Shown here: piece after piece, positions 1 through 64,000 of the stretch
Numbering within the stretch: the first letter of the stretch is position 1
How the letters are laid out: the number at the start of each line of letters is the position of its first letter
From: Capnocytophaga catalasegens
GTDB lineage: Bacteria > Bacteroidota > Bacteroidia > Flavobacteriales > Flavobacteriaceae
Length of the DNA: 64,000 bases
Assembly: GCF_026005215.1 (NCBI RefSeq)
Contig: NZ_BPMA01000044.1
Coordinates: forward strand, 1-64,000
Direction of reading: 5' to 3'
The notes under the pieces: model-generated
Database searches by the model: none
What the model was told of the DNA's origin: nothing
Seen by the model: only the letters and a program-made list of their open reading frames with translations
Program-made: the position numbers and the translations under genes

Positions 1-84
1 TTTAATTACGGATATACAAATACTTTTTTGTTAGATTTTGATTATAATAAACTCTTTATAGAAAGAAATAATGCTTTTTTTCCT

Positions 85-92
85 TATTTTTG
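85..92 (+). promoter_or_regulatory. Promoter -7 box for the TonB-type receptor
   Basis: TATTTTTG matches the Bacteroidota -7 consensus TAnnTTTG. It ends 20 nt before the ATG at 113, which supports that start over the ATG at 71, since the latter lies upstream of the box. No clear TTG -33 element is visible. Confidence 0.5.
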
Positions 93-112
93 CAAAAAAA
101 TATTATTTACTA

Positions 113-2563
113 ATGAAGAAATCGACTATATTACTATTTATTATACTTTTTTCAATAGGAATTAAGGCTCAAAATGTCAAACTTACAGGTAAAGTAATTG
201 AAACTTCAACCAAGCAACCTCTCGAATATGCTACTATTACATTAGAAAATATAAATGAAATTGGCAAACTAACAGGTGGAGTTACTGATACTTATGGACG
301 ATTTTCGTTAGAAGCTCCCAAAGGAACTTATTTGTTGAAAATTCAGTTTTTTTCGTATAAAACCTATCAAATTACTCGTTTTGTTTTAAACGAAGACAAA
401 AGTTTAGGGACAATATCCTTAGATGATGACGTAGCTCAGTTAGAAGGTGTTGAGGTTGTTGGCAAAAAATCAACTGTCGAAATGCGTTTAGACAAAAAAA
501 TCTATAATGTAGGAGATGATATGACTGTAAAAGGAGGTTCTATTACTGATGTTTTGGACAATGTTCCTTCAATAAGTGTTGATAGTGAAGGAACTATCAG
601 TTTACGTGGAAGCGAAAATGTACGAGTGCTTATCAATGGAAAACCATCATCGCTTGTAGGAATGAGTCCAGAGACCCTGAAACAATTTCCTTCTGATATG
701 ATTGAAAAAGTAGAAGTAGTAACCAATCCGTCTGCACGTTATGATGCCGAAGGAACAGCTGGAATTATCAATATTGTTTTGAAAAAAGGAACAGGATTGG
801 GACTTACAGGTTCAGTAAATAGTTTTGTTGGTGTCGCTGATACTGAAAATTATGGAGCTTCAATCAATCTCAACTTGAGAGAAAAAAAATTTAACTTTTT
901 CAATACTACATCGTATCGCTACAACAATGCTAAAGGTACAACTTTGTTTGAACAAAAATCTTTTAAAAATGCAATGATTGAAAGTTATCAAGACGAATAT
1001 CGAGATAATTGGAGACTTAGACGCGGTTGGAATACCAATTTGGGTATTGAATATGCACTATCTGACAAAATTTCAATAACCAACAGCATAATGTATGGAG
1101 ATAATCGAAATGGAGCAAACGCTGATGTAAATATTTTTAACTATAATCAGAACAAAAACTTGGTTTCTAATAGATTACGACAAAGTAATGAAAAAGAAAA
1201 AGAATATAATATCCAATATTCATTCAACTATGACCAAAGATTTAACAACGACGGACATAAATTAACTGTTGATTATCAATATTCTACAGAAAAAGAAGAT
1301 GCTCACGAATATATTTATGACTTGCAAAACGAACAAAGTACTAATTTGGAAAAACAAAAAGACCATTTAGTTAAGGTTGATTATGTACTTCCATTCAGCG
1401 AAAATAGTCAGTTTGAAGCAGGTTATCAGGGTAATTTTAATAATAGAGATACTGATTATCAGGTATTTGATGAAATATCAGGAACGCTTACCTTAAATAC
1501 AAATTATAGTAATCATTTTATTTATAAAGAACAAATAAATGCTTTTTATTCGCAATATGGAAAAAAATTTGGTAAAATCAATACAATGTTGGGGCTTCGT
1601 TTCGAAGATACACATATAATTATTCAAGAACTTCAAACAGGAAAGAATAAAAAAACATATACAGGTTTGTTTCCATCAGTATTTTTAGGATACGAATTCT
1701 CTGAAAATAACCAAGTTAGTATTAGTTACACCCGTAGATTGCAACGACCTCGTAATCGATTTATCAATCCTTTTACTTCTCGAACAGGTAATACAAATCT
1801 TTTTAGAGGAAATCCAGATCTTGACCCTACTTATACAAATGCATTCGATTTAGGATATTTAACTCGGTTAGGAGGGAAGGTAACGCTCAACACATCAGCG
1901 TATTACAATTATTCAACACAGGTATTTCAGTTTGTTACCGTTGAGTCAGGAGAGTTTGTAACCATAGCGGGACTAAATGTACCGGTGATGGTACGAACAG
2001 CTGCAAATTTAGCAAATCAACATCGGTTTGGAGTAGAATTTACAACGACTTATTCACCGAAAAATAATTGGCGCTTTACATGGAATTTTAATTTTTTTAG
2101 TGAAAAAACAGAAGGAGATTTTTCATACAAAAATTATTTAGGCAATAATGTTACTCAGAATTTAAATGCTTCTACAACAAGCTGGTTTACAAGACTTTCT
2201 GCTAAAATGTTACTTCCTTTGAATATTGATTTTCAATCTACTGCTATGTATATGGGACCTCGTAAAACTGCTCAATCGGATATTCGAGGAGATTTTTTTC
2301 TGAATTTGGCACTTAGCAAAGAAATTTTTAATAAAAAGGGAACGCTTTCAATCAATGCTAGCGATGTGTTTAATTCGCGCAAAATGATTGCTGATACACA
2401 AACTCCTTCAGTGCAAACTTATTCAGAAATGCAATGGCGCCCTCGACAAATTACAATGAATTTTACATATCGATTTGGCAATCCAACAGAAAATAGGAAA
2501 AAACAACGCGACAAATCACAAAATAGAGTGGGTGATGATTCAGCAGATGAAATGATGTTTTAG
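113..2563 (+). CDS. TonB-dependent receptor-like outer membrane beta-barrel protein
   Basis: This is a protein of about 816 aa with a signal peptide that ends near GIKAQN. A carboxypeptidase-regulatory-like domain follows (about residues 20-100), then a plug-like region containing the motif LRGSENVRVLINGKPSS and the segment VVTNPSARYDAEGTAGIINIVLKK. The rest is a long beta-barrel. This is the outer-membrane-beta-barrel-family type of SusC-like receptor common in Bacteroidota, and it probably sits in the outer membrane. The substrate cannot be read from sequence, and no SusD-like partner is adjacent. An ATG at 71 is possible, but 113 gives a clean signal peptide and fits the -7 box at 85-92. 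It is convergent with the next gene. Confidence 0.88.
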   Translation: MKKSTILLFIILFSIGIKAQNVKLTGKVIETSTKQPLEYATITLENINEIGKLTGGVTDTYGRFSLEAPKGTYLLKIQFFSYKTYQITRFVLNEDKSLGTISLDDDVAQLEGVEVVGKKSTVEMRLDKKIYNVGDDMTVKGGSITDVLDNVPSISVDSEGTISLRGSENVRVLINGKPSSLVGMSPETLKQFPSDMIEKVEVVTNPSARYDAEGTAGIINIVLKKGTGLGLTGSVNSFVGVADTENYGASINLNLREKKFNFFNTTSYRYNNAKGTTLFEQKSFKNAMIESYQDEYRDNWRLRRGWNTNLGIEYALSDKISITNSIMYGDNRNGANADVNIFNYNQNKNLVSNRLRQSNEKEKEYNIQYSFNYDQRFNNDGHKLTVDYQYSTEKEDAHEYIYDLQNEQSTNLEKQKDHLVKVDYVLPFSENSQFEAGYQGNFNNRDTDYQVFDEISGTLTLNTNYSNHFIYKEQINAFYSQYGKKFGKINTMLGLRFEDTHIIIQELQTGKNKKTYTGLFPSVFLGYEFSENNQVSISYTRRLQRPRNRFINPFTSRTGNTNLFRGNPDLDPTYTNAFDLGYLTRLGGKVTLNTSAYYNYSTQVFQFVTVESGEFVTIAGLNVPVMVRTAANLANQHRFGVEFTTTYSPKNNWRFTWNFNFFSEKTEGDFSYKNYLGNNVTQNLNASTTSWFTRLSAKMLLPLNIDFQSTAMYMGPRKTAQSDIRGDFFLNLALSKEIFNKKGTLSINASDVFNSRKMIADTQTPSVQTYSEMQWRPRQITMNFTYRFGNPTENRKKQRDKSQNRVGDDSADEMMF

Positions 2564-2587
2564 CTATTTTTATTTATAAATGAAAGA

Positions 2588-2950
2588 TTAAAAATTTTCT
2601 ACCGAAATTATAGTAGCTTTCGTTGGACAATTTTCAACTTTGATTTTTACCATTTCATTATTGGTTGTAAGACCTTCTATTAAATAGGTTTTGCAAGGAG
2701 TTGAACGTGTATCACTTTGCGAAAAAACAACGTTTCCTTCCCAAAAGATAGGTTTTAAAACATCAAGCGTAAATTTTTGTTTTTCAACAGATTGATCAAT
2801 GAAAATAGTTTTGTTACGAATATCTTTCAAAACCCTACAATTTGGCAAATAGCATATCTCAACTCCTTTCCCTTTGAAGAAAAAAGCCAAAATGACAATA
2901 CCTATAGACAAACCTATGAAAAAAATTCCCAATCTTCGTACTATATCCAT
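2588..2950 (-). CDS. Small single-pass membrane protein, possibly DUF4258-like
   Basis: This is a 120-aa protein with one N-terminal transmembrane segment (about residues 7-25, LGIFFIGLSIGIVILAFFF) followed by a soluble domain with CYLPNCRVLKDIRNK and a later pair of cysteines (PCK, NCP). From memory, similar proteins are conserved in flavobacteria and are sometimes labelled DUF4258, but I could not check this. The start codon lies 2 nt after the ugd stop codon on the same strand, so it is probably the last gene of the lipA-ugd operon. Function is unknown. Confidence 0.7.
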   Translation of the reverse strand: MDIVRRLGIFFIGLSIGIVILAFFFKGKGVEICYLPNCRVLKDIRNKTIFIDQSVEKQKFTLDVLKPIFWEGNVVFSQSDTRSTPCKTYLIEGLTTNNEMVKIKVENCPTKATIISVENF

Positions 2951-2952
2951 TA

Positions 2953-4296
2953 TTATGATGTTGTTAAGTGCTGAACGCCTATTTGATAATATTCAAATCC
3001 TTGTGAAGTTAAATCAAAATTATTATATTGATTACGTCCATCAAAAATAATTTTTTCTTTGAGCAAAGAAGCTATTTTATCAAAATCAGGAATTCTAAAT
3101 TCTTTCCATTCGGTAAGTAAAATCATGGCATCAGCTCCTGAAAGTGCTTCATATTTGTCTTTGTAATAGTGTATACTGTTTTGTTCTTCTGTAAGATAAA
3201 AAGCCTGTGCTTGATAAGTAGCTTTGGGGTCATAGGCATGTATAAATGCTCCTCTTTTTATCAATTCTTTTATTACATAGATAGATGGAGCTTCACGCAT
3301 ATCGTCAGTTTCGGGTTTGAAAGAAAGTCCCCATACAGCAAATGTTTTTCCTTGCAGATTTTCTCCATATTTAGCAATTATTTTCTGTACAATCACATAT
3401 TTTTGTCGATTATTGACGGCTTCCACAGCTTCAATAAGTTCAGGCTGATAATCAAATTCGTGAGCTATTTTTTTCAAGGCTGTTACGTCTTTTGGGAAGC
3501 AAGAGCCTCCATATCCACAGCCAGGATAAATAAAACTATATCCGATACGTGCATCAGAACCAATACCTAAACGAACTTTATTAACATCAGCACCGACTTT
3601 TTCACAAATGTTGGCAATTTCGTTCATAAACGAAATTTTGGTAGCAAGCATTGCATTTGCTGCGTATTTAGTCATTTCAGCAGAACGAATATCCATCATT
3701 ATAAACCGTTCGTATTGTAAGAAGAATGGTTTATAAAGTTTTCGCATTCGCTCAAAGGCATATTCACTTTCAGCTCCTATTACCACTCTATCAGGTTTCA
3801 TAAAATCATTGACTGCTTTGCCTTCTTTCAAGAACTCAGGATTGGAAACAATATCGAAAGATAAATTACTATTTCTATGTGTAAGTTCTTGATTTACAAT
3901 ATTTTTTATTTTATCAGCAGTCCCAATAGGCACTGTCGATTTATTAACAATAATAAGTCTGTTTTGCATTGTTTTTCCGATAGACTTTGCTACATCCAAA
4001 ACATATTGCAAGTCTGCTGACCCATCATTACCCATAGGAGTTCCAACTGCTATAAAAACAAACTCTACTTGTGAAACAGCTTGTGAAATATCTGTTGTGA
4101 ATTGTAAATTTCCATTGGCAATATTATTTTTTACTAACGTTTCTAAACCGGGTTCGTATATCGGAATAATGCCTTGTTTTAGTTGGTCGATTTTCTGTTG
4201 ATTAACATCAACACATATTACTTTGTTACCCACTTCTGCAAAGCAAGTTCCCGAAACTAAGCCAACATACCCTGTTCCAATTACAGCTATTTTCAT
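2953..4296 (-). CDS. ugd: UDP-glucose 6-dehydrogenase
   Basis: The 447-aa protein oxidises UDP-glucose to UDP-glucuronate using NAD, which supplies precursors for surface polysaccharide. The N-terminal Rossmann motif GTGYVG (residues 7-12) is intact. The catalytic cysteine is C266 in GGSCFPKD, and the family signature PEFLKEG precedes it. The length is normal for the family. It lies 25 nt downstream of lipA on the same strand and is nearly contiguous with the small membrane protein after it. A related UDP-sugar dehydrogenase (for example one acting on UDP-ManNAc) is a less likely alternative. Confidence 0.93.
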   Translation of the reverse strand: MKIAVIGTGYVGLVSGTCFAEVGNKVICVDVNQQKIDQLKQGIIPIYEPGLETLVKNNIANGNLQFTTDISQAVSQVEFVFIAVGTPMGNDGSADLQYVLDVAKSIGKTMQNRLIIVNKSTVPIGTADKIKNIVNQELTHRNSNLSFDIVSNPEFLKEGKAVNDFMKPDRVVIGAESEYAFERMRKLYKPFFLQYERFIMMDIRSAEMTKYAANAMLATKISFMNEIANICEKVGADVNKVRLGIGSDARIGYSFIYPGCGYGGSCFPKDVTALKKIAHEFDYQPELIEAVEAVNNRQKYVIVQKIIAKYGENLQGKTFAVWGLSFKPETDDMREAPSIYVIKELIKRGAFIHAYDPKATYQAQAFYLTEEQNSIHYYKDKYEALSGADAMILLTEWKEFRIPDFDKIASLLKEKIIFDGRNQYNNFDLTSQGFEYYQIGVQHLTTS

Positions 4297-4321
4297 GATT
4301 TAATTTTTTCAAGAATTAAGA

Positions 4322-5191
4322 TTACAATACGTGTTTGTGTGCTTTGTAAGAAGAGCGTACCAAAGCACCACTTTCTACATGGCGAAAACCTAAGGATTTT
4401 GCTATTTCTTCATATTTTTTAAATTGGTCTGGAGTAACAAATTGCTTTACAGGTAGATGTTTTTTTGTTGGTTGCAAATATTGACCAATGGTAACTACAT
4501 CAAGTTTAGCTTCTTTTAAGTCGTGGAGTGTTTCAATTACTTCTTCTTCGGTTTCGCCTAACCCAAGCATAATTCCAGATTTTGTTCGATGTGCTCCATT
4601 TTCTTTAAGATATTTCAAAACATTTAAACTTCGATCATATTGAGCTTGAATACGAACCTCGCGGGTAAGCCTGCGAACAGTTTCCATATTGTGAGAAATA
4701 ACCTCAGGAGTAGCTTTTAAAATTCTGTCAATATTTCTTTTAACTCCTTGAAAATCAGGGATAAGTGTTTCCAGTGTAGTTTCAGGATTCATCCTACGAA
4801 TAGCACGAACGGTTTCAGCCCAGATGATACTTCCCATATCTTTCAAATCATCTCTATCAACCGAAGTAATTACGGCATGTTTGATATTCATTAGTTTAAT
4901 AGAGCGAGCTACTTTTTCAGGTTCTTCCCAGTCAAGAGTCTCTGGACGACCTGTTTTCACCCCGCAAAAACCACAAGAGCGCGTACAAATATTACCTAAA
5001 ATCATAAATGTAGCGGTTCCTTCCCCCCAACATTCCCCCATATTTGGACAACTTCCCGAAGTACAAATTGTATTAAGTTTGTATTTGTCAACTAAACTTC
5101 TAAGTTCGGTATATTTTTTCCCTGTAGGAAGTTTTACTCGAAGCCATTTGGGTTTGGGTTCAATTTCAGCAGTTTCTATTGTATTTATCAT
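4322..5191 (-). CDS. lipA: Lipoyl synthase
   Basis: This 289-aa radical SAM enzyme inserts two sulfur atoms into octanoyl groups on lipoyl-dependent enzymes. The auxiliary cluster cysteines are C43, C48 and C54 ([12 protein letters not shown]), and the radical SAM cysteines are C69, C73 and C76 (CTRSCGFC). The C-terminal RSSY signature, which ligates the auxiliary cluster, is present (VRSSYKA). It is the first gene of a minus-strand operon with ugd and the small membrane protein. A -7 box at 5218-5225 lies just upstream. Confidence 0.96.
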
Positions 5192-5217
5192 TAGTGTTAT
5201 TTTCTATAATCAAGTGG

Positions 5218-5225
5218 CAAAGATA
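5218..5225 (-). promoter_or_regulatory. Promoter -7 box of the lipA-ugd operon
   Basis: On the minus strand this reads TATCTTTG, a match to TAnnTTTG, 27 nt before the lipA ATG. No TTG is visible at the expected -33 distance. Confidence 0.5.
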
Positions 5226-5366
5226 GTGAATTTTATTTGATTTTTGAAATAGTTTATTTTCTTTCTAAAATTGACAAAATAATCACCTTGAAGTAAAAGA
5301 ATTTTTGATAGAAAAACAAACTTTTACTTTTATAAAATAATGTAATATAGTGTAAATGGCTGATTT

Positions 5367-6149
5367 TTAATTTTTTAAACAAAAATTATCAACATCATTT
5401 AATGCAGGGAATTCAGACCTATGCTTATGTAAAGTTTTAGTGTTAAGAATTGCATAAATAATTGTTTCATCGCAAGATATTTGACCTGAAACGCATTCGC
5501 CATAGCTATTATAAACAGCGGAATGTCCATTATAAACAGCAGGATTTTTATCTACTCCCACACGATTAACACCAATAGTGTAACACATATTTTCAATAGC
5601 ACGACTTCTAAGAAGTGTATCCCAAGCCGAAATGCGCTGGCAAGGGAAGTTTGCAACAAAAACAGCCGCATCGTACCTTTCAGTATTACGTACCCAGACA
5701 GGAAATCGTAAATCGTAACAAATGAAAAGTGCTAATTTCCAGCCTTTGTAAGTGAGAAAATATTGATTTTCACCGCATTTGTATACATTTTTTTCGTGTG
5801 ATGATGTAAACAAATGACGTTTGTCATAGCAAACAAAATTTCCTTCGGGTAAAGCAATAACCAAACGATTGAAATAATTTTGTTCTTGACCAATAGCAAG
5901 ACTTCCTCCAATGGCAACATTGTATTGTTTTGCTTGTTTTTTGAGCCATTCGATAGTTTCACCTTGCATTGTTTCTGCTATTTTTTCCGCATTCGGAGAA
6001 AAACCAGAAGTAAACATTTCTGGCAGAAAGACCATATCAGTATCTGTTGAAAGCCTCGAAAGTTGATATGCTAAGCGCTCTCTATTCTCCTTTGGATTTT
6101 CCCAAGCAATATCTGTTTGGAATAAGGCTACTTTCAAAAATTCTTTCAT
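5367..6149 (-). CDS. Omega-amidase / nitrilase-family C-N hydrolase
   Basis: This is a 260-aa carbon-nitrogen hydrolase. The Glu-Lys-Cys triad is visible as E44 (LPEMF), K110 (YDKRHLF) and C144 (ICYDLRFP). The overall pattern matches YafV/Nit2-type omega-amidases, which hydrolyse alpha-ketoglutaramate or alpha-ketosuccinamate, and this is the best guess for its role. The reading frame stays open upstream to 6254. The ATG at 6149 is preferred because homologous sequence begins there and the promoter at 6173-6202 lies just upstream. The longer form would add a hydrophobic extension atypical for the family. Confidence 0.87.
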   Translation of the reverse strand: MKEFLKVALFQTDIAWENPKENRERLAYQLSRLSTDTDMVFLPEMFTSGFSPNAEKIAETMQGETIEWLKKQAKQYNVAIGGSLAIGQEQNYFNRLVIALPEGNFVCYDKRHLFTSSHEKNVYKCGENQYFLTYKGWKLALFICYDLRFPVWVRNTERYDAAVFVANFPCQRISAWDTLLRSRAIENMCYTIGVNRVGVDKNPAVYNGHSAVYNSYGECVSGQISCDETIIYAILNTKTLHKHRSEFPALNDVDNFCLKN

Positions 6150-6172
6150 AAGAAAAAAGTCAATTACCACTA

Positions 6173-6202
6173 CAAAGGTAACATCTTTATAAGAAAAAAC
6201 AA
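6173..6202 (-). promoter_or_regulatory. Promoter of the omega-amidase gene
   Basis: On the minus strand this reads TTG (6202-6200), a 19-nt spacer, then TACCTTTG (6180-6173). Both elements match the Bacteroidota consensus. Its position supports the translation start at 6149. Confidence 0.65.
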
Positions 6203-6220
6203 ATATAAAAACTATTTTTT

Positions 6221-6251
6221 CAAAAAAAAATAGCCTCAATAGTGAGGCTAT
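6221..6251 (-). terminator. Terminator of trxA
   Basis: A perfect 9-bp stem, ATAGCCTCA (6230-6238) and TGAGGCTAT (6243-6251), encloses a 4-nt loop. On the minus strand it is followed by a run of T. Confidence 0.85.
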
Positions 6252-6276
6252 CAAAGTATAATTGATTTTTTTAAGA

Positions 6277-6594
6277 TTATAGAAGTTGGTCTAAGGCATC
6301 TGTGTATGTTTTTTTAGGAGCAACACCTACTTGTCTACCTACTACTTCTCCATTCTGAAATACGAGTACCGTAGGAATATTACGTACTCCATACTTACCT
6401 GCAAATTCCTGATTCGCATCAACATCAACTTTTCCGACAACAACTTTCCCTTCGTACTCTGTAGCAATTTCTTCAATTACTGGACCTAACATACGACAGG
6501 GGCCGCACCAAGTTGCCCAAAAATCAACCAAAACAGGTTTATCACTCTTTAAAACCACTTCTTCAAAAGAAGTATCTGTTATTTGTAAAGCCAT
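6277..6594 (-). CDS. trxA: Thioredoxin
   Basis: This is a 105-aa classical thioredoxin, a cytoplasmic disulfide reductant. The active site is W29-C30-G-P-C33 within DFWATWCGPC, and the cis-proline loop RNIPT is intact. The length is normal. It appears to be monocistronic, with its own promoter (6624-6652) and an intrinsic terminator (6221-6251). Confidence 0.96.
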   Translation of the reverse strand: MALQITDTSFEEVVLKSDKPVLVDFWATWCGPCRMLGPVIEEIATEYEGKVVVGKVDVDANQEFAGKYGVRNIPTVLVFQNGEVVGRQVGVAPKKTYTDALDQLL

Positions 6595-6623
6595 TTCTTT
6601 ATTTAATTTTCGTTTATAATGTG

Positions 6624-6652
6624 CAAAGGTACAAATTTTATTTGTTATACAA
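6624..6652 (-). promoter_or_regulatory. Promoter of trxA
   Basis: On the minus strand this reads TTG (6652-6650), an 18-nt spacer, then TACCTTTG (6631-6624). It is a close match to the Bacteroidota consensus, about 30 nt before the trxA start. Confidence 0.65.
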
Positions 6653-7065
6653 ATATTTTTGTTATTGATTTTTGTAATAGTATTTATTGAAAAATCTATA
6701 ACAGAGAATTTTTTTGTCTTAAAATATTTATTATCAATAAAGTTGTAATATATTCTGACTTGTATAGAAATGTATGCCTAAATCTGGTTGTTTTTGTCAA
6801 AAGATATTAGTTTATGTTATGATTTTTTTAAATTTCAGTAGATATATTATATTTTATGGTATGAATTAAGATTGAAGATTTATTTTTACTACAAATATCG
6901 GATTTTTAGTACTGAATTAGTAGAAATAAACAGACTTATTATAAACAACTTCTTAGAATGATTTTAAATATAATATTTGTTAAATATAACTTACTAATAA
7001 TCAATATTTTTGATAATTGTTTTTATTTATTCAAAATATAATTAGTTGTAAATCAGTTATTTAGT
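6653..7065. other. AT-rich intergenic region with no recognised gene
   Basis: This stretch separates the divergent trxA and Cys-rich genes. I see no convincing ORF, tandem repeat or RNA gene in it. Confidence 0.4.
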
Positions 7066-7096
7066 TTGTTTCTAAGAAAAATACACCATACCTTTG
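7066..7096 (+). promoter_or_regulatory. Promoter of the Cys-rich protein gene
   Basis: TTG (7066-7068), a 20-nt spacer and TACCTTTG (7089-7096) fit the Bacteroidota promoter consensus. The ATG follows 44 nt later. Confidence 0.65.
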
Positions 7097-7140
7097 CCTC
7101 AGAAAATAATAAATAGGAGTTTAATAAAAAAATTAAGATT

Positions 7141-7386
7141 ATGGCTATTCGATTAGTAAATGGTTGTGCAAATTGCCAGAATTTGACAACAGAAAATGTT
7201 TGTAAAATCCACGAAACAAAGGTGGAAGCAAAATATACTTGTGACAGTTTTGATATGCGTCCAAGTTTGAAAGATGAAGTAGATTGCACAACGTGTGCCA
7301 AATATCAAACAGCAAAATGTCCTAATAAATTGCACGCTGCTGCCGAAATGCTTTGCAATGATTGGACTCCAAAGGCTGAGGCTTAA
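7141..7386 (+). CDS. Small Cys-rich, probably zinc-binding protein with an internal duplication
   Basis: This is an 81-aa protein with eight cysteines arranged as two similar modules. Module 1 uses C9, C12, C21 and C34, and module 2 uses C49, C52, C60 and C72. Each module is CxxC, then 7-8 residues, Cys, then 11-12 residues, Cys. Each also has a histidine between its last two cysteines (H24, H65) and closes with a similar phrase (CDSF, CNDW). There is no signal peptide, so it is probably cytoplasmic. Metal binding is inferred. The gene has a strong promoter and its own terminator, so it is expressed alone. Function is unknown. Confidence 0.8.
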   Translation: MAIRLVNGCANCQNLTTENVCKIHETKVEAKYTCDSFDMRPSLKDEVDCTTCAKYQTAKCPNKLHAAAEMLCNDWTPKAEA

Positions 7387-7408
7387 AACTACAACAACAA
7401 TAAATCTA

Positions 7409-7435
7409 AAAATGTCCCTACAAGGGGCATTTTTT
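7409..7435 (+). terminator. Terminator of the Cys-rich protein gene
   Basis: A 9-bp stem (7410-7418 with 7424-7432, including one G-T pair) encloses a 5-nt loop. The second arm runs into a tract of T. Confidence 0.8.
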
Positions 7436-7465
7436 ATTTATTGAAAATCAATAAATTATATATGT

Positions 7466-9721
7466 TTAATCTTCTTTGTTGAAAAAATTTTTAAACAATT
7501 TTAGTTCTTCCCAAGAGAAAGTTTCGCCTACTTGTTCTTTGATTTGAGTTAATGTAGTCTCTTCTTCTGCTTTTTCAAAAACGACTGCAAGTTCGCGTAT
7601 TTTTTCAGAAGAAAGAATCTCATTGAGTTGTATTTTTCCTTCTTTTACTAACAAACCTAAGTGTCTGTAAATGGTTGCTAATGAGAGCTTTCGCTCTCTG
7701 GCGATTTCTTCCAAAGGTATTTTTTTCTTCCAAAGTTCCCAAGTTTGATATTGGGTAGCTATTTTTCCTGTTTTTTCAGTTTTTTTATTCTTTTGTTTTT
7801 TATCTTGTTCCAGATTGAGTTTCTGAATACTTAGCTCATCATAGATTTTTTGTAGCAAATTCGATTTGTAATCGCTAATTTTTTTCCACGAGAGGGACTC
7901 TTTGGTTAGGTTTTCATCTTCGCAAATTGCTTTCAAAAAAACTTCAGTTTTGAGTAAGCGAAAAACAACCTGAGTTTGTATTTCTTCAAGTTCGGCAAGT
8001 TCTTCATGAAATTGTTTTACATTTTTTGATGAAGAAACCTCAGCTTGTGTGCGCAAAATCTGATAAGTAAGGTCGTCTAAAACAGGGAAAAAGTAAGTTT
8101 TTGCTTTTTCAAATCGTTCCAAAATAAAATACAAATCGATATGTGTTTCTGAAAAAAGGAATTGTAGTTGGCGTGAAAATTTCTGAGAATGAGCAATAAT
8201 TTCATTTACTTTTTGAGTTTGTCTTTTTGCCCAATCTTTATATTTACTTTTATTACTTCGTTCACTTTCAGCTTTGTACGAATTGGCATGCCAAAACCAT
8301 TTATTGGATAGTTCTTCCCAGTCGAAAGCACTTATTACTTGTTTTTCAAGGTATTTTTTCTTCTGAACAGAAAACTCCCAATGTAAAGTGTTTTCATTGG
8401 CTTTGGTTTGTGCATAATCTTGTACGTCATTGGAAGTCTGTATATTATTAGTCGAAATAGATGACAATAAGACCAGTCCGTTTAAAGAACGCAGGCGAGA
8501 TAGAGCCACATAGGCTTGACCGGGAGCAAAAACGCCACCTAAATCTATAATGGCTTTATCGAAGGTAAGTCCTTGACTTTTGTGTATTGTAATAGCCCAT
8601 GCTATACGTAAGGGATATTGAGTAAAAGTTCCTAAGATTTCTTCAACAATATCATTTGTTTTGGGATTGGTTCGGTAGCGAATATTTTGCCATTCGTACT
8701 TTTGTACTTCGATTGTCGTATTTTCGTCAGCAAGTTTTACCAAAATTTCTTCTTCAGAAAGCGAAACAATTGTACCAATTTTTCCATTAAAAAAGCGTTT
8801 TTCGGGTGAAGTATCATTCTTGACAAACATTACTTGCGCTCCTTTTTTCAAAGTGAGAATTTTGTCAATCGGATAGATATATTCAGGAAAATCATCAATG
8901 ATTTCTGCCTGATATTGATATGCTTTTTCGGGTAATTCGTCCAATGCTTCCTTATTTATTTTGTCTGCTTTGATGTTGTGTGTAGTCAGGGTTATGTACC
9001 CATCTTTTTTGTTCGATTTGAAATTAGGTTGCACATATTTGTTTAGAATTTGTATATCGTTAGTCTCTATTTTGTTGTTTCTCAAATGGTTAAGAATTGA
9101 CAAGAAATGTATATCTGATTGACGATACACCTTGTCAAGTTCAATATACAACAACGGATTTTGTTCAATAACTTTGGAATGAAAGAAAAATATTCCTTTG
9201 TAAAAATGTTGTAAAATATTCCATTCTTCATTTTTTACCACAGGAGGTAATTGTAACAAATCTCCAACAAAAAGCACTTGAACACCACCAAAAGGTTGTT
9301 TATTTTTTCGTACAAATTGCAGCATATAATCCATTGCGTCTAACACATCAGCACGAAGCATACTCACTTCATCAACTATCAAGAGTTCTAAATTGATAAT
9401 AATTTTCCGTTTATTTCGATGCATTTTGAAATGCTTTTGCAACGAATGTCTGTTTTCGAATCGAATATTTCCTTCTACCACAGGCGGATTGGTTATTGTT
9501 GGCAAAAATGAAGCGAAAGGTAATTGAAATAGAGAGTGTATGGTTACTCCTCGTGCGTTGAGCGCAGCAATCCCAGTTGGGGCAACCACGATTGTGTTTT
9601 TGTAAGTTGAACTGATAATTTGGTGCAAAAGCGTTGTTTTCCCTGTTCCTGCTTTTCCTGTTAAGAACAACGAACGATTGGTTTGATTGATGAAATTTAG
9701 AATGTAATCAGAAGGATTCAA
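7466..9721 (-). CDS. PIF1/RecD2-like superfamily 1 helicase with C-terminal HTH
   Basis: This 751-aa protein has Walker A GKAGTGKT (residues 22-29), Walker B LLIVDEVSML, and the late helicase motif VALSRLRSL. The region after the motor is alpha-helical. The C-terminal part contains a helix-turn-helix-like segment (IPLEEIARERKLSLATIYRH). The architecture matches the bacterial PIF1-like helicases of Bacteroidota, which probably act in DNA replication or repair. The frame has no ATG near the start: a TAG lies two codons upstream of a TTG at 9721, and homology starts there, so TTG is the likely start. The gene begins 13 nt after the stop of the upstream 484-aa gene, suggesting co-transcription. 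Confidence 0.85.
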   Translation of the reverse strand: MNPSDYILNFINQTNRSLFLTGKAGTGKTTLLHQIISSTYKNTIVVAPTGIAALNARGVTIHSLFQLPFASFLPTITNPPVVEGNIRFENRHSLQKHFKMHRNKRKIIINLELLIVDEVSMLRADVLDAMDYMLQFVRKNKQPFGGVQVLFVGDLLQLPPVVKNEEWNILQHFYKGIFFFHSKVIEQNPLLYIELDKVYRQSDIHFLSILNHLRNNKIETNDIQILNKYVQPNFKSNKKDGYITLTTHNIKADKINKEALDELPEKAYQYQAEIIDDFPEYIYPIDKILTLKKGAQVMFVKNDTSPEKRFFNGKIGTIVSLSEEEILVKLADENTTIEVQKYEWQNIRYRTNPKTNDIVEEILGTFTQYPLRIAWAITIHKSQGLTFDKAIIDLGGVFAPGQAYVALSRLRSLNGLVLLSSISTNNIQTSNDVQDYAQTKANENTLHWEFSVQKKKYLEKQVISAFDWEELSNKWFWHANSYKAESERSNKSKYKDWAKRQTQKVNEIIAHSQKFSRQLQFLFSETHIDLYFILERFEKAKTYFFPVLDDLTYQILRTQAEVSSSKNVKQFHEELAELEEIQTQVVFRLLKTEVFLKAICEDENLTKESLSWKKISDYKSNLLQKIYDELSIQKLNLEQDKKQKNKKTEKTGKIATQYQTWELWKKKIPLEEIARERKLSLATIYRHLGLLVKEGKIQLNEILSSEKIRELAVVFEKAEEETTLTQIKEQVGETFSWEELKLFKNFFNKED

Positions 9722-9734
9722 AAGCTATATTATT

Positions 9735-11189
9735 TTATGTGTTCTGTTTATTGATATTTTTTTTCCAACCAAAAAGATGATTTTCTTCTATCATTTGAGC
9801 AACGCCTTGTGGAACCATATTTTTCCAGTCTGACTTGCCATTTTCTATTTTTTTGAAAAGTTCGCGTGAGAAAATATTTAAATAACTTTCTGTATAATCT
9901 TTAATATCAACTACTTTTTCGTTGAATTTGAAGAATTTGTACAATTCTTTAAGATGTGGTTTTACTCTCAGATTATCGCTAGTTAGTATTTGATTGGTTT
10001 GTATATCACGCATTGGGTAAAGATAAATCTTAATATCGCGGAAAAATAATTTACCAAAGGCCTCCAAAATACCTCCGCCCAAGTTGGTATAATAATCTTC
10101 ATCAAAAATAGCTAAAAAGTTGCTCACTCCCATTACCAATCCCATACGTTCTTTGGTATAATTGGACAGATATTCAACCAAGCGATAATATTCTTTAAAA
10201 TTAGAAATCAGTACTTTATATCCGAGTGCGCACAATATTTGTACGCGGTGCATAAAATCTATTTCGTCTATTTCTCCTAGTTCTTTCAAATTTGAAAGGG
10301 TTAGTTCAAAGATAACTTCAGTTTTTTGTGGATTTACATTTGTTTCTTGTAGAAATATTTGTAATGATTTTTCAAGCATTTCGATATTAACCAGCGTTAC
10401 AGGGCGAAAAGTTCCTCTAAGGGTCAGGATATTCTTTCTGTAGAGTTCTTCGGCAGGGTGCAAATTATTTCCATCAGGACCAAAGAGAACTGCTTCGGTT
10501 GTTTCGTTTTTGATAAGTTGTAAACTCATCAAGCGATTATCAATATTGCGATAATGCGGACCAGAGAAGTTTATCATATCAATTTCAATTGCTGTTTTAT
10601 CAATATGGTCGTATAGGTGTTTTATAATCTGCTCAGGTTCATTAGTTTTGTAAAAAGCACTATGTATGAGATTAACGCCCAGTTTGCCGAGAGTTTCTTG
10701 TTGTGCACGTGCTTCCGTTTGATGAAAACGAATATGGAGAATGATATCATTATAATCTTCATCGGGAGCCATTTGAAAACGTATTCCTACCCAACCATGA
10801 CCTTTGAAACGTTTAGCAAAATCAATAGTTGTAACCGTATTGGCATAGGTGAAAAATAATTTTTCAGGGTGTTCGTTTCTAGGCAAACGTTCTTCAAGTA
10901 GATTGGTTTCGTGTTGAAGCATTTTTTTGAGTCTGCTTTCGGTTACATAACGTCCATTTTTGTCAGCCCCATATAGGGCATCACTAAAATTTTTATCATA
11001 GGCACTTACAGCCTTGGCTATTGTACCCGAAGCACCTCCAACTCGAAAGAAATGTCGCACCGTTTCTTGTCCTGCACCTATTTCAGAAAAGGTTCCATAG
11101 AAGTTTTTATTCAAATTGATACGCAGTGCTTTGGCGCTAATCGAAGGAATATCTTCAAAATTACCATTATTTTTAGCCCACTCTTCCAT
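9735..11189 (-). CDS. Conserved protein of unknown function (often mis-named in databases)
   Basis: This is a 484-aa soluble protein with no signal peptide or membrane segment. Its N-terminal region contains YGTFSEIGAGQETVRHFF and GGASGTIAKAVSAYD, a pattern I recognise from a broadly distributed bacterial family. From memory, database labels for that family (TonB-dependent receptor, nicotinate-nucleotide adenylyltransferase) do not fit what is seen here. There is no barrel and no nucleotidyltransferase HxGH motif. The glycine-rich start could be a nucleotide-binding loop, but this is inference. It lies directly upstream of the PIF1-like helicase on the same strand. A -7 box is at 11210-11217. 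Confidence 0.8.
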   Translation of the reverse strand: MEEWAKNNGNFEDIPSISAKALRINLNKNFYGTFSEIGAGQETVRHFFRVGGASGTIAKAVSAYDKNFSDALYGADKNGRYVTESRLKKMLQHETNLLEERLPRNEHPEKLFFTYANTVTTIDFAKRFKGHGWVGIRFQMAPDEDYNDIILHIRFHQTEARAQQETLGKLGVNLIHSAFYKTNEPEQIIKHLYDHIDKTAIEIDMINFSGPHYRNIDNRLMSLQLIKNETTEAVLFGPDGNNLHPAEELYRKNILTLRGTFRPVTLVNIEMLEKSLQIFLQETNVNPQKTEVIFELTLSNLKELGEIDEIDFMHRVQILCALGYKVLISNFKEYYRLVEYLSNYTKERMGLVMGVSNFLAIFDEDYYTNLGGGILEAFGKLFFRDIKIYLYPMRDIQTNQILTSDNLRVKPHLKELYKFFKFNEKVVDIKDYTESYLNIFSRELFKKIENGKSDWKNMVPQGVAQMIEENHLFGWKKNINKQNT

Positions 11190-11209
11190 AATATAATTAT
11201 ATTGATATG

Positions 11210-11217
11210 CAAAAGTA
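11210..11217 (-). promoter_or_regulatory. Promoter -7 box of the 484-aa gene and helicase operon
   Basis: On the minus strand this reads TACTTTTG, a match to TAnnTTTG, 20 nt before the ATG at 11189. No -33 TTG is seen at the expected spacing. Confidence 0.5.
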
Positions 11218-11410
11218 CTATTTTTTTATTATATGAGGTTGTTTTTCTTGTAACAATCTAAAATTAGTTTTTATAAACAGATTCTGTTTTAAAAGATAAG
11301 TTGTTTTTTTTATAAAAAATGAAAGATAAAAATTATTATTGAGAATCAGTATGTTAAGATTTAGTTTTAAAGAAAAATAAATTTTATGATTCTTTCCCAA
11401 AGAATATTGC

Positions 11411-11418
11411 TATATTTG
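11411..11418 (+). promoter_or_regulatory. Promoter -7 box of bioB
   Basis: TATATTTG matches the consensus and lies 21 nt before the bioB ATG. A -33 TTG is not evident. I see no clear biotin-operator palindrome. Confidence 0.5.
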
Positions 11419-11439
11419 TACTCTCAAACAAGTAACTAA

Positions 11440-12534
11440 ATGAGCGAAATACGACATAATTGGACTAAGGATGAGATATTGAGAATATATAACAAGCCTC
11501 TAATGGATTTGCTATACGAAGCAGCAACAATTCATCGTAAGTATCACGACCCCAATACGATACAAGTTTCAACTTTAATTTCTGTAAAAACAGGAGGTTG
11601 TTCCGAAGATTGCGGATATTGCGCCCAAGCGGCTCGTTATCATACGCATGTAGAGGCAGAAGGATTGCTTACTGTTCCTCAAGTGAAAGCCCAAGCTCTC
11701 AGAGCTAAGTCAGCAGGAAGTTCTCGAGTATGTATGGGGGCTGCTTGGCGCAATGTGAAAGATGGACCAGAGTTCGATCAAGTACTCGAAATGGTTCGTA
11801 CTATCAATAAGTTGGATATGGAAGTATGTTGTACCCTGGGTATGATTACTGAAAATCAAGCACAACGACTCTCAGAAGCAGGGCTTTATGCCTATAATCA
11901 TAATTTGGATACATCGGAGGAATACTATAAAGAAGTCATTTCGACTCGTGGGTATGAAGACCGATTGCAAACGATTGAAAATGTACGAAAAACCAATATA
12001 ACCGTATGTAGTGGAGGTATTATCGGAATGGGCGAATCGGTTGAAGATAGAGCAAGTATGCTTGTTTCGTTATCAACATTGTATCCACAACCTGAATCGG
12101 TACCTATCAATGCTTTGGTTGCTGTGGAAGGAACGCCCTTGGAAGACCAAAAACCTGTTGAAATATGGGAAATGATACGAATGATTGCTACAACCCGAAT
12201 TGTAATGCCAACAACCCAAATAAGGCTTTCGGCAGGACGTACGCACATCAGTAGAGAAGGGCAGGCGATGTGTTTCTTTGCGGGAGCGAATTCTATTTTT
12301 GCAGGAGATAAACTTTTAACTACTCCCAATCCTGATATTGCGGAAGATATGCGTATGTTTGAAATTTTGGGAATGCGACCTCAAAAACCATTTGAAACAC
12401 ACCCGCAGCCGCAGACCATTGAAGCCGAAGATTCACAATATCCATCCTTGGGCGAAAAACCTAAGTGGAGTCGCCCTTCACATAAGATAGAACGCAACGA
12501 AAAGGCACGCATCAAAAAAGAAAAAATATCGTAA
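11440..12534 (+). CDS. bioB: Biotin synthase
   Basis: This 364-aa radical SAM enzyme converts dethiobiotin to biotin. The radical SAM cluster cysteines are C54, C58 and C61 (CSEDCGYC), followed by AQAARYHT. The later signatures VCCTLGM, YNHNLDTS and RLSAGR are all present, and the arginine in the last is a known cluster ligand. The C-terminal 30 residues are charged and lysine-rich, which is a slight extension. No other bio gene is in the window, so it stands alone with its own terminator. Confidence 0.96.
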   Translation: MSEIRHNWTKDEILRIYNKPLMDLLYEAATIHRKYHDPNTIQVSTLISVKTGGCSEDCGYCAQAARYHTHVEAEGLLTVPQVKAQALRAKSAGSSRVCMGAAWRNVKDGPEFDQVLEMVRTINKLDMEVCCTLGMITENQAQRLSEAGLYAYNHNLDTSEEYYKEVISTRGYEDRLQTIENVRKTNITVCSGGIIGMGESVEDRASMLVSLSTLYPQPESVPINALVAVEGTPLEDQKPVEIWEMIRMIATTRIVMPTTQIRLSAGRTHISREGQAMCFFAGANSIFAGDKLLTTPNPDIAEDMRMFEILGMRPQKPFETHPQPQTIEAEDSQYPSLGEKPKWSRPSHKIERNEKARIKKEKIS

Positions 12535-12541
12535 ATATACA

Positions 12542-12575
12542 AACCCTAACAGATTGTTTGTTAGGGTTATTGTTT
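12542..12575 (+). terminator. Terminator of bioB
   Basis: A perfect 10-bp stem, AACCCTAACA (12542-12551) and TGTTAGGGTT (12559-12568), has a 7-nt loop and is followed by a T-rich stretch. The next gene starts only 19 nt beyond it. Confidence 0.8.
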
Positions 12576-12594
12576 AATAAAAATCAATTTTTTT

Positions 12595-14847
12595 ATGAGA
12601 AAAATATATCTGTTGGCATTTCTTTTATGTAATCAGTTAGTAATTGGGCAATCACCAGCCGAATATGTAAATCCATTTATTGGAACTTCTAATTTTGGAG
12701 CGACACACCCAGGGGCTATTTCGCCACGAGGAATGCTAAGTATTTCACCTTTTAATGTGGCTTTTGACAAAAAGCAATTCAATAGCGAACTTGAAAAAGA
12801 TAGTCGATGGCTCTCAAATCCGTATGTGAATGAAAATAAATTCCTTACCGGATTTACTCACGTGAATATGAGTGGAGTAGGTTGTCCCGAGTTAGGAGTG
12901 ATTAACTTAATGCCAACTATGGGAGACCTAAAAACCAATCATTTAGAATACGGAACAACATATAAAAATGAAAAGGCATCAGCAGGATATTATAGCGTAG
13001 AACTTGATAAATATAATATTAAAGCTGAAATGACAGCTCATATTCGTTCAGGAATTAGTAGCTATTCATTCCCAAAAGGAGATGCTAATATATTGATTAA
13101 CTTAGGGTTGGGACTTACCAATGAACAAGGAGCTATGGTGAAAATAGTTTCTCCTACTGAAATAGAAGGTTTGCGAATGGTTGGCTCGTTTTGTTATAAT
13201 AGTCCCGAAAGAGCGTATCCTGTGTATTTTGTAGCGAAATTTTCTCGCCCAGCCGATGATTATGGTATTTGGCAAGGGCATAATAAATATGATGGAGTAG
13301 AAGCACAATGGATGCTTTACAACGGAAAAACACGTATAAAAGAACGCTTTGATAGAGAAGTTGTTGGTGATAGTATAGGTACATATTTCCGTTATCACTT
13401 TAATGAACCTACAAAAGTAGAAGTTAAGATTGGAATTTCGTATGTAAGTATTGCTAATGCACGTGAAAATTTGCAGAAAGAAATTAGTAATCAATCTTTT
13501 GAACAAGTATATCAACAGACAAAAAATCGTTGGAACGAATTGCTTTCACGTGCCGAAATACAAGGAGGGGCACAAGAACAAAAAACAATTTTTTATACCG
13601 CTTTGTACCATTCGCTCATTCATCCTAATACTTTGAATGATATCAATGGACAATATCCAGAGGCAGGAAATAACAAAATAGGAAAGACACAAACTACTCG
13701 ATATACAACTTTTTCTCTGTGGGATACTTATCGAAATTATCATCAATTGATGACACTTTTGTATCCTGAGCAACAACTTGATATGGTGCGAAGTATGTTA
13801 GATATTTATGACCAAAGTGGTTGGCTTCCAAAGTGGGAACTGAATTCGACCGAGACTTTTACTATGGTGGGCGACCCTGCTTCTATTGTTTTGGCAGATA
13901 CTTACCTTCGTGGGCTTACTGATTTTGATGTTGAAAAAGCCTATCAGGCAATGTGTAAAGGGGCTGAAACTACCGAAAATAATCCGCTTCGTCCTGGTTT
14001 AAAAGAATATTTGCAGAAAGGATATTTGAGCGTACAAGGTGGTGTTGAAGGACCTGTTTCTACCACACAAGAATATAATATTGCTGATTTTGCCATTGCT
14101 CAATTAGCCAAAAAAATAGGAAAAACAACTGATTATAAACGATTTATAAATCAGTCTGTTTCTTATCGAAAGTTTTTTAATCCTAAGTGGAATTTACTTC
14201 AACCTAAAAATGCCGATGGGTCTTGGTACGAACCTTTTAATCCAGATAGTGGTGCCAATTTTGAAAAAAATGTGGGCTACATAGAGGGTAATGCTTGGCA
14301 ATATGCTTTTATGGTTTCACACGATGTAAAAGGACTTATTAAATTGATGAAAGGAGAAACTAATTTTGTCAAAAATTTGAATCATATTTTTGAAAGTGGG
14401 CAGTTTGATATGGCAAACGAACCCGATATGGGCTATCCGTTTTTGTACAATTATGTCAAAGGAAATGAATGGCTTACACAAAAACGAGTTGATGAACTGC
14501 TCAAGACTTATTTCAGAAATATTCCAGCAGGACTACCTGGCAATGATGATACAGGAACCATGTCTGCTTGGGCTGTTTATAGTATGATGGGCTTTTATCC
14601 AATAGTTCCCGCAGAGCCTATTTATACGCTTTCTGCTCCTAAATTTACCGAAATAATATTACATCTCAATCCCATGTTTTATCCGAATAAAACACTGAAA
14701 ATCAAATCGAATGCTTCTGAAAAGAATATATATATTGACAAGATTTTTATTGACGGAAAGCAATACAATTCTTATTTTATTACCGATGAAATGTTGAAAA
14801 AAATAAATGAAATTCGTTTTGAACTAACCGATACACCGAAGCGGTAA
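12595..14847 (+). CDS. GH92 family alpha-mannosidase, exported
   Basis: This is a 750-aa protein with a signal peptide (about residues 1-18, ending VIGQ). The mature N-terminus reads YVNPFIGTSNFGATHPGA, and the C-terminal part contains EPDMGYPFLYNY and GNDDTGTMSAWAVYSMMGF. These are hallmarks of GH92 calcium-dependent exo-alpha-mannosidases, which trim mannose from glycans. Export to the periplasm or surface is expected. No lipobox or type IX C-terminal domain is obvious. The gene lies between intrinsic terminators and has no SusC/SusD pair beside it. Host or yeast glycan scavenging is plausible but inferred. Confidence 0.92.
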   Translation: MRKIYLLAFLLCNQLVIGQSPAEYVNPFIGTSNFGATHPGAISPRGMLSISPFNVAFDKKQFNSELEKDSRWLSNPYVNENKFLTGFTHVNMSGVGCPELGVINLMPTMGDLKTNHLEYGTTYKNEKASAGYYSVELDKYNIKAEMTAHIRSGISSYSFPKGDANILINLGLGLTNEQGAMVKIVSPTEIEGLRMVGSFCYNSPERAYPVYFVAKFSRPADDYGIWQGHNKYDGVEAQWMLYNGKTRIKERFDREVVGDSIGTYFRYHFNEPTKVEVKIGISYVSIANARENLQKEISNQSFEQVYQQTKNRWNELLSRAEIQGGAQEQKTIFYTALYHSLIHPNTLNDINGQYPEAGNNKIGKTQTTRYTTFSLWDTYRNYHQLMTLLYPEQQLDMVRSMLDIYDQSGWLPKWELNSTETFTMVGDPASIVLADTYLRGLTDFDVEKAYQAMCKGAETTENNPLRPGLKEYLQKGYLSVQGGVEGPVSTTQEYNIADFAIAQLAKKIGKTTDYKRFINQSVSYRKFFNPKWNLLQPKNADGSWYEPFNPDSGANFEKNVGYIEGNAWQYAFMVSHDVKGLIKLMKGETNFVKNLNHIFESGQFDMANEPDMGYPFLYNYVKGNEWLTQKRVDELLKTYFRNIPAGLPGNDDTGTMSAWAVYSMMGFYPIVPAEPIYTLSAPKFTEIILHLNPMFYPNKTLKIKSNASEKNIYIDKIFIDGKQYNSYFITDEMLKKINEIRFELTDTPKR

Positions 14848-14874
14848 ATTTTTATATAGCGAAGATATAAATAA

Positions 14875-14917
14875 AAAATCCCTTTCAAAATACATTTACA
14901 TGAAAGGGATTTTTTTC
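14875..14917. terminator. Bidirectional terminator between GH92 and the GH16 pseudogene
   Basis: An 11-bp stem, AATCCCTTTCA (14877-14887) and TGAAAGGGATT (14901-14911), is flanked by A-rich sequence on the left and T-rich sequence on the right. It could serve both convergent genes. Confidence 0.8.
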
Positions 14918-14987
14918 TAAATTCTTTTTGTTTATTTTCAAAAAGTGTTGATGCCTTTGATATTAAGAATTTTACAAATGAAGTAGA

Positions 14988-15994
14988 TTATTTTTGTCGT
15001 ACAAAAACGCGAAGCCAATCTATGTCCATGGTAACATTCTGAAGATCAGGATTATGATCTTCGGGATAACCAACACCTGCGTTTGAACCACCTATTTGTC
15101 CAGTAATAGCTACGTCCCACGTTGTATTTTCTATTCCTTCTTCAAATGCTTCAGTTATAAATGAATTGTATCTATCTCCATAATCGATTGTTTTCCAAGT
15201 ATCTGTGATTTCTCTGTCAAGCAAGAAACTAATAATAGCATGCCTTTTTGGATCATTTGGGTCAGGGTCTACCTGCACGCCATATACGTGATAATCCTCA
15301 GAAGGATTAAAATTAAGTATGGTAAACGGATTTTTATTTTGATTTATATGAGTTTTCTGCGTTTCACTATTGAACATATGCAAGGTTTGGTTTATTTGCA
15401 ATTTGTTTGGTGTAGTCTGATAGTGTTTGTAGAATATTTCTAAAATATCTAATTCAGCTTTACTAGCACCCCTTATAATGTCGAAGCCATAACGCCATCC
15501 ATACGCCATATTCGTAAGGAACTTTGGCTTTAATTTCAATTCGTGAAAATAAAGGATAAAACTTACTAGGATTGCTGTTATAATTTTTTGCATCACGACT
15601 TGATAAGACTCCTGACCACCAACCTGGACGATGTTTTTCGGGTTCATACGTAGTAGCAGGCGGATTATCATCACGAGTAGCGGTAATTCGTACCACTTTT
15701 TTCCCTTGATCATCGATAAAACTTATTTGTTCTTTTCGATAAGTTTGTAACATTCCTTGTTTTTGTCCATAACGTTTATTAAAGGTATACTCATCTCCAT
15801 AAATACCCCAATAGGAATGATCTATTTCCTTGTTATTAAACTTCATCTCCGTCGTAGTAAACCCATCCCTGAGGAGCTTCTTTTTGCAACGGATGCTCTT
15901 CAACTTGTTGCCCATTGTCAACATCTTTTCTGCACGATATAAAACTAATACCGACACATAATAAAAGGATTTTGTAAAACGATTTTGTACTCAT
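14988..15994 (-). pseudogene. GH16 family beta-glucanase-like lipoprotein, broken by two single-base insertions
   Basis: Three reading frames together give one GH16 protein. The first frame starts at 15994 and encodes a lipoprotein signal (LLLCVGISFISC), then runs to YYDGDEV and a stop near 15838. The second frame continues from about 15841 with FNNKEIDHSYWGIYGDEYTF and ends in VWMALWLRHYKG and a stop near 15463. The third continues with GASKAELDILEIFY to the end. ELDILE is the GH16 catalytic ExDxxE motif and is intact. The first shift can be placed as an extra T in the run at 15838-15840 (or an extra G at 15841). The second can be placed as an extra G in a GGGG run near 15475. It starts 21 nt after the sprA stop. 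It is either a recent pseudogene or two sequencing errors. Confidence 0.85.
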
Positions 15995-16015
15995 TGTATT
16001 TGTTATTTATATTAT

Positions 16016-19000
16016 TTAAAATGTGTAACGAATGGTAAATCCTGTTCGTAATGTAGTCATAGGAAAAGCCGTTGATATAGCATATTTTGAGAACGAATAA
16101 TCAAAATAAAACATAGTATTCAAGTGTCTTGACAGAGCATAATCGGCTGTAAAACGTGTCATCCACGAGGTTTGCCCCGAAGTTACTTGATTGTCATTCA
16201 ATTCCATATTTCTAATTACGGTATAGTTATTAGCCATCGAAATATCAGCTTTGAGGTTTAAATCACTTTTAAGAGTTACTTCTTGTCCATTGAATTTGGT
16301 TACAAAGCGTAGGTCTTTGATACGATAACCTAGTCCTAAACGATATTCTTTACGTAGAATTTCGGTCAAATAATTATTGTCTAAACTTATTGAAATAGTA
16401 CGTTCTCTACGAATCTCTCCCAAGACACTCAATGTGTTTTGCATTTCCAAATCAACACGAATAAGGGGTGAGAATTGTTCTACCAAATTCACATTCGTAA
16501 AAAGTTTTTCGTTACGGAAATTATCTCCTTGGTCAACTTGATTCGGATTGGTAGGGTCGTATTCCAAATTGGTACGGAATTCGCTAAGAGCATAACTCGA
16601 ACGATAGCCGTGCGTAAGAGAGAAACGGCGGAAAATTTTACGGAAACTTTCCAATCGCATCAATCCAGAGTAGCGAACTGTCCAGTTTGGTATCGGAATA
16701 CTACGGAAGGCATCAAGAGAAACACTATTGGCACTTTGCCCAGTATATGCTGCGTAAAAAGCTGGCATAAGTACTGCCTGATTGGTTTTTCCATAACCTT
16801 TCGGGAAGCCATCAGCGTCAATATTATTTGGATCAGAGAGGTTAATACCTCGATTAGCAGCTAATCTATTAGCGATGGTCAATCGATATGATTTGAATCG
16901 TTCAAAAGCTTCAGAATGATACTCATCGGATTGTAAGAATGAAGTCAAAATCATATTATTTGATATAGAGAACATACCTGTTTGGTTACCAATAAGAGGC
17001 GTGTATTGGTCTCTATCAACAATGAATGATTCGGTATAATTGTCTGTATATTCACGAGTTGCATTTAGGTCTATTTGTAAATCTTGGATAGGTTGCAAGT
17101 TTGCTGTAATAGCCAGATTAGTATTTTTCGATTGAATAAATTGGTCATTGAAATCGGCAAATTCAGCTTGAGTAATGAGTAAACCACGCTGAGCAGCTTT
17201 GTAACGTATATCTTCTTGACTACCCAATACAAAACCTAAACTCGGTTTTGATGTACCAAAAAAACCTACTTGTGGCAAATAACCAGGCAATGCTGTAGAA
17301 TTGGTTTCCGAATAATTAACCCCCACACGTTTTACCATTGTAACAAAATCAACTAAGTAATGTTTCAAGGTTGCTTTTTCATCTTTTTTGCGAACTTTTA
17401 CGCCTAATGAACGATAAAATCGGTCAAAAGTCATATTAGAAGTCAAATTGTGAGTATTAGCGTTCTGAATTGTATTGATTTGTCGAGAAGCAACCAAGGT
17501 TAAAGCATCAGAACCTCGTTGCCAATCATAATCACCTGTATATGAATACGATGCTTTTATAAACGATAAAAAAGGTAATTTTTCAAAAGGAAGTTCATAA
17601 TTTACTTTAATTTGAGACATAAAATGATTAGAAGTTCCTGTATTCCAGAAATCATTCCAAATTGAAAGTTCTTTATCAATCACCCGATTACCTGAACCAT
17701 CGTATGTATAATAGTTTCTTACAATATTACTATTGGTAACCTCGTAACTTGCACGTAATGATTTGGTAAAATTATAATTGACTCCATAGTTCCAATTAAA
17801 TAAGAAATTACGTTGTTGTAATTCAGGTAATCCTGTTTGCAAACTTGGGTTAATGCCCTCTTGATATACCTCACGGAAGCGTTGTTTGCTGAAATTACGA
17901 GAAATATTGGTAGCAAAAGTCAAATTGGTAGGCAACAAATTCAAATTGACCTCCGAGAGCCATTGCCAGTATTTACTACCCGAGAAATGTTTGTTATTTT
18001 TCAAAGGTTCAAGGCGGTAAGGTTCAAAAGCGTAAGCATACATTGCACTTGTACGGATACTTTGTTCGTTTTGTGTTTCTATTTCGAAATCATGATGGAA
18101 CATTTCGTTGTAAGCATAGTTTAGTGTAAAGTTTTCAATGTTGTAGAACTTAGCTTTTTGATTTTCAGAAAGTCCTTTTTTGGCTCCAATAATGGTAATT
18201 CCTTGTCGTTTGGTATAATTCTGAGCTTGTTGTTCAATAGTGTTGCGTTGTGTTTTGTTAGAAGCCAAATTTAATCGGTCTTTCAAGCGAATATCATCGT
18301 ACTGAGGGTCGTATTTTGGAGTAGAAATCATTTGTGAATGATTAAGTCCTACAGGAATTTGTACATTCCATTTCTTGGGGAGTAATTTTCCTGCATTTAC
18401 ATTCATCATTGCATCAAATTGTTTGAGTTCTTCACGGCTTCGTTCGTTGGGTTTTTGCTCAACTGTTCCAAAACCAACTGTACTCATACGACCTGTCAGA
18501 GAAAGGTTTATAAAGTCTGCTGCATTCATATCTACAGCCCCAATAGCAGCCCACCCACCTTCATTTTCGAGCTCTGCTAAACGTAATTCGTTAAACCATA
18601 CTTCTCCACAAAGATGTGTTGAAGACGCATTTTTTACGCCAATCATCATAGAGAGTATTTTCCCAAGAGATGGATTACCTTTTATAGCATATCTGTTTTT
18701 CCCAGCTACGTAAGGGGTTGTATTAGGCGAATTGATAAGATTCATATCCGCATCGTAGTAGGTTACTTGAGAGAGTGTGTTATTGTTAATACCAATCGCT
18801 TTAAGTTTGGTAAGTACTTGCATTTCTATATCAAACATATTCATCTTAGGCCATATAGCATCTTCTGAATATGCTCCTGGGGAGGTTACTTGTAGTGGGA
18901 TTTCTACTTGATAATAATTTTCGCTCAAATCACTTCCTAATCGGACAAAAGCTACTAACTGATTGTCCGAAAGAGGTTGTAGTTTGAGTTGTTCCGCATG

Positions 19001-22000
19001 TACAAACATTTTTATTCGCTTGTACTGACGTAAATCTGCATTCAGATTTTTATAGACACCCCGTGAGTCATTGGGTTCTAAATTGCAAACGGAAAACGAA
19101 AGCGATTGCTCGTTTTGCCTTACCAGTGTATTGTTCTGATTGATTTGTTCGCGATATACTCCTGGGGGCATTCGATATGGAATAGGTTGTCGCGATTCGT
19201 TTTCAATAATATTCACCGTATTGATTTCCACTTGGGTATTATCATCAGAAGGGTCATCAAGGTCATCACTCAATGTTTTGCTATAATGACGCCAATCACC
19301 ACGAACTAAATCTAATGTCCCGAAACGAAGTACAACATCACTATTGAACCCAGTCAAATACATACGCATGTGAGTAACCGAACGTAAGTCGCCACTTCCT
19401 CCTCCGAAAGCTCTGGAAGGGTTTTTGATAGGAATTTTGAACTGAATCCAACGAGCACGAATTCGTTGTCCGTTAGGAGCATCTGTCATAACTTCTCTAA
19501 TATCAGTTACATATGGGTCTGTTAGTGATATATTACCACCGATAGGAACACGATATTCAAAATAACTATTTACTGTATTCATTGTATTATCCCGATTTAC
19601 ATCTTCCACATCGGGGTGTGTGGTAGAACCCCGGTTGGTATCAGTAACATTCACAGGCGAATTACCTTGTGTATTATTATAATTGAAGTATCTGTTGGCA
19701 ATGCTTCCGCTTCGATTCAAATAGAATTGATAATTGTCTAAGGCAGGGTCATTAGGAGAACTGTTAACATTATTAGAATATGTATTTCTCTCTTCGGTAT
19801 CATTAAGCCCATCAAGCCCTATATCTTGTAGTGTTCGATTATCCGTATTGGAATCGAAAGCGTATAGGAGTGATTGTGCTGCGGGAACTTTTCCCCAAGC
19901 ACTTGGGTTCGAATTCGATGTGATTGAAAGCCCTGGTAGTCCGTTTTCGTATTGTTTTCGCCCGTCTTTGAGTATATCTTCGGAAATATTTCCTAAATCA
20001 AAGACTAATTCTCCTGATGAGGGTGTAAATTCTCCTGAAGTATATGGATCAAGCATCCAAAATTGAATATATTCAATGTTATTATCTTCAAAGTTGGTAG
20101 TGGTCATGCCTCGCATAATACCTCCCCATTTGTCTGAACCACTGATAGTATTCATAGCAGACGGATTATTATTATATGAACCTTTTTGTTGTGGATAGTA
20201 TGCCAAATCGAGTGTGTTTTGCACCAAAAGTTCCCCTTGAGCTACTTCTTGTTCTGGGAATATCTCATTGATATAAATACGCCGCGTACTATTTTTTGAT
20301 ATTTCATCGGCTCCTACATCACTTGGGCGATTATTTGAATAGAAAAGCGGGTCAATACTATACCATGCCAGTTTGGCTCGTCCGTATCCGTTACGTAAGT
20401 TATCGGGGTCTTCAGGATTTGTTCCGTATAGTTGTCCATTCGGTACAAAAGCCAAAGGCGTACTTGCTAGTGACCAGGCTAAGGCTCCTCGCAAATCAAT
20501 AGTGGTTTGCGAGCCTTCAAAGTCGTCTAAGTAGGCGGTAGCTTCACCATCAAAATCGGTGCTTTTTGGTGTGCTCGGAAGCAAATAAGCTACCTCACCA
20601 CGAACCGAAATATTGGAAGGAACATCTGATTGCATTGTTGGAATTTTATTCAACCAACGTGTAAGGAAAGGCATTTCAGTAGAATACGTCCCTCCTAAAC
20701 CGAATATAGTATTGTTCACAGGCTCTTGTCCGTAGTTTGACTTCTGAGTGAATGGGCGCTCGCGCATATTGATAATAGACCCACCAATGGTAAATTTGTC
20801 ATTGAATTTATGTTCTACATTCACTCCGGCAAAGCGTCTATTTTGTCCTCCAAAAATCAAATTATTTTCAACCGAAACCTCAATAGGTAAATTAGAATTT
20901 TGTATAGACTCGTCCAATATTTGTACCGTACCTGCTTGGTAATTAACCGTATAGTCAATCCCTTCTTGTAAGATGCGTCCTCCTACTGTTACACGTACCG
21001 AACCACGAGGTACGTTGAACGCACCGAGCGAAATACCCCGTCCTCCACTTGATTTGTAGCGACCTTTGAGTACAAATTTGTTTTTTTCGTTATCTTCTTG
21101 TGCTTTGGCTTTGATGTTGGTATACAACGAGCGATAGACGAACTTCCGCTGATTGGCATTCCACGAACTGAAATTGTCATAGTTACCACCCCCCAGTTGT
21201 GCGTGTAAGAACTGTCCGAATGGCTCGACTTTGGTAAAGATGATTTTCCCGTACTCGGGGTCAATAGTAACTCCGGGTACAAAATCGAAAAATCCGTCTC
21301 CGCCATCTTGTGGGTCATTGTAAGAGTTCAACTGGTCAAAATGAAATAATTGAAGCAAAATCTTCTTGGTAAGGGCGCTATTCCACGTACTTTCATCAAC
21401 GGGTGAAATATAATTGACAGGAGAGGGGTCTGTATAGAATATATTTAGCCTGAAATCTTCAGGATTTATTTGTAAGGCATCAAGCGAATAGATGTTCTTC
21501 ATCATAAGTTGCCATATAGGGTCTCCGGTAACTACGCGATTACTTTTTAACATTTTCATGACCAAACAATTATTGGTAATGGCGTTGTTTCCACCCCCTG
21601 TAATGATTGAAGTAGTTGCCGAAATACCATCATTGGCAAACTCTCCAACCTGATATACTTGCCCTTCGTAGGTGTATTGATAGGCTACGGCAAGTATTTC
21701 ATCATTGTTAAGACGTTGGCTAAGGGAGATGTATCCTAATTTTGTATCGACTTTGAAATCAACTCCTTCTTGAAGTTTTTGTGCATTTTCCAGAATAGCA
21801 TAATCAAATCCTTCATTGACAAGGTTTGCCATAGTTCCAAATCCTGATTTGACAGTAGCTACATCACGAATATCTTTGGTTAAGACAGACCCACTACTAC
21901 CAATACGTGTAGGGTCGTAATCATTCGCTTGGTTGGTAGGTCTATTTCCTACCGAGCCATTGAAAAACCCCGCAGGAGCATTCGTATTGATACGTGTATT

Positions 22001-23086
22001 CTGCGCAATAGCCTCTCCCAAGTCTTGTACGGCAACCAGGTTACGTATATTGGTCTGTGTGTTGTAGCGTTGAGAGCGATTAGTTGCCCATACTTCAATA
22101 CGAGTAATCTGTATTTTACTATTGATAAAAGGATAATTCTGTAAAGCTTTGTCGTAATTATCTCGGAAGAATTGTGATAAAAAATAGTTACGATTGTCAT
22201 CATAATCCAAGATACGAATTTCAAAATCTTGTAGTGTGCCTCCTCCTTGCGAGGTAATAGTTTGAGACTGCGAACGCTGGTCAGAGAAAACCCCTGTAAG
22301 AGTGGTACGACCGAATTGCAATTCCATTTTGACACCGAAAAGACTTTGCGCTCCGGTAATCAGCGCACTATTGGTTGGCATACTTATATTACCAAATTCG
22401 ACCTTGCGAACAATGTCATCTTCATTGGGTTCGTATTCGAGTTTGAATACATTCTGAAAGTCAAAGGTTGCTTGCGTGTCGTACATAGCGCTCACTTTTA
22501 GGCGCGTACCTACTTGTCCGGTAAGTCCCAGACTGATGCGTTGTTCGAAATCTAAGTTGTAGCTCCGCCGATTTTCGGGGGTGGCTGCCGGATTGTCATT
22601 TTTCAGATAGCGCATACCCAAGTCAAAAGCCACACTACCTTGCGGATTGATATCAATATTATTTCCTCCGAAGATGGACTCAAAGAATTCAGATTTTACA
22701 TAAAATTCAGGCAATAAATCCCGCTGTGCCTTTTTGGTTTGCTCATCAGCATTGTCTTCGGCGTACAGTGCTTTGTTTTTCTCACGAAAATAAGCTTTGG
22801 TACGTTCCTGAAATACAAGACGTTCGTATTCGTCTCGGGTCAAAAACATTGGGATAGAAATATCATAACTTCCCAGTGTTTCTGTATAGACATACTTGTC
22901 CAAAGCGGCATTATATTCGTATTTTTTGACAATACTCTCCGGATTTTTTAAGAAAATTTGCCGAAGCGAACGACTTACTCGCACGCTATCTTTGGGTGTT
23001 TCGACAGGTTTTTCTTGTTCCTGTGCATAGATTGTCAATAAATTAGAAAAAGTTAATAAGATACCGCTAATTATGTATTTTCTCAT
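16016..23086 (-). CDS. sprA: SprA, type IX secretion system outer membrane translocon
   Basis: The 2356-aa length and content match SprA, the giant outer membrane beta-barrel through which type IX secretion substrates exit. It also supports gliding in motile relatives. A signal peptide (ending LTIYAQ) precedes KPVETPKDSV. The family's typical segments are present, including PEFYVKSEFFESIFGG, INPQGSVAFDLGMRY, a GSVRVTVGGRIL region and the C-terminal strand LRTGFTIRYTF. The frame is open throughout, with no indel in 7 kb, in contrast to the broken neighbour. From memory, sprA usually follows ruvA directly. Here a small helical protein gene and a 22-nt repeat array lie between them. Confidence 0.96.
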   Translation of the reverse strand: MRKYIISGILLTFSNLLTIYAQEQEKPVETPKDSVRVSRSLRQIFLKNPESIVKKYEYNAALDKYVYTETLGSYDISIPMFLTRDEYERLVFQERTKAYFREKNKALYAEDNADEQTKKAQRDLLPEFYVKSEFFESIFGGNNIDINPQGSVAFDLGMRYLKNDNPAATPENRRSYNLDFEQRISLGLTGQVGTRLKVSAMYDTQATFDFQNVFKLEYEPNEDDIVRKVEFGNISMPTNSALITGAQSLFGVKMELQFGRTTLTGVFSDQRSQSQTITSQGGGTLQDFEIRILDYDDNRNYFLSQFFRDNYDKALQNYPFINSKIQITRIEVWATNRSQRYNTQTNIRNLVAVQDLGEAIAQNTRINTNAPAGFFNGSVGNRPTNQANDYDPTRIGSSGSVLTKDIRDVATVKSGFGTMANLVNEGFDYAILENAQKLQEGVDFKVDTKLGYISLSQRLNNDEILAVAYQYTYEGQVYQVGEFANDGISATTSIITGGGNNAITNNCLVMKMLKSNRVVTGDPIWQLMMKNIYSLDALQINPEDFRLNIFYTDPSPVNYISPVDESTWNSALTKKILLQLFHFDQLNSYNDPQDGGDGFFDFVPGVTIDPEYGKIIFTKVEPFGQFLHAQLGGGNYDNFSSWNANQRKFVYRSLYTNIKAKAQEDNEKNKFVLKGRYKSSGGRGISLGAFNVPRGSVRVTVGGRILQEGIDYTVNYQAGTVQILDESIQNSNLPIEVSVENNLIFGGQNRRFAGVNVEHKFNDKFTIGGSIINMRERPFTQKSNYGQEPVNNTIFGLGGTYSTEMPFLTRWLNKIPTMQSDVPSNISVRGEVAYLLPSTPKSTDFDGEATAYLDDFEGSQTTIDLRGALAWSLASTPLAFVPNGQLYGTNPEDPDNLRNGYGRAKLAWYSIDPLFYSNNRPSDVGADEISKNSTRRIYINEIFPEQEVAQGELLVQNTLDLAYYPQQKGSYNNNPSAMNTISGSDKWGGIMRGMTTTNFEDNNIEYIQFWMLDPYTSGEFTPSSGELVFDLGNISEDILKDGRKQYENGLPGLSITSNSNPSAWGKVPAAQSLLYAFDSNTDNRTLQDIGLDGLNDTEERNTYSNNVNSSPNDPALDNYQFYLNRSGSIANRYFNYNNTQGNSPVNVTDTNRGSTTHPDVEDVNRDNTMNTVNSYFEYRVPIGGNISLTDPYVTDIREVMTDAPNGQRIRARWIQFKIPIKNPSRAFGGGSGDLRSVTHMRMYLTGFNSDVVLRFGTLDLVRGDWRHYSKTLSDDLDDPSDDNTQVEINTVNIIENESRQPIPYRMPPGVYREQINQNNTLVRQNEQSLSFSVCNLEPNDSRGVYKNLNADLRQYKRIKMFVHAEQLKLQPLSDNQLVAFVRLGSDLSENYYQVEIPLQVTSPGAYSEDAIWPKMNMFDIEMQVLTKLKAIGINNNTLSQVTYYDADMNLINSPNTTPYVAGKNRYAIKGNPSLGKILSMMIGVKNASSTHLCGEVWFNELRLAELENEGGWAAIGAVDMNAADFINLSLTGRMSTVGFGTVEQKPNERSREELKQFDAMMNVNAGKLLPKKWNVQIPVGLNHSQMISTPKYDPQYDDIRLKDRLNLASNKTQRNTIEQQAQNYTKRQGITIIGAKKGLSENQKAKFYNIENFTLNYAYNEMFHHDFEIETQNEQSIRTSAMYAYAFEPYRLEPLKNNKHFSGSKYWQWLSEVNLNLLPTNLTFATNISRNFSKQRFREVYQEGINPSLQTGLPELQQRNFLFNWNYGVNYNFTKSLRASYEVTNSNIVRNYYTYDGSGNRVIDKELSIWNDFWNTGTSNHFMSQIKVNYELPFEKLPFLSFIKASYSYTGDYDWQRGSDALTLVASRQINTIQNANTHNLTSNMTFDRFYRSLGVKVRKKDEKATLKHYLVDFVTMVKRVGVNYSETNSTALPGYLPQVGFFGTSKPSLGFVLGSQEDIRYKAAQRGLLITQAEFADFNDQFIQSKNTNLAITANLQPIQDLQIDLNATREYTDNYTESFIVDRDQYTPLIGNQTGMFSISNNMILTSFLQSDEYHSEAFERFKSYRLTIANRLAANRGINLSDPNNIDADGFPKGYGKTNQAVLMPAFYAAYTGQSANSVSLDAFRSIPIPNWTVRYSGLMRLESFRKIFRRFSLTHGYRSSYALSEFRTNLEYDPTNPNQVDQGDNFRNEKLFTNVNLVEQFSPLIRVDLEMQNTLSVLGEIRRERTISISLDNNYLTEILRKEYRLGLGYRIKDLRFVTKFNGQEVTLKSDLNLKADISMANNYTVIRNMELNDNQVTSGQTSWMTRFTADYALSRHLNTMFYFDYSFSKYAISTAFPMTTLRTGFTIRYTF

Positions 23087-23148
23087 TTTTTATGTAATTC
23101 AAACTGAATTTTAGGTGCTATTTTTGTGTCAATTTTCCCTTGAAACAG

Positions 23149-23359
23149 GTCGTAACCCCCTACTGAGCGGGTTGTAACCCCCTACTGAACGGGTTGTAAC
23201 CCCCTACTGAGCGGGTTGTAACCCCCTACTGAACGGGTTGTAACCCCCTACTGAACGGGTTGTAACCCCTAATGAGCAGGTTGTAACCCCCTACTGAGCG
23301 GGTTGTAACCCCCTATTGAACGGGTTGCAACCCCCTAATAAGCAGATTGCAACCCCTTC
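23149..23359. repeat. Tandem repeat array A: 22-nt unit, about 9.6 copies
   Basis: Head-to-tail copies of a 22-nt unit begin with GGTTGTAACCCCCTACTGA and end RCG. Most positions are conserved. Variation is concentrated in the G/A of the last bases, and the copies nearest 23359 are more diverged. One copy is a base or so short (AACCCCTAATGAGCA). In most units the junction forms an inverted repeat, GGGTT-GT-AACCC. There are no spacers, so this is not a CRISPR. The array lies 14 nt past the stop codon of the 163-aa helical protein gene and 62 nt before the sprA start. It is much more GC-rich than its surroundings. Confidence 0.95.
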
Positions 23360-23373
23360 AAAAGAGATAAAAA

Positions 23374-23865
23374 CTATTCCGTAATGGGTTTATCGTCGCT
23401 TTTCTTGGTAGAACGACCCGTTGGGAATTGTGTTTTAAGGTCTGTATAAGCACTTTTTGCATTCGGAGCATTGGTCGCTGCTGCGGCTTTTAGCCCTTTA
23501 TAATACGCAATAGAGTTGTTATACAAGTCCGTCCCGATTAAAAGCAATGTGTCATCAACTCGTTGAGTAATTGCCTCTAAGCGTCTAAGTATAGGCAATA
23601 ACGCATGTCGAGTGTTGTAATCTTTGGCGTGTTCGGCAGTATTGATATGCTGTAACACCAACTGCGGATACTGCTCCATATACTGCTTTACACGGGTAAT
23701 CCAACCTTCGGTTCGGTTGCCTACACGTGCATATTCTGCTCGCTCACTCGGAGTTAAGTTGATAAATTTGTCTTTTAATAGTTCTTCTATCTGTGAGAGA
23801 AGATGATTGAGTTTGTCCAATTCTTCTTTGGAAAGCTCTAAACTAATTAGATTATCTGTTGCCAT
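23374..23865 (-). CDS. Small all-helical protein of unknown function next to array A
   Basis: This 163-aa soluble protein has no signal peptide or membrane segment. It is predicted to be almost entirely alpha-helical: an N-terminal heptad-like segment (SKEELDKLNHLLSQIEELL), then LTPSERAEYARVGNRTEGW, a middle helix around YPQLVLQHINTAE, and a Lys/Ser-rich tail. I recall similar Bacteroidota proteins with LTPEER and DKT motifs and no known function, but I could not search. The gene lies between ruvA and sprA on the same strand, with the 22-nt array immediately 3' of it. No promoter match was found. Confidence 0.8.
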   Translation of the reverse strand: MATDNLISLELSKEELDKLNHLLSQIEELLKDKFINLTPSERAEYARVGNRTEGWITRVKQYMEQYPQLVLQHINTAEHAKDYNTRHALLPILRRLEAITQRVDDTLLLIGTDLYNNSIAYYKGLKAAAATNAPNAKSAYTDLKTQFPTGRSTKKSDDKPITE

Positions 23866-23928
23866 TTTAATAAAATTTTAAAGTTAATATAATTTAATAG
23901 GTAATCTTTCAATAAAATAATAATGTAT

Positions 23929-24513
23929 CTATACTAATTTCAACGCTTGTTTTATAATATTTTCTACGGATAAAGGCTCTGATGCCTGTGTGATGATTTT
24001 CTGTACTACTTTTTCGGTTACCTTACGAGGGTAGCCCAATACTTCCAATGCAGCAATAGCTTCTTCTTTACCAGTATTATGCAGGGTTGAAGAGGTCTCT
24101 GTAAGCCCTTCTAATTTTATCATTTTCTCACGAAGGTCAAGAATAATGCGTTGAGCGGTTTTCGCTCCGATACCTTTTACGGATTGAATCGTTCCTACAT
24201 CTCCATTGATAATCGCCTGTTGTACCTGTGCTGGGCTAAGCGAAGAAAGCATAATGCGAGCCGTACTAGCGCCCACTCCCGAGACCGATAACAAAAGAGT
24301 GAAAATATCACGCTCTGCTTTGTCATAAAAGCCAAAAAGCGTGTGGGCATCTTCCTTTATTTGTAGATAAGTGTATAAGAAGATTTGCGCTGTTTCAGGT
24401 ATTTTTGAAAAGGTATAAAGAGAAATATTAACAAAATACCCCACCCCGTTACAATCAATAACCACGTAAGTAGGGGTTTTCTCCGTTAAGCGACCTTGCA
24501 AATGTGTAATCAT
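23929..24513 (-). CDS. ruvA: Holliday junction branch migration protein RuvA
   Basis: This 194-aa protein binds Holliday junctions and loads the RuvB motor during recombination repair. The N-terminal OB domain starts MITHLQGRLTEKTPTYVVID. The two helix-hairpin-helix motifs are visible (LLSVSGVGASTARIML and VKGIGAKTAQRIILDL). The C-terminal domain III that contacts RuvB is present (EAIAALEVLGYPRKV). The length is normal. It is the first gene of a minus-strand run with the helical protein and sprA. Confidence 0.96.
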   Translation of the reverse strand: MITHLQGRLTEKTPTYVVIDCNGVGYFVNISLYTFSKIPETAQIFLYTYLQIKEDAHTLFGFYDKAERDIFTLLLSVSGVGASTARIMLSSLSPAQVQQAIINGDVGTIQSVKGIGAKTAQRIILDLREKMIKLEGLTETSSTLHNTGKEEAIAALEVLGYPRKVTEKVVQKIITQASEPLSVENIIKQALKLV

Positions 24514-24603
24514 ACAACCAATAATATTTCGGGCGCAATATAATAAAATATTTTATTTCTATGTGTTAAAAGTTGTATATTATGATAAATTTTACGTTCT
24601 TTG

Positions 24604-24622
24604 CAATCGCAATCAACGATTG
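24604..24622. promoter_or_regulatory. Inverted repeat upstream of the LacI-type regulator
   Basis: CAATCG and CGATTG are separated by 7 nt. The site lies in the divergent region between ruvA and the LacI-family gene, about 90 nt before the latter. It could be an autoregulatory operator, but it lacks the usual central CG arrangement of LacI-family sites. Confidence 0.2.
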
Positions 24623-24711
24623 ATTAACAAAAATAAATACTATTAAGAAACATTGAATTCTTAAATTATTTAATCAAAAATACACTAAGATTTACAATAC
24701 AATACCAGATA

Positions 24712-25758
24712 ATGAGCCCTGTTACATTAAAAGATTTAGCAAGAAGACTGGGGGTTTCTGTAACCACCGTTTCTAAAGCCCTGAAAGACTATGCTGATAT
24801 TGGCAAAGAGACCAAAGAACAAGTCAAAAAATTGGCTCAAGAACTCAATTATCAACCCAATATTCACGCTGTAAATTTACGCGTACAGAAGTCCAAAACC
24901 TTCGGGGTTATCATTCCCAAAATAGAACATTATTTTTTTGCCAATGTACTCAATGGTATCATTAGCGAAGCAGAAAAAAACGGATATATTGTCATAACCC
25001 TCTTCTCCGATGATAATGTCGAACTAGAAAAACAACAAGTCAATCTACTCATTAACAAACGGGTAGATGGAATTTTTATGGTACTCTCTCACCAATCACA
25101 ATTGCACGAGCAATCACATATTATGAATATCTTAGCACATAATATCTCATTGGTGCTTTTAGATAGAACTTCAAGTGCTATACCTTGCTCTAAGGTACTT
25201 ATCGATGAGCAAAAAGCAGGGTATAAGGCAACCAAACACCTACTTAGCAATGGTGCTAAACATATTATGTATCTGGGTGGGTCAAAATGGCAACTCAATT
25301 ATCGCAAACGATTCAACGGATATATCCAAGCCTTGCACGAGTTTGGTATTATGGAAGATGAACGTATCGTACGTCATTGCCAAGCCAATAATATTAACGA
25401 AGCACAAGTCCAGACATTAGCCACCTTGAAAGAAAATCCACAGATAGATGCTATTTTCGCCTCAACCGATTTCTTAGCCTTTGGAGCAATAAAGGCAATC
25501 CATCAAATAGGTAAGTCTATACCCAAAGATATTTCTGTATTTGGTTTTAGTAATTGGTTTATGACCGAACACCTTGAACCAAGTATTTCGACCATACAAC
25601 AACCTAGTACTATTATGGGACACAAAGCCGTTGAACTGATGATTGACGAAATAGCCAACGAAGAAAAACGACTTCCTGTAAAACAACAGACTATTTTGCT
25701 CCCCACCGAACTGATTCTTAGACAATCAACAAAGAATGATATACATATCGATGGTTAG
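24712..25758 (+). CDS. LacI-family transcriptional regulator
   Basis: This is a 348-aa DNA-binding repressor. The N-terminal helix-turn-helix reads VTLKDLARRLGVSVTTVSKAL, followed by the hinge region NYQPNIHAVNLR. A periplasmic-binding-protein-like sensor domain fills the remainder (GVIIPKIEHYFFANVLNGI and DAIFASTDFLAFGAIKAI). It resembles sugar-responsive regulators, but no carbohydrate operon is adjacent, so its effector and targets are unknown. It is convergent with nadK, with only 10 nt between the stop codons. Confidence 0.92.
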   Translation: MSPVTLKDLARRLGVSVTTVSKALKDYADIGKETKEQVKKLAQELNYQPNIHAVNLRVQKSKTFGVIIPKIEHYFFANVLNGIISEAEKNGYIVITLFSDDNVELEKQQVNLLINKRVDGIFMVLSHQSQLHEQSHIMNILAHNISLVLLDRTSSAIPCSKVLIDEQKAGYKATKHLLSNGAKHIMYLGGSKWQLNYRKRFNGYIQALHEFGIMEDERIVRHCQANNINEAQVQTLATLKENPQIDAIFASTDFLAFGAIKAIHQIGKSIPKDISVFGFSNWFMTEHLEPSISTIQQPSTIMGHKAVELMIDEIANEEKRLPVKQQTILLPTELILRQSTKNDIHIDG

Positions 25759-25768
25759 TCTTACGTGT

Positions 25769-26650
25769 TTAGTTTCGTGTATCTTCGCCCCATAGTAGTT
25801 TTTTTCGGAGTGTTTTTAAGAAGTTTTGTCCTTCAAGTTCTATCATTTGCAAATTAAAGTTAGCCTTTTTTATCAAGATTTTTGTCTCACACGGAAGTGA
25901 TTTTAACCGAGAATCGAATGTAGTAAAATAGAATTGTTCCCTACTTGAAACACTTAACAATATTTCAACTCCATCAGGAATTACCAAAGGTCTAGCATTC
26001 AGATTATGTGGAGCTATGGGAGTAAGTACAAGACTTTCGGCATTAGGCATCATCACTGGTCCACCACAACTAAGCGAATACCCTGTGGAGCCTGTTGGAG
26101 TCGAAACAATAAGCCCATCTGCCCAGTAAGAGGTTAAGTATTCTCCATCAAGGAAGGTTTCAATTGTAATCATTGAAGTGGTATTCTTACGTGTAACGGT
26201 TATTTCGTTTAGGGCAAAATTCAAATCGGCTATGGGCTGATAGTCTTGTGTGAGTACTTGCAATACGGTTCTTTCTTGTATTTTATAGCGTTTCTGGCGA
26301 ATTTTTACAAACATTTCATCAATTTCTTCTTGTAGAACGGTTGCCAAAAAGCCCAATCTACCGGCGTTAATTCCCAATATAGGTATCGCAAGATGCTGAA
26401 TATACGTGATACCTCGCAAGATGGTTCCGTCTCCGCCGATGGTCAGCATTATATCGAAACTTGTATCTAAGTCTTGTATTGACGAAAAGGTACTAATGGG
26501 GTAGGCGAATGATTTTTTGGCAGAAAAATCAGACCATAATTGTTTTTCGATGTAAATTTGGTCTTGATTTTTTATCAAATTTTCAATAATAGTACTAAGT
26601 ACATTATCGTGTTCTACCTTGTGTTTCTGGCAATAAATAGCTACTTTCAT
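25769..26650 (-). CDS. nadK: NAD kinase
   Basis: This 293-aa enzyme phosphorylates NAD to NADP. The GGDGT motif that binds the phosphate donor is at about residues 72-76 (TIGGDGTILRG). The NE motif (LNEITV) and the glycine-rich TPTGSTGYSLSCGGP segment are intact. The frame is open up to 26704, but MKVAIYCQKH at 26650 is the natural N-terminus for the family. It is divergent from pdxJ. Confidence 0.95.
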   Translation of the reverse strand: MKVAIYCQKHKVEHDNVLSTIIENLIKNQDQIYIEKQLWSDFSAKKSFAYPISTFSSIQDLDTSFDIMLTIGGDGTILRGITYIQHLAIPILGINAGRLGFLATVLQEEIDEMFVKIRQKRYKIQERTVLQVLTQDYQPIADLNFALNEITVTRKNTTSMITIETFLDGEYLTSYWADGLIVSTPTGSTGYSLSCGGPVMMPNAESLVLTPIAPHNLNARPLVIPDGVEILLSVSSREQFYFTTFDSRLKSLPCETKILIKKANFNLQMIELEGQNFLKTLRKKLLWGEDTRN

Positions 26651-26689
26651 AGACAAATAATAATTTGGTTGCAAAATAATTAAAATATT

Positions 26690-26721
26690 TTGGAAAAAGC
26701 ACATTTTAGTTCGTATTTTTG
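26690..26721 (+). promoter_or_regulatory. Promoter of the pdxJ-hydrolase operon
   Basis: TTG (26690-26692), a 21-nt spacer and TATTTTTG (26714-26721) match the Bacteroidota consensus, 25 nt before the pdxJ ATG. Confidence 0.6.
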
Positions 26722-26746
26722 TACTTTAATTTTTAATTGAAACAAA

Positions 26747-27460
26747 ATGACAAAGTTAAGTGTTAATATTAACAAGATAGCAACGCTTCGGAATTCGCGA
26801 GGAGGCAATGTTCCCAATCTTTTGAAGGTTGCCGAAGATGTACAGCGATTTGGAGCGGAAGGTATTACGATTCATCCGCGTCCTGATCAGCGACATATAC
26901 GCTACCAAGATGCCTTGGATTTGTTGCAGGTAGTAACTACAGAGTACAATATTGAAGGTAATCCTGTGGGAAAATTTGTAGAGTTGGTGCTGAAAATCAA
27001 GCCAACACAGGTTACACTTGTACCAGATGCCGAAGATGCTATTACCTCCAATGCAGGCTGGGATACGATAAAGCATAAGCATTTTTTGACAGAAATAGTT
27101 AGCGAGTTCAAACGTAATGGGATACGTACTTCACTGTTTGTGGATCCCATAGAAGCAATGGTAGAAGGAGCTGCTCAAACAGGGACAGACCGCATAGAAC
27201 TCTATACGGAGAGCTATGCCACACAATACGAAAAGGGCAATCTCAAAGGAATTGAGTCCTATGTAAAAGCTGCTTTGGAAGCAGAGAAAGTAGGATTAGG
27301 TCTAAATGCAGGACACGATTTAAGCCTTGATAATCTGCAATACTTCAAGCAAAATATACCTAATTTGTTAGAAGTATCTATCGGACATGCGCTTATTTCG
27401 GAAGCATTGTATTTGGGTTTGCAGAATGTAATTAGTATGTATCTTTTCAGACTGAAATAA
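26747..27460 (+). CDS. pdxJ: Pyridoxine 5'-phosphate synthase
   Basis: This 237-aa TIM-barrel enzyme makes pyridoxine 5'-phosphate from 1-deoxyxylulose 5-phosphate and aminoacetone 3-phosphate. Signatures visible are LSVNINKIATLRNSRGG at the start, GITIHPRPDQRHIR, TLVPD, and the C-terminal GLGLNAGHDL and EVSIGHALISEAL. The family is well conserved and the length is normal. The alpha/beta hydrolase gene begins 2 nt after the stop codon, so the two are co-transcribed. Confidence 0.95.
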   Translation: MTKLSVNINKIATLRNSRGGNVPNLLKVAEDVQRFGAEGITIHPRPDQRHIRYQDALDLLQVVTTEYNIEGNPVGKFVELVLKIKPTQVTLVPDAEDAITSNAGWDTIKHKHFLTEIVSEFKRNGIRTSLFVDPIEAMVEGAAQTGTDRIELYTESYATQYEKGNLKGIESYVKAALEAEKVGLGLNAGHDLSLDNLQYFKQNIPNLLEVSIGHALISEALYLGLQNVISMYLFRLK

Positions 27461-27462
27461 TT

Positions 27463-28236
27463 ATGCAAATACTTCATTCACAAGTAGTAGGAGCGGGGAA
27501 GCCACTCTTTATCTTACACGGATTTTTGGGAATGGCAGATAACTGGCGTACGCTTGGGCTACGCTTTGCAGAGCAAGGTTTTGAAACGCATTTGATTGAT
27601 GCTCGCAATCACGGGCATAGTTTTCATGATGATGCCTTTTCGTACCAAGTGATGGTTGCCGATATTTTGCAATATGCAACAGCAAAAGGTATTTCTCGAT
27701 TTAGTATAATAGGGCATTCAATGGGTGGAAAAACAGCTATGTTGCTCGCAGTGCTTCACCCAGAACGAATTGACAAACTGATTGTTGCCGATATTTCTCC
27801 AAAAAACTATGCGGTACATCATCAGTTGATAATAGATGGCTTGGCTTCGATTGATTTTCAGCAAGTTTCTTCGCGCACCGAAGTAGATAAACAATTAGCT
27901 AAGTATATTTTGGATATGGGTACGCGTCAGTTTCTACTCAAAAGCCTTTATTGGAAAACAAAAGAGCAATTGGCTTTTCGTTTCAATCTTTCGGCATTGA
28001 AAAACAACTTACCCGAAATAGGAAAGGGACTGCCTGATGCGGCTATTTTCGAAGGGGAGACGCTTTTCTTGAAAGGTTCAAAATCTAATTATATAACCCA
28101 AGAGGATAGTGCGCTTATTTACAAGCATTTCCCGAAGGCAATAATTGAAGAGGTTTCAAATTCGGGACATTGGATTCACGCTGAAAATCCTACGGAGTTT
28201 ATGGATAAGGTACTTCAATTTTTAAATAAAAATTAA
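27463..28236 (+). CDS. Alpha/beta hydrolase (YbfF-like esterase)
   Basis: This 257-aa protein has the alpha/beta hydrolase fold. The oxyanion motif HGFLG starts at residue 19. The nucleophile elbow GHSMGG has S86, and the catalytic histidine is in NSGHWIHAENP near the C-terminus. Similarity to YbfF-type esterases suggests a cytoplasmic thio- or carboxyl esterase, but the substrate is unknown. It is tightly coupled to pdxJ. Confidence 0.88.
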   Translation: MQILHSQVVGAGKPLFILHGFLGMADNWRTLGLRFAEQGFETHLIDARNHGHSFHDDAFSYQVMVADILQYATAKGISRFSIIGHSMGGKTAMLLAVLHPERIDKLIVADISPKNYAVHHQLIIDGLASIDFQQVSSRTEVDKQLAKYILDMGTRQFLLKSLYWKTKEQLAFRFNLSALKNNLPEIGKGLPDAAIFEGETLFLKGSKSNYITQEDSALIYKHFPKAIIEEVSNSGHWIHAENPTEFMDKVLQFLNKN

Positions 28237-28257
28237 CTTTAATACTATATATATTGT

Positions 28258-28599
28258 ATGAAATATATTTTGAATTTACTGATTATTGGCTTGGTTGTGT
28301 TTGGGCTGAGCTTTGTTTTGAAGGGGGTGTATGTCGATGATTACTTATCGGCGGTGGTATTTGCATTTGTATTAAGTATCCTTAATGTTTTTTTGCGTCC
28401 TATCTTGGTGTTTTTATCTTTCCCGATAACAATTATCACACTGGGACTTTTTTTGTTAGTAATCAATACAATCTTAATTTTATTGGCAGATAAATTACTT
28501 GATGGTTTTGCTGTTTCGGGTTTTTGGTATGCCTTGTTGCTTAGCTTGTGTATTTCGGCGGTGCAATCGCTTATTGATGGGCGTGAAGAGGCTCGGTAA
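28258..28599 (+). CDS. Small four-helix membrane protein (phage-holin-4_2-like)
   Basis: This is a 113-aa hydrophobic protein with about four predicted transmembrane segments. The conserved NVFLRPILVFLSFPITIITLG segment is typical of the widespread YvlD/holin_4_2-like family, which has no proven function despite its phage-derived name. It starts 21 nt after the hydrolase stop and probably belongs to the same transcript. Nothing phage-like is nearby. Confidence 0.85.
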   Translation: MKYILNLLIIGLVVFGLSFVLKGVYVDDYLSAVVFAFVLSILNVFLRPILVFLSFPITIITLGLFLLVINTILILLADKLLDGFAVSGFWYALLLSLCISAVQSLIDGREEAR

Positions 28600-28754
28600 G
28601 TTTTTTAGCGATGCAAATCCTTTTGAGTGAAAGCTCCAATGCGTAAAAAAATAGAGGTAATTTTTATTTAAAAAGAATCATATCCGAAATTATTTATCAG
28701 TAAAATTGTAGCGGATTACTTGATAAAAATCTTTGAAAACAAAAAATCAGAATA

Positions 28755-29762
28755 ATGAAAATACAGACTCATATTTCGCTAAAACCCTATAATACATTTG
28801 GTGTCAATACAATGGCATCAAAGTTTATAGAGGTTTTTTCTATTGAGGAGCTGAGCGAAATTTTACAAAAATATGATAAAATATTCGTACTTGGTGGCGG
28901 TAGTAATTTACTACTTACCCAAGATATTACGATACCGGTAGTAAAAATAAATCTACGGGGAATTACTATTGACAAGCAAGATGATGATTTTGTTTGGATT
29001 ACAGCACAAGCAGGTGAAAATTGGCATCAGTTTGTAATGTATTGCATATCACAAGGCTATGGTGGGGTTGAAAATCTTTCGCTTATACCGGGCAATGTAG
29101 GGACAACTCCTGTGCAAAACATCGGGGCATATGGAGTAGAGATAAAAGATGTGCTATATTCGTGTCGGGCAATGTCAGTAACAGACCAACATCTTCGTGA
29201 TTTTACAGCAGAAGAATGTCAATTTGGTTACAGGGAGTCTGTGTTCAAAAAAGCGCTCAAAGGGCAATATGTAATTGTCTCGGTAACGTTCAAGCTGACA
29301 AAACGTAATCACGTATTACGTACCTCGTACGGAGCAATTGGGCAATATTTAGCAAATAAAGGTATTGAGCAACCGACCATTCAATCGATTTCAGAAGCAG
29401 TGATAGCTATTCGTCAGAGCAAATTGCCCGACCCGAAAGAGCTTGGTAATAGTGGAAGTTTTTTTAAAAATCCGATAATTGATATAGCTACTTTCAATCG
29501 TTTGAAAGAAAAATATACCACAATGCCACAATATTCTGTTTCGGATAGCGAAGTGAAAGTACCTGCGGGGTGGCTTATTGAGGCTTGTGGATTGAAAGGT
29601 TATCGGCAAGGTGATGCAGGTGTGCATAAAGAGCAAGCGCTGGTACTTGTTAATTACGGAAAAGCCACTGGGAAAGAAATCTTTGACCTTGCTAAGTATG
29701 TACAGCAACAGGTTTTGGATACCTTCGGAATACGTTTGGAAATGGAAGTTAATGTAGTATGA
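28755..29762 (+). CDS. murB: UDP-N-acetylenolpyruvoylglucosamine reductase
   Basis: This 335-aa flavoenzyme reduces enolpyruvyl-UDP-GlcNAc to UDP-MurNAc in peptidoglycan synthesis. FAD-binding motifs include LGGGSNLL and IPGNVGTTPVQNIGAYG. The catalytic serine lies in NSGSFFKNP, and the C-terminal AGWLIEACGLKG segment is present. The length fits type I MurB. The stop codon overlaps the start of the following GT9 gene by 4 nt (ATGA), indicating translational coupling. Confidence 0.96.
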   Translation: MKIQTHISLKPYNTFGVNTMASKFIEVFSIEELSEILQKYDKIFVLGGGSNLLLTQDITIPVVKINLRGITIDKQDDDFVWITAQAGENWHQFVMYCISQGYGGVENLSLIPGNVGTTPVQNIGAYGVEIKDVLYSCRAMSVTDQHLRDFTAEECQFGYRESVFKKALKGQYVIVSVTFKLTKRNHVLRTSYGAIGQYLANKGIEQPTIQSISEAVIAIRQSKLPDPKELGNSGSFFKNPIIDIATFNRLKEKYTTMPQYSVSDSEVKVPAGWLIEACGLKGYRQGDAGVHKEQALVLVNYGKATGKEIFDLAKYVQQQVLDTFGIRLEMEVNVV

Positions 29763-30808
29763 AAAAAAGAACAATACACCATATCTTAGTTATCCGTTTG
29801 TCGGCAATGGGCGATGTAGCTATTAGTGTACCGGTACTTACAGCGTTTTGTACGCAGTATCCATCTGTAAAGCTAACACTACTTACAAAAAAAATCTATG
29901 CTGATATGTTTGCCCACTTGCCTAATTGTGAACTAATTTTTGCCGATTTGAAAGGCGAACATAAAGGGTTTTTAGGTCTTTGGAAACTATTTAAAAGATT
30001 ACAAAGCTTATCTATTGATGCAGTTGCTGATATTCATAATGTATTACGCACACAGGTTTTGAAGTTGTTTTTCAAAGCAATAGGAATTCCGTTTTATCAA
30101 ATTGATAAAGGGAGAGCAGAGAAAAAAGCTTTGACACGGGCAAAAAATAAAATTTTCAAACAATTACGTCCTACCTACCTACGTTATGCTGATGTTTTTG
30201 CTCGAATGGGATTTCCAATTGCTATGCAAAAAGTATATTTTGCTGCCAAACCAACACTTTCAGTTTCGGTTGAAAAACAAATCGATTTAAGTAAAAAACG
30301 AATTGGCTTCGCTCCCTTTGCAGCACACGTAGGCAAACAATATCCGTTTATTAGTATGAAGCAAGTAATTGAACTCATAGCTAAGAACCCAAAGTATGAT
30401 GTGTTTATTTTTGGTGGAGGAGAAAAAGAAAAGAAGCAAGCGCAAGAACTTTCACATTTGCCCAATGTGCATAATACAATTGGTAAACTTTCGTTTTCGG
30501 AAGAATTGCAATTGATAGCAAGGTTAGAAGTGATGGTAGCAATGGATAGTGGCAATGCACATCTGTCTGCTATGTATGGCATACCAACTATAACGCTATG
30601 GGGAGTTACTCATATTTTTGCAGGATTTTATCCGTACAATCAGCCATTGGAATATGCTTTGTTGTCCGACAGAGATAAGTATCCTTTACTTCCTACCTCT
30701 GTTTATGGTAATAAATATCCAGAAGGATATGATAAAGCTATGGAAACAATCGCTGTAGAATCTGTTGTTAATCTGATAAATAAAGTGATTGAAAAAGGTG
30801 GTAACTAA
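29759..30808 (+). CDS. Glycosyltransferase family 9 (heptosyltransferase-like)
   Basis: This 349-aa GT9/GT-B enzyme begins with HILVIRLSAMGDVAISVPV, the classic heptosyltransferase N-terminus with its conserved catalytic Asp. The C-terminal donor-binding region contains VAMDSGNAHLSAMYGIPTITLWG. It probably transfers a heptose or related sugar to the lipid A core at the inner face of the inner membrane. It overlaps murB by 4 nt. Confidence 0.92.
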   Translation: MKKRTIHHILVIRLSAMGDVAISVPVLTAFCTQYPSVKLTLLTKKIYADMFAHLPNCELIFADLKGEHKGFLGLWKLFKRLQSLSIDAVADIHNVLRTQVLKLFFKAIGIPFYQIDKGRAEKKALTRAKNKIFKQLRPTYLRYADVFARMGFPIAMQKVYFAAKPTLSVSVEKQIDLSKKRIGFAPFAAHVGKQYPFISMKQVIELIAKNPKYDVFIFGGGEKEKKQAQELSHLPNVHNTIGKLSFSEELQLIARLEVMVAMDSGNAHLSAMYGIPTITLWGVTHIFAGFYPYNQPLEYALLSDRDKYPLLPTSVYGNKYPEGYDKAMETIAVESVVNLINKVIEKGGN

Positions 30809-30830
30809 TAATTGTATAATAAATATTTGT

Positions 30831-31045
30831 TTTGTTGTATAGCGAAATGGTTTTTCGTTGTGTTGGTTTTGTATTTGTTGTGTAGCGAAATGTATTTTTG
30901 TGTTAGTTATTTTTGTTTCGATGTTTTTATAAATATATATTTTTGTTGTTGATTTTGTGATTGATGTATAACGAATTGTGTTTTTAGTTGGTATATATGT
31001 GTTTCGCTGTTGTGCAGAAGTGATTTGTTATTTATTGTTTTGTGT
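30831..31045. repeat. Degenerate tandem repeat array C: 43-nt period, about 5 units
   Basis: Units start at 30831, 30874, 30917, 30960 and 31003. The first two share TTTGTTGT(A/G)TAGCGAAATG at exactly 43-nt spacing. The fourth has ATTGATGTATAACGAATTG at the same register, while the third and fifth are weaker. AGCGAAA occurs at 30841 and 30884, and its reverse complement TTTCGCT at 31002. The whole stretch is T/G-rich on the plus strand. It lies between the GT9 gene and the promoter of the DUF6261-like gene. Confidence 0.65.
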
Positions 31046-31199
31046 ATTGATATCTTTTTATATGAGTTTTTGAGTTAATTTTATTTATATTGATGTTTTT
31101 TTGTGTGAATTGTATGTTTTTGAAAATTATTTTTGGTTATGTTATATAGGGAGCTAAGTAAGGTATGAAAATATTTTTTGAAAAAAAATGAAATAAAAT

Positions 31200-31229
31200 T
31201 TGTATATTAAAAATAGTTTCGTATCTTTG
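31200..31229 (+). promoter_or_regulatory. Promoter of the first DUF6261-like gene
   Basis: TTG (31200-31202), a 19-nt spacer and TATCTTTG (31222-31229) match the consensus. The ATG follows 32 nt later. The promoter lies downstream of array C, so the array is upstream DNA and not a leader. Confidence 0.7.
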
Positions 31230-31261
31230 CGCCGTATAACCTATTTTATAGATAGTATCGT

Positions 31262-32029
31262 ATGAGCGTAGAAGTTATAAAAATTAAATCGGTATATTTG
31301 TCTCGGTTTAACAATGAGGAATATACAAAATTTCTTTCGGGAGTAATTGGTTTGCTTGAAAAAGCAACCTTAGAGAAATTGCATATTGAACAAGAATTAT
31401 TTGATTCGTTTAAAGAACATGTTTCGCTACTGACCGATGTGTCTCGTAGAAGTACAACAAGTCACGAAACTAAAGAGCTTAATGAATTGGATAAGAAACG
31501 TAACGAACTGATTGTGTATCTGATGTCGTTCTTTCGTATGGAGCGTAAAGTTCCTATCGAAGCACGTAAGAAGGCAGCAGGAGATTTGTATGAGGTAGCT
31601 AAGCCTTATCAGAAAATGCAACAGCTTCCCAATCGGCAAAAGACCCAAGCTATTGAAGGTTTTTTATTAGATATGGGGAAAGAAGCTAATGTTTCGTACT
31701 TGAAAACCTTGGGCTTAAGCTCAGTAGTATCGCAGTTAGAATCTGTTAATCGTAAGTATAGTGAGCTTACCGAAGGACGTGCCGAAAGCCAGATGGCAAA
31801 CAAGGTAGTCGGAGCTAATTCCGTTCGTAAAAAAACTGATAAGCAGTATGCTGATATTGTGATGTGGGCGTTTTCAATGAGTATTATTATGCCTTCTGAA
31901 GAAAGTAAAAAGTTTGTTATTATGCTAAATAAACTTATTGACGATACCTCTCATATTTACAAACAACGTATCGGTCTGCGCAACGCTTCGTCTTCACAAT
32001 CGGCAGAAATGAAGGAAATACTCTCATAA
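31262..32029 (+). CDS. DUF6261-like all-helical protein of unknown function (copy 1)
   Basis: This 255-aa soluble protein is predicted to be almost wholly alpha-helical, with no signal peptide or membrane segment. It opens with VEVIKIKSVYLSRFNNEEY, has a central LDKKRNELIVYLMSFFR segment, and ends with long amphipathic helices. The layout resembles the second copy at 60215: a start motif, an L/D-D-x-K-R-x-x-L-x-V-x-x-x segment after about 80 residues, then AA-LYE and an E-G-R region. I recall this as the DUF6261 family of Bacteroidota, which I could not verify. It has its own promoter and is preceded by the 43-nt repeats. Confidence 0.75.
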   Translation: MSVEVIKIKSVYLSRFNNEEYTKFLSGVIGLLEKATLEKLHIEQELFDSFKEHVSLLTDVSRRSTTSHETKELNELDKKRNELIVYLMSFFRMERKVPIEARKKAAGDLYEVAKPYQKMQQLPNRQKTQAIEGFLLDMGKEANVSYLKTLGLSSVVSQLESVNRKYSELTEGRAESQMANKVVGANSVRKKTDKQYADIVMWAFSMSIIMPSEESKKFVIMLNKLIDDTSHIYKQRIGLRNASSSQSAEMKEILS

Positions 32030-32306
32030 ATTGTAATACAATAGAGTAGGGTATAAGTGCTATACCAAATAACTTTGTAGAAAAAAATATTTATATAGTG
32101 CGGTTTTTCGGTTAAATTAGTATTGGAGATTATCATAGTTTTTATAATTATTTAAAATACCAATATGTATGGCAGTTACTAAGGTTACTACTATACTATT
32201 GGTATTTGATGGTTTTTATACAGAGCAATAAGCAGTAGAGTAAGTTGTATGTTGTTATTACCTTTAGGATAGCTAATAGCATACGAAGTTTAATAAAAAA
32301 AAGAAA
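32030..32306. other. Intergenic region with a long inverted repeat
   Basis: A perfect 11-bp inverted repeat, AAATACCAATA (32155-32165) and TATTGGTATTT (32197-32207), encloses 31 nt. The enclosed DNA has two copies of GTTACTA. A shorter stem, GGTATA/TATACC, lies near 32050-32066. Neither has a T-run typical of a terminator. They lie upstream of the cNMP/CBS protein gene. Confidence 0.4.
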
Positions 32307-34223
32307 ATGGCTAAAAATACGATAGCAGTACGTGTGGCTGATTTTTTGAAAAAATATCCTCCTTTTGATATTATTTCGCCCGATGATTTACTTCATTTAA
32401 GTAAAGAGGTAACAATTATTTATTTAGAAAAAGGAAAAGTATTATTCAATGCAGGCGATGCTACACACGATTATTTTTATATAGTAAAAGAAGGCGCCAT
32501 AGAGCTTAAACAGCTCAAAGACGATGTCTTTAAGATGGTTGATGTATGTGATGAAGGCGATGTTTTTGGCATACGTCCGCTACTGAATAGTCATACGTAT
32601 GAGATGGCAGCCATAGCCGAAGAAGAAACCATACTATATGGCGTGCCACTATCGGACTTTACTCCGATACTCAATGCCAATGCCAATGTTGGTTTGTTCC
32701 TAATTGATAGCTTTGCAAGTAAGCATCGTAATCCGTTTGAGATGGACTATTCTAAGTTTTTGTACCAGAATACAAATCAGACAAACTACCAAAACTTCTT
32801 TGAGTTGCAACCCGTTCCCTTTAAGCGTAAGGTAGTTAAAGCACAAGCTGATACTCCTATTCAAGAAGTAGCAAGGCTCATGACCCAAAAGCAGGTTAGT
32901 TCGATGGTTATTGTCAATGAAGCTAAGTTTCCTATTGGTATTATTACCGACAAAGACCTACGTAAGCAAATAGCAACTGGGTATTTTTCTCTTGATATGA
33001 AAGCCTCGCAATGTATGAGTAGCCCTGTGAAAACCTATACAAGGAAGATGACTGTGTCAGAAGCACAATTTCAGATGATAAAACACAATATTGGGCGACT
33101 TATTATTACCGAAGATGGTACCGACCAAAGCCCTGTGCGTGGAATACTCACTCCGCACGATATCGAAGTAACTCGCGGACACGATGTGCCTGGACTAATG
33201 AAAGCCATAAAGCGAGCGCAGAAATCTAAGCACCTCAAACGCATCAGACAACAATCGCTCAAACTACTCAAAGGTTATGTCTTGCAAAACATTCCTCTGA
33301 GTTTGATTACCGATTTGTTCCATCAGCTCTTTGAAGCTATCAATGTAAAAGCCATTGAGCTATGTATCAAGCGAATGGAAACCCCACCTCCGGTACGTTT
33401 CGCTTGGATGAGTTTGGGAAGCCATGGAAGAAAAGAGCAGTTCTTAATTACTGACCAAGACAACGCACTGGTTTTTGAGAATGTAGCACCCGACAAATAC
33501 GAAGAAGTACAACAATATTTCCTTACATTAGCTGATAAGATAAATACAATGCTCTATAAAATAGGATATGAGTACTGCCCAGCCGATATGATGGCAAAGA
33601 ACCCAAAATGGTGTATGAGCCTTTCCCATTGGAAAGAACAATTTGCCAAGTGGATAAATACAGCCAATAACGAAGACCTACTTATGTTTTCGATATTTTA
33701 TGATATATGCTTTACTTTTGGCGAACAGACCTTGGTTGATAAACTAATGGATAGTGTGTTCGACAAGACTAAATACAATGAGCGTTTCTTTGCTCTAATG
33801 ACACGTTCTACCTTAGAAAACCCATCGCCACTTGGTATTTTTAGGAACTTTATTGTAGAGCAAGATGGCGAACACAAAGACCAATTTGATATTAAATCAC
33901 GAGCTATAACTACTCTTACTGATATTGGTCGGTTGCTTATCCTATCGCACAAGGTCAAAGGAATTACCAATACGGCCGAACGCTTTGAAAAACTGGCAGA
34001 GATAGAGCCTCAAAACAAAAATCTGTATCTATCTTGTGCATCGGCAGCTAAGACACTTTTGAAGTTTCGTATAAAAAATGGACTGGCAAATGATAATAAC
34101 GGGCGTTACATAGATATTAAACAACTCAAAAAGGAAGATAAAATCAAATCGAAACAATGTTTCAAAGCTATTAGTAATGCACAAGAACTTATCAAAATGA
34201 GGTTCAAAGCGTATTATGTATAG
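32307..34223 (+). CDS. cNMP-binding/CBS/DUF294 nucleotidyltransferase-like regulator
   Basis: This 638-aa cytoplasmic protein combines several sensor domains. Residues about 15-130 form a cyclic-nucleotide-binding fold (KGKVLFNAGDATHDYFYIVKEG). Residues about 170-290 form a CBS pair (MTQKQVSSMVIVNEA and GRLIITEDG). A GlnD-like nucleotidyltransferase domain follows, with GSHGRKEQFLITDQDNAL carrying the G-S and D-x-D residues. The C-terminus is the DUF294 substrate-binding domain. In other bacteria such proteins are suggested to modify a partner, but no target is known here. YoaK follows 28 nt later on the same strand. Confidence 0.88.
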   Translation: MAKNTIAVRVADFLKKYPPFDIISPDDLLHLSKEVTIIYLEKGKVLFNAGDATHDYFYIVKEGAIELKQLKDDVFKMVDVCDEGDVFGIRPLLNSHTYEMAAIAEEETILYGVPLSDFTPILNANANVGLFLIDSFASKHRNPFEMDYSKFLYQNTNQTNYQNFFELQPVPFKRKVVKAQADTPIQEVARLMTQKQVSSMVIVNEAKFPIGIITDKDLRKQIATGYFSLDMKASQCMSSPVKTYTRKMTVSEAQFQMIKHNIGRLIITEDGTDQSPVRGILTPHDIEVTRGHDVPGLMKAIKRAQKSKHLKRIRQQSLKLLKGYVLQNIPLSLITDLFHQLFEAINVKAIELCIKRMETPPPVRFAWMSLGSHGRKEQFLITDQDNALVFENVAPDKYEEVQQYFLTLADKINTMLYKIGYEYCPADMMAKNPKWCMSLSHWKEQFAKWINTANNEDLLMFSIFYDICFTFGEQTLVDKLMDSVFDKTKYNERFFALMTRSTLENPSPLGIFRNFIVEQDGEHKDQFDIKSRAITTLTDIGRLLILSHKVKGITNTAERFEKLAEIEPQNKNLYLSCASAAKTLLKFRIKNGLANDNNGRYIDIKQLKKEDKIKSKQCFKAISNAQELIKMRFKAYYV

Positions 34224-34250
34224 AGTTTAGTTTGAATTTTTTATAATAAA

Positions 34251-35087
34251 ATGTTTCATCACCAAGGTAAAAATAGAACACCCAAAGAGAATTTACAAAT
34301 AGCTGTAGTCCTTTCGTTTGTAGCAGGTATGGTCAATGTGGCAGGTTTTTTGTCTTTTGGCGAACTAACGACCAATGTTACGGGGCATTTTGCACATTTT
34401 ATTCGTGATTTTTCCGAATATCAATTCTGGAAAGGTGTGGTGTATTTTGTTTATATCGTTAGCTTTCTGATAGGTTCGTTTGTTTCGGGTTGGCTGATAG
34501 AGTCTGCTTATCATCACCGGCGTTACTCGATTTATTTGCGTCCGACCTTGTTGGAGTGTTCACTCTTGGTCTTGGTGGTACTTCTTTCGTATAGTAATTG
34601 GTTCATTTCTAAGGATATAATGGCGTGTATATTACTTTTTGCAATGGGAGTTCAGAACTCATTCGTAACACGTATATCTCATTCGGTAGTGCGTACTACA
34701 CACTTAACTGGCTTGATAACCGATTTGGGTATTGAGGTCTCTCAAATGTTATATCTGCGTAGAAATAATTATGCAGCGAATGAGAAAAAAATAAAATCGA
34801 ACATACGCTTACGATTATTCATTATCCTATTTTTCTTTTTCGGAGGGATTACCAGCGGATATTTATATTTTATTAAAAATTTAAAAATCAATGTCTTACT
34901 CATAGCTGTTGCTATCTTATTAGTAGGACTCTTTTATGATAACTTTCGCCTTACATATCTTAAAAGTAAAAGACGATACAAACACAAATGGAAACATACC
35001 ATACAAAAACAAAGACGTAAAGCTAAAACTCGCATCTATCGTACATTCTCGCACAAAGGGAAGCGTACCTATATCAATATGGAATAA
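34251..35087 (+). CDS. YoaK/DUF1275 family membrane protein
   Basis: This 278-aa protein has about six predicted transmembrane helices. The N-terminal region VAGMVNVAGFLSFGELTTNVTGH is the recognisable DUF1275 signature, and the middle contains MGVQNSFVTRIS and VVRTTHLTG. The family's function is unproven. A strongly basic C-terminal tail of about 50 residues (RRYKHKWKHTIQKQRRKAK) is notable. It is probably co-transcribed with the upstream DUF294 regulator. Confidence 0.85.
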   Translation: MFHHQGKNRTPKENLQIAVVLSFVAGMVNVAGFLSFGELTTNVTGHFAHFIRDFSEYQFWKGVVYFVYIVSFLIGSFVSGWLIESAYHHRRYSIYLRPTLLECSLLVLVVLLSYSNWFISKDIMACILLFAMGVQNSFVTRISHSVVRTTHLTGLITDLGIEVSQMLYLRRNNYAANEKKIKSNIRLRLFIILFFFFGGITSGYLYFIKNLKINVLLIAVAILLVGLFYDNFRLTYLKSKRRYKHKWKHTIQKQRRKAKTRIYRTFSHKGKRTYINME

Positions 35088-35136
35088 TAAAATGTTAAAT
35101 ATAAAGGTTTATTTAGGATAATTCAACCTGATTTTT

Positions 35137-35144
35137 TATCTTTG
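35137..35144 (+). promoter_or_regulatory. Promoter -7 box of the peptide transporter gene
   Basis: TATCTTTG matches TAnnTTTG and lies 74 nt before the ATG at 35219. A -33 TTG is not seen at the usual spacing. Confidence 0.45.
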
Positions 35145-35218
35145 CCGAAATTTGATAGATAAATATCTCTTTTTAAAAAATACAAGCAGAAAAACTAACA
35201 GATAAACAATAGTACAAA

Positions 35219-36979
35219 ATGGAACATCACGCAAACAAAAACTTCTTCAAGCATAAGGTGTTAGGACACCCATCGGGGCTATTTGTCATGTTCTTTACCG
35301 AAATGTGGGAGCGATTCTCATTCTACGGAATGCGAGTGTTACTAATTCAATTTCTAACAGCAAAAGTAATATTCGGTAGTCCGTATTCAGGTTGGGAATG
35401 GACAGCCGAACAAGCCGGAGCTCTCTATGGTACATACGTGATGATGTTGTACTTAACCCCTATATTAGGAGGGATTATCGCCGATAAATATATCGGTTCG
35501 CGTGCTGCCGTGATTGTCGGAGCTATAATTATGACACTCGGGCATGCTTCTATGGCTTTTGATACACCAACTATGTTCTTTATCGGACTTACTTGTCTTG
35601 TGATTGGTACCGGATTCTTTAAACCCAACATGCCTTCTATCTTAGGTGAAATGTATAAGAATTTGCCTGATAAGAAAGATGGGGCTTATACTATATTTTA
35701 TATGGGCGTCAATTCGGGTGCGTTCTTCGGAATGATGCTCTGCGGATATGTAGCCGAAACACAAGGTTGGCACTGGGGTTTTGGGCTGGCAGGTATCTTT
35801 ATGTTCTTAGGCACGCTGATGTTTTGGCTTGCCAAACCCCTGATGGGTAACTTAGGTGTTTTAGATAAAACAAAACAACATCATACACATATACCTCAGG
35901 AAGAATTGCCACAAGAGCGTAGCCGTAATCCATTTACTATGGTCGATATAGCGCTAATTGTGGTAGTTGCTGTGATAGGTTTCTTGTATGCTTTTAACGA
36001 CCCACTATCTAAGAATGGTATTATTGACATCTTTCAGTTTTTAGACATGAGCTTTTTGCGAGGTCAATACCTGATGATACTACTGGCACTGCTTCTTTTT
36101 ATATTCTTGATTGTTAGCCGTATTATGCGATATGGGAAAATAGTTCGTGATAGAATGTTTGGTGTAATTCTTCTGGCATTTTTCCTTATATTCTTTTTTA
36201 TGAGTTTTGAACAAGGAGCAACCTCATTGGTATTGATAGCTCGTGATAATGTTGACAGAACCTTAGAAGGGAACTCGTTGCTCATTTTCAATATAGTTAA
36301 TGGACTACTGGTAACAATTCCCCTTCTGATTATTTCATGGGTTTTGATATTGTTAGTCAAATCAACTTGGAAAATGATTTCACTCTCCAATAGTATTCTG
36401 TTGCTTTGTTTTGTGTTAATATGGGGTGCCGCCCTATGGATGCTCTATAATGAATTCACCAAAGAAACATCAGAGATAACCGTATCTTGGTTCTCTACAC
36501 TCAATTCTTTTTTCATTATAGCCTTAGCCTCTACCGTATCCAAATTGTGGGACTCTAAATACAATCCGCCAGCAGCCTTCAAGTATGGTTTTGGTCTTAT
36601 ATTAGTAGCTATTGGTTTTTTAATCTTAGGTATAGGAGCATTGAACGTATCCGAAGGAGTGAAAATATCAATGGTGTTTTTGATTCTTACTTATCTTTTC
36701 CATACATTGGGTGAGTTGTTTATTTCGCCAGTGGGGCTGTCGTATGTATCGAAATTAGTTCCTCGCCGTATGCTTGCTTTTATGTTCGGAATGTGGTACT
36801 TAGCCATTGCTATCGCACAGAAATTAGCTGCTATTTTGGGTGGTCAAGTACAGAATATAACAGAAAATTACTCACTGAGTCATTTCTTTTTCTTATTTAC
36901 AGTTATACCGGCATTAGCAGGAATATTGGTAATTTGCCTCAACCCACTGATTAAAAAACTAATGCATGGTGTTAAGTAA
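35219..36979 (+). CDS. Proton-dependent oligopeptide transporter (POT/PTR family)
   Basis: This is a 586-aa major-facilitator transporter with about 12-14 membrane segments. The N-terminal FTEMWERFSFYGMRVLLIQF motif carries the POT E-x-x-E-R-x-x-Y-like proton/peptide signature, and GTGFFKPNMPSILGEMY is the second family signature. It imports di- and tripeptides with protons, which fits an amino-acid-fermenting or proteolytic lifestyle. It has its own -7 box and no obvious operon partners. Confidence 0.94.
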   Translation: MEHHANKNFFKHKVLGHPSGLFVMFFTEMWERFSFYGMRVLLIQFLTAKVIFGSPYSGWEWTAEQAGALYGTYVMMLYLTPILGGIIADKYIGSRAAVIVGAIIMTLGHASMAFDTPTMFFIGLTCLVIGTGFFKPNMPSILGEMYKNLPDKKDGAYTIFYMGVNSGAFFGMMLCGYVAETQGWHWGFGLAGIFMFLGTLMFWLAKPLMGNLGVLDKTKQHHTHIPQEELPQERSRNPFTMVDIALIVVVAVIGFLYAFNDPLSKNGIIDIFQFLDMSFLRGQYLMILLALLLFIFLIVSRIMRYGKIVRDRMFGVILLAFFLIFFFMSFEQGATSLVLIARDNVDRTLEGNSLLIFNIVNGLLVTIPLLIISWVLILLVKSTWKMISLSNSILLLCFVLIWGAALWMLYNEFTKETSEITVSWFSTLNSFFIIALASTVSKLWDSKYNPPAAFKYGFGLILVAIGFLILGIGALNVSEGVKISMVFLILTYLFHTLGELFISPVGLSYVSKLVPRRMLAFMFGMWYLAIAIAQKLAAILGGQVQNITENYSLSHFFFLFTVIPALAGILVICLNPLIKKLMHGVK

Positions 36980-37030
36980 TATTTATAAAGAAATATTTTT
37001 CAATAAAATGTATATATAATTTTAATTTTC

Positions 37031-37042
37031 TGATAAATATCA
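37031..37042. promoter_or_regulatory. Possible FNR/CRP-type site upstream of the cco operon
   Basis: TGAT-AAAT-ATCA is a perfect palindrome matching the core of the FNR consensus TTGAT-N4-ATCAA. Its centre is about 43 nt upstream of the transcription start expected from the -7 box at 37067-37074, which is the class II activator position. The -33 TTG is missing there, as expected for an activator-dependent promoter. Confidence 0.45.
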
Positions 37043-37066
37043 TTTTTTTATTTTCAAAAAAATGAC

Positions 37067-37074
37067 TATATTTG
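37067..37074 (+). promoter_or_regulatory. Promoter -7 box of the cco operon
   Basis: TATATTTG matches TAnnTTTG and is 19 nt before the ccoS start. No TTG at -33 is visible. Confidence 0.55.
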
Positions 37075-37093
37075 CCCAATATTTTATTAAAGT

Positions 37094-37276
37094 ATGGAAG
37101 TAATCTATATGTTGATTTCAATAAGTAGCTTAGTGGCAGGTGTGTTTTTCTTTTTGTTTATCAAGGCTGTTAAAGGTGGACAATATGAGGATACACATAC
37201 ACCATCTATTAGAATGCTTTTTGAAGACGAACTTGTAGATACTTCTACCGAAGAAAAACAATGTACAGATACTTAA
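37094..37276 (+). CDS. ccoS: cbb3 oxidase assembly protein CcoS
   Basis: This is a 60-aa protein with one N-terminal membrane segment (MLISISSLVAGVFFFLFIKAV) followed by GGQYEDTHTPSIRML. The G-Q-Y/F-D-D-x-x-x-P-x-x-R-x-L pattern is diagnostic of CcoS, which is needed for cofactor insertion into cbb3 oxidase. It is the first gene of the cco operon. Confidence 0.92.
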   Translation: MEVIYMLISISSLVAGVFFFLFIKAVKGGQYEDTHTPSIRMLFEDELVDTSTEEKQCTDT

Positions 37277-37304
37277 AACTTACTAAATAATCATTTATTG
37301 ACTT

Positions 37305-39494
37305 ATGGAAATTCAACAATTTTATTACGACAACAAAATTGTAAAAAAATTCCTTTATGCGACGCTCTTTTGGGGAGTGATAGGAATGACAGCAGGGCTG
37401 TATTTAGCTTATTTGTTTTTATTTCCAACAATGACAGATGGCATTTCTTGGCTTAGTTTTGGGCGCATACGTCCTTTGCATACCAATGCTGTTATCTTTG
37501 CTTTTGTTGGGAATGCGATTTTTGCAGGAAGTTATTACTCCATACAGCGTTTGCTTAAAGCACGTATGTATAGTAATTTCCTGAGCAATTTTAATTTCTG
37601 GGGGTGGCAACTTATTATTGTAGCAGCGGCAATAACCCTTCCGTTGGGTATTACAACTTCCAAAGAATATGCCGAATTGGAATGGCCTATTGATATAGCT
37701 ATTGCTTTGGTTTGGGTTGCTTGGGGAGCTAATATGATAGGGACGCTTGTCAGAAGGAGACAACGGCATATTTATGTGGCAATTTGGTTCTATTTGGCTA
37801 CGTTTGTAGCGGTTGCATTACTTCATATATTCAATAGTTTTGAGCTTCCTATTAGTCTTACTTCTATGAAGAGTTATTCTGTATATGCGGGAGTTCAAGA
37901 TGCTTTGGTTCAATGGTGGTATGGGCATAATGCTGTAGCTTTTTTTCTTACTACACCTTTTTTAGGTTTGATGTATTATTTTATACCAAAGGCTGCTAAT
38001 CGTCCTGTGTACTCATATCGATTGTCAATTATTCACTTTTGGAGTTTGATATTCATTTATATGTGGGCAGGACCACATCACTTATTATATACATCACTTC
38101 CTGATTGGGCACAAAACCTTGGGGTAGTATTTTCCGTAATGTTAATTGCACCTTCTTGGGGAGGTATGATTAACGGACTTTTAACACTTCGAGGTGCTTG
38201 GGACAAAGTACGTATAGACCCCGTTTTAAAGTTTTTAGTAGTAGCTATAACGGGTTATGGTATGGCTACATTCGAAGGACCAACATTAGCTCTTAAAAAT
38301 GTAAATGCAATTGCTCACTTCACTGACTGGATTATTGCACACGTACACGTAGGAGCTTTGGCTTGGAACGGATTTCTTACCTTTGGTATGATTTATTATT
38401 TAGTTCCTAAGATGTGGAAAACGCAACTTTATTCGGTTAAGTTGGCTAATTTTCATTTTTGGATAGGAACTTTGGGAATCATTCTGTATGCTATACCATT
38501 ATATATAGCAGGATTTACACAAGCTTCAATGTGGAAACAGTTTGCTCCTGATGGAAGTTTATTGTACGGAAATTTTCTTGAAACAGTCAATGCTATTATT
38601 CCTATGTATGTAATGCGTGCAATAGGAGGGACATTATATTTGACAGGAGCTGTCTTTGCTGTATATAATGTAATTCAGACAATTCGTCAAGGACAAAAAG
38701 TAGAAGATGAGTTAGCACAAGCACCAGCCTTAGCTCCTATTAGCAAAGGACGATTGGCAGGTGAAACTTGGCATCATTGGTTAGAAAGAAAACCGATTCA
38801 AATGACTATTTGGGCGACTATTGCAGTGGCTATTGGAGGAGCAGTTCAGATTATTCCAACTATTTTGGTGAAATCAAATGTTCCAACTATTACAAGTGTG
38901 AAACCATATACACCACTTGAATTAGAAGGTAGAGATTTGTACATTCGCGAAGGTTGTGTGGGATGTCATTCACAAATGATTCGTCCTTTCCGTAGTGAAG
39001 TAGAACGTTATGGAGAAAATTCAAAAGCTGGGGAATTTGTATATGACCATCCATTTTTATGGGGAAGTAAGCGTACAGGTCCCGATTTACATCGCGAAGG
39101 AGGAAAATTTAATGATAATTGGCATTTTAACCATATGGAAGACCCTCGTTCTACCTCACCAGGAAGTATAATGCCAGCTTATCCATGGTTGATTACCAAT
39201 GAATTAGATGCCAGTGATATTCAAGCTAAAATGGAAACAATGGTTACCTTGGGAGTTCCTTATACAGAAAAAGATATTAAAAATGCACACACATCAATGG
39301 AAGTCCAAGCTAAACAAATAGTTGAAAATTTACGTAATGATCCCAAATTTGTTGAGGAATATGAAAATTCTCGTAAAAAAGCAGAAAAGCGAAAAGAAGA
39401 TTTTATTCCAATGGAAAAACGAGAAATCATAGCTCTTATTGCTTATTTACAACGTTTGGGTACAGATATTAAAACAGATAACTCATCTAAATAA
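37305..39494 (+). CDS. ccoNO: Fused cbb3-type cytochrome c oxidase subunits I and II
   Basis: This 729-aa protein joins CcoN (about residues 1-470, 12 membrane helices, with heme- and copper-ligand histidines in WYGHNAVAFFLT and IAHVHVGALAWNG) to CcoO. The CcoO part starts after a short linker and carries a c-type heme motif, CVGCH, near residue 550 (REGCVGCHSQMIRPF). It is the catalytic core of a high-affinity oxidase for low oxygen. The N-O fusion is typical of Bacteroidota. Confidence 0.96.
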   Translation: MEIQQFYYDNKIVKKFLYATLFWGVIGMTAGLYLAYLFLFPTMTDGISWLSFGRIRPLHTNAVIFAFVGNAIFAGSYYSIQRLLKARMYSNFLSNFNFWGWQLIIVAAAITLPLGITTSKEYAELEWPIDIAIALVWVAWGANMIGTLVRRRQRHIYVAIWFYLATFVAVALLHIFNSFELPISLTSMKSYSVYAGVQDALVQWWYGHNAVAFFLTTPFLGLMYYFIPKAANRPVYSYRLSIIHFWSLIFIYMWAGPHHLLYTSLPDWAQNLGVVFSVMLIAPSWGGMINGLLTLRGAWDKVRIDPVLKFLVVAITGYGMATFEGPTLALKNVNAIAHFTDWIIAHVHVGALAWNGFLTFGMIYYLVPKMWKTQLYSVKLANFHFWIGTLGIILYAIPLYIAGFTQASMWKQFAPDGSLLYGNFLETVNAIIPMYVMRAIGGTLYLTGAVFAVYNVIQTIRQGQKVEDELAQAPALAPISKGRLAGETWHHWLERKPIQMTIWATIAVAIGGAVQIIPTILVKSNVPTITSVKPYTPLELEGRDLYIREGCVGCHSQMIRPFRSEVERYGENSKAGEFVYDHPFLWGSKRTGPDLHREGGKFNDNWHFNHMEDPRSTSPGSIMPAYPWLITNELDASDIQAKMETMVTLGVPYTEKDIKNAHTSMEVQAKQIVENLRNDPKFVEEYENSRKKAEKRKEDFIPMEKREIIALIAYLQRLGTDIKTDNSSK

Positions 39495-39502
39495 TATTTG
39501 TT

Positions 39503-39697
39503 ATGATGAAGTTCATTAAAGATCATATGACGACTATTGATGGAGTATCCATATTTCCAATTATTTCGCTTATTATATGTTTTACTTTTTTCGCCTTACT
39601 TTTTTGGTGGGTTTTAACTTATAAGAAAAAAGATTTGAACGAAATCAGCAATATACCACTTAACGAAGACGACGATAACAACAACATTTTACAATGA
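39503..39697 (+). CDS. ccoQ: cbb3 oxidase small subunit CcoQ-like
   Basis: This 64-aa protein has one membrane helix (IFPIISLIICFTFFALLFWWVL) followed by a charged tail (TYKKKDLNEISNIPL). Its position between ccoNO and ccoP and its size fit CcoQ. Start codons at 39503 and 39506 are both possible (MMKF). Its stop overlaps the ccoP start by 4 nt. Confidence 0.85.
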   Translation: MMKFIKDHMTTIDGVSIFPIISLIICFTFFALLFWWVLTYKKKDLNEISNIPLNEDDDNNNILQ

Positions 39698-40551
39698 AAA
39701 ATTTATTAGCTTTAATACGAATCCTTATTATTGTAGGGTTTGCTGCTTTGGCAGCCGAATATTTCTTTTCTACTGAAGAGAATTCTGCTATTGCTACTTA
39801 TCCAGAGATATCTATATTTTTGGTGTTTTTAACGATTGTTTTAATTGTCATCGAAATGATTTCTTACCGGGTAGAAGAAATCGCTGAAAGTCTTTTGACT
39901 GATGAACAAAAAGCACAAATTGCTCAGCAAGAAGAACAAAGTTGGTTTGGCAGACTTTACAAAAAATTACTTGACCAGAAATCTCTTGATAAAGAATCTG
40001 AAATAATCCTTGACCATAATTATGACGGAATACAAGAATTAGATAATAATTTACCTCCATGGTGGGTATATTTGTTTTATGCTTGTGTTATTTTTGCTGG
40101 AATTTATTTAGTACGTTTCCATTTTTTAGGAGGAGCTAATCAAGAAGAAGAATATCGATTAGAAGTTGTAGCGGCTCAACAAGCAATGGAAGCTTACAAA
40201 AAAGCAAATCCGAATATGATTGATATAGAAAATGTTACATTACTTACTGACGCTACTGATTTACAAGCAGGAAAAGATATATATCAAACTAATTGTTTTC
40301 TTTGCCATGCTCCTGATGGAGGAGGAGGAATAGGTCCTAATTTGGTAGATGAATATTGGATATTGGGAGGAGGAATTAAAAATGTATTTAAAACCATTAC
40401 TGAAGGGGGACGTAGTGGAAAAGGTATGGAGGCTTGGAAATCGAAATTAAATGCAAAACAACGCCAACAGGTAGCTAGTTATGTATTATCTTTACAAGGA
40501 ACTACACCTGTAAGTCCTAAACCAGCACAAGGAGATTTGTGGAGTGAATAG
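39694..40551 (+). CDS. ccoP: cbb3 oxidase subunit III (CcoP), mono-heme form
   Basis: This 285-aa protein has N-terminal membrane helices, a conserved LPPWWVYLFY segment before the last helix, and a C-terminal cytochrome c domain. Only one heme motif is present, C201-FL-C204-H205 (NCFLCHAPDGGGG). Proteobacterial CcoP proteins usually carry two. It is the last gene of the operon, followed by a terminator. The ccoG, ccoH and ccoI genes are not nearby. Confidence 0.93.
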   Translation: MKNLLALIRILIIVGFAALAAEYFFSTEENSAIATYPEISIFLVFLTIVLIVIEMISYRVEEIAESLLTDEQKAQIAQQEEQSWFGRLYKKLLDQKSLDKESEIILDHNYDGIQELDNNLPPWWVYLFYACVIFAGIYLVRFHFLGGANQEEEYRLEVVAAQQAMEAYKKANPNMIDIENVTLLTDATDLQAGKDIYQTNCFLCHAPDGGGGIGPNLVDEYWILGGGIKNVFKTITEGGRSGKGMEAWKSKLNAKQRQQVASYVLSLQGTTPVSPKPAQGDLWSE

Positions 40552-40568
40552 GTAAAAATTCTATAATA

Positions 40569-40602
40569 AAAAAGAGTTTGTATTATATACAAACTCTTTT
40601 TT
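40569..40602. terminator. Terminator of the cco operon
   Basis: A 12-bp stem (40571-40582 with 40588-40599) encloses a TTATA loop, with A-rich sequence on the left and a T-run on the right. It may also serve the convergent lipoprotein gene. Confidence 0.85.
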
Positions 40603-40659
40603 TATTTTTAAGTTTTGAAATTTAGTGAGAAATTTTTAAGTAGGAAAAAATTGATGTTA

Positions 40660-41211
40660 TTATTTTACCCAAGTAACCATAAGTCGTTTGATAGTAGCCG
40701 TATCTGGAATATCATTAAGGGTATATTCTCCTGTATTTGAAGCCATTAGTTCAGATTTATCAAAAACAAAATATAAAGAACTTTCTTTAGGGCTAACAAT
40801 TACGCTCATTAGTGAAGCCTCTACATCAAATTCTTTATATACTTTTTTAATATCAGCAAAAGTGCTTTTAAGGCAAATTCCTTTTTCAGTAGCAAAACGT
40901 TCGTCCATTATTTGAATATCTTGAACTACTTGCGGATTATTTCCTTCGGGAAGACTTGGAGTGATTTCTAAAAGTTGTTTTTTGTCTCCTGATTTTTCAA
41001 AAACCATAATACGTTCATCACTTGCGTATCGGAATTCTCCTTCGAAAGCTGTTTTTACAAGAGAATCTTTGGCAAATACAGAATCTAATTTACTAACTAA
41101 TAATCCTTTTGGGAGTAATCCTACATTATTGTTTGTTATTAAAAACTTTTTGTCCGTTGAATTGCAACTAATGAGTAGTATTGTGGTAAGTGAAAATATT
41201 ATTTTTTTCAT
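40660..41211 (-). CDS. Predicted lipoprotein of unknown function
   Basis: This is a 183-aa protein with a lipoprotein signal peptide and lipobox (ILLISC, modified Cys at about residue 16). The mature part is soluble and mixed alpha/beta. I do not recognise a family. A -7 box at 41242-41249 supports an independent promoter. It is convergent with the cco operon. Confidence 0.75.
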   Translation of the reverse strand: MKKIIFSLTTILLISCNSTDKKFLITNNNVGLLPKGLLVSKLDSVFAKDSLVKTAFEGEFRYASDERIMVFEKSGDKKQLLEITPSLPEGNNPQVVQDIQIMDERFATEKGICLKSTFADIKKVYKEFDVEASLMSVIVSPKESSLYFVFDKSELMASNTGEYTLNDIPDTATIKRLMVTWVK

Positions 41212-41241
41212 TATCTGATTTTTTATTGAAATTTTGAGCTA

Positions 41242-41249
41242 CAAAGTTA
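41242..41249 (-). promoter_or_regulatory. Promoter -7 box of the lipoprotein gene
   Basis: On the minus strand this reads TAACTTTG, a match to TAnnTTTG, about 30 nt before the ATG at 41211. Confidence 0.5.
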
Positions 41250-41343
41250 ATTAAATATTTCGGATAAAGAATTATTTTCGAAAAAAAGCTACGTTAAATA
41301 AATGTTATCCGTAAGATACTAAAAAATAATTACTATAAACTAT

Positions 41344-41391
41344 TGAATATTTTATCTATTTAGATAATTAGCTAAATAGATAAAATATTCA
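41344..41391. repeat. Long perfect inverted repeat just 3' of the HerA-like gene
   Basis: Two perfect 20-nt arms (41344-41363 and 41372-41391) flank an 8-nt loop. The arms begin TGAATATTTTATC and end GATAAAATATTCA. It lies 12 nt past the stop of the HerA-like ATPase gene, so it may stabilise or terminate that transcript, although no clean T-run follows. Confidence 0.7.
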
Positions 41392-41402
41392 GTTAGAAAA
41401 GA

Positions 41403-42929
41403 TTATTTTTTCATTACCTTACTCAATACACCGAATACACCTCGTATAAAAGTAGCACTAGTTACCATTTTCAGAATAGGATTTTGCGCTGTACTTTTAC
41501 CTGATGAAGTTCTTGTTTTTGAAGTAGATTTCTCGGATTCTTTCTTTTGTTTCTCTTGTGCTTGCTGAGCTTGAATTTGTTTTATTTTGTTGTTCAATAT
41601 TTCATAGGCACTTTCTCGGTCAATAACATCATTGTATTTTTTAACTAAAAATGATTTCTTTAAAACGTCATCAATTTCTTGTTCAGAAAGAATATCCATT
41701 CGGCTCATTGGAGCACGAAGCATAGTAGCTGCAAGTGGTGTAGGGCGACCTTTCTCATCTAAAACAGTAACAAAAGCTTCTCCTGTTCCTAATGAAGTAA
41801 GTGTTTCGGCAACATTATAGAAATCTGATAAAGGATAATTTTGCGCTGTGAGTTTTATCGCTTGTCTATCTTTGGCTGTAAATGCTCGCAAAGCATGTTG
41901 TATTTTCATTCCTAATTGTGATAATACAGCATCGGGTATATCGGTAGGGTTTTGAGTACAGAAAATAATTCCTACACCTTTGGAGCGAATAAGTTTTACG
42001 ATATTTTCTATCTGATTTAAGAGTGCTTTGGAAGCTTGATTGAAGATAAGATGCGCCTCATCTATGAAAATGACAAGTTTAGGTTTTTCCATATCGCCCT
42101 CTTCGGGAAAAGTATTATAGACTTCTGCCAAGAGACAAAGCATAAATGTAGAGAACATTTTGGGTCTATCCTGAATATCTGTCAGACGTATAATATTGAT
42201 ATATCCACGTCCTTTTTCATCTACACGTAATAAATCATCTGTATCAAAACTTCGTTCTCCAAAAAATAAATCAGCTCCTTGGTTTTCAAGTTCTACAACT
42301 TTTCGTAAGATAGCACTTGTTGAACTACTTGATATACGACCATACTCAGATTCAAATTCTTCTTTTCCTTCTTCAGTTGCATATTGAAGAATTTTTTTTA
42401 AATCTTTTAAATCAAGAAGTGGATAATTATGATCATCACAATACTTGAATACTACAGCAAGTACTCCTTCTTGTACATCAGATAAATCTAAAATTCGAGA
42501 AAGTAATACAGAACCAAATTCTGATATAGTAGCTCGTAATCGTACTCCACTTTGAGCAGAAATAGTCATCAATTCAACAGGAAATGCTTCATTTTGAAAA
42601 GGAATATTCATCTTAGCATGTCTTTCAGTAATAAAAGATTTTTCTTCACCTTGAGCAGCAAGTCCACTAAGGTCTCCTTTCAAATCCATAAGTAGTGTAG
42701 GAACTCCTTCTTTTGACAAATTTTCTGCTAAACCTTGCAATGTTTTTGTTTTACCTGTACCAGTAGCTCCTGCTATAAGTCCGTGTCTATTTAGTGTTTT
42801 TAAAGGAATATTTATAAAAGTATCTTTAAGTACTTCACCATCAAGCATTGCTCCTCCAATAGTTATATACTTTCCTTTATGAGAATAACCTGAGCGAATA
42901 GTTTCTTGAAATTTTTCTATATTTGACAT
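41403..42929 (-). CDS. HerA-like ATPase, DUF853/YjgR family
   Basis: This is a 508-aa P-loop ATPase. Walker A is GATGTGKTKTL (about residues 53-63), preceded by the short barrel-like N-terminus (GKYITIGGAMLDGEVL). Walker B is LVIFIDEAHLIF. The family signature VGIIFCTQNPTDIPDAVLSQ follows. A basic, low-complexity linker is near the C-terminus. The fold belongs to the HerA/FtsK helicase group, and the role of YjgR-type proteins is unknown. No promoter match was found. The next minus-strand gene downstream is the lipoprotein. Confidence 0.9.
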   Translation of the reverse strand: MSNIEKFQETIRSGYSHKGKYITIGGAMLDGEVLKDTFINIPLKTLNRHGLIAGATGTGKTKTLQGLAENLSKEGVPTLLMDLKGDLSGLAAQGEEKSFITERHAKMNIPFQNEAFPVELMTISAQSGVRLRATISEFGSVLLSRILDLSDVQEGVLAVVFKYCDDHNYPLLDLKDLKKILQYATEEGKEEFESEYGRISSSSTSAILRKVVELENQGADLFFGERSFDTDDLLRVDEKGRGYINIIRLTDIQDRPKMFSTFMLCLLAEVYNTFPEEGDMEKPKLVIFIDEAHLIFNQASKALLNQIENIVKLIRSKGVGIIFCTQNPTDIPDAVLSQLGMKIQHALRAFTAKDRQAIKLTAQNYPLSDFYNVAETLTSLGTGEAFVTVLDEKGRPTPLAATMLRAPMSRMDILSEQEIDDVLKKSFLVKKYNDVIDRESAYEILNNKIKQIQAQQAQEKQKKESEKSTSKTRTSSGKSTAQNPILKMVTSATFIRGVFGVLSKVMKK

Positions 42930-43090
42930 TATTATATTGTATTAAATTTTTTATAAATAGATAGTTATAATATATAATAAATAGATAAATTTTCTATTTT
43001 TGTATGATTATTTAAGATGATTTATAGCATAATAAATCTATATATAGATATAAATACATGGTATATATCTATATGTGATATAAATAATAA

Positions 43091-43126
43091 AAACTTTTAC
43101 CAAAAATATATCTATGGTAAAAGTTT
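43091..43126 (-). terminator. Terminator of the small coiled-coil gene
   Basis: A perfect 11-bp stem, AAACTTTTACC (43091-43101) and GGTAAAAGTTT (43116-43126), is followed on the minus strand by a T-rich run. Confidence 0.75.
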
Positions 43127-43134
43127 ATTATATA

Positions 43135-43455
43135 TTATCGTTTATCTGCTATTCCAAATTCTTTCCATCCAGCTTGAGGAATAGCTAACTTAACTACTTT
43201 CTTAGCTTCACTCATTTTAGCTTGAATTTTTTCAATTTTAGAATTGATAGCTTCTGTTTTAAGTTTCAAATCTGATTTTAGTTTTTCTTGTTCATTATTT
43301 AACCGAATAGCTTCTGCACTAAGCTGTTCTAATTCAGCAACAAAATCTGATTCTAATCCTCGTTTGGCTACTTCTGCTTGATTATTCTTTAATCCAGAAG
43401 TCATTAACTGTGTTTGTGAGATAAGTCCCGCAAAGGTTTTTCTATTTCTTGTCAT
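43135..43455 (-). CDS. Small coiled-coil protein of unknown function next to array D
   Basis: This is a 106-aa protein. The ATG at 43455 (MTRNRKTFAGLISQ) is preferred over an upstream in-frame TTG at 43482. Nearly the whole chain is helical with coiled-coil character (EQEKLKSDLKLKTEAINSK), and it ends in a conserved-looking motif, VKLAIPQAGWKEFGI. I recall comparable Bacteroidota proteins ending in a W-R/K-E-F-G-I motif, with no known function. It lacks a signal peptide. A terminator lies just downstream and array D lies upstream. Confidence 0.75.
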   Translation of the reverse strand: MTRNRKTFAGLISQTQLMTSGLKNNQAEVAKRGLESDFVAELEQLSAEAIRLNNEQEKLKSDLKLKTEAINSKIEKIQAKMSEAKKVVKLAIPQAGWKEFGIADKR

Positions 43456-43496
43456 TGTAAAAAATATTTTATGATTATACAAAATTTAATAATATA

Positions 43497-43662
43497 TACA
43501 ATAATTAGTTTGTAATTATTTATTTTTAGACTAATATATTTAATATCTATATGTGAAATCAATATTTTTATATTGATATTTATTATCTCAATATTGAGAT
43601 TTTATACTTTTAAGTTGAGATTTATTATCTCAATGTTGAGATTCTGTATTTTTAGATTGATA
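43497..43662. repeat. Tandem repeat array D: 40-42-nt unit with a palindrome
   Basis: The two best units (43579-43620 and 43621-43662) start TTTATTATCTCAA and carry the palindromes ATCTCAATATTGAGAT and ATCTCAATGTTGAGAT. A shorter, diverged 40-nt unit (43539-43578) precedes them. Part of another unit is visible before that, sharing TTTTTAGA-(C/T)T-(A/G)ATA with the unit ends. The array lies 5' of the 106-aa coiled-coil gene. The 14-mer ATATCTATATGTGA occurs here (43543-43556) and again beyond the other end of the gene (43065-43078). Confidence 0.7.
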
Positions 43663-43748
43663 CTTTAATTATTTATATGAAAATAAATAAATTTCACTTA
43701 AAAATAATGAGCTTTTATCTAATTTATTAGTTTTTATACTTAATACTA

Positions 43749-44513
43749 TTATTTTTCTTCGTTAGGAAGAATGCGTTTTATCATTCTTAGTTTATGAGTA
43801 TACTTCTGAAAATCGATATTATAAATGCCATTATGGTCAAGCGCATCAATACGTACTTTTCCATGAGCATGTATAATATAATTTTTTTGTATAATCATTC
43901 CTACATGAGTTATTTGTCCTTCAAAATTATCAAAGAAAACTAAATCACCTGCCTTAGTTTCTTCTATAAAATCAACTGAATGACCGATACCTGATTGTTG
44001 ATAAGCATCACGTGGAATACTTATTCCGATAAGTTTATAAATCATTTGTACAAGTCCGGAGCAATCAATACCAAAAGGAGATTTTCCTCCCCATTGATAA
44101 GGAGCATTTAAGTATTTGTAAGCTATTTCTATCAAATCTTTCCGATTTACTCCCTGTTGTATATCTCCTGTAAATAATTGACCCAAAAAGTGAGAATTAC
44201 TTGTAGTAGCTCCAATACAAATAGGTTGTAACTGATTTTCATCATCAATACTTTGTACAAAATCTACTAAATCAGAAGCATAACGAGGAGGAGTTTCTTT
44301 TATTTCTCTATATGTTTGCTCATCAATAGGCTGTACTTGTTTTTCATCAACCCATCCTTCATATTGATCAAAATCTATTCGTACATAAAGCCAATTATCT
44401 TGTTTTCTTATTATGAAACAAACATCTCCATAAAGTATTTGCGTAATTTGCTGACTTTTATGAGAGGCTTCTTCTCGAATAGGAACTACGCTTAAGTTAC
44501 ATAGTGCATACAT
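43749..44513 (-). CDS. NlpC/P60 cell wall peptidase with SH3 domains
   Basis: This is a 254-aa C40 family cysteine peptidase. An N-terminal bacterial SH3-like segment (residues about 1-60, LYGDVCFIIRKQDNWLYVRI) is followed by the NlpC/P60 domain. The catalytic residues are C151 (GIDCSGLVQMIYK), H203 (ITHVGMII) and the polar H215 or H217 (IIHAHGK). It probably cleaves D-Glu/L-amino acid cross-links in peptidoglycan peptides. No signal peptide is visible, so its location is unclear. A -7 box lies at 44615-44622. Confidence 0.9.
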   Translation of the reverse strand: MYALCNLSVVPIREEASHKSQQITQILYGDVCFIIRKQDNWLYVRIDFDQYEGWVDEKQVQPIDEQTYREIKETPPRYASDLVDFVQSIDDENQLQPICIGATTSNSHFLGQLFTGDIQQGVNRKDLIEIAYKYLNAPYQWGGKSPFGIDCSGLVQMIYKLIGISIPRDAYQQSGIGHSVDFIEETKAGDLVFFDNFEGQITHVGMIIQKNYIIHAHGKVRIDALDHNGIYNIDFQKYTHKLRMIKRILPNEEK

Positions 44514-44614
44514 AGTATTTTTCTAAGAATAAAAGATAAATAATTTGTTTAATAAAGATACTATTTTATTTGTAAAATATATAAAATGAAAATAGTAAGT
44601 TTGAAAATTCTCTG

Positions 44615-44622
44615 CAAATATA
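44615..44622 (-). promoter_or_regulatory. Promoter -7 box of the NlpC/P60 gene
   Basis: On the minus strand this reads TATATTTG, a match to TAnnTTTG, about 100 nt upstream of the start. Confidence 0.4.
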
Positions 44623-44728
44623 CAATCTTTTTTATTTAAAAAAGAATATTGGTACTAATTATTTTTAATTTTATAAAAATAATTAGAATTAGTAAGATAG
44701 TGATGATAAGATGATTTATATAAACTAA

Positions 44729-44756
44729 AAAATCTGGATAATTTATCCAGATTTTA
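44729..44756. terminator. Terminator of the alcohol dehydrogenase gene
   Basis: A perfect stem, AATCTGGATAA and TTATCCAGATT (44731-44753), is A-rich on the left and T-rich on the right. It lies just 3' of the dehydrogenase gene. Confidence 0.75.
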
Positions 44757-44792
44757 AAAACTAAATTGATAAGATAACTAATGTACAACTTG

Positions 44793-45842
44793 TTAATGAT
44801 TACAATTACAAGTATTTTTTCCTTTTTTCATATCAAGAACCATACGTCCTTGTATTTTTCCTTCTTCCATTTCTTTAAAAATAGCAGGAGCATCTTCAAT
44901 AGGTCTTGTTTGAACAATCGGAACTACTTTTCCTTCTGCTCCAAACTGAAAGGCTTCTTCCAAATCTTTTCGAGTACCTACCAAAGACCCAATGACTTCT
45001 ATACCATTGAGAACAGTTTTAATAATTGGTAAATCCATTGTTTCAGAAGGAAGTCCGACAGCAACAACTTTTCCTGCGCGACGAACCGAATCAATAGCTT
45101 GATTAAAAGCAACTTTAGAAACAGCTGTAACCACTGTAGCATGTACTCCCCCGTTAGATAATTCTTTTATCATCTTCGGTACATTATCTACCTTTTTACT
45201 ATTGATAATAAAATCTGCGCCTACTTCTTTTGCCAAGTTGAGTTTATCATCATTTATATCAACAGCGATTACATGTGCATTGAATACATGTTTAGCATAT
45301 TGAATAGCCAGATTACCCAATCCTCCACAACCATATATGGCAACCCATTCTCCGGGTTTGAGATTGCCTACTTTTATTGCTTTGTACGTAGTTACACCTG
45401 CACATGTGATACTGCTTGCTTGTGCAGGGTCAAGACCTTCTGGAACTTTTACAGCATAATTAGCCGTTACTAAGCAATATTCTGACATACCTCCATCTAC
45501 AGAATATCCTGCATTTTTAGCTTTTCGACAGAGAGTTTCGCGTCCTGTGGTACAATATTCGCAAGTACCACAGCCTTCAAAAAACCAAGCAATACTCACT
45601 CGATCACCTACTTTTAAAGATTTTACATTGGGTGCAACTTCTTTTACAATACCGATACCTTCATGTCCCAATATTCTACCTGGAACTTTACCAAAATCAC
45701 CATTGGCTACATGTAAATCGGTGTGGCAAACACCACAATATTCTACTTCGACCAAAGCTTCCCCTATTCCTACTTTTGGGATTTCTTTTTCGACAACTTC
45801 AACAGGACCAGTTCCTGTTTTGTTTACAATTACGGCTTTCAT
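44793..45842 (-). CDS. adhP: Zinc-dependent alcohol dehydrogenase
   Basis: This 349-aa medium-chain dehydrogenase starts at MKAVIVNK. An in-frame extension to 45869 adds nine residues and is less likely. Catalytic zinc ligands are C39 (or C36) and H60-E61 (LGHEGIG), and structural zinc cysteines are in [16 protein letters not shown]. The Rossmann motif is [13 protein letters not shown]. It interconverts primary alcohols and aldehydes with NAD(H) and resembles AdhP. The last residues, TCNCNH, form an odd Cys/His-rich tail. Confidence 0.9.
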
Positions 45843-46277
45843 ATTATTTATATTTAAAGTTATATTCATTTGTAAAACAATTCTGTTATAGAATTGTAGA
45901 TTTATTTAACTCGAATAATCTTTATATTGATATTAAAATAAGTGAAATTTTTTGTAGAATGCAAAACAAATGTACGAAAAAAAACTTGTATGTCCGTTTA
46001 GTGTAATAAATGATTTTTTTTGTAATAATTTATCAAAAATATGAAAATATAACTATTTGGTTTTCAGTTATATATTTTTACATTTGACTTATAAAATTTA
46101 GCAATTATATTCTTTTATTAGTAATAACGGAGATACATAAAAAAAAATGATATTTTATTACTTTATATCGAAAAAATAAAATAAAAAATTTTTTTAACCA
46201 ATTATTTATCCTAATCAGCTAATAATAGTAAATTGAAAAGAAGATACGGAATAGAAGGAAAATATAATGTATAAAAA
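45843..46277. other. AT-rich intergenic region with one promoter element
   Basis: On the minus strand a TACATTTG -7 box at 45974-45967 could drive the dehydrogenase. I see no gene, RNA or repeat array in the remainder. Confidence 0.4.
45967..45974 (-). promoter_or_regulatory. Promoter -7 box of the alcohol dehydrogenase gene
   Basis: On the minus strand this reads TACATTTG, about 125 nt upstream of the start. No -33 element is seen. Confidence 0.4.
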
Positions 46278-46308
46278 AATCTCGGTTTAATATTTTTAAA
46301 CCGAGATT
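46278..46308. terminator. Terminator of the OmpA-family gene
   Basis: A perfect stem of about 13 bp (AATCTCGGTTTAA with TTAAACCGAGATT) has a short T-rich loop. On the minus strand it is followed by a T-rich run. Confidence 0.85.
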
Positions 46309-46359
46309 AAAATGGTTTGCTAATTAAAAATAGTAAAAATCTTTTATTGTTTTTTTATT

Positions 46360-47532
46360 TTAGAAACTGAAAGTTACACGACGAGCCATTTGACGAGCAT
46401 TAGCAGAATTTTTATTTACGCTATTGTCTTCACCTTTTCCTTCAAAATTAAGTCTTGAAGCATCAACTCCTCTATCTACAAGAAGTTGTTTGATAACTTC
46501 AGCACGTTTTGCCGATAGCTTTTGATTGTAATTTTCTCCACCAATTTCATCAGCATATCCGATTACATTGACATTAGCTGAAGAATCTTGTCTTAAATAA
46601 TTAGCTACGAAATCAGCAGCCCACAATGAAGAAGTTTGTGGTTTTGATGAATTGAAGTCGAAATAAACATTGATATACCCTTTTTCGATAAGGTCACGAG
46701 CTACATCTTTATTGCTATAAGTGTCTTTGTCTAGATTTCCATACTTATCGTTTAAGTATTTTTCAATTTCATCAGGTACTCTATTACCATTCTCGTCAAT
46801 CATTTTATCTTCTTTACCACTTAATTTTTGGTCAAGAGTAGCCAAATCACTTTCGGCTTTTGCTAAGCGGTCAGTAAGTTTTTGAAGTCTATCATCAACA
46901 AACCAATCAGCATGTACAGAATGTTTACCAAGAGCAATTTGAAGACCTGCTGTGGCTGTAAAGTTGATACCTTGTATTCCTCTTCGATTCGTTGTAGAAT
47001 ATGTATCAAATGTATTTTCTTGGCGTGCATTGAAATAAATAGACCCATCAATAAGTAGAGCTATACGATTGCTCAAACGAACTTCAGGGGTTAAACCTGC
47101 TACGAAGAAAGCAATACCATCACCTTTAGATAAGTTATCTCCATTTAGTTGTCCATAACCAAAACCTGCGTGAGTCAATAACCCGATATCTCTTGTCCAA
47201 TCTTCAAAAGATAAAACACGAGCAAGGTTAGCAACTCCTTGTAAATTCACATTCCAAAGGTTTGATTTGAATTTTTGTGAATTATCTCCATTTTCATAAC
47301 TATCGTATCCTCCTGCCAATCGAATACCAAATTTGTTATTAGCCATATAACGAACCCCACCATTCACAGTCCAGAGGTTAGGTGTAGAGGTAAAGTATCC
47401 AGAAGAAAATTCTATAATAGGTTTATTAACTCCTCCATTTACATCAATAGACCATTTGTTATACGCTTGTTCTTGTGCCTGTGTTGTGAAAGCAATTACT
47501 AATGTAGCTAAGGCTAAAAATTGTTTTTTCAT
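46360..47532 (-). CDS. OmpA-family outer membrane porin
   Basis: This 390-aa protein has a signal peptide (ending TTQAQ), an N-terminal eight-stranded-barrel-like half (residues about 20-210), a helical linker (DDRLQKLTDRLAKAESDLATL), and a C-terminal OmpA peptidoglycan-binding domain. The conserved core motif is present as SANVNVIGYADEIGGENYNQKLSAKRA, with the peptidoglycan-contact Asp and Arg positions. It anchors the outer membrane to peptidoglycan and is usually abundant. A promoter at 47613-47642 precedes it with a leader of about 75 nt. Confidence 0.94.
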   Translation of the reverse strand: MKKQFLALATLVIAFTTQAQEQAYNKWSIDVNGGVNKPIIEFSSGYFTSTPNLWTVNGGVRYMANNKFGIRLAGGYDSYENGDNSQKFKSNLWNVNLQGVANLARVLSFEDWTRDIGLLTHAGFGYGQLNGDNLSKGDGIAFFVAGLTPEVRLSNRIALLIDGSIYFNARQENTFDTYSTTNRRGIQGINFTATAGLQIALGKHSVHADWFVDDRLQKLTDRLAKAESDLATLDQKLSGKEDKMIDENGNRVPDEIEKYLNDKYGNLDKDTYSNKDVARDLIEKGYINVYFDFNSSKPQTSSLWAADFVANYLRQDSSANVNVIGYADEIGGENYNQKLSAKRAEVIKQLLVDRGVDASRLNFEGKGEDNSVNKNSANARQMARRVTFSF

Positions 47533-47612
47533 AAAATGTAATTTAAATAAAACGTTGTTTTAAAAATTTTTAATATTGGATAAATTTCAAAAATGTTAAA
47601 TGAAATTCGGGA

Positions 47613-47642
47613 CAAAAATAAATTCTTTTTTTGAAAAAACAA
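47613..47642 (-). promoter_or_regulatory. Promoter of the OmpA-family gene
   Basis: On the minus strand this reads TTG (47642-47640), a 19-nt spacer, then TATTTTTG (47620-47613), close to the consensus. The leader before the ATG is about 75 nt. Confidence 0.6.
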
Positions 47643-47799
47643 AGAAAAATAATATTTTTTTTATTTTTTTGTAATAATGTAACTTAATCAAATGGTAGTC
47701 AAAGCATTGTACGTAGTATAACTCAATTTTTATTTTTTTGATAGTCAAATAGATAGGGTACTCAATTAGCAAAATTGATTTTTAATAAAAAATATTTCT

Positions 47800-50205
47800 T
47801 TAAAAACGTTCTGCTTCATTCAAATCACTTTGATGTGATATTTTTTCTTTTTGTTTTCCTATTTTATAAGTCAGATAGCATTTAACTTGTCGTGATTCTC
47901 CATAGCCCCAAATATAATTATCTAAATTAGGCAAATGACTTTCAGAGTCCCAACGTTGCGTATGAAAAATATCGGTAAATGAAAGGGCAACGTTAAGTTG
48001 ATTGTCCCAAAAAGAGCGTTGCAGACCAATGTCGATAAATCCGCTGGGCTTAGTTACTTCATTGGCATTAATAATTTGATTGGAGTAATAGTTCGTATTT
48101 ACTTCGCCAGTGATATGCCAAGGGAGTTTGAATTGATGTTGAGAGTTGCAAGTAAATGTCCATTTTCGTGGGCTAAACGAAGCATAATCGGGTATTGAAA
48201 ACACATTGTGCATATAGAAAATAGACGAATTTAAATGCATTTTGTACCACGAAGTCCATTGAATTTCTTGCAGAATGGAAGCTGAAAAATGATTTTGATG
48301 TCCGATGTTTCGAGGAATCATAATCACACGTTGATTTTGGTGTTTCTCGGTAATTTGTCCGCTGTAATTATCTGTAAAGGTATAAGATAAAATAGCGGTT
48401 GTTTTATCCCAAGTGGCGGAAGTAGTGAGTTTTTGTATTTTTTGAGGTTCTAAAAAAGGATTGCCTACCCAATCCGATAGCCCGTCGAGCGACTGAATGA
48501 AAGGGCTCAAATCTTGATATGCGGGGCGTGCAATTCGTTTGCTGTAACTCAATGCGTAGCTATTTTTTTCATTTTGCTGATACGTAAGGTTCAGGAAAGG
48601 AAAAAAGTTTGGATACTGACGCTTGTTTTCTTGATAGCTTTGAAGGCTTCCTTGTCGAGGGAATAATTTTCCGATAGCAAAAGTGTATTCGCTTCGTATT
48701 CCGATTTCGGCTGAAAGTTTTTCGCTAAGTTGGTAAGCACTTTGCAAATAAGCAGCTAATAGGCGTTCTTGATAATCGAAAGTATTAGAACGGTTTACAT
48801 TCAGCAGATTTCCTGACGAAAGCACAGTAAGATAATCGGAGCGATTATGTGTTTTTACTTGAGAAAATTTGATTCCTGACGACCATTTTCCTTGCCATAA
48901 AGGGAACTTCTGATGGAATGCGGCAGCAAAAATATGAACTTTTCGGTCGCTGTCAGCTAAAAAAGTATCATCTGCTATTTTGTCTGTGTTTATTTCTTTG
49001 TGCCAATTGGGCTGAAGAATAACGGAGACGCCATCGAAGAAAATGTAGTCTATATCCACATTATATTTTTCTTCGTCGGAAATGCGATACTCATAAAAAG
49101 TGTTTACTCCGTATCGATTTGCTTTTTGCTTGGTGTAATTGCTTTGTCCGTAAAGGGTCTTTTGATATGTGAAGTGCTTGTCGTAGATGTCGTTTTGAGT
49201 GTCGATATTTCCTTTTCCAAAGAGCGTGTTAGCGGTTAAGTTCACGCCGATAGTGTTTTTATCGTTTAAGAAAATATCTGTGCCTAAATTAGCTGAAATG
49301 GACTTGCGTCGGTCGGTATCTGCAGAGGAGCTTATGTACCAGTTATCGTCCAATCGCCTGTCAGAGCCGTAGTTGTAATCAATATTCCCAAACTGATGAT
49401 TGTATCCGAAGTTTATGTTTCGTTTCTTGGTGTTGTGTTGCAAGGAAATATCGGTGTTGTTTCGAGTGTGTTTCCAGTAGGAAATTCCGCTACCAACAGA
49501 AAGGAATGTACCTTCGATATGGGTTTTGGATAGAACAATGTTAATGATTCCTGAGCTACCTTCGGCATCGTATTGAGCTGATGGATTTAGCAGAATTTCA
49601 ATGTTTTTGATTTGTGAAGCCGAAATAGATTTGAGGAAACTTGCCAAGTCTTCGGCTTGCATATAAGTCGATTTCCCGTTGATGAAAACAACCGTTCCTT
49701 TCTTTCCCATAATAGAAATGGTATTTGTGTTATCGACTAAAACGCCAGGTGTTTTTTTCAAGGCATCGAAAGCATTGCTTCCTAAGGTGACGACACTTTC
49801 TTTGGGCGAAAAAATAATTTTTCCGTTTTCTAACCGAACTACGGGCTTTTTGCTGCTTGCTGTTACAACCACATCGCTAAGTTCGATGATTGAGGCTTTT
49901 AGTACAATATTTCCCAGTTGAATGTTTTGTTGTAGGAAAAATGCTTGTCCTTGATACGATTCATATCCTGAAGCGAAAATAACGATTTGCATTTCACTGT
50001 TTTTTGCCGATAGGGAGAAATAGCCATTAGCATCAGTAGTAGTTTGTGCGATAGCCTTTTGCGACTGATTGTCCATTAACGAGACCACTGCATAGGGAAT
50101 ACTTTCAGTATTTTCTTCAATTACACGCCCCGAAATAGTGTACAAACTTTGTGCAGAAAGCGTCGAGAAAACAAGTGCGAGGTAGAAAAATATTATTTTT
50201 TTCAT
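47800..50205 (-). CDS. TonB-dependent receptor-like outer membrane protein (second copy)
   Basis: This 801-aa protein has a signal peptide (ending TLSAQS), a carboxypeptidase-regulatory-like domain (residues about 22-105), a plug-like region (IMGKKGTVVFINGKSTYMQAE and LNPSAQYDAEGSSGIINIVL), and a beta-barrel. It has the same architecture as the protein at 113-2563, with similar motifs, so they are family members. No SusD-like partner is adjacent. The promoter region has an 8-nt tandem tract (50252-50283), which may vary its expression. Confidence 0.88.
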   Translation of the reverse strand: MKKIIFFYLALVFSTLSAQSLYTISGRVIEENTESIPYAVVSLMDNQSQKAIAQTTTDANGYFSLSAKNSEMQIVIFASGYESYQGQAFFLQQNIQLGNIVLKASIIELSDVVVTASSKKPVVRLENGKIIFSPKESVVTLGSNAFDALKKTPGVLVDNTNTISIMGKKGTVVFINGKSTYMQAEDLASFLKSISASQIKNIEILLNPSAQYDAEGSSGIINIVLSKTHIEGTFLSVGSGISYWKHTRNNTDISLQHNTKKRNINFGYNHQFGNIDYNYGSDRRLDDNWYISSSADTDRRKSISANLGTDIFLNDKNTIGVNLTANTLFGKGNIDTQNDIYDKHFTYQKTLYGQSNYTKQKANRYGVNTFYEYRISDEEKYNVDIDYIFFDGVSVILQPNWHKEINTDKIADDTFLADSDRKVHIFAAAFHQKFPLWQGKWSSGIKFSQVKTHNRSDYLTVLSSGNLLNVNRSNTFDYQERLLAAYLQSAYQLSEKLSAEIGIRSEYTFAIGKLFPRQGSLQSYQENKRQYPNFFPFLNLTYQQNEKNSYALSYSKRIARPAYQDLSPFIQSLDGLSDWVGNPFLEPQKIQKLTTSATWDKTTAILSYTFTDNYSGQITEKHQNQRVIMIPRNIGHQNHFSASILQEIQWTSWYKMHLNSSIFYMHNVFSIPDYASFSPRKWTFTCNSQHQFKLPWHITGEVNTNYYSNQIINANEVTKPSGFIDIGLQRSFWDNQLNVALSFTDIFHTQRWDSESHLPNLDNYIWGYGESRQVKCYLTYKIGKQKEKISHQSDLNEAERF

Positions 50206-50244
50206 TGTGAAGTATGGTTTTGAAAATGGTAATTATTTATTATG

Positions 50245-50252
50245 CAAAAATA
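50245..50252 (-). promoter_or_regulatory. Promoter -7 box of the TonB-type receptor with the 8-nt tract
   Basis: On the minus strand this reads TATTTTTG, 40 nt before the ATG. The usual -33 position falls inside the AAAAAAAT tract immediately upstream. Confidence 0.55.
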
Positions 50253-50283
50253 AAAAAATAAAAAAATAAAAAAATAAAAAAAT
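50252..50283. repeat. 8-nt tandem tract (AAAAAAAT, about 4.6 copies)
   Basis: T residues recur exactly every 8 nt at 50251, 50259, 50267, 50275 and 50283, separated by runs of seven A. The tract lies directly next to the -7 box of the receptor gene, in the position of the promoter spacer and -33 element. Confidence 0.95.
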
Positions 50284-50618
50284 ATGTTGCTTATAAGCTT
50301 ATATAGATTGAGTTTAAATAGTAATTTAGTTTATTTTGTTATTGCTTGAATGAAATTGGAAATTAAACGGATTTAAGTTTTTTATCATTTGTGAGATTAT
50401 TCTTTGAGTATAGTGCTGTCAAGTTGAACAAAATTGCGAAATTGAGTATGTACATCGAAGTCCTTTTTTAATATTATTTCTCAATTTTGCTCAAAATGAT
50501 AGGGAATTTTACTTTATTTAAAATAACAACTTTTGTTTTTAATGAAAAAGTTTAAACAAAATTATTAAAATTATTGAGAAATAAGTTACATTGAATAATA
50601 TTTTTGTACAGAAAGTAC
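50284..50618. other. AT-rich intergenic region without a recognised gene
   Basis: This lies between the divergent receptor and rpoN genes. I see no ORF, repeat array or RNA gene beyond the elements listed separately. Confidence 0.4.
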
Positions 50619-50646
50619 TTGAAATGATTAAAAATTGTTATTTTTG
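50619..50646 (+). promoter_or_regulatory. Promoter of rpoN
   Basis: TTG (50619-50621), a 17-nt spacer and TATTTTTG (50639-50646) fit the consensus. The ATG lies 17 nt after the -7 box. Confidence 0.65.
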
Positions 50647-50663
50647 CCCCAAATAAATCAGTT

Positions 50664-52127
50664 ATGTTAAAGCAACAATTACAGCTAAAATTAGCTCAGA
50701 AATTATCACCTCAACAAATTCAGTTGATGAAATTGGTTCAGTTACCAACATTGGCTTTTGAGCAACGAGTTAAGCAAGAATTGGAAGAGAATCCTGCGCT
50801 TGAAAGTGGAGTAGAGGAGTCATCATACGAAGAAGATGTGTTTGCAGACGAATTTGATAATTCGCAAGAAGATTACGAAGATAGAGAAATAATAGAAGCA
50901 AGTGATATCAATGTAGATGAATATTTGAGTGATGATGAAATACCAGAATATCGCTTGCATACTAACAATTATAGTGATGATGATGCGGATTATGATATCC
51001 CTTACAAAGCAGAAGTTTCGTTTCATCAATCGCTTTTGAACCAATTGAACACATTTCGATTAACTGATTTGCAACGAGATATTGCCGAATTTTTGGTAGG
51101 AAGTATCAATGATAATGGATATATACGAAGAGAATTGACAGATATTACTGATGATTTGGCTTTTACACAAAACATTTATACCGATGTTGAAACGGTAGAA
51201 AAAGTGCTTCGGTCTGTTATTTTTCAACTTGACCCAGCAGGAGTGGGTGCTCGCAATTTACAGGAATGTCTTTTGATACAACTTGAAAGGAAAAATCATA
51301 CTCTAAGTGTGTTAACCGCTATTGATATTCTGAAAAATAATTTTGATTTGTTCAGTAAGAAACATTATGAAAAGCTGACACAAAAATATTCAATTTCGGA
51401 AGAAAATCTTAAGAAAGTAATTGCCGAAATAGAACGTTTAAATCCTAAACCAGGATATTCGGAAGAGATGCGTACAGAGCAAATAATTCCTGATTTTACA
51501 ATTCGTGAAAATGAAGGTGAATTGGAACTTTTGCTCAATGGTCGAAATGCTCCTGAGCTACACGTATCAAAAGATTATATTGATTTGCTTGAAACTTACA
51601 AAGATTCTAAAAATAAATCGGGACAAAAAGAAGCCGTTTTATTCATCAAACAAAAATTAGATGCTGCTCGATGGTTTATTGATGCTGTAAAACAACGCCA
51701 ACACACGCTTTATATAACGATGAATGCCATTATGATACGGCAGAAAGAATATTTTTTGACGGGAGATGAAACTAAACTTAAACCTTTGATACTTAAAGAT
51801 ATAGCAGAAATGGTTGATATGGATGTATCAACTATTTCGAGAGTGGCAAGTAGTAAGTATGTTAATACTCCATATGGAACAAAACTTATTAAAGAATTTT
51901 TCTCAGAAGGAATAAAGAATGAAGTAGGAGAAGATATTTCAACCCATGAGGTAAAAGACTTTCTACAAACAATTATTGATGGCGAAGATAAAAAGAAACC
52001 ATATCCTGATGATCAACTTACATTGATTATGAAAGAAAAAGGTTATCCAATAGCTCGAAGAACTGTGGCAAAATATCGTGAACAACTCGGAATACCCGTA
52101 GCAAGATTACGGAAGGAATTAGATTGA
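50664..52127 (+). CDS. rpoN: RNA polymerase sigma-54 factor
   Basis: This is a 487-aa sigma-54. The N-terminal glutamine-rich region I (LKQQLQLKLAQKLSPQQIQLMKLVQLP) interacts with activators. An acidic region II follows, then the core-binding domain and helix-turn-helix (MDVSTISRVASSKYV). The C-terminal RpoN box is ARRTVAKYREQLGIP, which contacts the -24 element. Length and domain order are normal. It is convergent with the DjlA-like gene. Confidence 0.96.
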   Translation: MLKQQLQLKLAQKLSPQQIQLMKLVQLPTLAFEQRVKQELEENPALESGVEESSYEEDVFADEFDNSQEDYEDREIIEASDINVDEYLSDDEIPEYRLHTNNYSDDDADYDIPYKAEVSFHQSLLNQLNTFRLTDLQRDIAEFLVGSINDNGYIRRELTDITDDLAFTQNIYTDVETVEKVLRSVIFQLDPAGVGARNLQECLLIQLERKNHTLSVLTAIDILKNNFDLFSKKHYEKLTQKYSISEENLKKVIAEIERLNPKPGYSEEMRTEQIIPDFTIRENEGELELLLNGRNAPELHVSKDYIDLLETYKDSKNKSGQKEAVLFIKQKLDAARWFIDAVKQRQHTLYITMNAIMIRQKEYFLTGDETKLKPLILKDIAEMVDMDVSTISRVASSKYVNTPYGTKLIKEFFSEGIKNEVGEDISTHEVKDFLQTIIDGEDKKKPYPDDQLTLIMKEKGYPIARRTVAKYREQLGIPVARLRKELD

Positions 52128-52134
52128 AAACGAA

Positions 52135-52875
52135 TTATAAACCTCGTTCTTTTTGGATTTGTTCATAAGCCTGTTGTACTTTTTTGAATTTTTCTTCGGC
52201 ACCTTTCTTTATGGCGTCATCTTGGGTTACTACGCGGTCTGGGTGATATTTTTTAGCCATTTCACGATAGGCTTTTTTCACTTCGGCATCGGAAGCATCG
52301 GGGTTTATTTCGAGAATTTTGTAAGCATTATTTTGAGTTTGGATGAACATCGCTTTGATGCTCTCAAAATCTTGTGATGAAATACGAAGATTTCGTGCAA
52401 TACGTAAGATTTGATTATACTCGGCGTCGCTTATATGTCCATCAATTTGGGCAATTTCAAACAAAAAATGAATAATCTGTAAGCGAGTAGCATACTGAGT
52501 ACGTATATATATATGTGCGCAAATCTGTTCAATGGAAATATTTTGGTGTTTTATCAAGTTATTGAATGAGTAAAATACTTCATTGGCACGTTCACGTCCA
52601 TACATAGCTACAAATTTGCTACGAACATAATCCAATTCTTGTTGAGTAGTACGTCCGTCTGCTTTGATAACAAAAGCACAAAGAGAGAGTAAGTTCAGCT
52701 CAAAATCGGCAGAAAAATAATTTGCCCTGTGAGTATTAAAAATTGTTGATTTTTTTGAAGAATGATTTTTATTTGTTCCTATATTTTCAAGGACAGAACC
52801 TATTATCCAACCGAATAATCCTCCCCAAAAACTTCTTGTAAGTACATAACTTAATAAAGCTATAATCCATTTCAT
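52135..52875 (-). CDS. DjlA-like protein: membrane anchor, TerB domain, J-domain
   Basis: This is a 246-aa protein. The ATG at 52875 (MKWIIALLSYVL) is preferred, because the upstream TTG at 52893 lies inside the -7 box. An N-terminal membrane segment is followed by a TerB-like helical domain (FVIKADGRTTQQELDYVRSKF and IAQIDGHISDAEYNQI), and then a C-terminal J-domain with the HPD motif (AKKYHPDRV). This layout matches DjlA co-chaperones, which stimulate DnaK at the inner membrane. Confidence 0.9.
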   Translation of the reverse strand: MKWIIALLSYVLTRSFWGGLFGWIIGSVLENIGTNKNHSSKKSTIFNTHRANYFSADFELNLLSLCAFVIKADGRTTQQELDYVRSKFVAMYGRERANEVFYSFNNLIKHQNISIEQICAHIYIRTQYATRLQIIHFLFEIAQIDGHISDAEYNQILRIARNLRISSQDFESIKAMFIQTQNNAYKILEINPDASDAEVKKAYREMAKKYHPDRVVTQDDAIKKGAEEKFKKVQQAYEQIQKERGL

Positions 52876-52890
52876 TTGGAAAATTTTTGG

Positions 52891-52898
52891 CAAAGATA
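52891..52898 (-). promoter_or_regulatory. Promoter -7 box of the DjlA-like gene
   Basis: On the minus strand this reads TATCTTTG, a match to TAnnTTTG. It lies about 15 nt before the ATG at 52875 and therefore argues against a start at 52893. Confidence 0.55.
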
Positions 52899-52978
52899 CT
52901 CTTTTTTTGTGAAATGAAATAAAAGGAGTAGAAATTCGGGAAAAAATTGTATTTTTGGTTTTTTAAAATTTATTATCA

Positions 52979-53509
52979 ATGATAATCAAAGAAATACAAG
53001 GAAAGAAACCTATTATAAGGAGAAAAAACGTATGTAGCTGAAAATGCGACAATTGTAGGAGATGTTGTGTTGGGAAAAGCATGCAGTGTTTGGTACAATG
53101 CTGTTATTTCGTGGCGATGTGAATAGTATTCGCATTGGTGATAATGTGAATATTCAAGATGGGGCTATTATTCACGCGACGTTTAATAAATACGCTGTTT
53201 CAATAGGGAATAATGTTTCTATTGGGCACCGAGCTATTGTCCATGGTTGTACGATAGAAGATAATGTTTTTGATAGGAATGGGAAGTATCGTAATGGACG
53301 ATTGTGTAGTGGAAAGTAATAGTATTATAGCGGTAGGAGCTGTTGTAATAGAGCATACGCGAATAGCCTCGGGGAGTATTTATGCAGGAGTTCCTGCACG
53401 CAAAGTAAAGGAACTTTCTGCCCAGCAAATAGAACAAATATCTAAGTTAGCACAACATTATATAACTTATGCCAATTGGGCAGAAGAAGCTCCTGAGAGT
53501 TTCTTATAA
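52979..53509 (+). pseudogene. Gamma-type carbonic anhydrase, broken by three single-base insertions
   Basis: Four segments in successive frames restore one protein. ATG 52979 gives MIIKEIQGKKPII. Removing one A near 53018 gives GEKTYVAENATIVGDVVLG. Removing one T in the run near 53108 gives RGDVNSIRIGDNVNIQDG. Removing one T near 53264 gives LIGMGSIVMDDCVVESNSI, then intact sequence to ANWAEEAPESFL. The left-handed-beta-helix hexapeptide pattern and the zinc-ligand histidines (AIIHATF, SIGHRAIVHGC) are preserved. All three lesions are +1 in mononucleotide runs. It may be a very recent pseudogene or sequencing error. Confidence 0.85.
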
Positions 53510-53525
53510 AGATTGTTAATCAATA

Positions 53526-53710
53526 TCAATTTTTATCAACGAATAAAAATGTAGCAATATCTTTGCCTTTGTGCCAAGAAGAAACGATAGTATCTTTAAG
53601 AATTATTTTGACATAATCAGTTTTTATTTTAGGAAAAGATATATCAATAAAAAATGTATTTTGTATAGGAAAGTTCTCTTTGACAGATTCTAATTTTGTA
53701 TTCTTGCAAA
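53526..53710 (-). pseudogene. Fragment of an unidentified protein (C-terminal part)
   Basis: A 64-codon open frame starts only at a TTG and encodes IDISFPKIKTDYVKIILKD and SSWHKGKDIATFLFVDKN. It reads like the end of a longer protein that has lost its start. It abuts the transposase remnant, so the upstream part may have been deleted by an insertion event. I cannot assign a family. Confidence 0.4.
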
Positions 53711-53803
53711 TTATCTCCAATGAGCTAAATATTCCTTACAATCTAAGTTGGTTTTGAAGTGCTCTGCAAACTCTAAGAGATTTTGACCTTTAAAAATTTT
53801 CAT
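53711..53803 (-). pseudogene. Remnant of an IS1595-type transposase N-terminus
   Basis: The first 30 codons encode MKIFKGQNLLEFAEHFK and DCKEYLAHW, then a stop. This resembles the start of IS1595-family transposases of Bacteroidota, whose next element is a zinc-ribbon. Sequence after the stop (ICKNTK in a shifted frame) hints at the zinc-ribbon's first cysteine. No ends or further transposase sequence are visible, so this is a relic. Confidence 0.5.
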
Positions 53804-53970
53804 AACAACTTGATTTTACATACTGCAAAGATGTGAATTTATATGATGAACTCAAAAATTTTTTATAAATCTTTCATACAGTGAACACATCTACCTGTGG
53901 CATCGCCTCCATTAGTAAATTTAGTATTTATTGTGGAATAATCAATTCGCATAGCCCTGTTGGGTAAAGC

Positions 53971-54120
53971 CGTGTACTTTTGCAAACAACAAAAAATATT
54001 TCTGAAATAGCCTTTGAAATAGGTTTTACTTCACAAAGGTATTTCAGTACTACGGTATTTAAATAAATTGTAGGAAAAACACCAAATGAATATCGGACAG
54101 AAAATGAAAAAAGAAGTTAA
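53971..54120 (+). pseudogene. Remnant of an AraC-type DNA-binding domain
   Basis: In one frame the sequence reads RVLLQTTKNISEIAFEIGF, then TSQRYFSTTVFK, a stop codon, and IVGKTPNEYR. This matches the second helix-turn-helix of AraC-family regulators, with a stop codon where a charged residue is expected. No coding sequence for an N-terminal domain is visible upstream. It is a decayed regulator fragment. Confidence 0.65.
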
Positions 54121-54240
54121 TTGTAAAACAAAAATCAGTTTTTTTTGAAAATAAAAAAAATTACCCAAAAATTCATTTCTGGCAAAGTTTTTGCTACTCA
54201 AATCATTCGTTTAGAAAATATTTTGTAAAACTAATTTTAG

Positions 54241-55449
54241 ATGCATAATTTTATCAATTATCTCTGTATTTTTTATGTGGTGATGATGTTGCTTGGAGCA
54301 ATAGCCATTCGTAAAGCGCTTGTACGGCGTCGATATGTGTATATTTATTACCTTATTTCTGCTATTCTTTTAGGTTATTTTCTTTGGGTATGGAATAGCT
54401 CTTTTGAAGGTATCTGGGATAATCATAGGCAGTATTCGTTTGGATTTTTACTTTCGTGGTTGTTTTTTACAACAATTTTGACTTTGTTTGTTGTAGGTGA
54501 AGATGGTATTCGCTTGTTATCAGTGCCTTTTCGTTTGAAAAAAACTCCAAAAATTCCTTCTCGAAGACGATTTGTAAGTCTGTTAGGTTTAGGAATCGCT
54601 TCAATTCCTTTTGCAGGAATGTTACACGGCATTTTCAGAGGTAGATACAATTATCGCGTTATAAAACATACGCTTTTTTTTGATGATTTACCCCAAGCCT
54701 TTGACGGATATAAAATAACTCATATTTCTGATATTCATTCCGGAAGTTTTGATAACAAACAAAAAGTTCTATACGGAATAGACCTTATCAATGAACAACA
54801 AAGTGATGTGATTTTTTTTACGGGTGATTTGGTTAATAACAAAGCACAAGAAATGGATAATTGGCTTGACGTTTTTGATAAATTAAAAGCAAAAGATGGT
54901 GTTTTTTCGGTGCTTGGCAATCACGATTATGGCGATTATGTACAATGGCGCTCTTCCGAAGAAAAAGAAGCAAACTTGCAACAAATCAAAAAAATACATA
55001 AACAATTAGGATACAATTTATTACTAAATGAATCCACTTTTATAGAAAAAGAAAATCAACGCATTGCTATCATTGGTGTAGAGAATTGGGGAGAAGGGTT
55101 TGTTAAAAAAGGAGATTTACAAAAAGCCTTAAAAGAAACAGAACCGACTGATTTTAAACTACTTTTGAGCCACGACCCTACACACTGGCAATACCAAGTT
55201 ATTGAGAATCCAGTACCTATACACTTGACATTGAGCGGACACACCCACGGAATGCAATTTGGTATCGAAATTCCGAATTGGATAAAATGGAGTCCCGTAC
55301 AATGGCGTTACAAGTATTGGGGTGGTATTTATATTGAAAATAATCGATATATCAATGTAAATCGAGGGTTTGGATATTTAGCTTTCCCTGGTCGGGTAGG
55401 AATGCCGCCTGAAATAACTGTTATAGAATTACGAAAAAAAGTTGCGTAG
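54241..55449 (+). CDS. Membrane-anchored metallophosphoesterase
   Basis: This is a 402-aa protein with three or so N-terminal membrane helices (residues about 1-85), a basic segment (SRRRFVSLLGLGIASIPF), and a calcineurin-like phosphoesterase domain. All five metal-site motifs are seen: ITHISDIHSG, FFTGDLVN, VLGNHDYGD, LLLSHDP and LSGHTHG. It is likely to act outside the cytoplasm. The family includes UDP-diacylglucosamine pyrophosphatase-like and YkuE-like enzymes, and the substrate here is unknown. The promoter of the next gene lies in its 3' end. Confidence 0.9.
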   Translation: MHNFINYLCIFYVVMMLLGAIAIRKALVRRRYVYIYYLISAILLGYFLWVWNSSFEGIWDNHRQYSFGFLLSWLFFTTILTLFVVGEDGIRLLSVPFRLKKTPKIPSRRRFVSLLGLGIASIPFAGMLHGIFRGRYNYRVIKHTLFFDDLPQAFDGYKITHISDIHSGSFDNKQKVLYGIDLINEQQSDVIFFTGDLVNNKAQEMDNWLDVFDKLKAKDGVFSVLGNHDYGDYVQWRSSEEKEANLQQIKKIHKQLGYNLLLNESTFIEKENQRIAIIGVENWGEGFVKKGDLQKALKETEPTDFKLLLSHDPTHWQYQVIENPVPIHLTLSGHTHGMQFGIEIPNWIKWSPVQWRYKYWGGIYIENNRYINVNRGFGYLAFPGRVGMPPEITVIELRKKVA

Positions 55450-55472
55450 TAAAAAACTTTTTTATATTTTTG
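55442..55472 (+). promoter_or_regulatory. Promoter of the thioredoxin-like gene
   Basis: TTG (55442-55444), a 20-nt spacer and TATTTTTG (55465-55472) fit the consensus. It overlaps the end of the metallophosphoesterase gene and supports a start at 55500. Confidence 0.6.
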
Positions 55473-55499
55473 CAAAAGAAAATAAAAATAAAGAGTATT

Positions 55500-55805
55500 A
55501 TGCCTGTTTTTGGAGAAATAATCAATACAAAGATACCTGTTCTTATTACATTTTGTGCTGATTGGCATTATTTATCTGAACAAATAAATGTAATTTTGCG
55601 CGAGGTTTCTATCGTAATGGGTGATGATGCTAAAATTATCAAGATGGATGTTGATAAGAATAGAGAGCTTACTAAGGCATTTCAAATCAATGGATTACCT
55701 ACTTTTATTCTGTACTATCTTGGCGATGTTGTTTGGCGTGAAGAGGGGGTTGATTCGGCAGATATTCTGATTGAAAAAATCCAAAAATATACAAAAAAAG
55801 AATAA
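55500..55805 (+). CDS. Thioredoxin-fold protein lacking the CxxC active site
   Basis: This is a 101-aa protein. The ATG at 55500 (MPVFGEIIN) is preferred because the upstream in-frame start lies inside the promoter. The thioredoxin fold is recognisable from KIPVLITFCADW, KIIKMDVDKNREL and the cis-proline loop INGLPTFILY. The redox motif WCGPC is replaced by W22-H-Y-L-S26, so neither redox cysteine is present. The role cannot be catalytic dithiol exchange. It lies 27 nt upstream of an L,D-transpeptidase-like gene. A decayed duplicate lies at 56494. Confidence 0.85.
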   Translation: MPVFGEIINTKIPVLITFCADWHYLSEQINVILREVSIVMGDDAKIIKMDVDKNRELTKAFQINGLPTFILYYLGDVVWREEGVDSADILIEKIQKYTKKE

Positions 55806-55832
55806 TCAATATTCTGAAAATAGTAACTAGGT

Positions 55833-56462
55833 ATGAAAAAAATATTATTGCTGATATTGATACTATGTTTATCAAGTATAACTTGGGGTTTATTTTCAAA
55901 TAAGAAACAAAAAAAGATGGACAAGTCAGCAGAGGTTTTATACGATAGTTATATAAAAGAAGCTACTTCTTATTGTCAGAAGAAAAAACTTTGTACAGAT
56001 TTTTTTATTTTGATAGATTATTCAATACATTCAGGGAAAGAAAGACTTTTTATTTACAATTTCAATACGGAAAAATTTGTAAATAGTTACTTGGTAAGTC
56101 ATGGTTGTGGTACATCGCCCACAGCAGAAGATTTTTCGCGAGAAAAACCTGTTTTTAGTAATGAACCTAATAGTCATTGCTCTTCATTGGGAAAATATTT
56201 GTTATCCAAGCAAAAAGTCAAAAGTACAAATTTTGGGGAGAAATATCTTCTTTATGGGCAAGATTCTACTAATAACAATGCTTTAAGGCGAGATATTGTA
56301 CTTCATCCTTGGAGTATTATCCCTGATAAAGCTCCTTATCCTAAGGGAATACCTGAGAGTTGGGGGTGTCCTGCAGTTTCTTTGTCAGTATTCCAATTGC
56401 TTGATAAGCAAATACAAACTACCGATAAGAATGTATTACTTTGGGCTATTTACTTCAAATAA
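55833..56462 (+). CDS. Murein L,D-transpeptidase catalytic domain family protein
   Basis: This 209-aa protein has a signal-like N-terminus (about residues 1-20). The catalytic pair is visible as H158 (IVLHPW) and C179 (SWGCPAVS), the YkuD-like S-x-G-C-x-x-x-S pattern. The central part (HGCGTSPTAEDFSREKPVFSN) matches the family layout. It may cross-link or attach peptidoglycan in the periplasm. It probably shares a transcript with the thioredoxin-like gene. Confidence 0.85.
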   Translation: MKKILLLILILCLSSITWGLFSNKKQKKMDKSAEVLYDSYIKEATSYCQKKKLCTDFFILIDYSIHSGKERLFIYNFNTEKFVNSYLVSHGCGTSPTAEDFSREKPVFSNEPNSHCSSLGKYLLSKQKVKSTNFGEKYLLYGQDSTNNNALRRDIVLHPWSIIPDKAPYPKGIPESWGCPAVSLSVFQLLDKQIQTTDKNVLLWAIYFK

Positions 56463-56493
56463 TTGAAAAATATTACATAAAAATATAAGTAGT

Positions 56494-56723
56494 ATACCTG
56501 TTTTTAGAGAAATAATCAATGTAAGAAATCCTGTTTTAATTATATTTTATGTAGATTGGTATCAAAAGTATTGGTTCAGATGAACACTATTTTCTGCGAG
56601 GCTTCTATTATAGGGTGATGATACTAAGATTGTCAAAATAGATGTAGATGAAAATAGAGAACTTACTAAAGCGTTTCGAATCAATGGATTGCCTATATGT
56701 ATATTGTATTGCAAATACCAATA
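56494..56723 (+). pseudogene. Decayed duplicate of the thioredoxin-like gene
   Basis: The region aligns with the 55500-55805 gene over most of its length. The start ATG has become ATA, followed by VPVFREIINVRNPVLIIF, a stop and frameshift near 56580, then GDDTKIVKIDVDENRELTKAFRINGLP in a further frame. The sequence is lost after the cis-proline loop. The L,D-transpeptidase gene lies between the two copies. It is a tandem duplication that has degenerated. Confidence 0.8.
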
Positions 56724-56783
56724 ATTTTGTTAGAGAAATATAGAAGTATGCTTTATAAGTTATAATATGACTTAATTTTTTTG

Positions 56784-56816
56784 CGAAAAGACCTTTTTTA
56801 CGAAGGTCTTTTTTCG
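56784..56816 (+). terminator. Terminator after the duplicated region
   Basis: A stem, AAAGACCTT and AAGGTCTTT (within 56786-56812), has a short loop and a T-run. Confidence 0.8.
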
Positions 56817-56856
56817 TTTGTAATGGAATTTTATTTGTTAATTCTTTGAAAAAAAA

Positions 56857-56887
56857 TTGTTGTTTATCAAATAATATACTACTTTTG
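56857..56887 (+). promoter_or_regulatory. Promoter of the TPR protein gene
   Basis: TTG (56857-56859), a 20-nt spacer and TACTTTTG (56880-56887) match the consensus, 21 nt before the ATG. Confidence 0.6.
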
Positions 56888-56908
56888 GGCATTTAAAACC
56901 TATTTAAT

Positions 56909-59884
56909 ATGAAATTCAGACACATAGTACCGATTTTTTGCTTGGGAGTAGCAACAACTGCTTTTTCACAAGCTACAATGGAATACACACATTCGCAGGT
57001 TGCTTTTCAGAAAGCTTTATCGCTTTACAATCGTAAGCAATATAGGCCTGCACAGCACTTCTTTGAACAAGAAATGCAACAAACCACCGATGCCAATACC
57101 AAGGCAAATTGTAGCTATTTTGTAGCCTCATCAGCTATTCGTTTGGGGCAAAGTGGTGCTGATGCACTTATGGAGCAATTCTTGGCAGAATATCCTTCTT
57201 CGCCCTATGCAGGCAATGCGAGCCTTGATGTAGCGGACTATTATTTCACACAGGGGAACTACAAACAATCGGAAGAGTGGTATAATAAAGTTGATGCTCG
57301 CTTGGTAAGTCCCACCGAGAGAGATAAGTATAATTTCCAGAAGGGATACGCACTTTTCTCGCAAGGGAAAAAAGCGGAGGCGAAAAAGTATTTTACCTCA
57401 GTGAAAAACTCTAAAGAATATGGTCCAAAAGCAGCTTATTATTTGGGATATATGGCGTATGATGCTGATGATTATGCCCAAGCAAGCCAATATTTTGAAC
57501 AAGTACAAGATGATAAAGACTTGAACAAAAACTTATCATACTATCAAGCCGATATGAGTTTCAAACAAGGTAATTTTGAAAAAGCACTTAAAGAAGGATT
57601 GGTACAACTAAAAAAGAGCAATAGTGCAAAAGAAAAATCGGAGATAAACAAAATTGTAGGAGAGAGTTACTTTAACCTCAATCAATATGCCGAAGCCATA
57701 CCTTATCTGAAAGCCTATCAAGGTAAGCAAGGCAAATATAGCAATACGGATTATTATTATTTAGGATATGCATATTATAAACAAAATGATTATCAGAATG
57801 CTATAAATAACTTCAACAAAATTATTGATGGGAAGAATGCCGTAGCACAAAATGCGTATTATCACTTGGCAGAGTGTTACTTGAAAACCAATCAGAAGCA
57901 ACAGGCACTTAATGCGTTTCGCAATGCTTCGCAGATGGAGTTCAGCAAAGAAATAAAAAAAGATGCGATGCTCAATTATGCTCGATTGAGTTATGATATT
58001 GGTAACCCGTATGAGAGTGTACCAAGTGTGATACAAGCCTATATGCAAGCTTATCCCGACTCAAATACTACCGAAATGAAAGACCTTTTGGTCGATTCGT
58101 ATGTAACTTCGGGAGATTATAAATCGGCAATGGATTTGTTGGAGAAATCATCGGCTACTGCCGACAAGAAAGTCTATCAGCAGGTAGCTTTCTATCGTGG
58201 GTTAGAGTTGTACAATGAAGCACAATATACAGAAGCTCTTACCTACTTCAAAAAAGCACAAGGTACTTCTGATGAAAAAATCAATGCACGGGCAATATAT
58301 TGGGGAGCTGAATCTAATTATTTGCTACACAATTATGCACAGGCAGAGAGCGATTATAAAAAGTTTTTATCACTAAATCAAACGGCATTGTCTGAATACA
58401 AACAAGCTACTTACGGCTTGGCTTATACGTATTTCAATCAAAAGAAATATGACTTAGCAACAGATGCTTTCAAGAAATATTTAGATGCAAAACCTACCGA
58501 CAAAAACCGTATAGCCGATGCTTATATGCGATTAGGAGATAGCCACTTTGTACTTGGTAAATATTGGCCAGCGATGGAAGCCTATAACAAAGTGATTACA
58601 ACGCACGCTACAGATACTGATTATGCTACTTTTCAAAAAGCAATTAGCTATGGATTTGTTGATAGAGTACCCAAAAAGATTGAAGAATTAGAAAAATTTG
58701 TTAGAAATTATCCCAAATCGGCACTTCGTGAAGATGCACTATTTGAATTAGGGAATACGTACTTAGCACAAGGCAATACACAAAAAGCGGTTCAGGCGTA
58801 CAAACGAATTCAAAATGAGTATAAAAATAGTAGTTTTGTACCCCGAGCTATGCTCCGTGAGGCATTGGTATATTACAATCAGGGAGATAATCAGAAGGCA
58901 CTAACTATTTTCAAACAAATTACAGCACAATATCCTAATACAAGCGAGGCGGTACAAGCAGTTAATACTGCCAAAGCGGTGTATGTTGATATGGGCAAAG
59001 TCAATGAATATGCACAATGGGCAAAAGGATTGGGGTATGTAGAGGTTAGTAATTCCGAATTAGACAATGCTTCGTTTGAAGCAGCTGAACGCCACTATTT
59101 GCAACAGAAAAACAAAGAAGCTATTTCAAGTTTGGAGAAATATCTCAAAGATTTTCCACAAGGACTTAATACAACACAAGCACAATTCTATTTGGCACAA
59201 CTTTATTTTTCGGAAGGAAATAAAAACAAAGCCACTTCGTATTACGAAAAAGTAGTTAGCACTGGGCGTAATGAATATACAGAGCAGGCACTTACACGCC
59301 TTAGCCAGATGTATTTAGAAAAATCAGAAACCAAAAAAGCCGAACCGCTACTCAAAGAATTGGAAACTATCTCGACCATCGCGCAAAATATCGTATATGC
59401 ACAATCGAACCTGATGAAAATTTCTTACGAAAATAAAGATTATCAGCAAACGATAAACTATGCACAGAAGGTTTTAGCTGAAAAAAGTGTAGATAATCGT
59501 ATCAAAAATGATGCTCATACCATGATTGCTCGTGCGTATATAGCAACAGGCGATGAAGCCAATGCCGAGAAATACTATACCGAAGTACGCAAAACAGCCT
59601 CCGGATCACTTATGGCAGAGGCTATCTACTACGATGCTTACTTCAAAAATAAAGCAGGTCAGTATAAAAAATCGAATGAAATTATCCAAAAATTAGCCAA
59701 AGAATACGGCGGATATAAAGAATTTTCTGCAAAAGGACTCGTACTAATGGCTAAGAACTTCAATGGACTGAAAGATAACTATCAAGCTACTTATATTCTA
59801 AATAGTGTTATCGAAAACTTTGGTGACTATCCAGAAGTTATCAAAGAAGCCAAAGAGACACTTGCTAAGATAAAAGCAGAGTAG
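56909..59884 (+). CDS. Exported tetratricopeptide-repeat protein
   Basis: This is a 991-aa protein with a signal peptide (ending TTAFSQ) and more than a dozen TPR-like repeats. They are visible as repeated patterns such as AEAKKYFTSVKNSKEYGPKA and AEAIPYLKAYQGKQGKYSN. It probably acts in the periplasm as a scaffold. I recall that flavobacteria often encode such a TPR protein directly upstream of an outer membrane barrel protein like the one at 61007. Here the 43-nt array and a DUF6261-like gene lie between the two. Confidence 0.88.
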   Translation: MKFRHIVPIFCLGVATTAFSQATMEYTHSQVAFQKALSLYNRKQYRPAQHFFEQEMQQTTDANTKANCSYFVASSAIRLGQSGADALMEQFLAEYPSSPYAGNASLDVADYYFTQGNYKQSEEWYNKVDARLVSPTERDKYNFQKGYALFSQGKKAEAKKYFTSVKNSKEYGPKAAYYLGYMAYDADDYAQASQYFEQVQDDKDLNKNLSYYQADMSFKQGNFEKALKEGLVQLKKSNSAKEKSEINKIVGESYFNLNQYAEAIPYLKAYQGKQGKYSNTDYYYLGYAYYKQNDYQNAINNFNKIIDGKNAVAQNAYYHLAECYLKTNQKQQALNAFRNASQMEFSKEIKKDAMLNYARLSYDIGNPYESVPSVIQAYMQAYPDSNTTEMKDLLVDSYVTSGDYKSAMDLLEKSSATADKKVYQQVAFYRGLELYNEAQYTEALTYFKKAQGTSDEKINARAIYWGAESNYLLHNYAQAESDYKKFLSLNQTALSEYKQATYGLAYTYFNQKKYDLATDAFKKYLDAKPTDKNRIADAYMRLGDSHFVLGKYWPAMEAYNKVITTHATDTDYATFQKAISYGFVDRVPKKIEELEKFVRNYPKSALREDALFELGNTYLAQGNTQKAVQAYKRIQNEYKNSSFVPRAMLREALVYYNQGDNQKALTIFKQITAQYPNTSEAVQAVNTAKAVYVDMGKVNEYAQWAKGLGYVEVSNSELDNASFEAAERHYLQQKNKEAISSLEKYLKDFPQGLNTTQAQFYLAQLYFSEGNKNKATSYYEKVVSTGRNEYTEQALTRLSQMYLEKSETKKAEPLLKELETISTIAQNIVYAQSNLMKISYENKDYQQTINYAQKVLAEKSVDNRIKNDAHTMIARAYIATGDEANAEKYYTEVRKTASGSLMAEAIYYDAYFKNKAGQYKKSNEIIQKLAKEYGGYKEFSAKGLVLMAKNFNGLKDNYQATYILNSVIENFGDYPEVIKEAKETLAKIKAE

Positions 59885-60214
59885 AACGGGTTGTTTTTCA
59901 TTTTTATAGTATCAATTTTTTTTAAAAAAAAGAAAAATACCTTTTAGGTCGGGCAAAATAGCATAGTTAAGTAGGTAAAAAGTGTTGTTTCGGGGTCGGA
60001 ACAGTATAGGTGAGAGGGTAAAAAGTGTTGTTTCGGGGTCGGAACAGTATAGGTGAGAGGGTAAAAAGCCCTGTTTCGGGGTCGGAACAGCATAGTCAAG
60101 AGGGTAAAAAGTGCTGTTTCGGGGTCGGAACAATATAGTCAAGAGAGTAAAAAACCTTGTTCCGACCTCGGAACAACAAGAAATAGAATATTAATTTAAA
60201 AAAATTATAGTAAA
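59885..60214. other. Intergenic region that consists mostly of array B
   Basis: Apart from the 43-nt repeats (59973-60180), with a diverged partial copy to their left, I see no gene here. Open frames on the minus strand over the repeats are by-products of the repetition. No TAnnTTTG box is seen between the array and the following gene. Confidence 0.6.
59973..60180. repeat. Tandem repeat array B: 43-nt unit, five copies, each with a hairpin
   Basis: Units start at 59973, 60016, 60059, 60102 and 60145, exactly 43 nt apart, with a diverged partial copy to the left (from about 59946). The common part is GGTAAAAAGTGTTGTTTCGG followed by GGTCGGAACA. In each of the first four units TGTTTCG pairs with CGGAACA across a GGGT loop (7 bp, one G-T pair). 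In the last unit the stem is TTGTTCCGA with TCGGAACAA: the G-T pair has become C-G and the stem is kept. The array ends 34 nt before the second DUF6261-like gene. Confidence 0.92.
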
Positions 60215-60895
60215 ATGATACAAGTTTTTGATTTAAAAGAAATACGTTTAATGGAATTTTTCCAAGTGATGCAAAATGTAAAATCGTTTTTAGAACAACA
60301 CGATATGTCCAATTTGGGACTAACCGAAGCCAAAATAACATTTGACCAAAAGCTATTGGCTTTGGAACAAACCATCAAGCCGCTTCAAAAGAGTCCGCAC
60401 ACGCAGTCAATACAAGATTTAGATGCTAAGCGCGACGCTCTTTTGGTAGGATTTTTGGCGCATTGTCGTGCATTTACAACTTTTCCGGAACAAGAAAAAT
60501 CTAAAGCTGCACAAAAACTATTGGCAACTATTGAAAAATATGGGAAAAACATACACAACAAACCCCTGCAAGAAGAAACGGCTATTATTTATAATCTGCT
60601 GAAAGATTTTGAAGAAACCTCGCATCAGCAGGCTATAACCGCTATCGGTGCTGAAAAATGGATACAAGACCTAACCAAAGTCAATCAAGAGTTTGCCCAG
60701 CTACACAATACACGTACTCAAGAACAGGGTGAAATTGTAGTGGGGGCGACCAAACAGGCTCGTAAAGAACTCAACGAAGCTTTCAAGCATGTGGTCAAGA
60801 GCATCAACGCATTGGCATACATCAACGGAAAAGATAAGTATCAATCGTTAGCCAATTCGCTCAATGAAGAAATCAAACGAGCCAAAGCACACTAA
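60215..60895 (+). CDS. DUF6261-like all-helical protein of unknown function (copy 2)
   Basis: This is a 226-aa soluble protein predicted to be almost wholly alpha-helical. It opens MIQVFDLKEIRLMEFFQ, has DLDAKRDALLVGFLAHCRAF (comparable to the LDKKRNELIVYLMSFFR of copy 1), and FPEQEKSKAAQKLLATIEKYG. From memory this is the typical DUF6261 pattern, which is unverified. Array B lies immediately upstream. The gene is flanked by the TPR and outer-membrane barrel genes. Confidence 0.8.
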   Translation: MIQVFDLKEIRLMEFFQVMQNVKSFLEQHDMSNLGLTEAKITFDQKLLALEQTIKPLQKSPHTQSIQDLDAKRDALLVGFLAHCRAFTTFPEQEKSKAAQKLLATIEKYGKNIHNKPLQEETAIIYNLLKDFEETSHQQAITAIGAEKWIQDLTKVNQEFAQLHNTRTQEQGEIVVGATKQARKELNEAFKHVVKSINALAYINGKDKYQSLANSLNEEIKRAKAH

Positions 60896-61006
60896 GCGAT
60901 AAACACGATTTTAAGCTATGCCAATTGCAAAATAGATACTTATAAAAGTGTTTTTCTATTGGATAGATGTATAATTTAAAGAATTTTTCAATAAAAATAA
61001 TTGATT

Positions 61007-62737
61007 ATGTTGTATAGAATACAAAGAAAAAAAGCAGTAAGTATGCTCATTTTTGCAGCGACTTGGCTCTGGGTAACCGCATCTTACGCACAAGACGAAA
61101 AGTTAGGAACTAAGGTCATAGACATCGTAAAGCCCTACACACCAACTGTTGCCGATGCTATTAAGCAACGCGAAACAACACCCGCCAAAGACTCGGTAAC
61201 TGTGCCTAAGAAAAAAATCAACTACACTATTTATTCAGTGCCAGTAGCCTCAACTTTTGTTCCAGACAAGGGGAGAGTCTCGCAAGTACCCACTACCAAA
61301 GGTAAGAAAGAAAACTATTACGACTCGTATGTAGCACTCGGTTTTGGAAGTTATACGACCTTCTTGGGCGATGCCTATATTGCGCTGCCCATTAACAAAG
61401 AGTCTGACTTTTCAATAGATGCGCAACATCACTCCTCACAAAACAATGTGAAAGGAATAGACACCGATAGCAACTTTTCTAATACCGATGTACAAGGAGC
61501 GTATCGATATGCCGACCGCGATTATTCTTTCGGGGCTTCGGTCAATGTTGGGCATCGCCTAATGCATTGGTATGGTATCGAAGAGGCAAGTTATTTGCCT
61601 GTACCCAATGGGATAAGCCTTCGGCAGAATTATTTAGATGGCGGACTTAAAGCCTATTTCGGAGTGAATAATTCGGTATTTCGCCGTGCCGATATTCTGT
61701 TACAAGGTATCAAAGATGATTATGATAGCACAGAGTTTCAGGTGCAGTTCCTCCCGTCTTTGGCAATACCTTTCGGTGATGAACATCTGTTGGGTATTGA
61801 TTTTGATGTGAATTATCTTAACGGAAACTTCAATAGAGGGTTTGCTACTACCGACAAAATAACATACCAATGGACATTGCTCGGTATCCGTCCGGCGTAT
61901 CATTTTACCATAGATGATTTCTCTGCCAAAGTAGGGGCGGGTGTTTATTATGCTTCGGGTAAAGAAGAATCGCAAAACAAACTCAAAGTATTTCCCGATG
62001 TAGAGGTAGCCTATAATGCCTTTGGCGAAAACTTTATTATCTATGCCGGAATAGGAGGAAACCTCGAACAAATTACCTATCGAGGGCAAAGTAGAGTCAA
62101 TCCGTTCGTATCGCCTACATTAAACATTAAGCCGATGCACACAACCTATGATGTTTTTGGAGGAATAAAAGGAAAACTTGTCGGAACACTCTCTTACGAT
62201 GTCAAAGCTCACTACGGACATATTAAGAATTTGCCTATGTTCCAAGCCAATCCCAAAGTAGCAGTTTTGGATAAACCTTATCACTACGACAATACCTATG
62301 CTATTATATATGATGATGCGATGGTGTATGGATTGTCTGCCGATGTAAAAGGTGCTATTGCTGATGTTTTTACACTGGGAGTTTCGTTCAAAATGGATAG
62401 TTTCGTTCCAGAAATACAGAAAGAAGCATGGAATATACCGCTGTTTCAATCGACCATCTTAACCGATTTTCAGGTATTGCCTAATTGGTACTTGGGAGCT
62501 GACTTGTTTTATGTAGGAGATCGAAAGGATATTAAGCATAACATAACGGGAGCTAATCAAGAAATAGTTACCTTAGATGGCTATTTTGATGTGAATCTTC
62601 ATACAGATTATACAATTGCTAAGCAGTGGACTATTTTTGTCAATGCAAATAACTTAACAGCTAAGAATTATCTTCGTTGGACAAACTATCCTGTACAAGG
62701 TTTACAAATACTTGGAGGAGTAAAATATCAGTTCTAA
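61007..62737 (+). CDS. Outer membrane beta-barrel protein (TonB-receptor-like, no plug)
   Basis: This is a 576-aa protein. The ATG at 61007 is used, because the frame opens at a TTG at 61001. A signal peptide (ending ASYAQ) is followed by a Pro-rich segment (DIVKPYTPTVADAIKQRET) and a beta-barrel of about 480 residues that ends in QGLQILGGVKYQF, with a C-terminal aromatic typical of barrel insertion. No carboxypeptidase-like or plug domain is seen. It may work with the TPR protein upstream. Confidence 0.85.
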   Translation: MLYRIQRKKAVSMLIFAATWLWVTASYAQDEKLGTKVIDIVKPYTPTVADAIKQRETTPAKDSVTVPKKKINYTIYSVPVASTFVPDKGRVSQVPTTKGKKENYYDSYVALGFGSYTTFLGDAYIALPINKESDFSIDAQHHSSQNNVKGIDTDSNFSNTDVQGAYRYADRDYSFGASVNVGHRLMHWYGIEEASYLPVPNGISLRQNYLDGGLKAYFGVNNSVFRRADILLQGIKDDYDSTEFQVQFLPSLAIPFGDEHLLGIDFDVNYLNGNFNRGFATTDKITYQWTLLGIRPAYHFTIDDFSAKVGAGVYYASGKEESQNKLKVFPDVEVAYNAFGENFIIYAGIGGNLEQITYRGQSRVNPFVSPTLNIKPMHTTYDVFGGIKGKLVGTLSYDVKAHYGHIKNLPMFQANPKVAVLDKPYHYDNTYAIIYDDAMVYGLSADVKGAIADVFTLGVSFKMDSFVPEIQKEAWNIPLFQSTILTDFQVLPNWYLGADLFYVGDRKDIKHNITGANQEIVTLDGYFDVNLHTDYTIAKQWTIFVNANNLTAKNYLRWTNYPVQGLQILGGVKYQF

Positions 62738-62768
62738 GCCTCCAAAAAAGAAAAATATAACAAAAAGT

Positions 62769-62800
62769 AAAAGGCTATCCTCGCAAGTGGATAGCCTTTT
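62769..62800. terminator. Bidirectional terminator between the barrel gene and ilvE
   Basis: A perfect 12-bp stem, AAAAGGCTATCC and GGATAGCCTTTT, has an 8-nt loop. Its A/T-rich ends suit both convergent genes. Confidence 0.85.
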
Positions 62801-62822
62801 GAAAAATAAGTAAAAGTGAAAA

Positions 62823-63893
62823 TTAAACAATTTTAACCCGCCACCCGAAAGGGTCTTCTGTTTTATTGTACTGAATGTTCAGTATGGCAGTTTTTATTTG
62901 TTCTGCGTATGTTTGTACAGGGCGTTCGAACGTATATTCTTTACCTTTGTAACCGAACGCCGAAACCGGACTAATAACTGCTGCTGTTCCGCAACCGAAA
63001 ATCTCTTTGAGTGTTTTGTTTTCAGCAGCTTGTACCAGTTCGTGTACCGTAATGGAGCGTACCTCTACCTTTATACCCATTTTTTCAGCCATTGCGATGA
63101 CACTTTTGCGGGTAACTCCGTCTAATATTCGGTCATTAACAGGTGAAGTAACTAAGGTATCACCAATGCGAAACATAACGTTCATTGTACCACATTCTTC
63201 TAATTTTTCGTGCGTGGTATCATCTGTCCAAATAACTTGCTGATATCCTTCTTTTTGTGCCAAAGCTGTTGGGTAAAATTGCCCTGCATAGTTCCCTGCT
63301 GCTTTTGCTGCGCCGAAACCACCATTGGCAGCACGACTATAATGGTCTGCAATCAGTACTTTTACATCACCCGAATAGTACGATTGTACAGGCGAGGTAA
63401 TGATAACAAACTTGTATTCTTTGGAAGGAGAGGCAATTACTCCCGCAGTAGTACCAATTACAAAAGGACGTAAGTACAACGCATTACCGAACCCTGGCTT
63501 TATCCAATCTCTGTCCAATTTTAGGAGTTCTTTCAGTCCTTCATCGAACCATTCTTCTGGGAATTCAGGCATCGCTAAGCGCTTGCACGACTTGTTAATA
63601 CGGGCATAATTTTCCGTTGGACGGAATAAGAAAATATCGCCATTGTCATCTTTGTAGGCTTTCATTCCTTCAAACACCGCTTGCCCATAGTGGAAAACAC
63701 TTGTTGAAGGGTCGAGCAAGAAAGGAGCATAAGGAACAATTTTCGGAGCGTGCCATGTACCATCTTTGTAATCACAAATATACATATGGTCGGCAAAAGT
63801 TTGTCCAAAAAAAAGGTTAGAAAAATCAACTTGGTCTATACGACTTTGTTTTGTTTTTTCTATACTAAGGTTTGATTTTGATTGACTCATCAT
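62823..63893 (-). CDS. ilvE: Branched-chain amino acid aminotransferase
   Basis: This is a 356-aa PLP enzyme of fold type IV. It catalyses the last step of Leu, Ile and Val synthesis (or the first step of their breakdown). The motifs LDPSTSVFHYGQAVFEGMKAY and LYLRPFVIGT are typical. The PLP lysine is in AAKAAGNYAGQFYP, and the phosphate-binding EIFGCGTAAVISPV is present. Starts at 63893 or 63890 are both possible (MMSQ). The type resembles IlvE class II enzymes of about 355 aa. Confidence 0.94.
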   Translation of the reverse strand: MMSQSKSNLSIEKTKQSRIDQVDFSNLFFGQTFADHMYICDYKDGTWHAPKIVPYAPFLLDPSTSVFHYGQAVFEGMKAYKDDNGDIFLFRPTENYARINKSCKRLAMPEFPEEWFDEGLKELLKLDRDWIKPGFGNALYLRPFVIGTTAGVIASPSKEYKFVIITSPVQSYYSGDVKVLIADHYSRAANGGFGAAKAAGNYAGQFYPTALAQKEGYQQVIWTDDTTHEKLEECGTMNVMFRIGDTLVTSPVNDRILDGVTRKSVIAMAEKMGIKVEVRSITVHELVQAAENKTLKEIFGCGTAAVISPVSAFGYKGKEYTFERPVQTYAEQIKTAILNIQYNKTEDPFGWRVKIV

Positions 63894-64000
63894 AATAAAA
63901 AAATTTGTTGTGCTAAATTAGGAGATTTTTTTAATAAAAAAGGTATTTTTACAACCAAATTTTTGCAAATTGTTGAAAAAAAAAATTATATAAAATCATT

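Follow-up and report, generated by a model that had tools for sequence, protein, structure and literature searches.

Small all-helical proteins of this genome recur as self-contained cassettes, each gene lying beside a tandem array of its own, and we propose that each protein probably binds its helically phased DNA array together with dispersed copies of that array, which would give every cassette a private cluster. This best reading of the sequences draws on computed pairing, phase and dyads, on the joint absence of gene and array at two sites and on gene-less arrays that match single cassettes; from these we infer binding, dimers and action in trans. The literature searched holds no earlier description that links such arrays to these proteins, nor one of an array beside DUF6261 by name.

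Four gene-plus-array pairs in one window

The window, the whole stretch of 64,000 nucleotides that was analysed, had been predicted to contain a gene and a tandem array paired at four loci, and all four pairs are present, three of the arrays (A, C and D) by Tandem Repeats Finder (TRF) and array B by autocorrelation:

23148..23356, no strand: array A, with 9.5 tandem copies of the 22-bp unit GGTTGTAACCCCCTACTGAGCG (TRF)
23374..23865, minus strand: 163-aa all-helical protein (A), of a family with downstream 21-bp arrays (family search, AlphaFold2)
30820..31160 (about), no strand: array B, degenerate, with a 43-bp period and the motif AGCGAAA on both strands (autocorrelation)
31222..31229, plus strand: TATCTTTG, a match to TAnnTTTG between array B and the B gene (motif search)
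31262..32029, plus strand: 255-aa DUF6261 protein (B) (Pfam PF19775, E 2.7e-38, 131.8 bits)
43135..43455, minus strand: 106-aa coiled-coil-like protein (C), 115 aa with a TTG start (family of 7 in this genome)
43562..43660, no strand: array C, a 42-bp unit in 2.4 copies with a 21-bp sub-period and the dyad ATCTCAATATTGAGAT (TRF, dyad search)
59974..60175, no strand: array D, 4.7 copies of a 43-bp unit that has the dyad core TGTTTCGGGGTCGGAACA (imperfect) / TGTTCCGACCTCGGAACA (TRF, dyad search)
60215..60895, plus strand: 226-aa DUF6261 protein (D) (Pfam PF19775, E 4.8e-42, 143.9 bits)

Arrays A, C and D are the sole arrays in the window with a score of at least 80 and a period of at least 15, so the claim that no other genes there have such arrays holds at these thresholds. 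TRF gives no 43-bp array at 30820–31160, where the autocorrelation peaks at lag 43 (z = 7.5 against shuffles). The motif AGCGAAA in both orientations had been assigned to array C, at 43 kb, where it has no match; it belongs to array B (30841 and 30884 on the plus strand, 31002 on the minus strand). Array A is found downstream, 18 bp past the stop codon of its gene, and has the core dyad GGGTT-GT-AACCC by dyad search. Arrays B, C and D lie upstream of theirs, array D by 40 bp. Proteins B and D, correctly recognized as DUF6261-like, both score above the Pfam gathering cut-off of 27 bits for PF19775, a family for which Pfam gives no function and which has 27 more members in this genome. For proteins A and C, no Pfam family reaches E 0.001.

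Arrays accompany four protein families

A fourth protein family with arrays was detected beyond the three of the window. Gene counts in this genome, which probably belongs to the genus Capnocytophaga, are 29 for DUF6261, 7 for the 163-aa family (all full copies), 7 for the 106-aa family and 6 for the fourth. Among the testable genes, most are accompanied by a private tandem array whose period is close to 21, 42 or 63 bp; it lies upstream in DUF6261, the 106-aa and the fourth family and downstream in the 163-aa family. The original prediction had proposed enrichment of arrays of period 20–23 or 40–46 nt near homologues relative to other genes. A variant of this comparison was strongly positive in the same genome and genus-wide, and in the case of the 163-aa family across the Bacteroidota as well.

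Upstream of DUF6261 genes, lags 41–43 are the top autocorrelation lag in 71 of the 85 usable loci of the genus, with z > 4 as well in 57; the other 28 fail this combined test, some of them having no detectable array. The same lags come first beside 48 of 489 other genes sampled from the same genome (8 with z > 4) and in 18 of 88 segments downstream of DUF6261 (1 with z > 4), so the pairing is not due to chance. The 163-aa family has a top downstream lag of 21, 42, 43, 63, 64, 65, 84 or 85 in 78/78 segments. In other Bacteroidota, downstream 21-bp periodicity of this family reaches z > 4 in 74 of 78 segments as against 1 in the far control (73 far segments in the lag analysis), and two Tannerella members seem to have no array. 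Pairing extends to 25 of 27 loci of the fourth family. Of the seven 106-aa genes of this genome, six have 21 or 42 among their strongest upstream lags, in one case weakly. Other orders have similar periods (41 bp in Prevotella, 42 bp in Parabacteroides), and further families and classes are also paired.

It is highly improbable that the arrays are coincidental by-products, slippage minisatellites beside poorly constrained genes whose proteins never touch them. Repeats and helical proteins are each common, and the arrays of similar DUF6261 proteins need not be alike, as this explanation would allow, but the enrichment over 489 other genes argues against it, as do a period that is fixed and a side that is mostly fixed within each family over many genera, and a dyad motif in common. 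Nor were arrays equally common beside unrelated genes, although gene-less copies do exist. Of 20 genomes of the genus, 14 have DUF6261, with 1–29 copies each, and 6 lack it. A further point against coincidence is that four same-genus genomes that lack both DUF6261 and the fourth family are nearly free of such arrays, with 1 non-coding array of n x 21 bp in 640 kb, compared with 15 in 800 kb of this genome, sampled non-randomly. A profile search of the phylum with the 106-aa family counted matches in 7 of 198 genomes. One of these (in G089) is a fourth-family protein and five look by eye like what we take to be DivIVA, which leaves the 106-aa family in this genome only.

Two other identities of the arrays were considered. 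Coding heptad repeats (21 nt equals seven codons) were rejected for most arrays, because periods of 41, 43, 64 and 85 do not keep the reading frame, and only 4 of 28 arrays have a frame that is open over 300 nt. Nor do the arrays have the form of CRISPR arrays; their repeats run head to tail without unique spacers.

Helical phase, dyads and private sequences

Each locus may be viewed as a self-contained cassette of one small all-helical protein and a private tandem array of candidate DNA sites. Units are spaced at 21 bp (163-aa, 106-aa and fourth families) or mainly at 41–43 bp (DUF6261), which would set successive sites two or four turns apart on one face of the helix. On its own array the protein would bind as side-by-side dimers along a single DNA face, and it would also bind gene-less copies elsewhere, forming a private nucleoprotein cluster per cassette, with gene and array gained or lost together.

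Array sequences, which abound in dyads, differ from locus to locus. The dyad GGTT-N3..5-AACC recurs in the 163-aa family, 306 times in arrays, as against 26 in far segments and 24 in shuffles, at spacings of 21, 22, 42, 63 and 64 bp. Higher-order repeats have lengths of 63, 84, 126, 148 and 210 bp. Even without homology of the flanks, array similarity tracks protein similarity in the 163-aa family (partial r 0.435, 0 of 500 permutations). The corresponding link is weak for DUF6261 (partial r 0.117, 1 of 500 permutations), in which some pairs of similar proteins with arrays on both sides (such as L058 and L007, 77% identical; L076 and L015, 67%) have dissimilar arrays. If DUF6261 proteins bind their arrays, either specificity must shift fast or period may outweigh sequence.

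DNA-level or RNA-level arrays

The original prediction allowed for either DNA or RNA as the repeated target, and the choice can be narrowed towards DNA for the predicted binding, on account of terminators in the 163-aa family, the position of a promoter motif in DUF6261 loci and the lack of a consistent RNA bias among dyad mismatches. In many cases the array falls outside the transcription unit. Of 79 loci of the 163-aa family, 58 have a terminator-like hairpin within the first 130 nt past the stop codon, compared with 3 in shuffles and with 12 of 78 when the following 130 nt are taken. In DUF6261 loci genus-wide, TAnnTTTG, the Bacteroidota -7 promoter motif, peaks 31–50 bp upstream, between array and start codon, though it is found at 20–80 bp in 27 of 85; the 163-aa genes have no such peak (6 of 76). 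The B gene fits this arrangement, with four further matches at 30893–31128, within or next to the AT-rich array B.

We therefore consider it very unlikely that the arrays act as RNA, transcribed into repeated protein-binding hairpins as in type III toxin–antitoxin systems. There, too, a tandem array adjoins a small protein gene; it stands upstream of the toxin gene, its transcript is the antitoxin RNA, and the toxin, a nuclease, has a different fold. The dyad-rich units and the upstream arrays of DUF6261, the 106-aa and the fourth family resemble this layout, but the arrays described here are often outside the transcript, and in four families their period comes in steps of two B-DNA turns. Among dyad mismatches, G.T exceeds A.C in the 163-aa arrays (100 versus 60; shuffles 33 versus 25), as expected of RNA, and the bias is reversed in DUF6261 arrays (96 versus 126; shuffles 81 and 81). 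Two arrays of the window may nevertheless be transcribed, because no terminator is visible in the 18 bp between gene and array A, and no TAnnTTTG lies between array D and its gene. The window has no Rfam match at gathering score, and proteins A–D match none of the ToxN, TenpN and CptN toxin families in Pfam, NCBIfam or PADLOC.

Gene-less arrays and gain or loss of cassettes

Within the 800-kb sample, 12 arrays lack a gene; 7 match one cassette each, and 5 match none of the 46 cassettes compared. Gene-less copies of array A (contig C16, 208.1–208.3 kb, broken by a stretch of N) and of array D (C36:96-371 and C12:172132-172205) were located. At one further locus (L276), a C-terminal remnant of a 163-aa gene lies beside a 10.7-copy array that matches the array of another cassette, L039.

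An ordinary transcription regulator that uses the arrays as operators, both for its own gene and for those next to gene-less arrays, is an unlikely explanation. In its favour, most of the gene-less arrays have some gene on their downstream side, and in DUF6261 loci the array tends to precede the promoter motif. However, a gene downstream is expected wherever neighbouring genes share direction, one gene-less array (L125) sits between two convergent genes, and 163-aa arrays are usually past the terminator of their gene. Neighbours of 163-aa genes are not conserved, the largest group of related neighbours numbering five, and no motor NTPase is conserved at these loci.

Cassettes sit in chromosomal contexts such as ruvA–sprA. 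At the site of cassette A, 19 of 19 relatives have no match within 1.5 kb beyond ruvA, and at that of cassette D, 19 of 19 have neither a protein match nor an array between the same flanking genes. By eye, no end sequences, terminal inverted repeats or target duplications were recognized for the cassette A insertion, the flanks being too diverged.

These features invite comparison with REPtrons (TnpAREP/RAYT and REP), in which a gene also adjoins private palindromic repeats that have further copies elsewhere in the genome. A selfish element of this kind, whose protein spreads a repeat family that is its mobile substrate, would agree with palindrome-rich repeats private to one gene, the joint absence of gene and array in relatives, the patchy distribution of DUF6261 and the gene remnant at L276; we nonetheless judge it doubtful. 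REPtrons have an HUH superfamily protein and REPs mostly spread genome-wide (PMC8266576), whereas the families here are all-helical and the arrays tandem, head to tail and helically phased. A given tnpAREP gene is mostly single copy (PMC8266576), and the genes here are multicopy. No end sequences or target duplications were recognized at the cassette A site, and no HUH/Y1 transposase-like protein was found by Pfam for A–D or among the matches listed (25 families) for 65 members of the 163-aa family.

A partition-like tether without a motor, in which protein on the array anchors the locus to the nucleoid or pairs arrays, seems quite improbable. Its model is StbA of plasmid R388, whose stbDRs comprise two sets of five 9-bp repeats, 2 bp apart (PMC3098194). 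Phased direct repeats adjoin the gene in both systems, with a DNA-binding protein there and predicted binding here; StbA binds the stbDRs and stabilizes the plasmid, with the motor-like StbB dispensable (PMC3098194). Private specificity and sites elsewhere further favour a tether. In contrast to the plasmid-borne stbDRs, cassettes are chromosomal and number dozens per genome, Pfam indicates no sequence relation, and 6 of 20 same-genus genomes manage without DUF6261. Plasmid records hold no match to the 163-aa or fourth family and only three with DUF6261, all large replicons (170–568 kb, one with era and der nearby), and for these three families a plasmid origin was rejected.

Given binding by each protein to its own array, the cassettes could plausibly, by analogy with what REPtrons may do, be accessory or selfish elements that persist through their repeat family and affect neighbours locally, rather than serving an essential chromosome function; we hold this guess at the role tentatively.

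A possible satellite-like address system

Minisatellites have been described in the same phylum. A study of Porphyromonas gingivalis reports the BrickBuilt MITE (23-nt repeats) and 464/PgRS elements (41-nt repeats) (PMC4596501). These are similarly intergenic, with repeats of 23, 41 and 22 nt, but are described there as MITEs or repeats, with no protein partner named in the text consulted (PMC4596501). If each array is bound by its own protein, a class of Bacteroidota minisatellites would have an explanation, and there would be a first way into several protein families of no known function. Such binding would also supply dozens of naturally separate protein–DNA recognition pairs without a known DNA-binding domain, and a natural experiment in the diversification of recognition specificity.

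More speculatively, and with considerable doubt, the Bacteroidota may possess a satellite-like address system. Four helical families without detectable sequence relation would each read private arrays at two or four helical turns, amounting to up to about 50 protein–satellite pairs per genome, with each protein clustering its own array and the gene-less copies. Higher-order repeats would evolve as in eukaryotic satellites, and the parallel to satellite DNA would make the cassettes a bacterial model of such DNA and of the proteins that read it.

Protein families and searches

A common ancestor of the families was not accepted, with hhalign probabilities of 0.2 (163-aa versus DUF6261), 11 (106-aa versus 163-aa) and 22 (106-aa versus DUF6261). 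Phage origin was likewise rejected, on searches of viral contigs for D and the 163-aa family and of phage records for the 163-aa family, none of which gave relatives. Defence-system models and PHROGs returned nothing usable. Two results speak against the predicted DNA binding: Pfam detected no known DNA-binding domain in the proteins scanned, and comparison with PDB structures yielded nothing at E <= 0.001 and no solved relatives (best E 0.014). Models of the 163-aa family are all-helical (AlphaFold2 mean pLDDT 85 for protein A), and its members are acidic, which likewise counts against binding, with a median pI of 5.4 over 65 proteins.

Gene–array pairs in the window

The pairing of small protein genes with tandem arrays is real and strongly non-random. 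The window contains all four pairings of a small helical protein with a tandem array that the original prediction named:

A, ~23.1–23.9 kb: 163-aa gene with a 22-bp array downstream
B, ~30.8–32.0 kb: 255-aa DUF6261 gene with a 43-bp array
C, ~43.1–43.7 kb: 106-aa gene with a 42-bp array
D, ~59.9–60.9 kb: 226-aa DUF6261 gene with a 43-bp array

Tandem Repeats Finder confirmed that arrays A, C and D are the only ones in the window with a score of at least 80 and a period of at least 15; array B is degenerate and was detected by autocorrelation only (lag 43, z = 7.5 against shuffles). As predicted, two of the four proteins (B and D) belong to one Pfam family, DUF6261 (PF19775), and no Pfam family matched proteins A and C. 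The motif AGCGAAA, previously assigned to array C, is in array B instead. AlphaFold2 predicts the 163-aa protein with confidence to be all-helical (mean pLDDT 85), one of its helices being 55 residues long; protein D, from an alignment of two sequences only, is modelled as a helical bundle (79.6). Foldseek searches of these models against the PDB returned nothing significant.

Families and arrays across the genome

The same assembly (GCF_026005215.1; 2.92 Mb in 100 contigs, including the window) carries 29 DUF6261 genes, seven genes of the 163-aa family plus an eighth that is a short remnant, seven genes of the 106-aa family and six (one partial) of a fourth family of ~226 aa, which came to light when one seemingly gene-less array proved to lie 69 bp from a member gene. 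With Tandem Repeats Finder (score of at least 55), an array whose period is close to 21, 42 or a multiple lies no more than ~400 bp upstream of 20 of the 29 DUF6261 genes, counting the borderline L023; 5 of the 7 163-aa genes have one downstream. Lag 21 or 42 is among the top upstream peaks in six of the seven 106-aa genes, weakly in one of them, and upstream 21/63-bp periodicity occurs in all three fourth-family genes examined. The array unit varies in sequence from locus to locus; the period is fixed within each family, as is, with few exceptions, the side on which the array lies. The flanks of two 163-aa loci, L034 and L039, have in common a segment of ~100–117 bp (92% identical).

Enrichment near homologues

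The expectation that arrays would be enriched near homologues is borne out for DUF6261. We tested 550-bp upstream segments of 85 DUF6261 genes against those of 489 other genes from a sample of the C. catalasegens genome; the latter set excluded family genes and their surroundings and kept gene-less arrays. The DUF6261 set comprised 27 of the 29 genes of this genome and, from the rest of the genus, 58 of 59 (66 fetched loci minus 7 duplicates); genes with too short or N-rich upstream sequence were excluded. The top lag is 41–43 in 71/85 DUF6261 genes versus 48/489 controls; when z > 4 is also imposed, the counts are 57/85, leaving 28/85 misses, and 8/489. Downstream of DUF6261 genes, the corresponding counts are 18/88 and 1/88.

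Outside the genus, lag 41 or 42 ranks first or second in four of five DUF6261 genes (L234, L237, L238 and, weakly, L235), and in neither position in the fifth, L236. Among named records, a Prevotella nigrescens DUF6261 gene has a clear 41-bp array, and Parabacteroides has one gene with a clear 42-bp array (z = 12) and a second, weak case (z = 2.5). The annotated start codon of the P. nigrescens gene falls within its own 41-bp array, and a further tandem array (120 bp × 3.3; L350:3012–3407) ends ~250 bp upstream of this annotated gene.

For the fourth family, we examined 30 of the 52 listed matches in the genus; the top upstream lag is 21, 42, 63 or 41 in 25 of the 27 loci with enough upstream sequence, many of which are orthologues and hence not independent. 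Both misses have shortened reading frames.

The pairing is phylum-wide for the 163-aa family. One scan of GTDB genomes gave 183 relatives, of which we used the best 80, a set that does not sample species at random. In 28 of these 80, Tandem Repeats Finder (score of at least 80) detects an array no more than 400 bp downstream. Autocorrelation picks up more: across the 350-bp downstream segments, all 78 usable loci have their top lag at 21, 42, 43, 63, 64, 65, 84 or 85, some weakly, and z exceeds 4 in 74/78 loci versus one far segment (73 far segments entered the lag comparison). This is the kind of enrichment across Bacteroidota that had been proposed as a test. The four weak loci include two from Tannerella, which seem to have no array. 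A survey of 198 genomes of the phylum gave matches in 13; of the 20 loci examined, 14 have downstream n × 21 periodicity with z > 4, one (L255) has it upstream instead, one has in common with its neighbour gene the latter's 24-copy array (L254/L266), and in four the array is weak, farther away or absent. Neighbouring genes of 163-aa loci are not conserved. Two nearly identical genes of this family in one Niabella hibiscisoli genome (L171 and L177) each have a 148-bp higher-order repeat, ~7 × 21 bp.

As controls we took four genomes of the genus that lack both DUF6261 and the fourth family. There, 1 of 6 non-coding arrays has an n × 21 period (640 kb, one contig per genome), versus 15 of 18 in the C. 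catalasegens genome (800 kb holding five family genes, from contigs known to carry cassettes, with two stretches picked to cover known loci) and 2/2 in a second rich genome (160 kb). A search of the control stretches found no 163-aa or 106-aa family members. A genome lacking these two families (G001) has a 366-bp unit repeated ~19 times over 7 kb (L379:12985–20000).

Gain, loss and gene-less copies

At the site of D, a TPR gene is followed by a 578-aa gene in all 19 other genomes of the genus, and neither a match to D nor an array lies between the two; they are close together in 18 genomes and ~0.8 kb apart in G007. At the site of A, no 163-aa protein match lies within 1.5 kb beyond ruvA in any of the 19; sprA lies within this distance in 13, ~8 to 40 bp after ruvA in 7 of those. 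DUF6261 occurs in 14/20 genomes of the genus, in 1 to 29 copies. These comparisons suggest that gene and array are gained and lost as a unit. No clear ends or target duplications were recognised at the A site.

In 800 kb of the C. catalasegens genome, 12 non-coding arrays of the cassette kind lie away from family genes, leaving out those within long reading frames (L280, L288 and L293). Seven, including a copy of array A that was known beforehand and whose stretch was picked for that reason, strongly match a single cassette (z = 19 to 173), all other cassettes staying at or below z = 3.5. The remaining five resemble no cassette (z at most 2.5), even with three fourth-family arrays added. Genome-wide, two copies of array D exist elsewhere, and at L276 a 163-aa gene remnant lies beside an array matching that of cassette L039. 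The 42-bp repeat at L280:9929–10157, within a 1,235-aa ORF, is probably a coding repeat, unlike the cassette arrays.

Arrays as probable DNA targets

Array periods centre on multiples of 21, and 21 bp is two turns of B-DNA. For most arrays we rejected a coding role, as periods of 41 and 43 and stops break the frames; a reading frame is open over 300 nt in 4/28 arrays. In the first 130 nt past the stop, 58/79 163-aa loci have a terminator-like hairpin (3 in shuffles; 12/78 in the next 130 nt), the median T-run position being 41.5 nt, although none is visible before array A. The motif TAnnTTTG is a promoter motif of Bacteroidota. In DUF6261 genes its frequency peaks 31–50 bp before the start codon, and 27/85 have it within 20–80 bp; 163-aa genes have no such peak (6/76). 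Among the window loci, only B has a match between array and gene.

Dyads number 458 in 163-aa arrays versus 212 in shuffles (commonest spacings 10, 32, 42 and 21 bp), 256 versus 237 in far segments, and 808 versus 606 upstream of DUF6261 genes (42 and 82 bp). Mismatches favour G·T in one of these two families and A·C in the other. Because of the 21-bp multiples, the broken frames, the positions of terminators and promoter motifs and the dyads, the arrays probably act as DNA rather than RNA or protein. Our best explanation, an inferred one, is specific DNA binding by the cassette proteins.

A search of 73 loci of the 163-aa family for the dyad GGTT-N3..5-AACC, allowing one mismatch, gave 306 hits in arrays, at spacings of 21, 22, 42, 63 and 64, versus 26 in far segments and 24 in shuffles; 41/73 loci contain at least three. 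In array A these half-sites stand two nucleotides apart (GGTT-GT-AACC). Protein similarity tracks array similarity in this family, also at loci whose flanks show no relationship (partial r = 0.435; 0/500 permutations). The link is weak for DUF6261 (partial r = 0.117; 1/500 permutations), in which proteins 77% (L058/L007) and 67% (L076/L015) identical have dissimilar arrays. Either DUF6261 specificity changes fast or period counts more than sequence.

Relation to known systems

The nearest systems in logic are REPtrons (PMC8266576) and StbA with the stbDRs of plasmid R388 (PMC3098194), both of which differ from the cassettes in protein, number and layout. As to the role, a REPtron-like accessory element is the most likely in our view, and a regulator and a tether are both serious rivals. 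We found no description of such cassettes in the literature covered, which lacked most subscription papers and all bioRxiv preprints. Porphyromonas gingivalis has tandem repeats of 23 nt (BrickBuilt), 41 nt (464/PgRS) and 22 nt, the first two described as MITE-like, and, unlike the cassettes, the sections consulted name no protein partner for them (PMC4596501).

Two other repeats lie in the window. An element of ~230 bp (45964–46189), probably a MITE-like repeat, has similar copies at L046, L119, L124 and L130, and the copies are 72–90% identical to a stretch upstream of the L041 gene. A perfect microsatellite, AAAAATAA (50246–50284; 4.9 copies), lies upstream of an 801-aa ORF on the minus strand.
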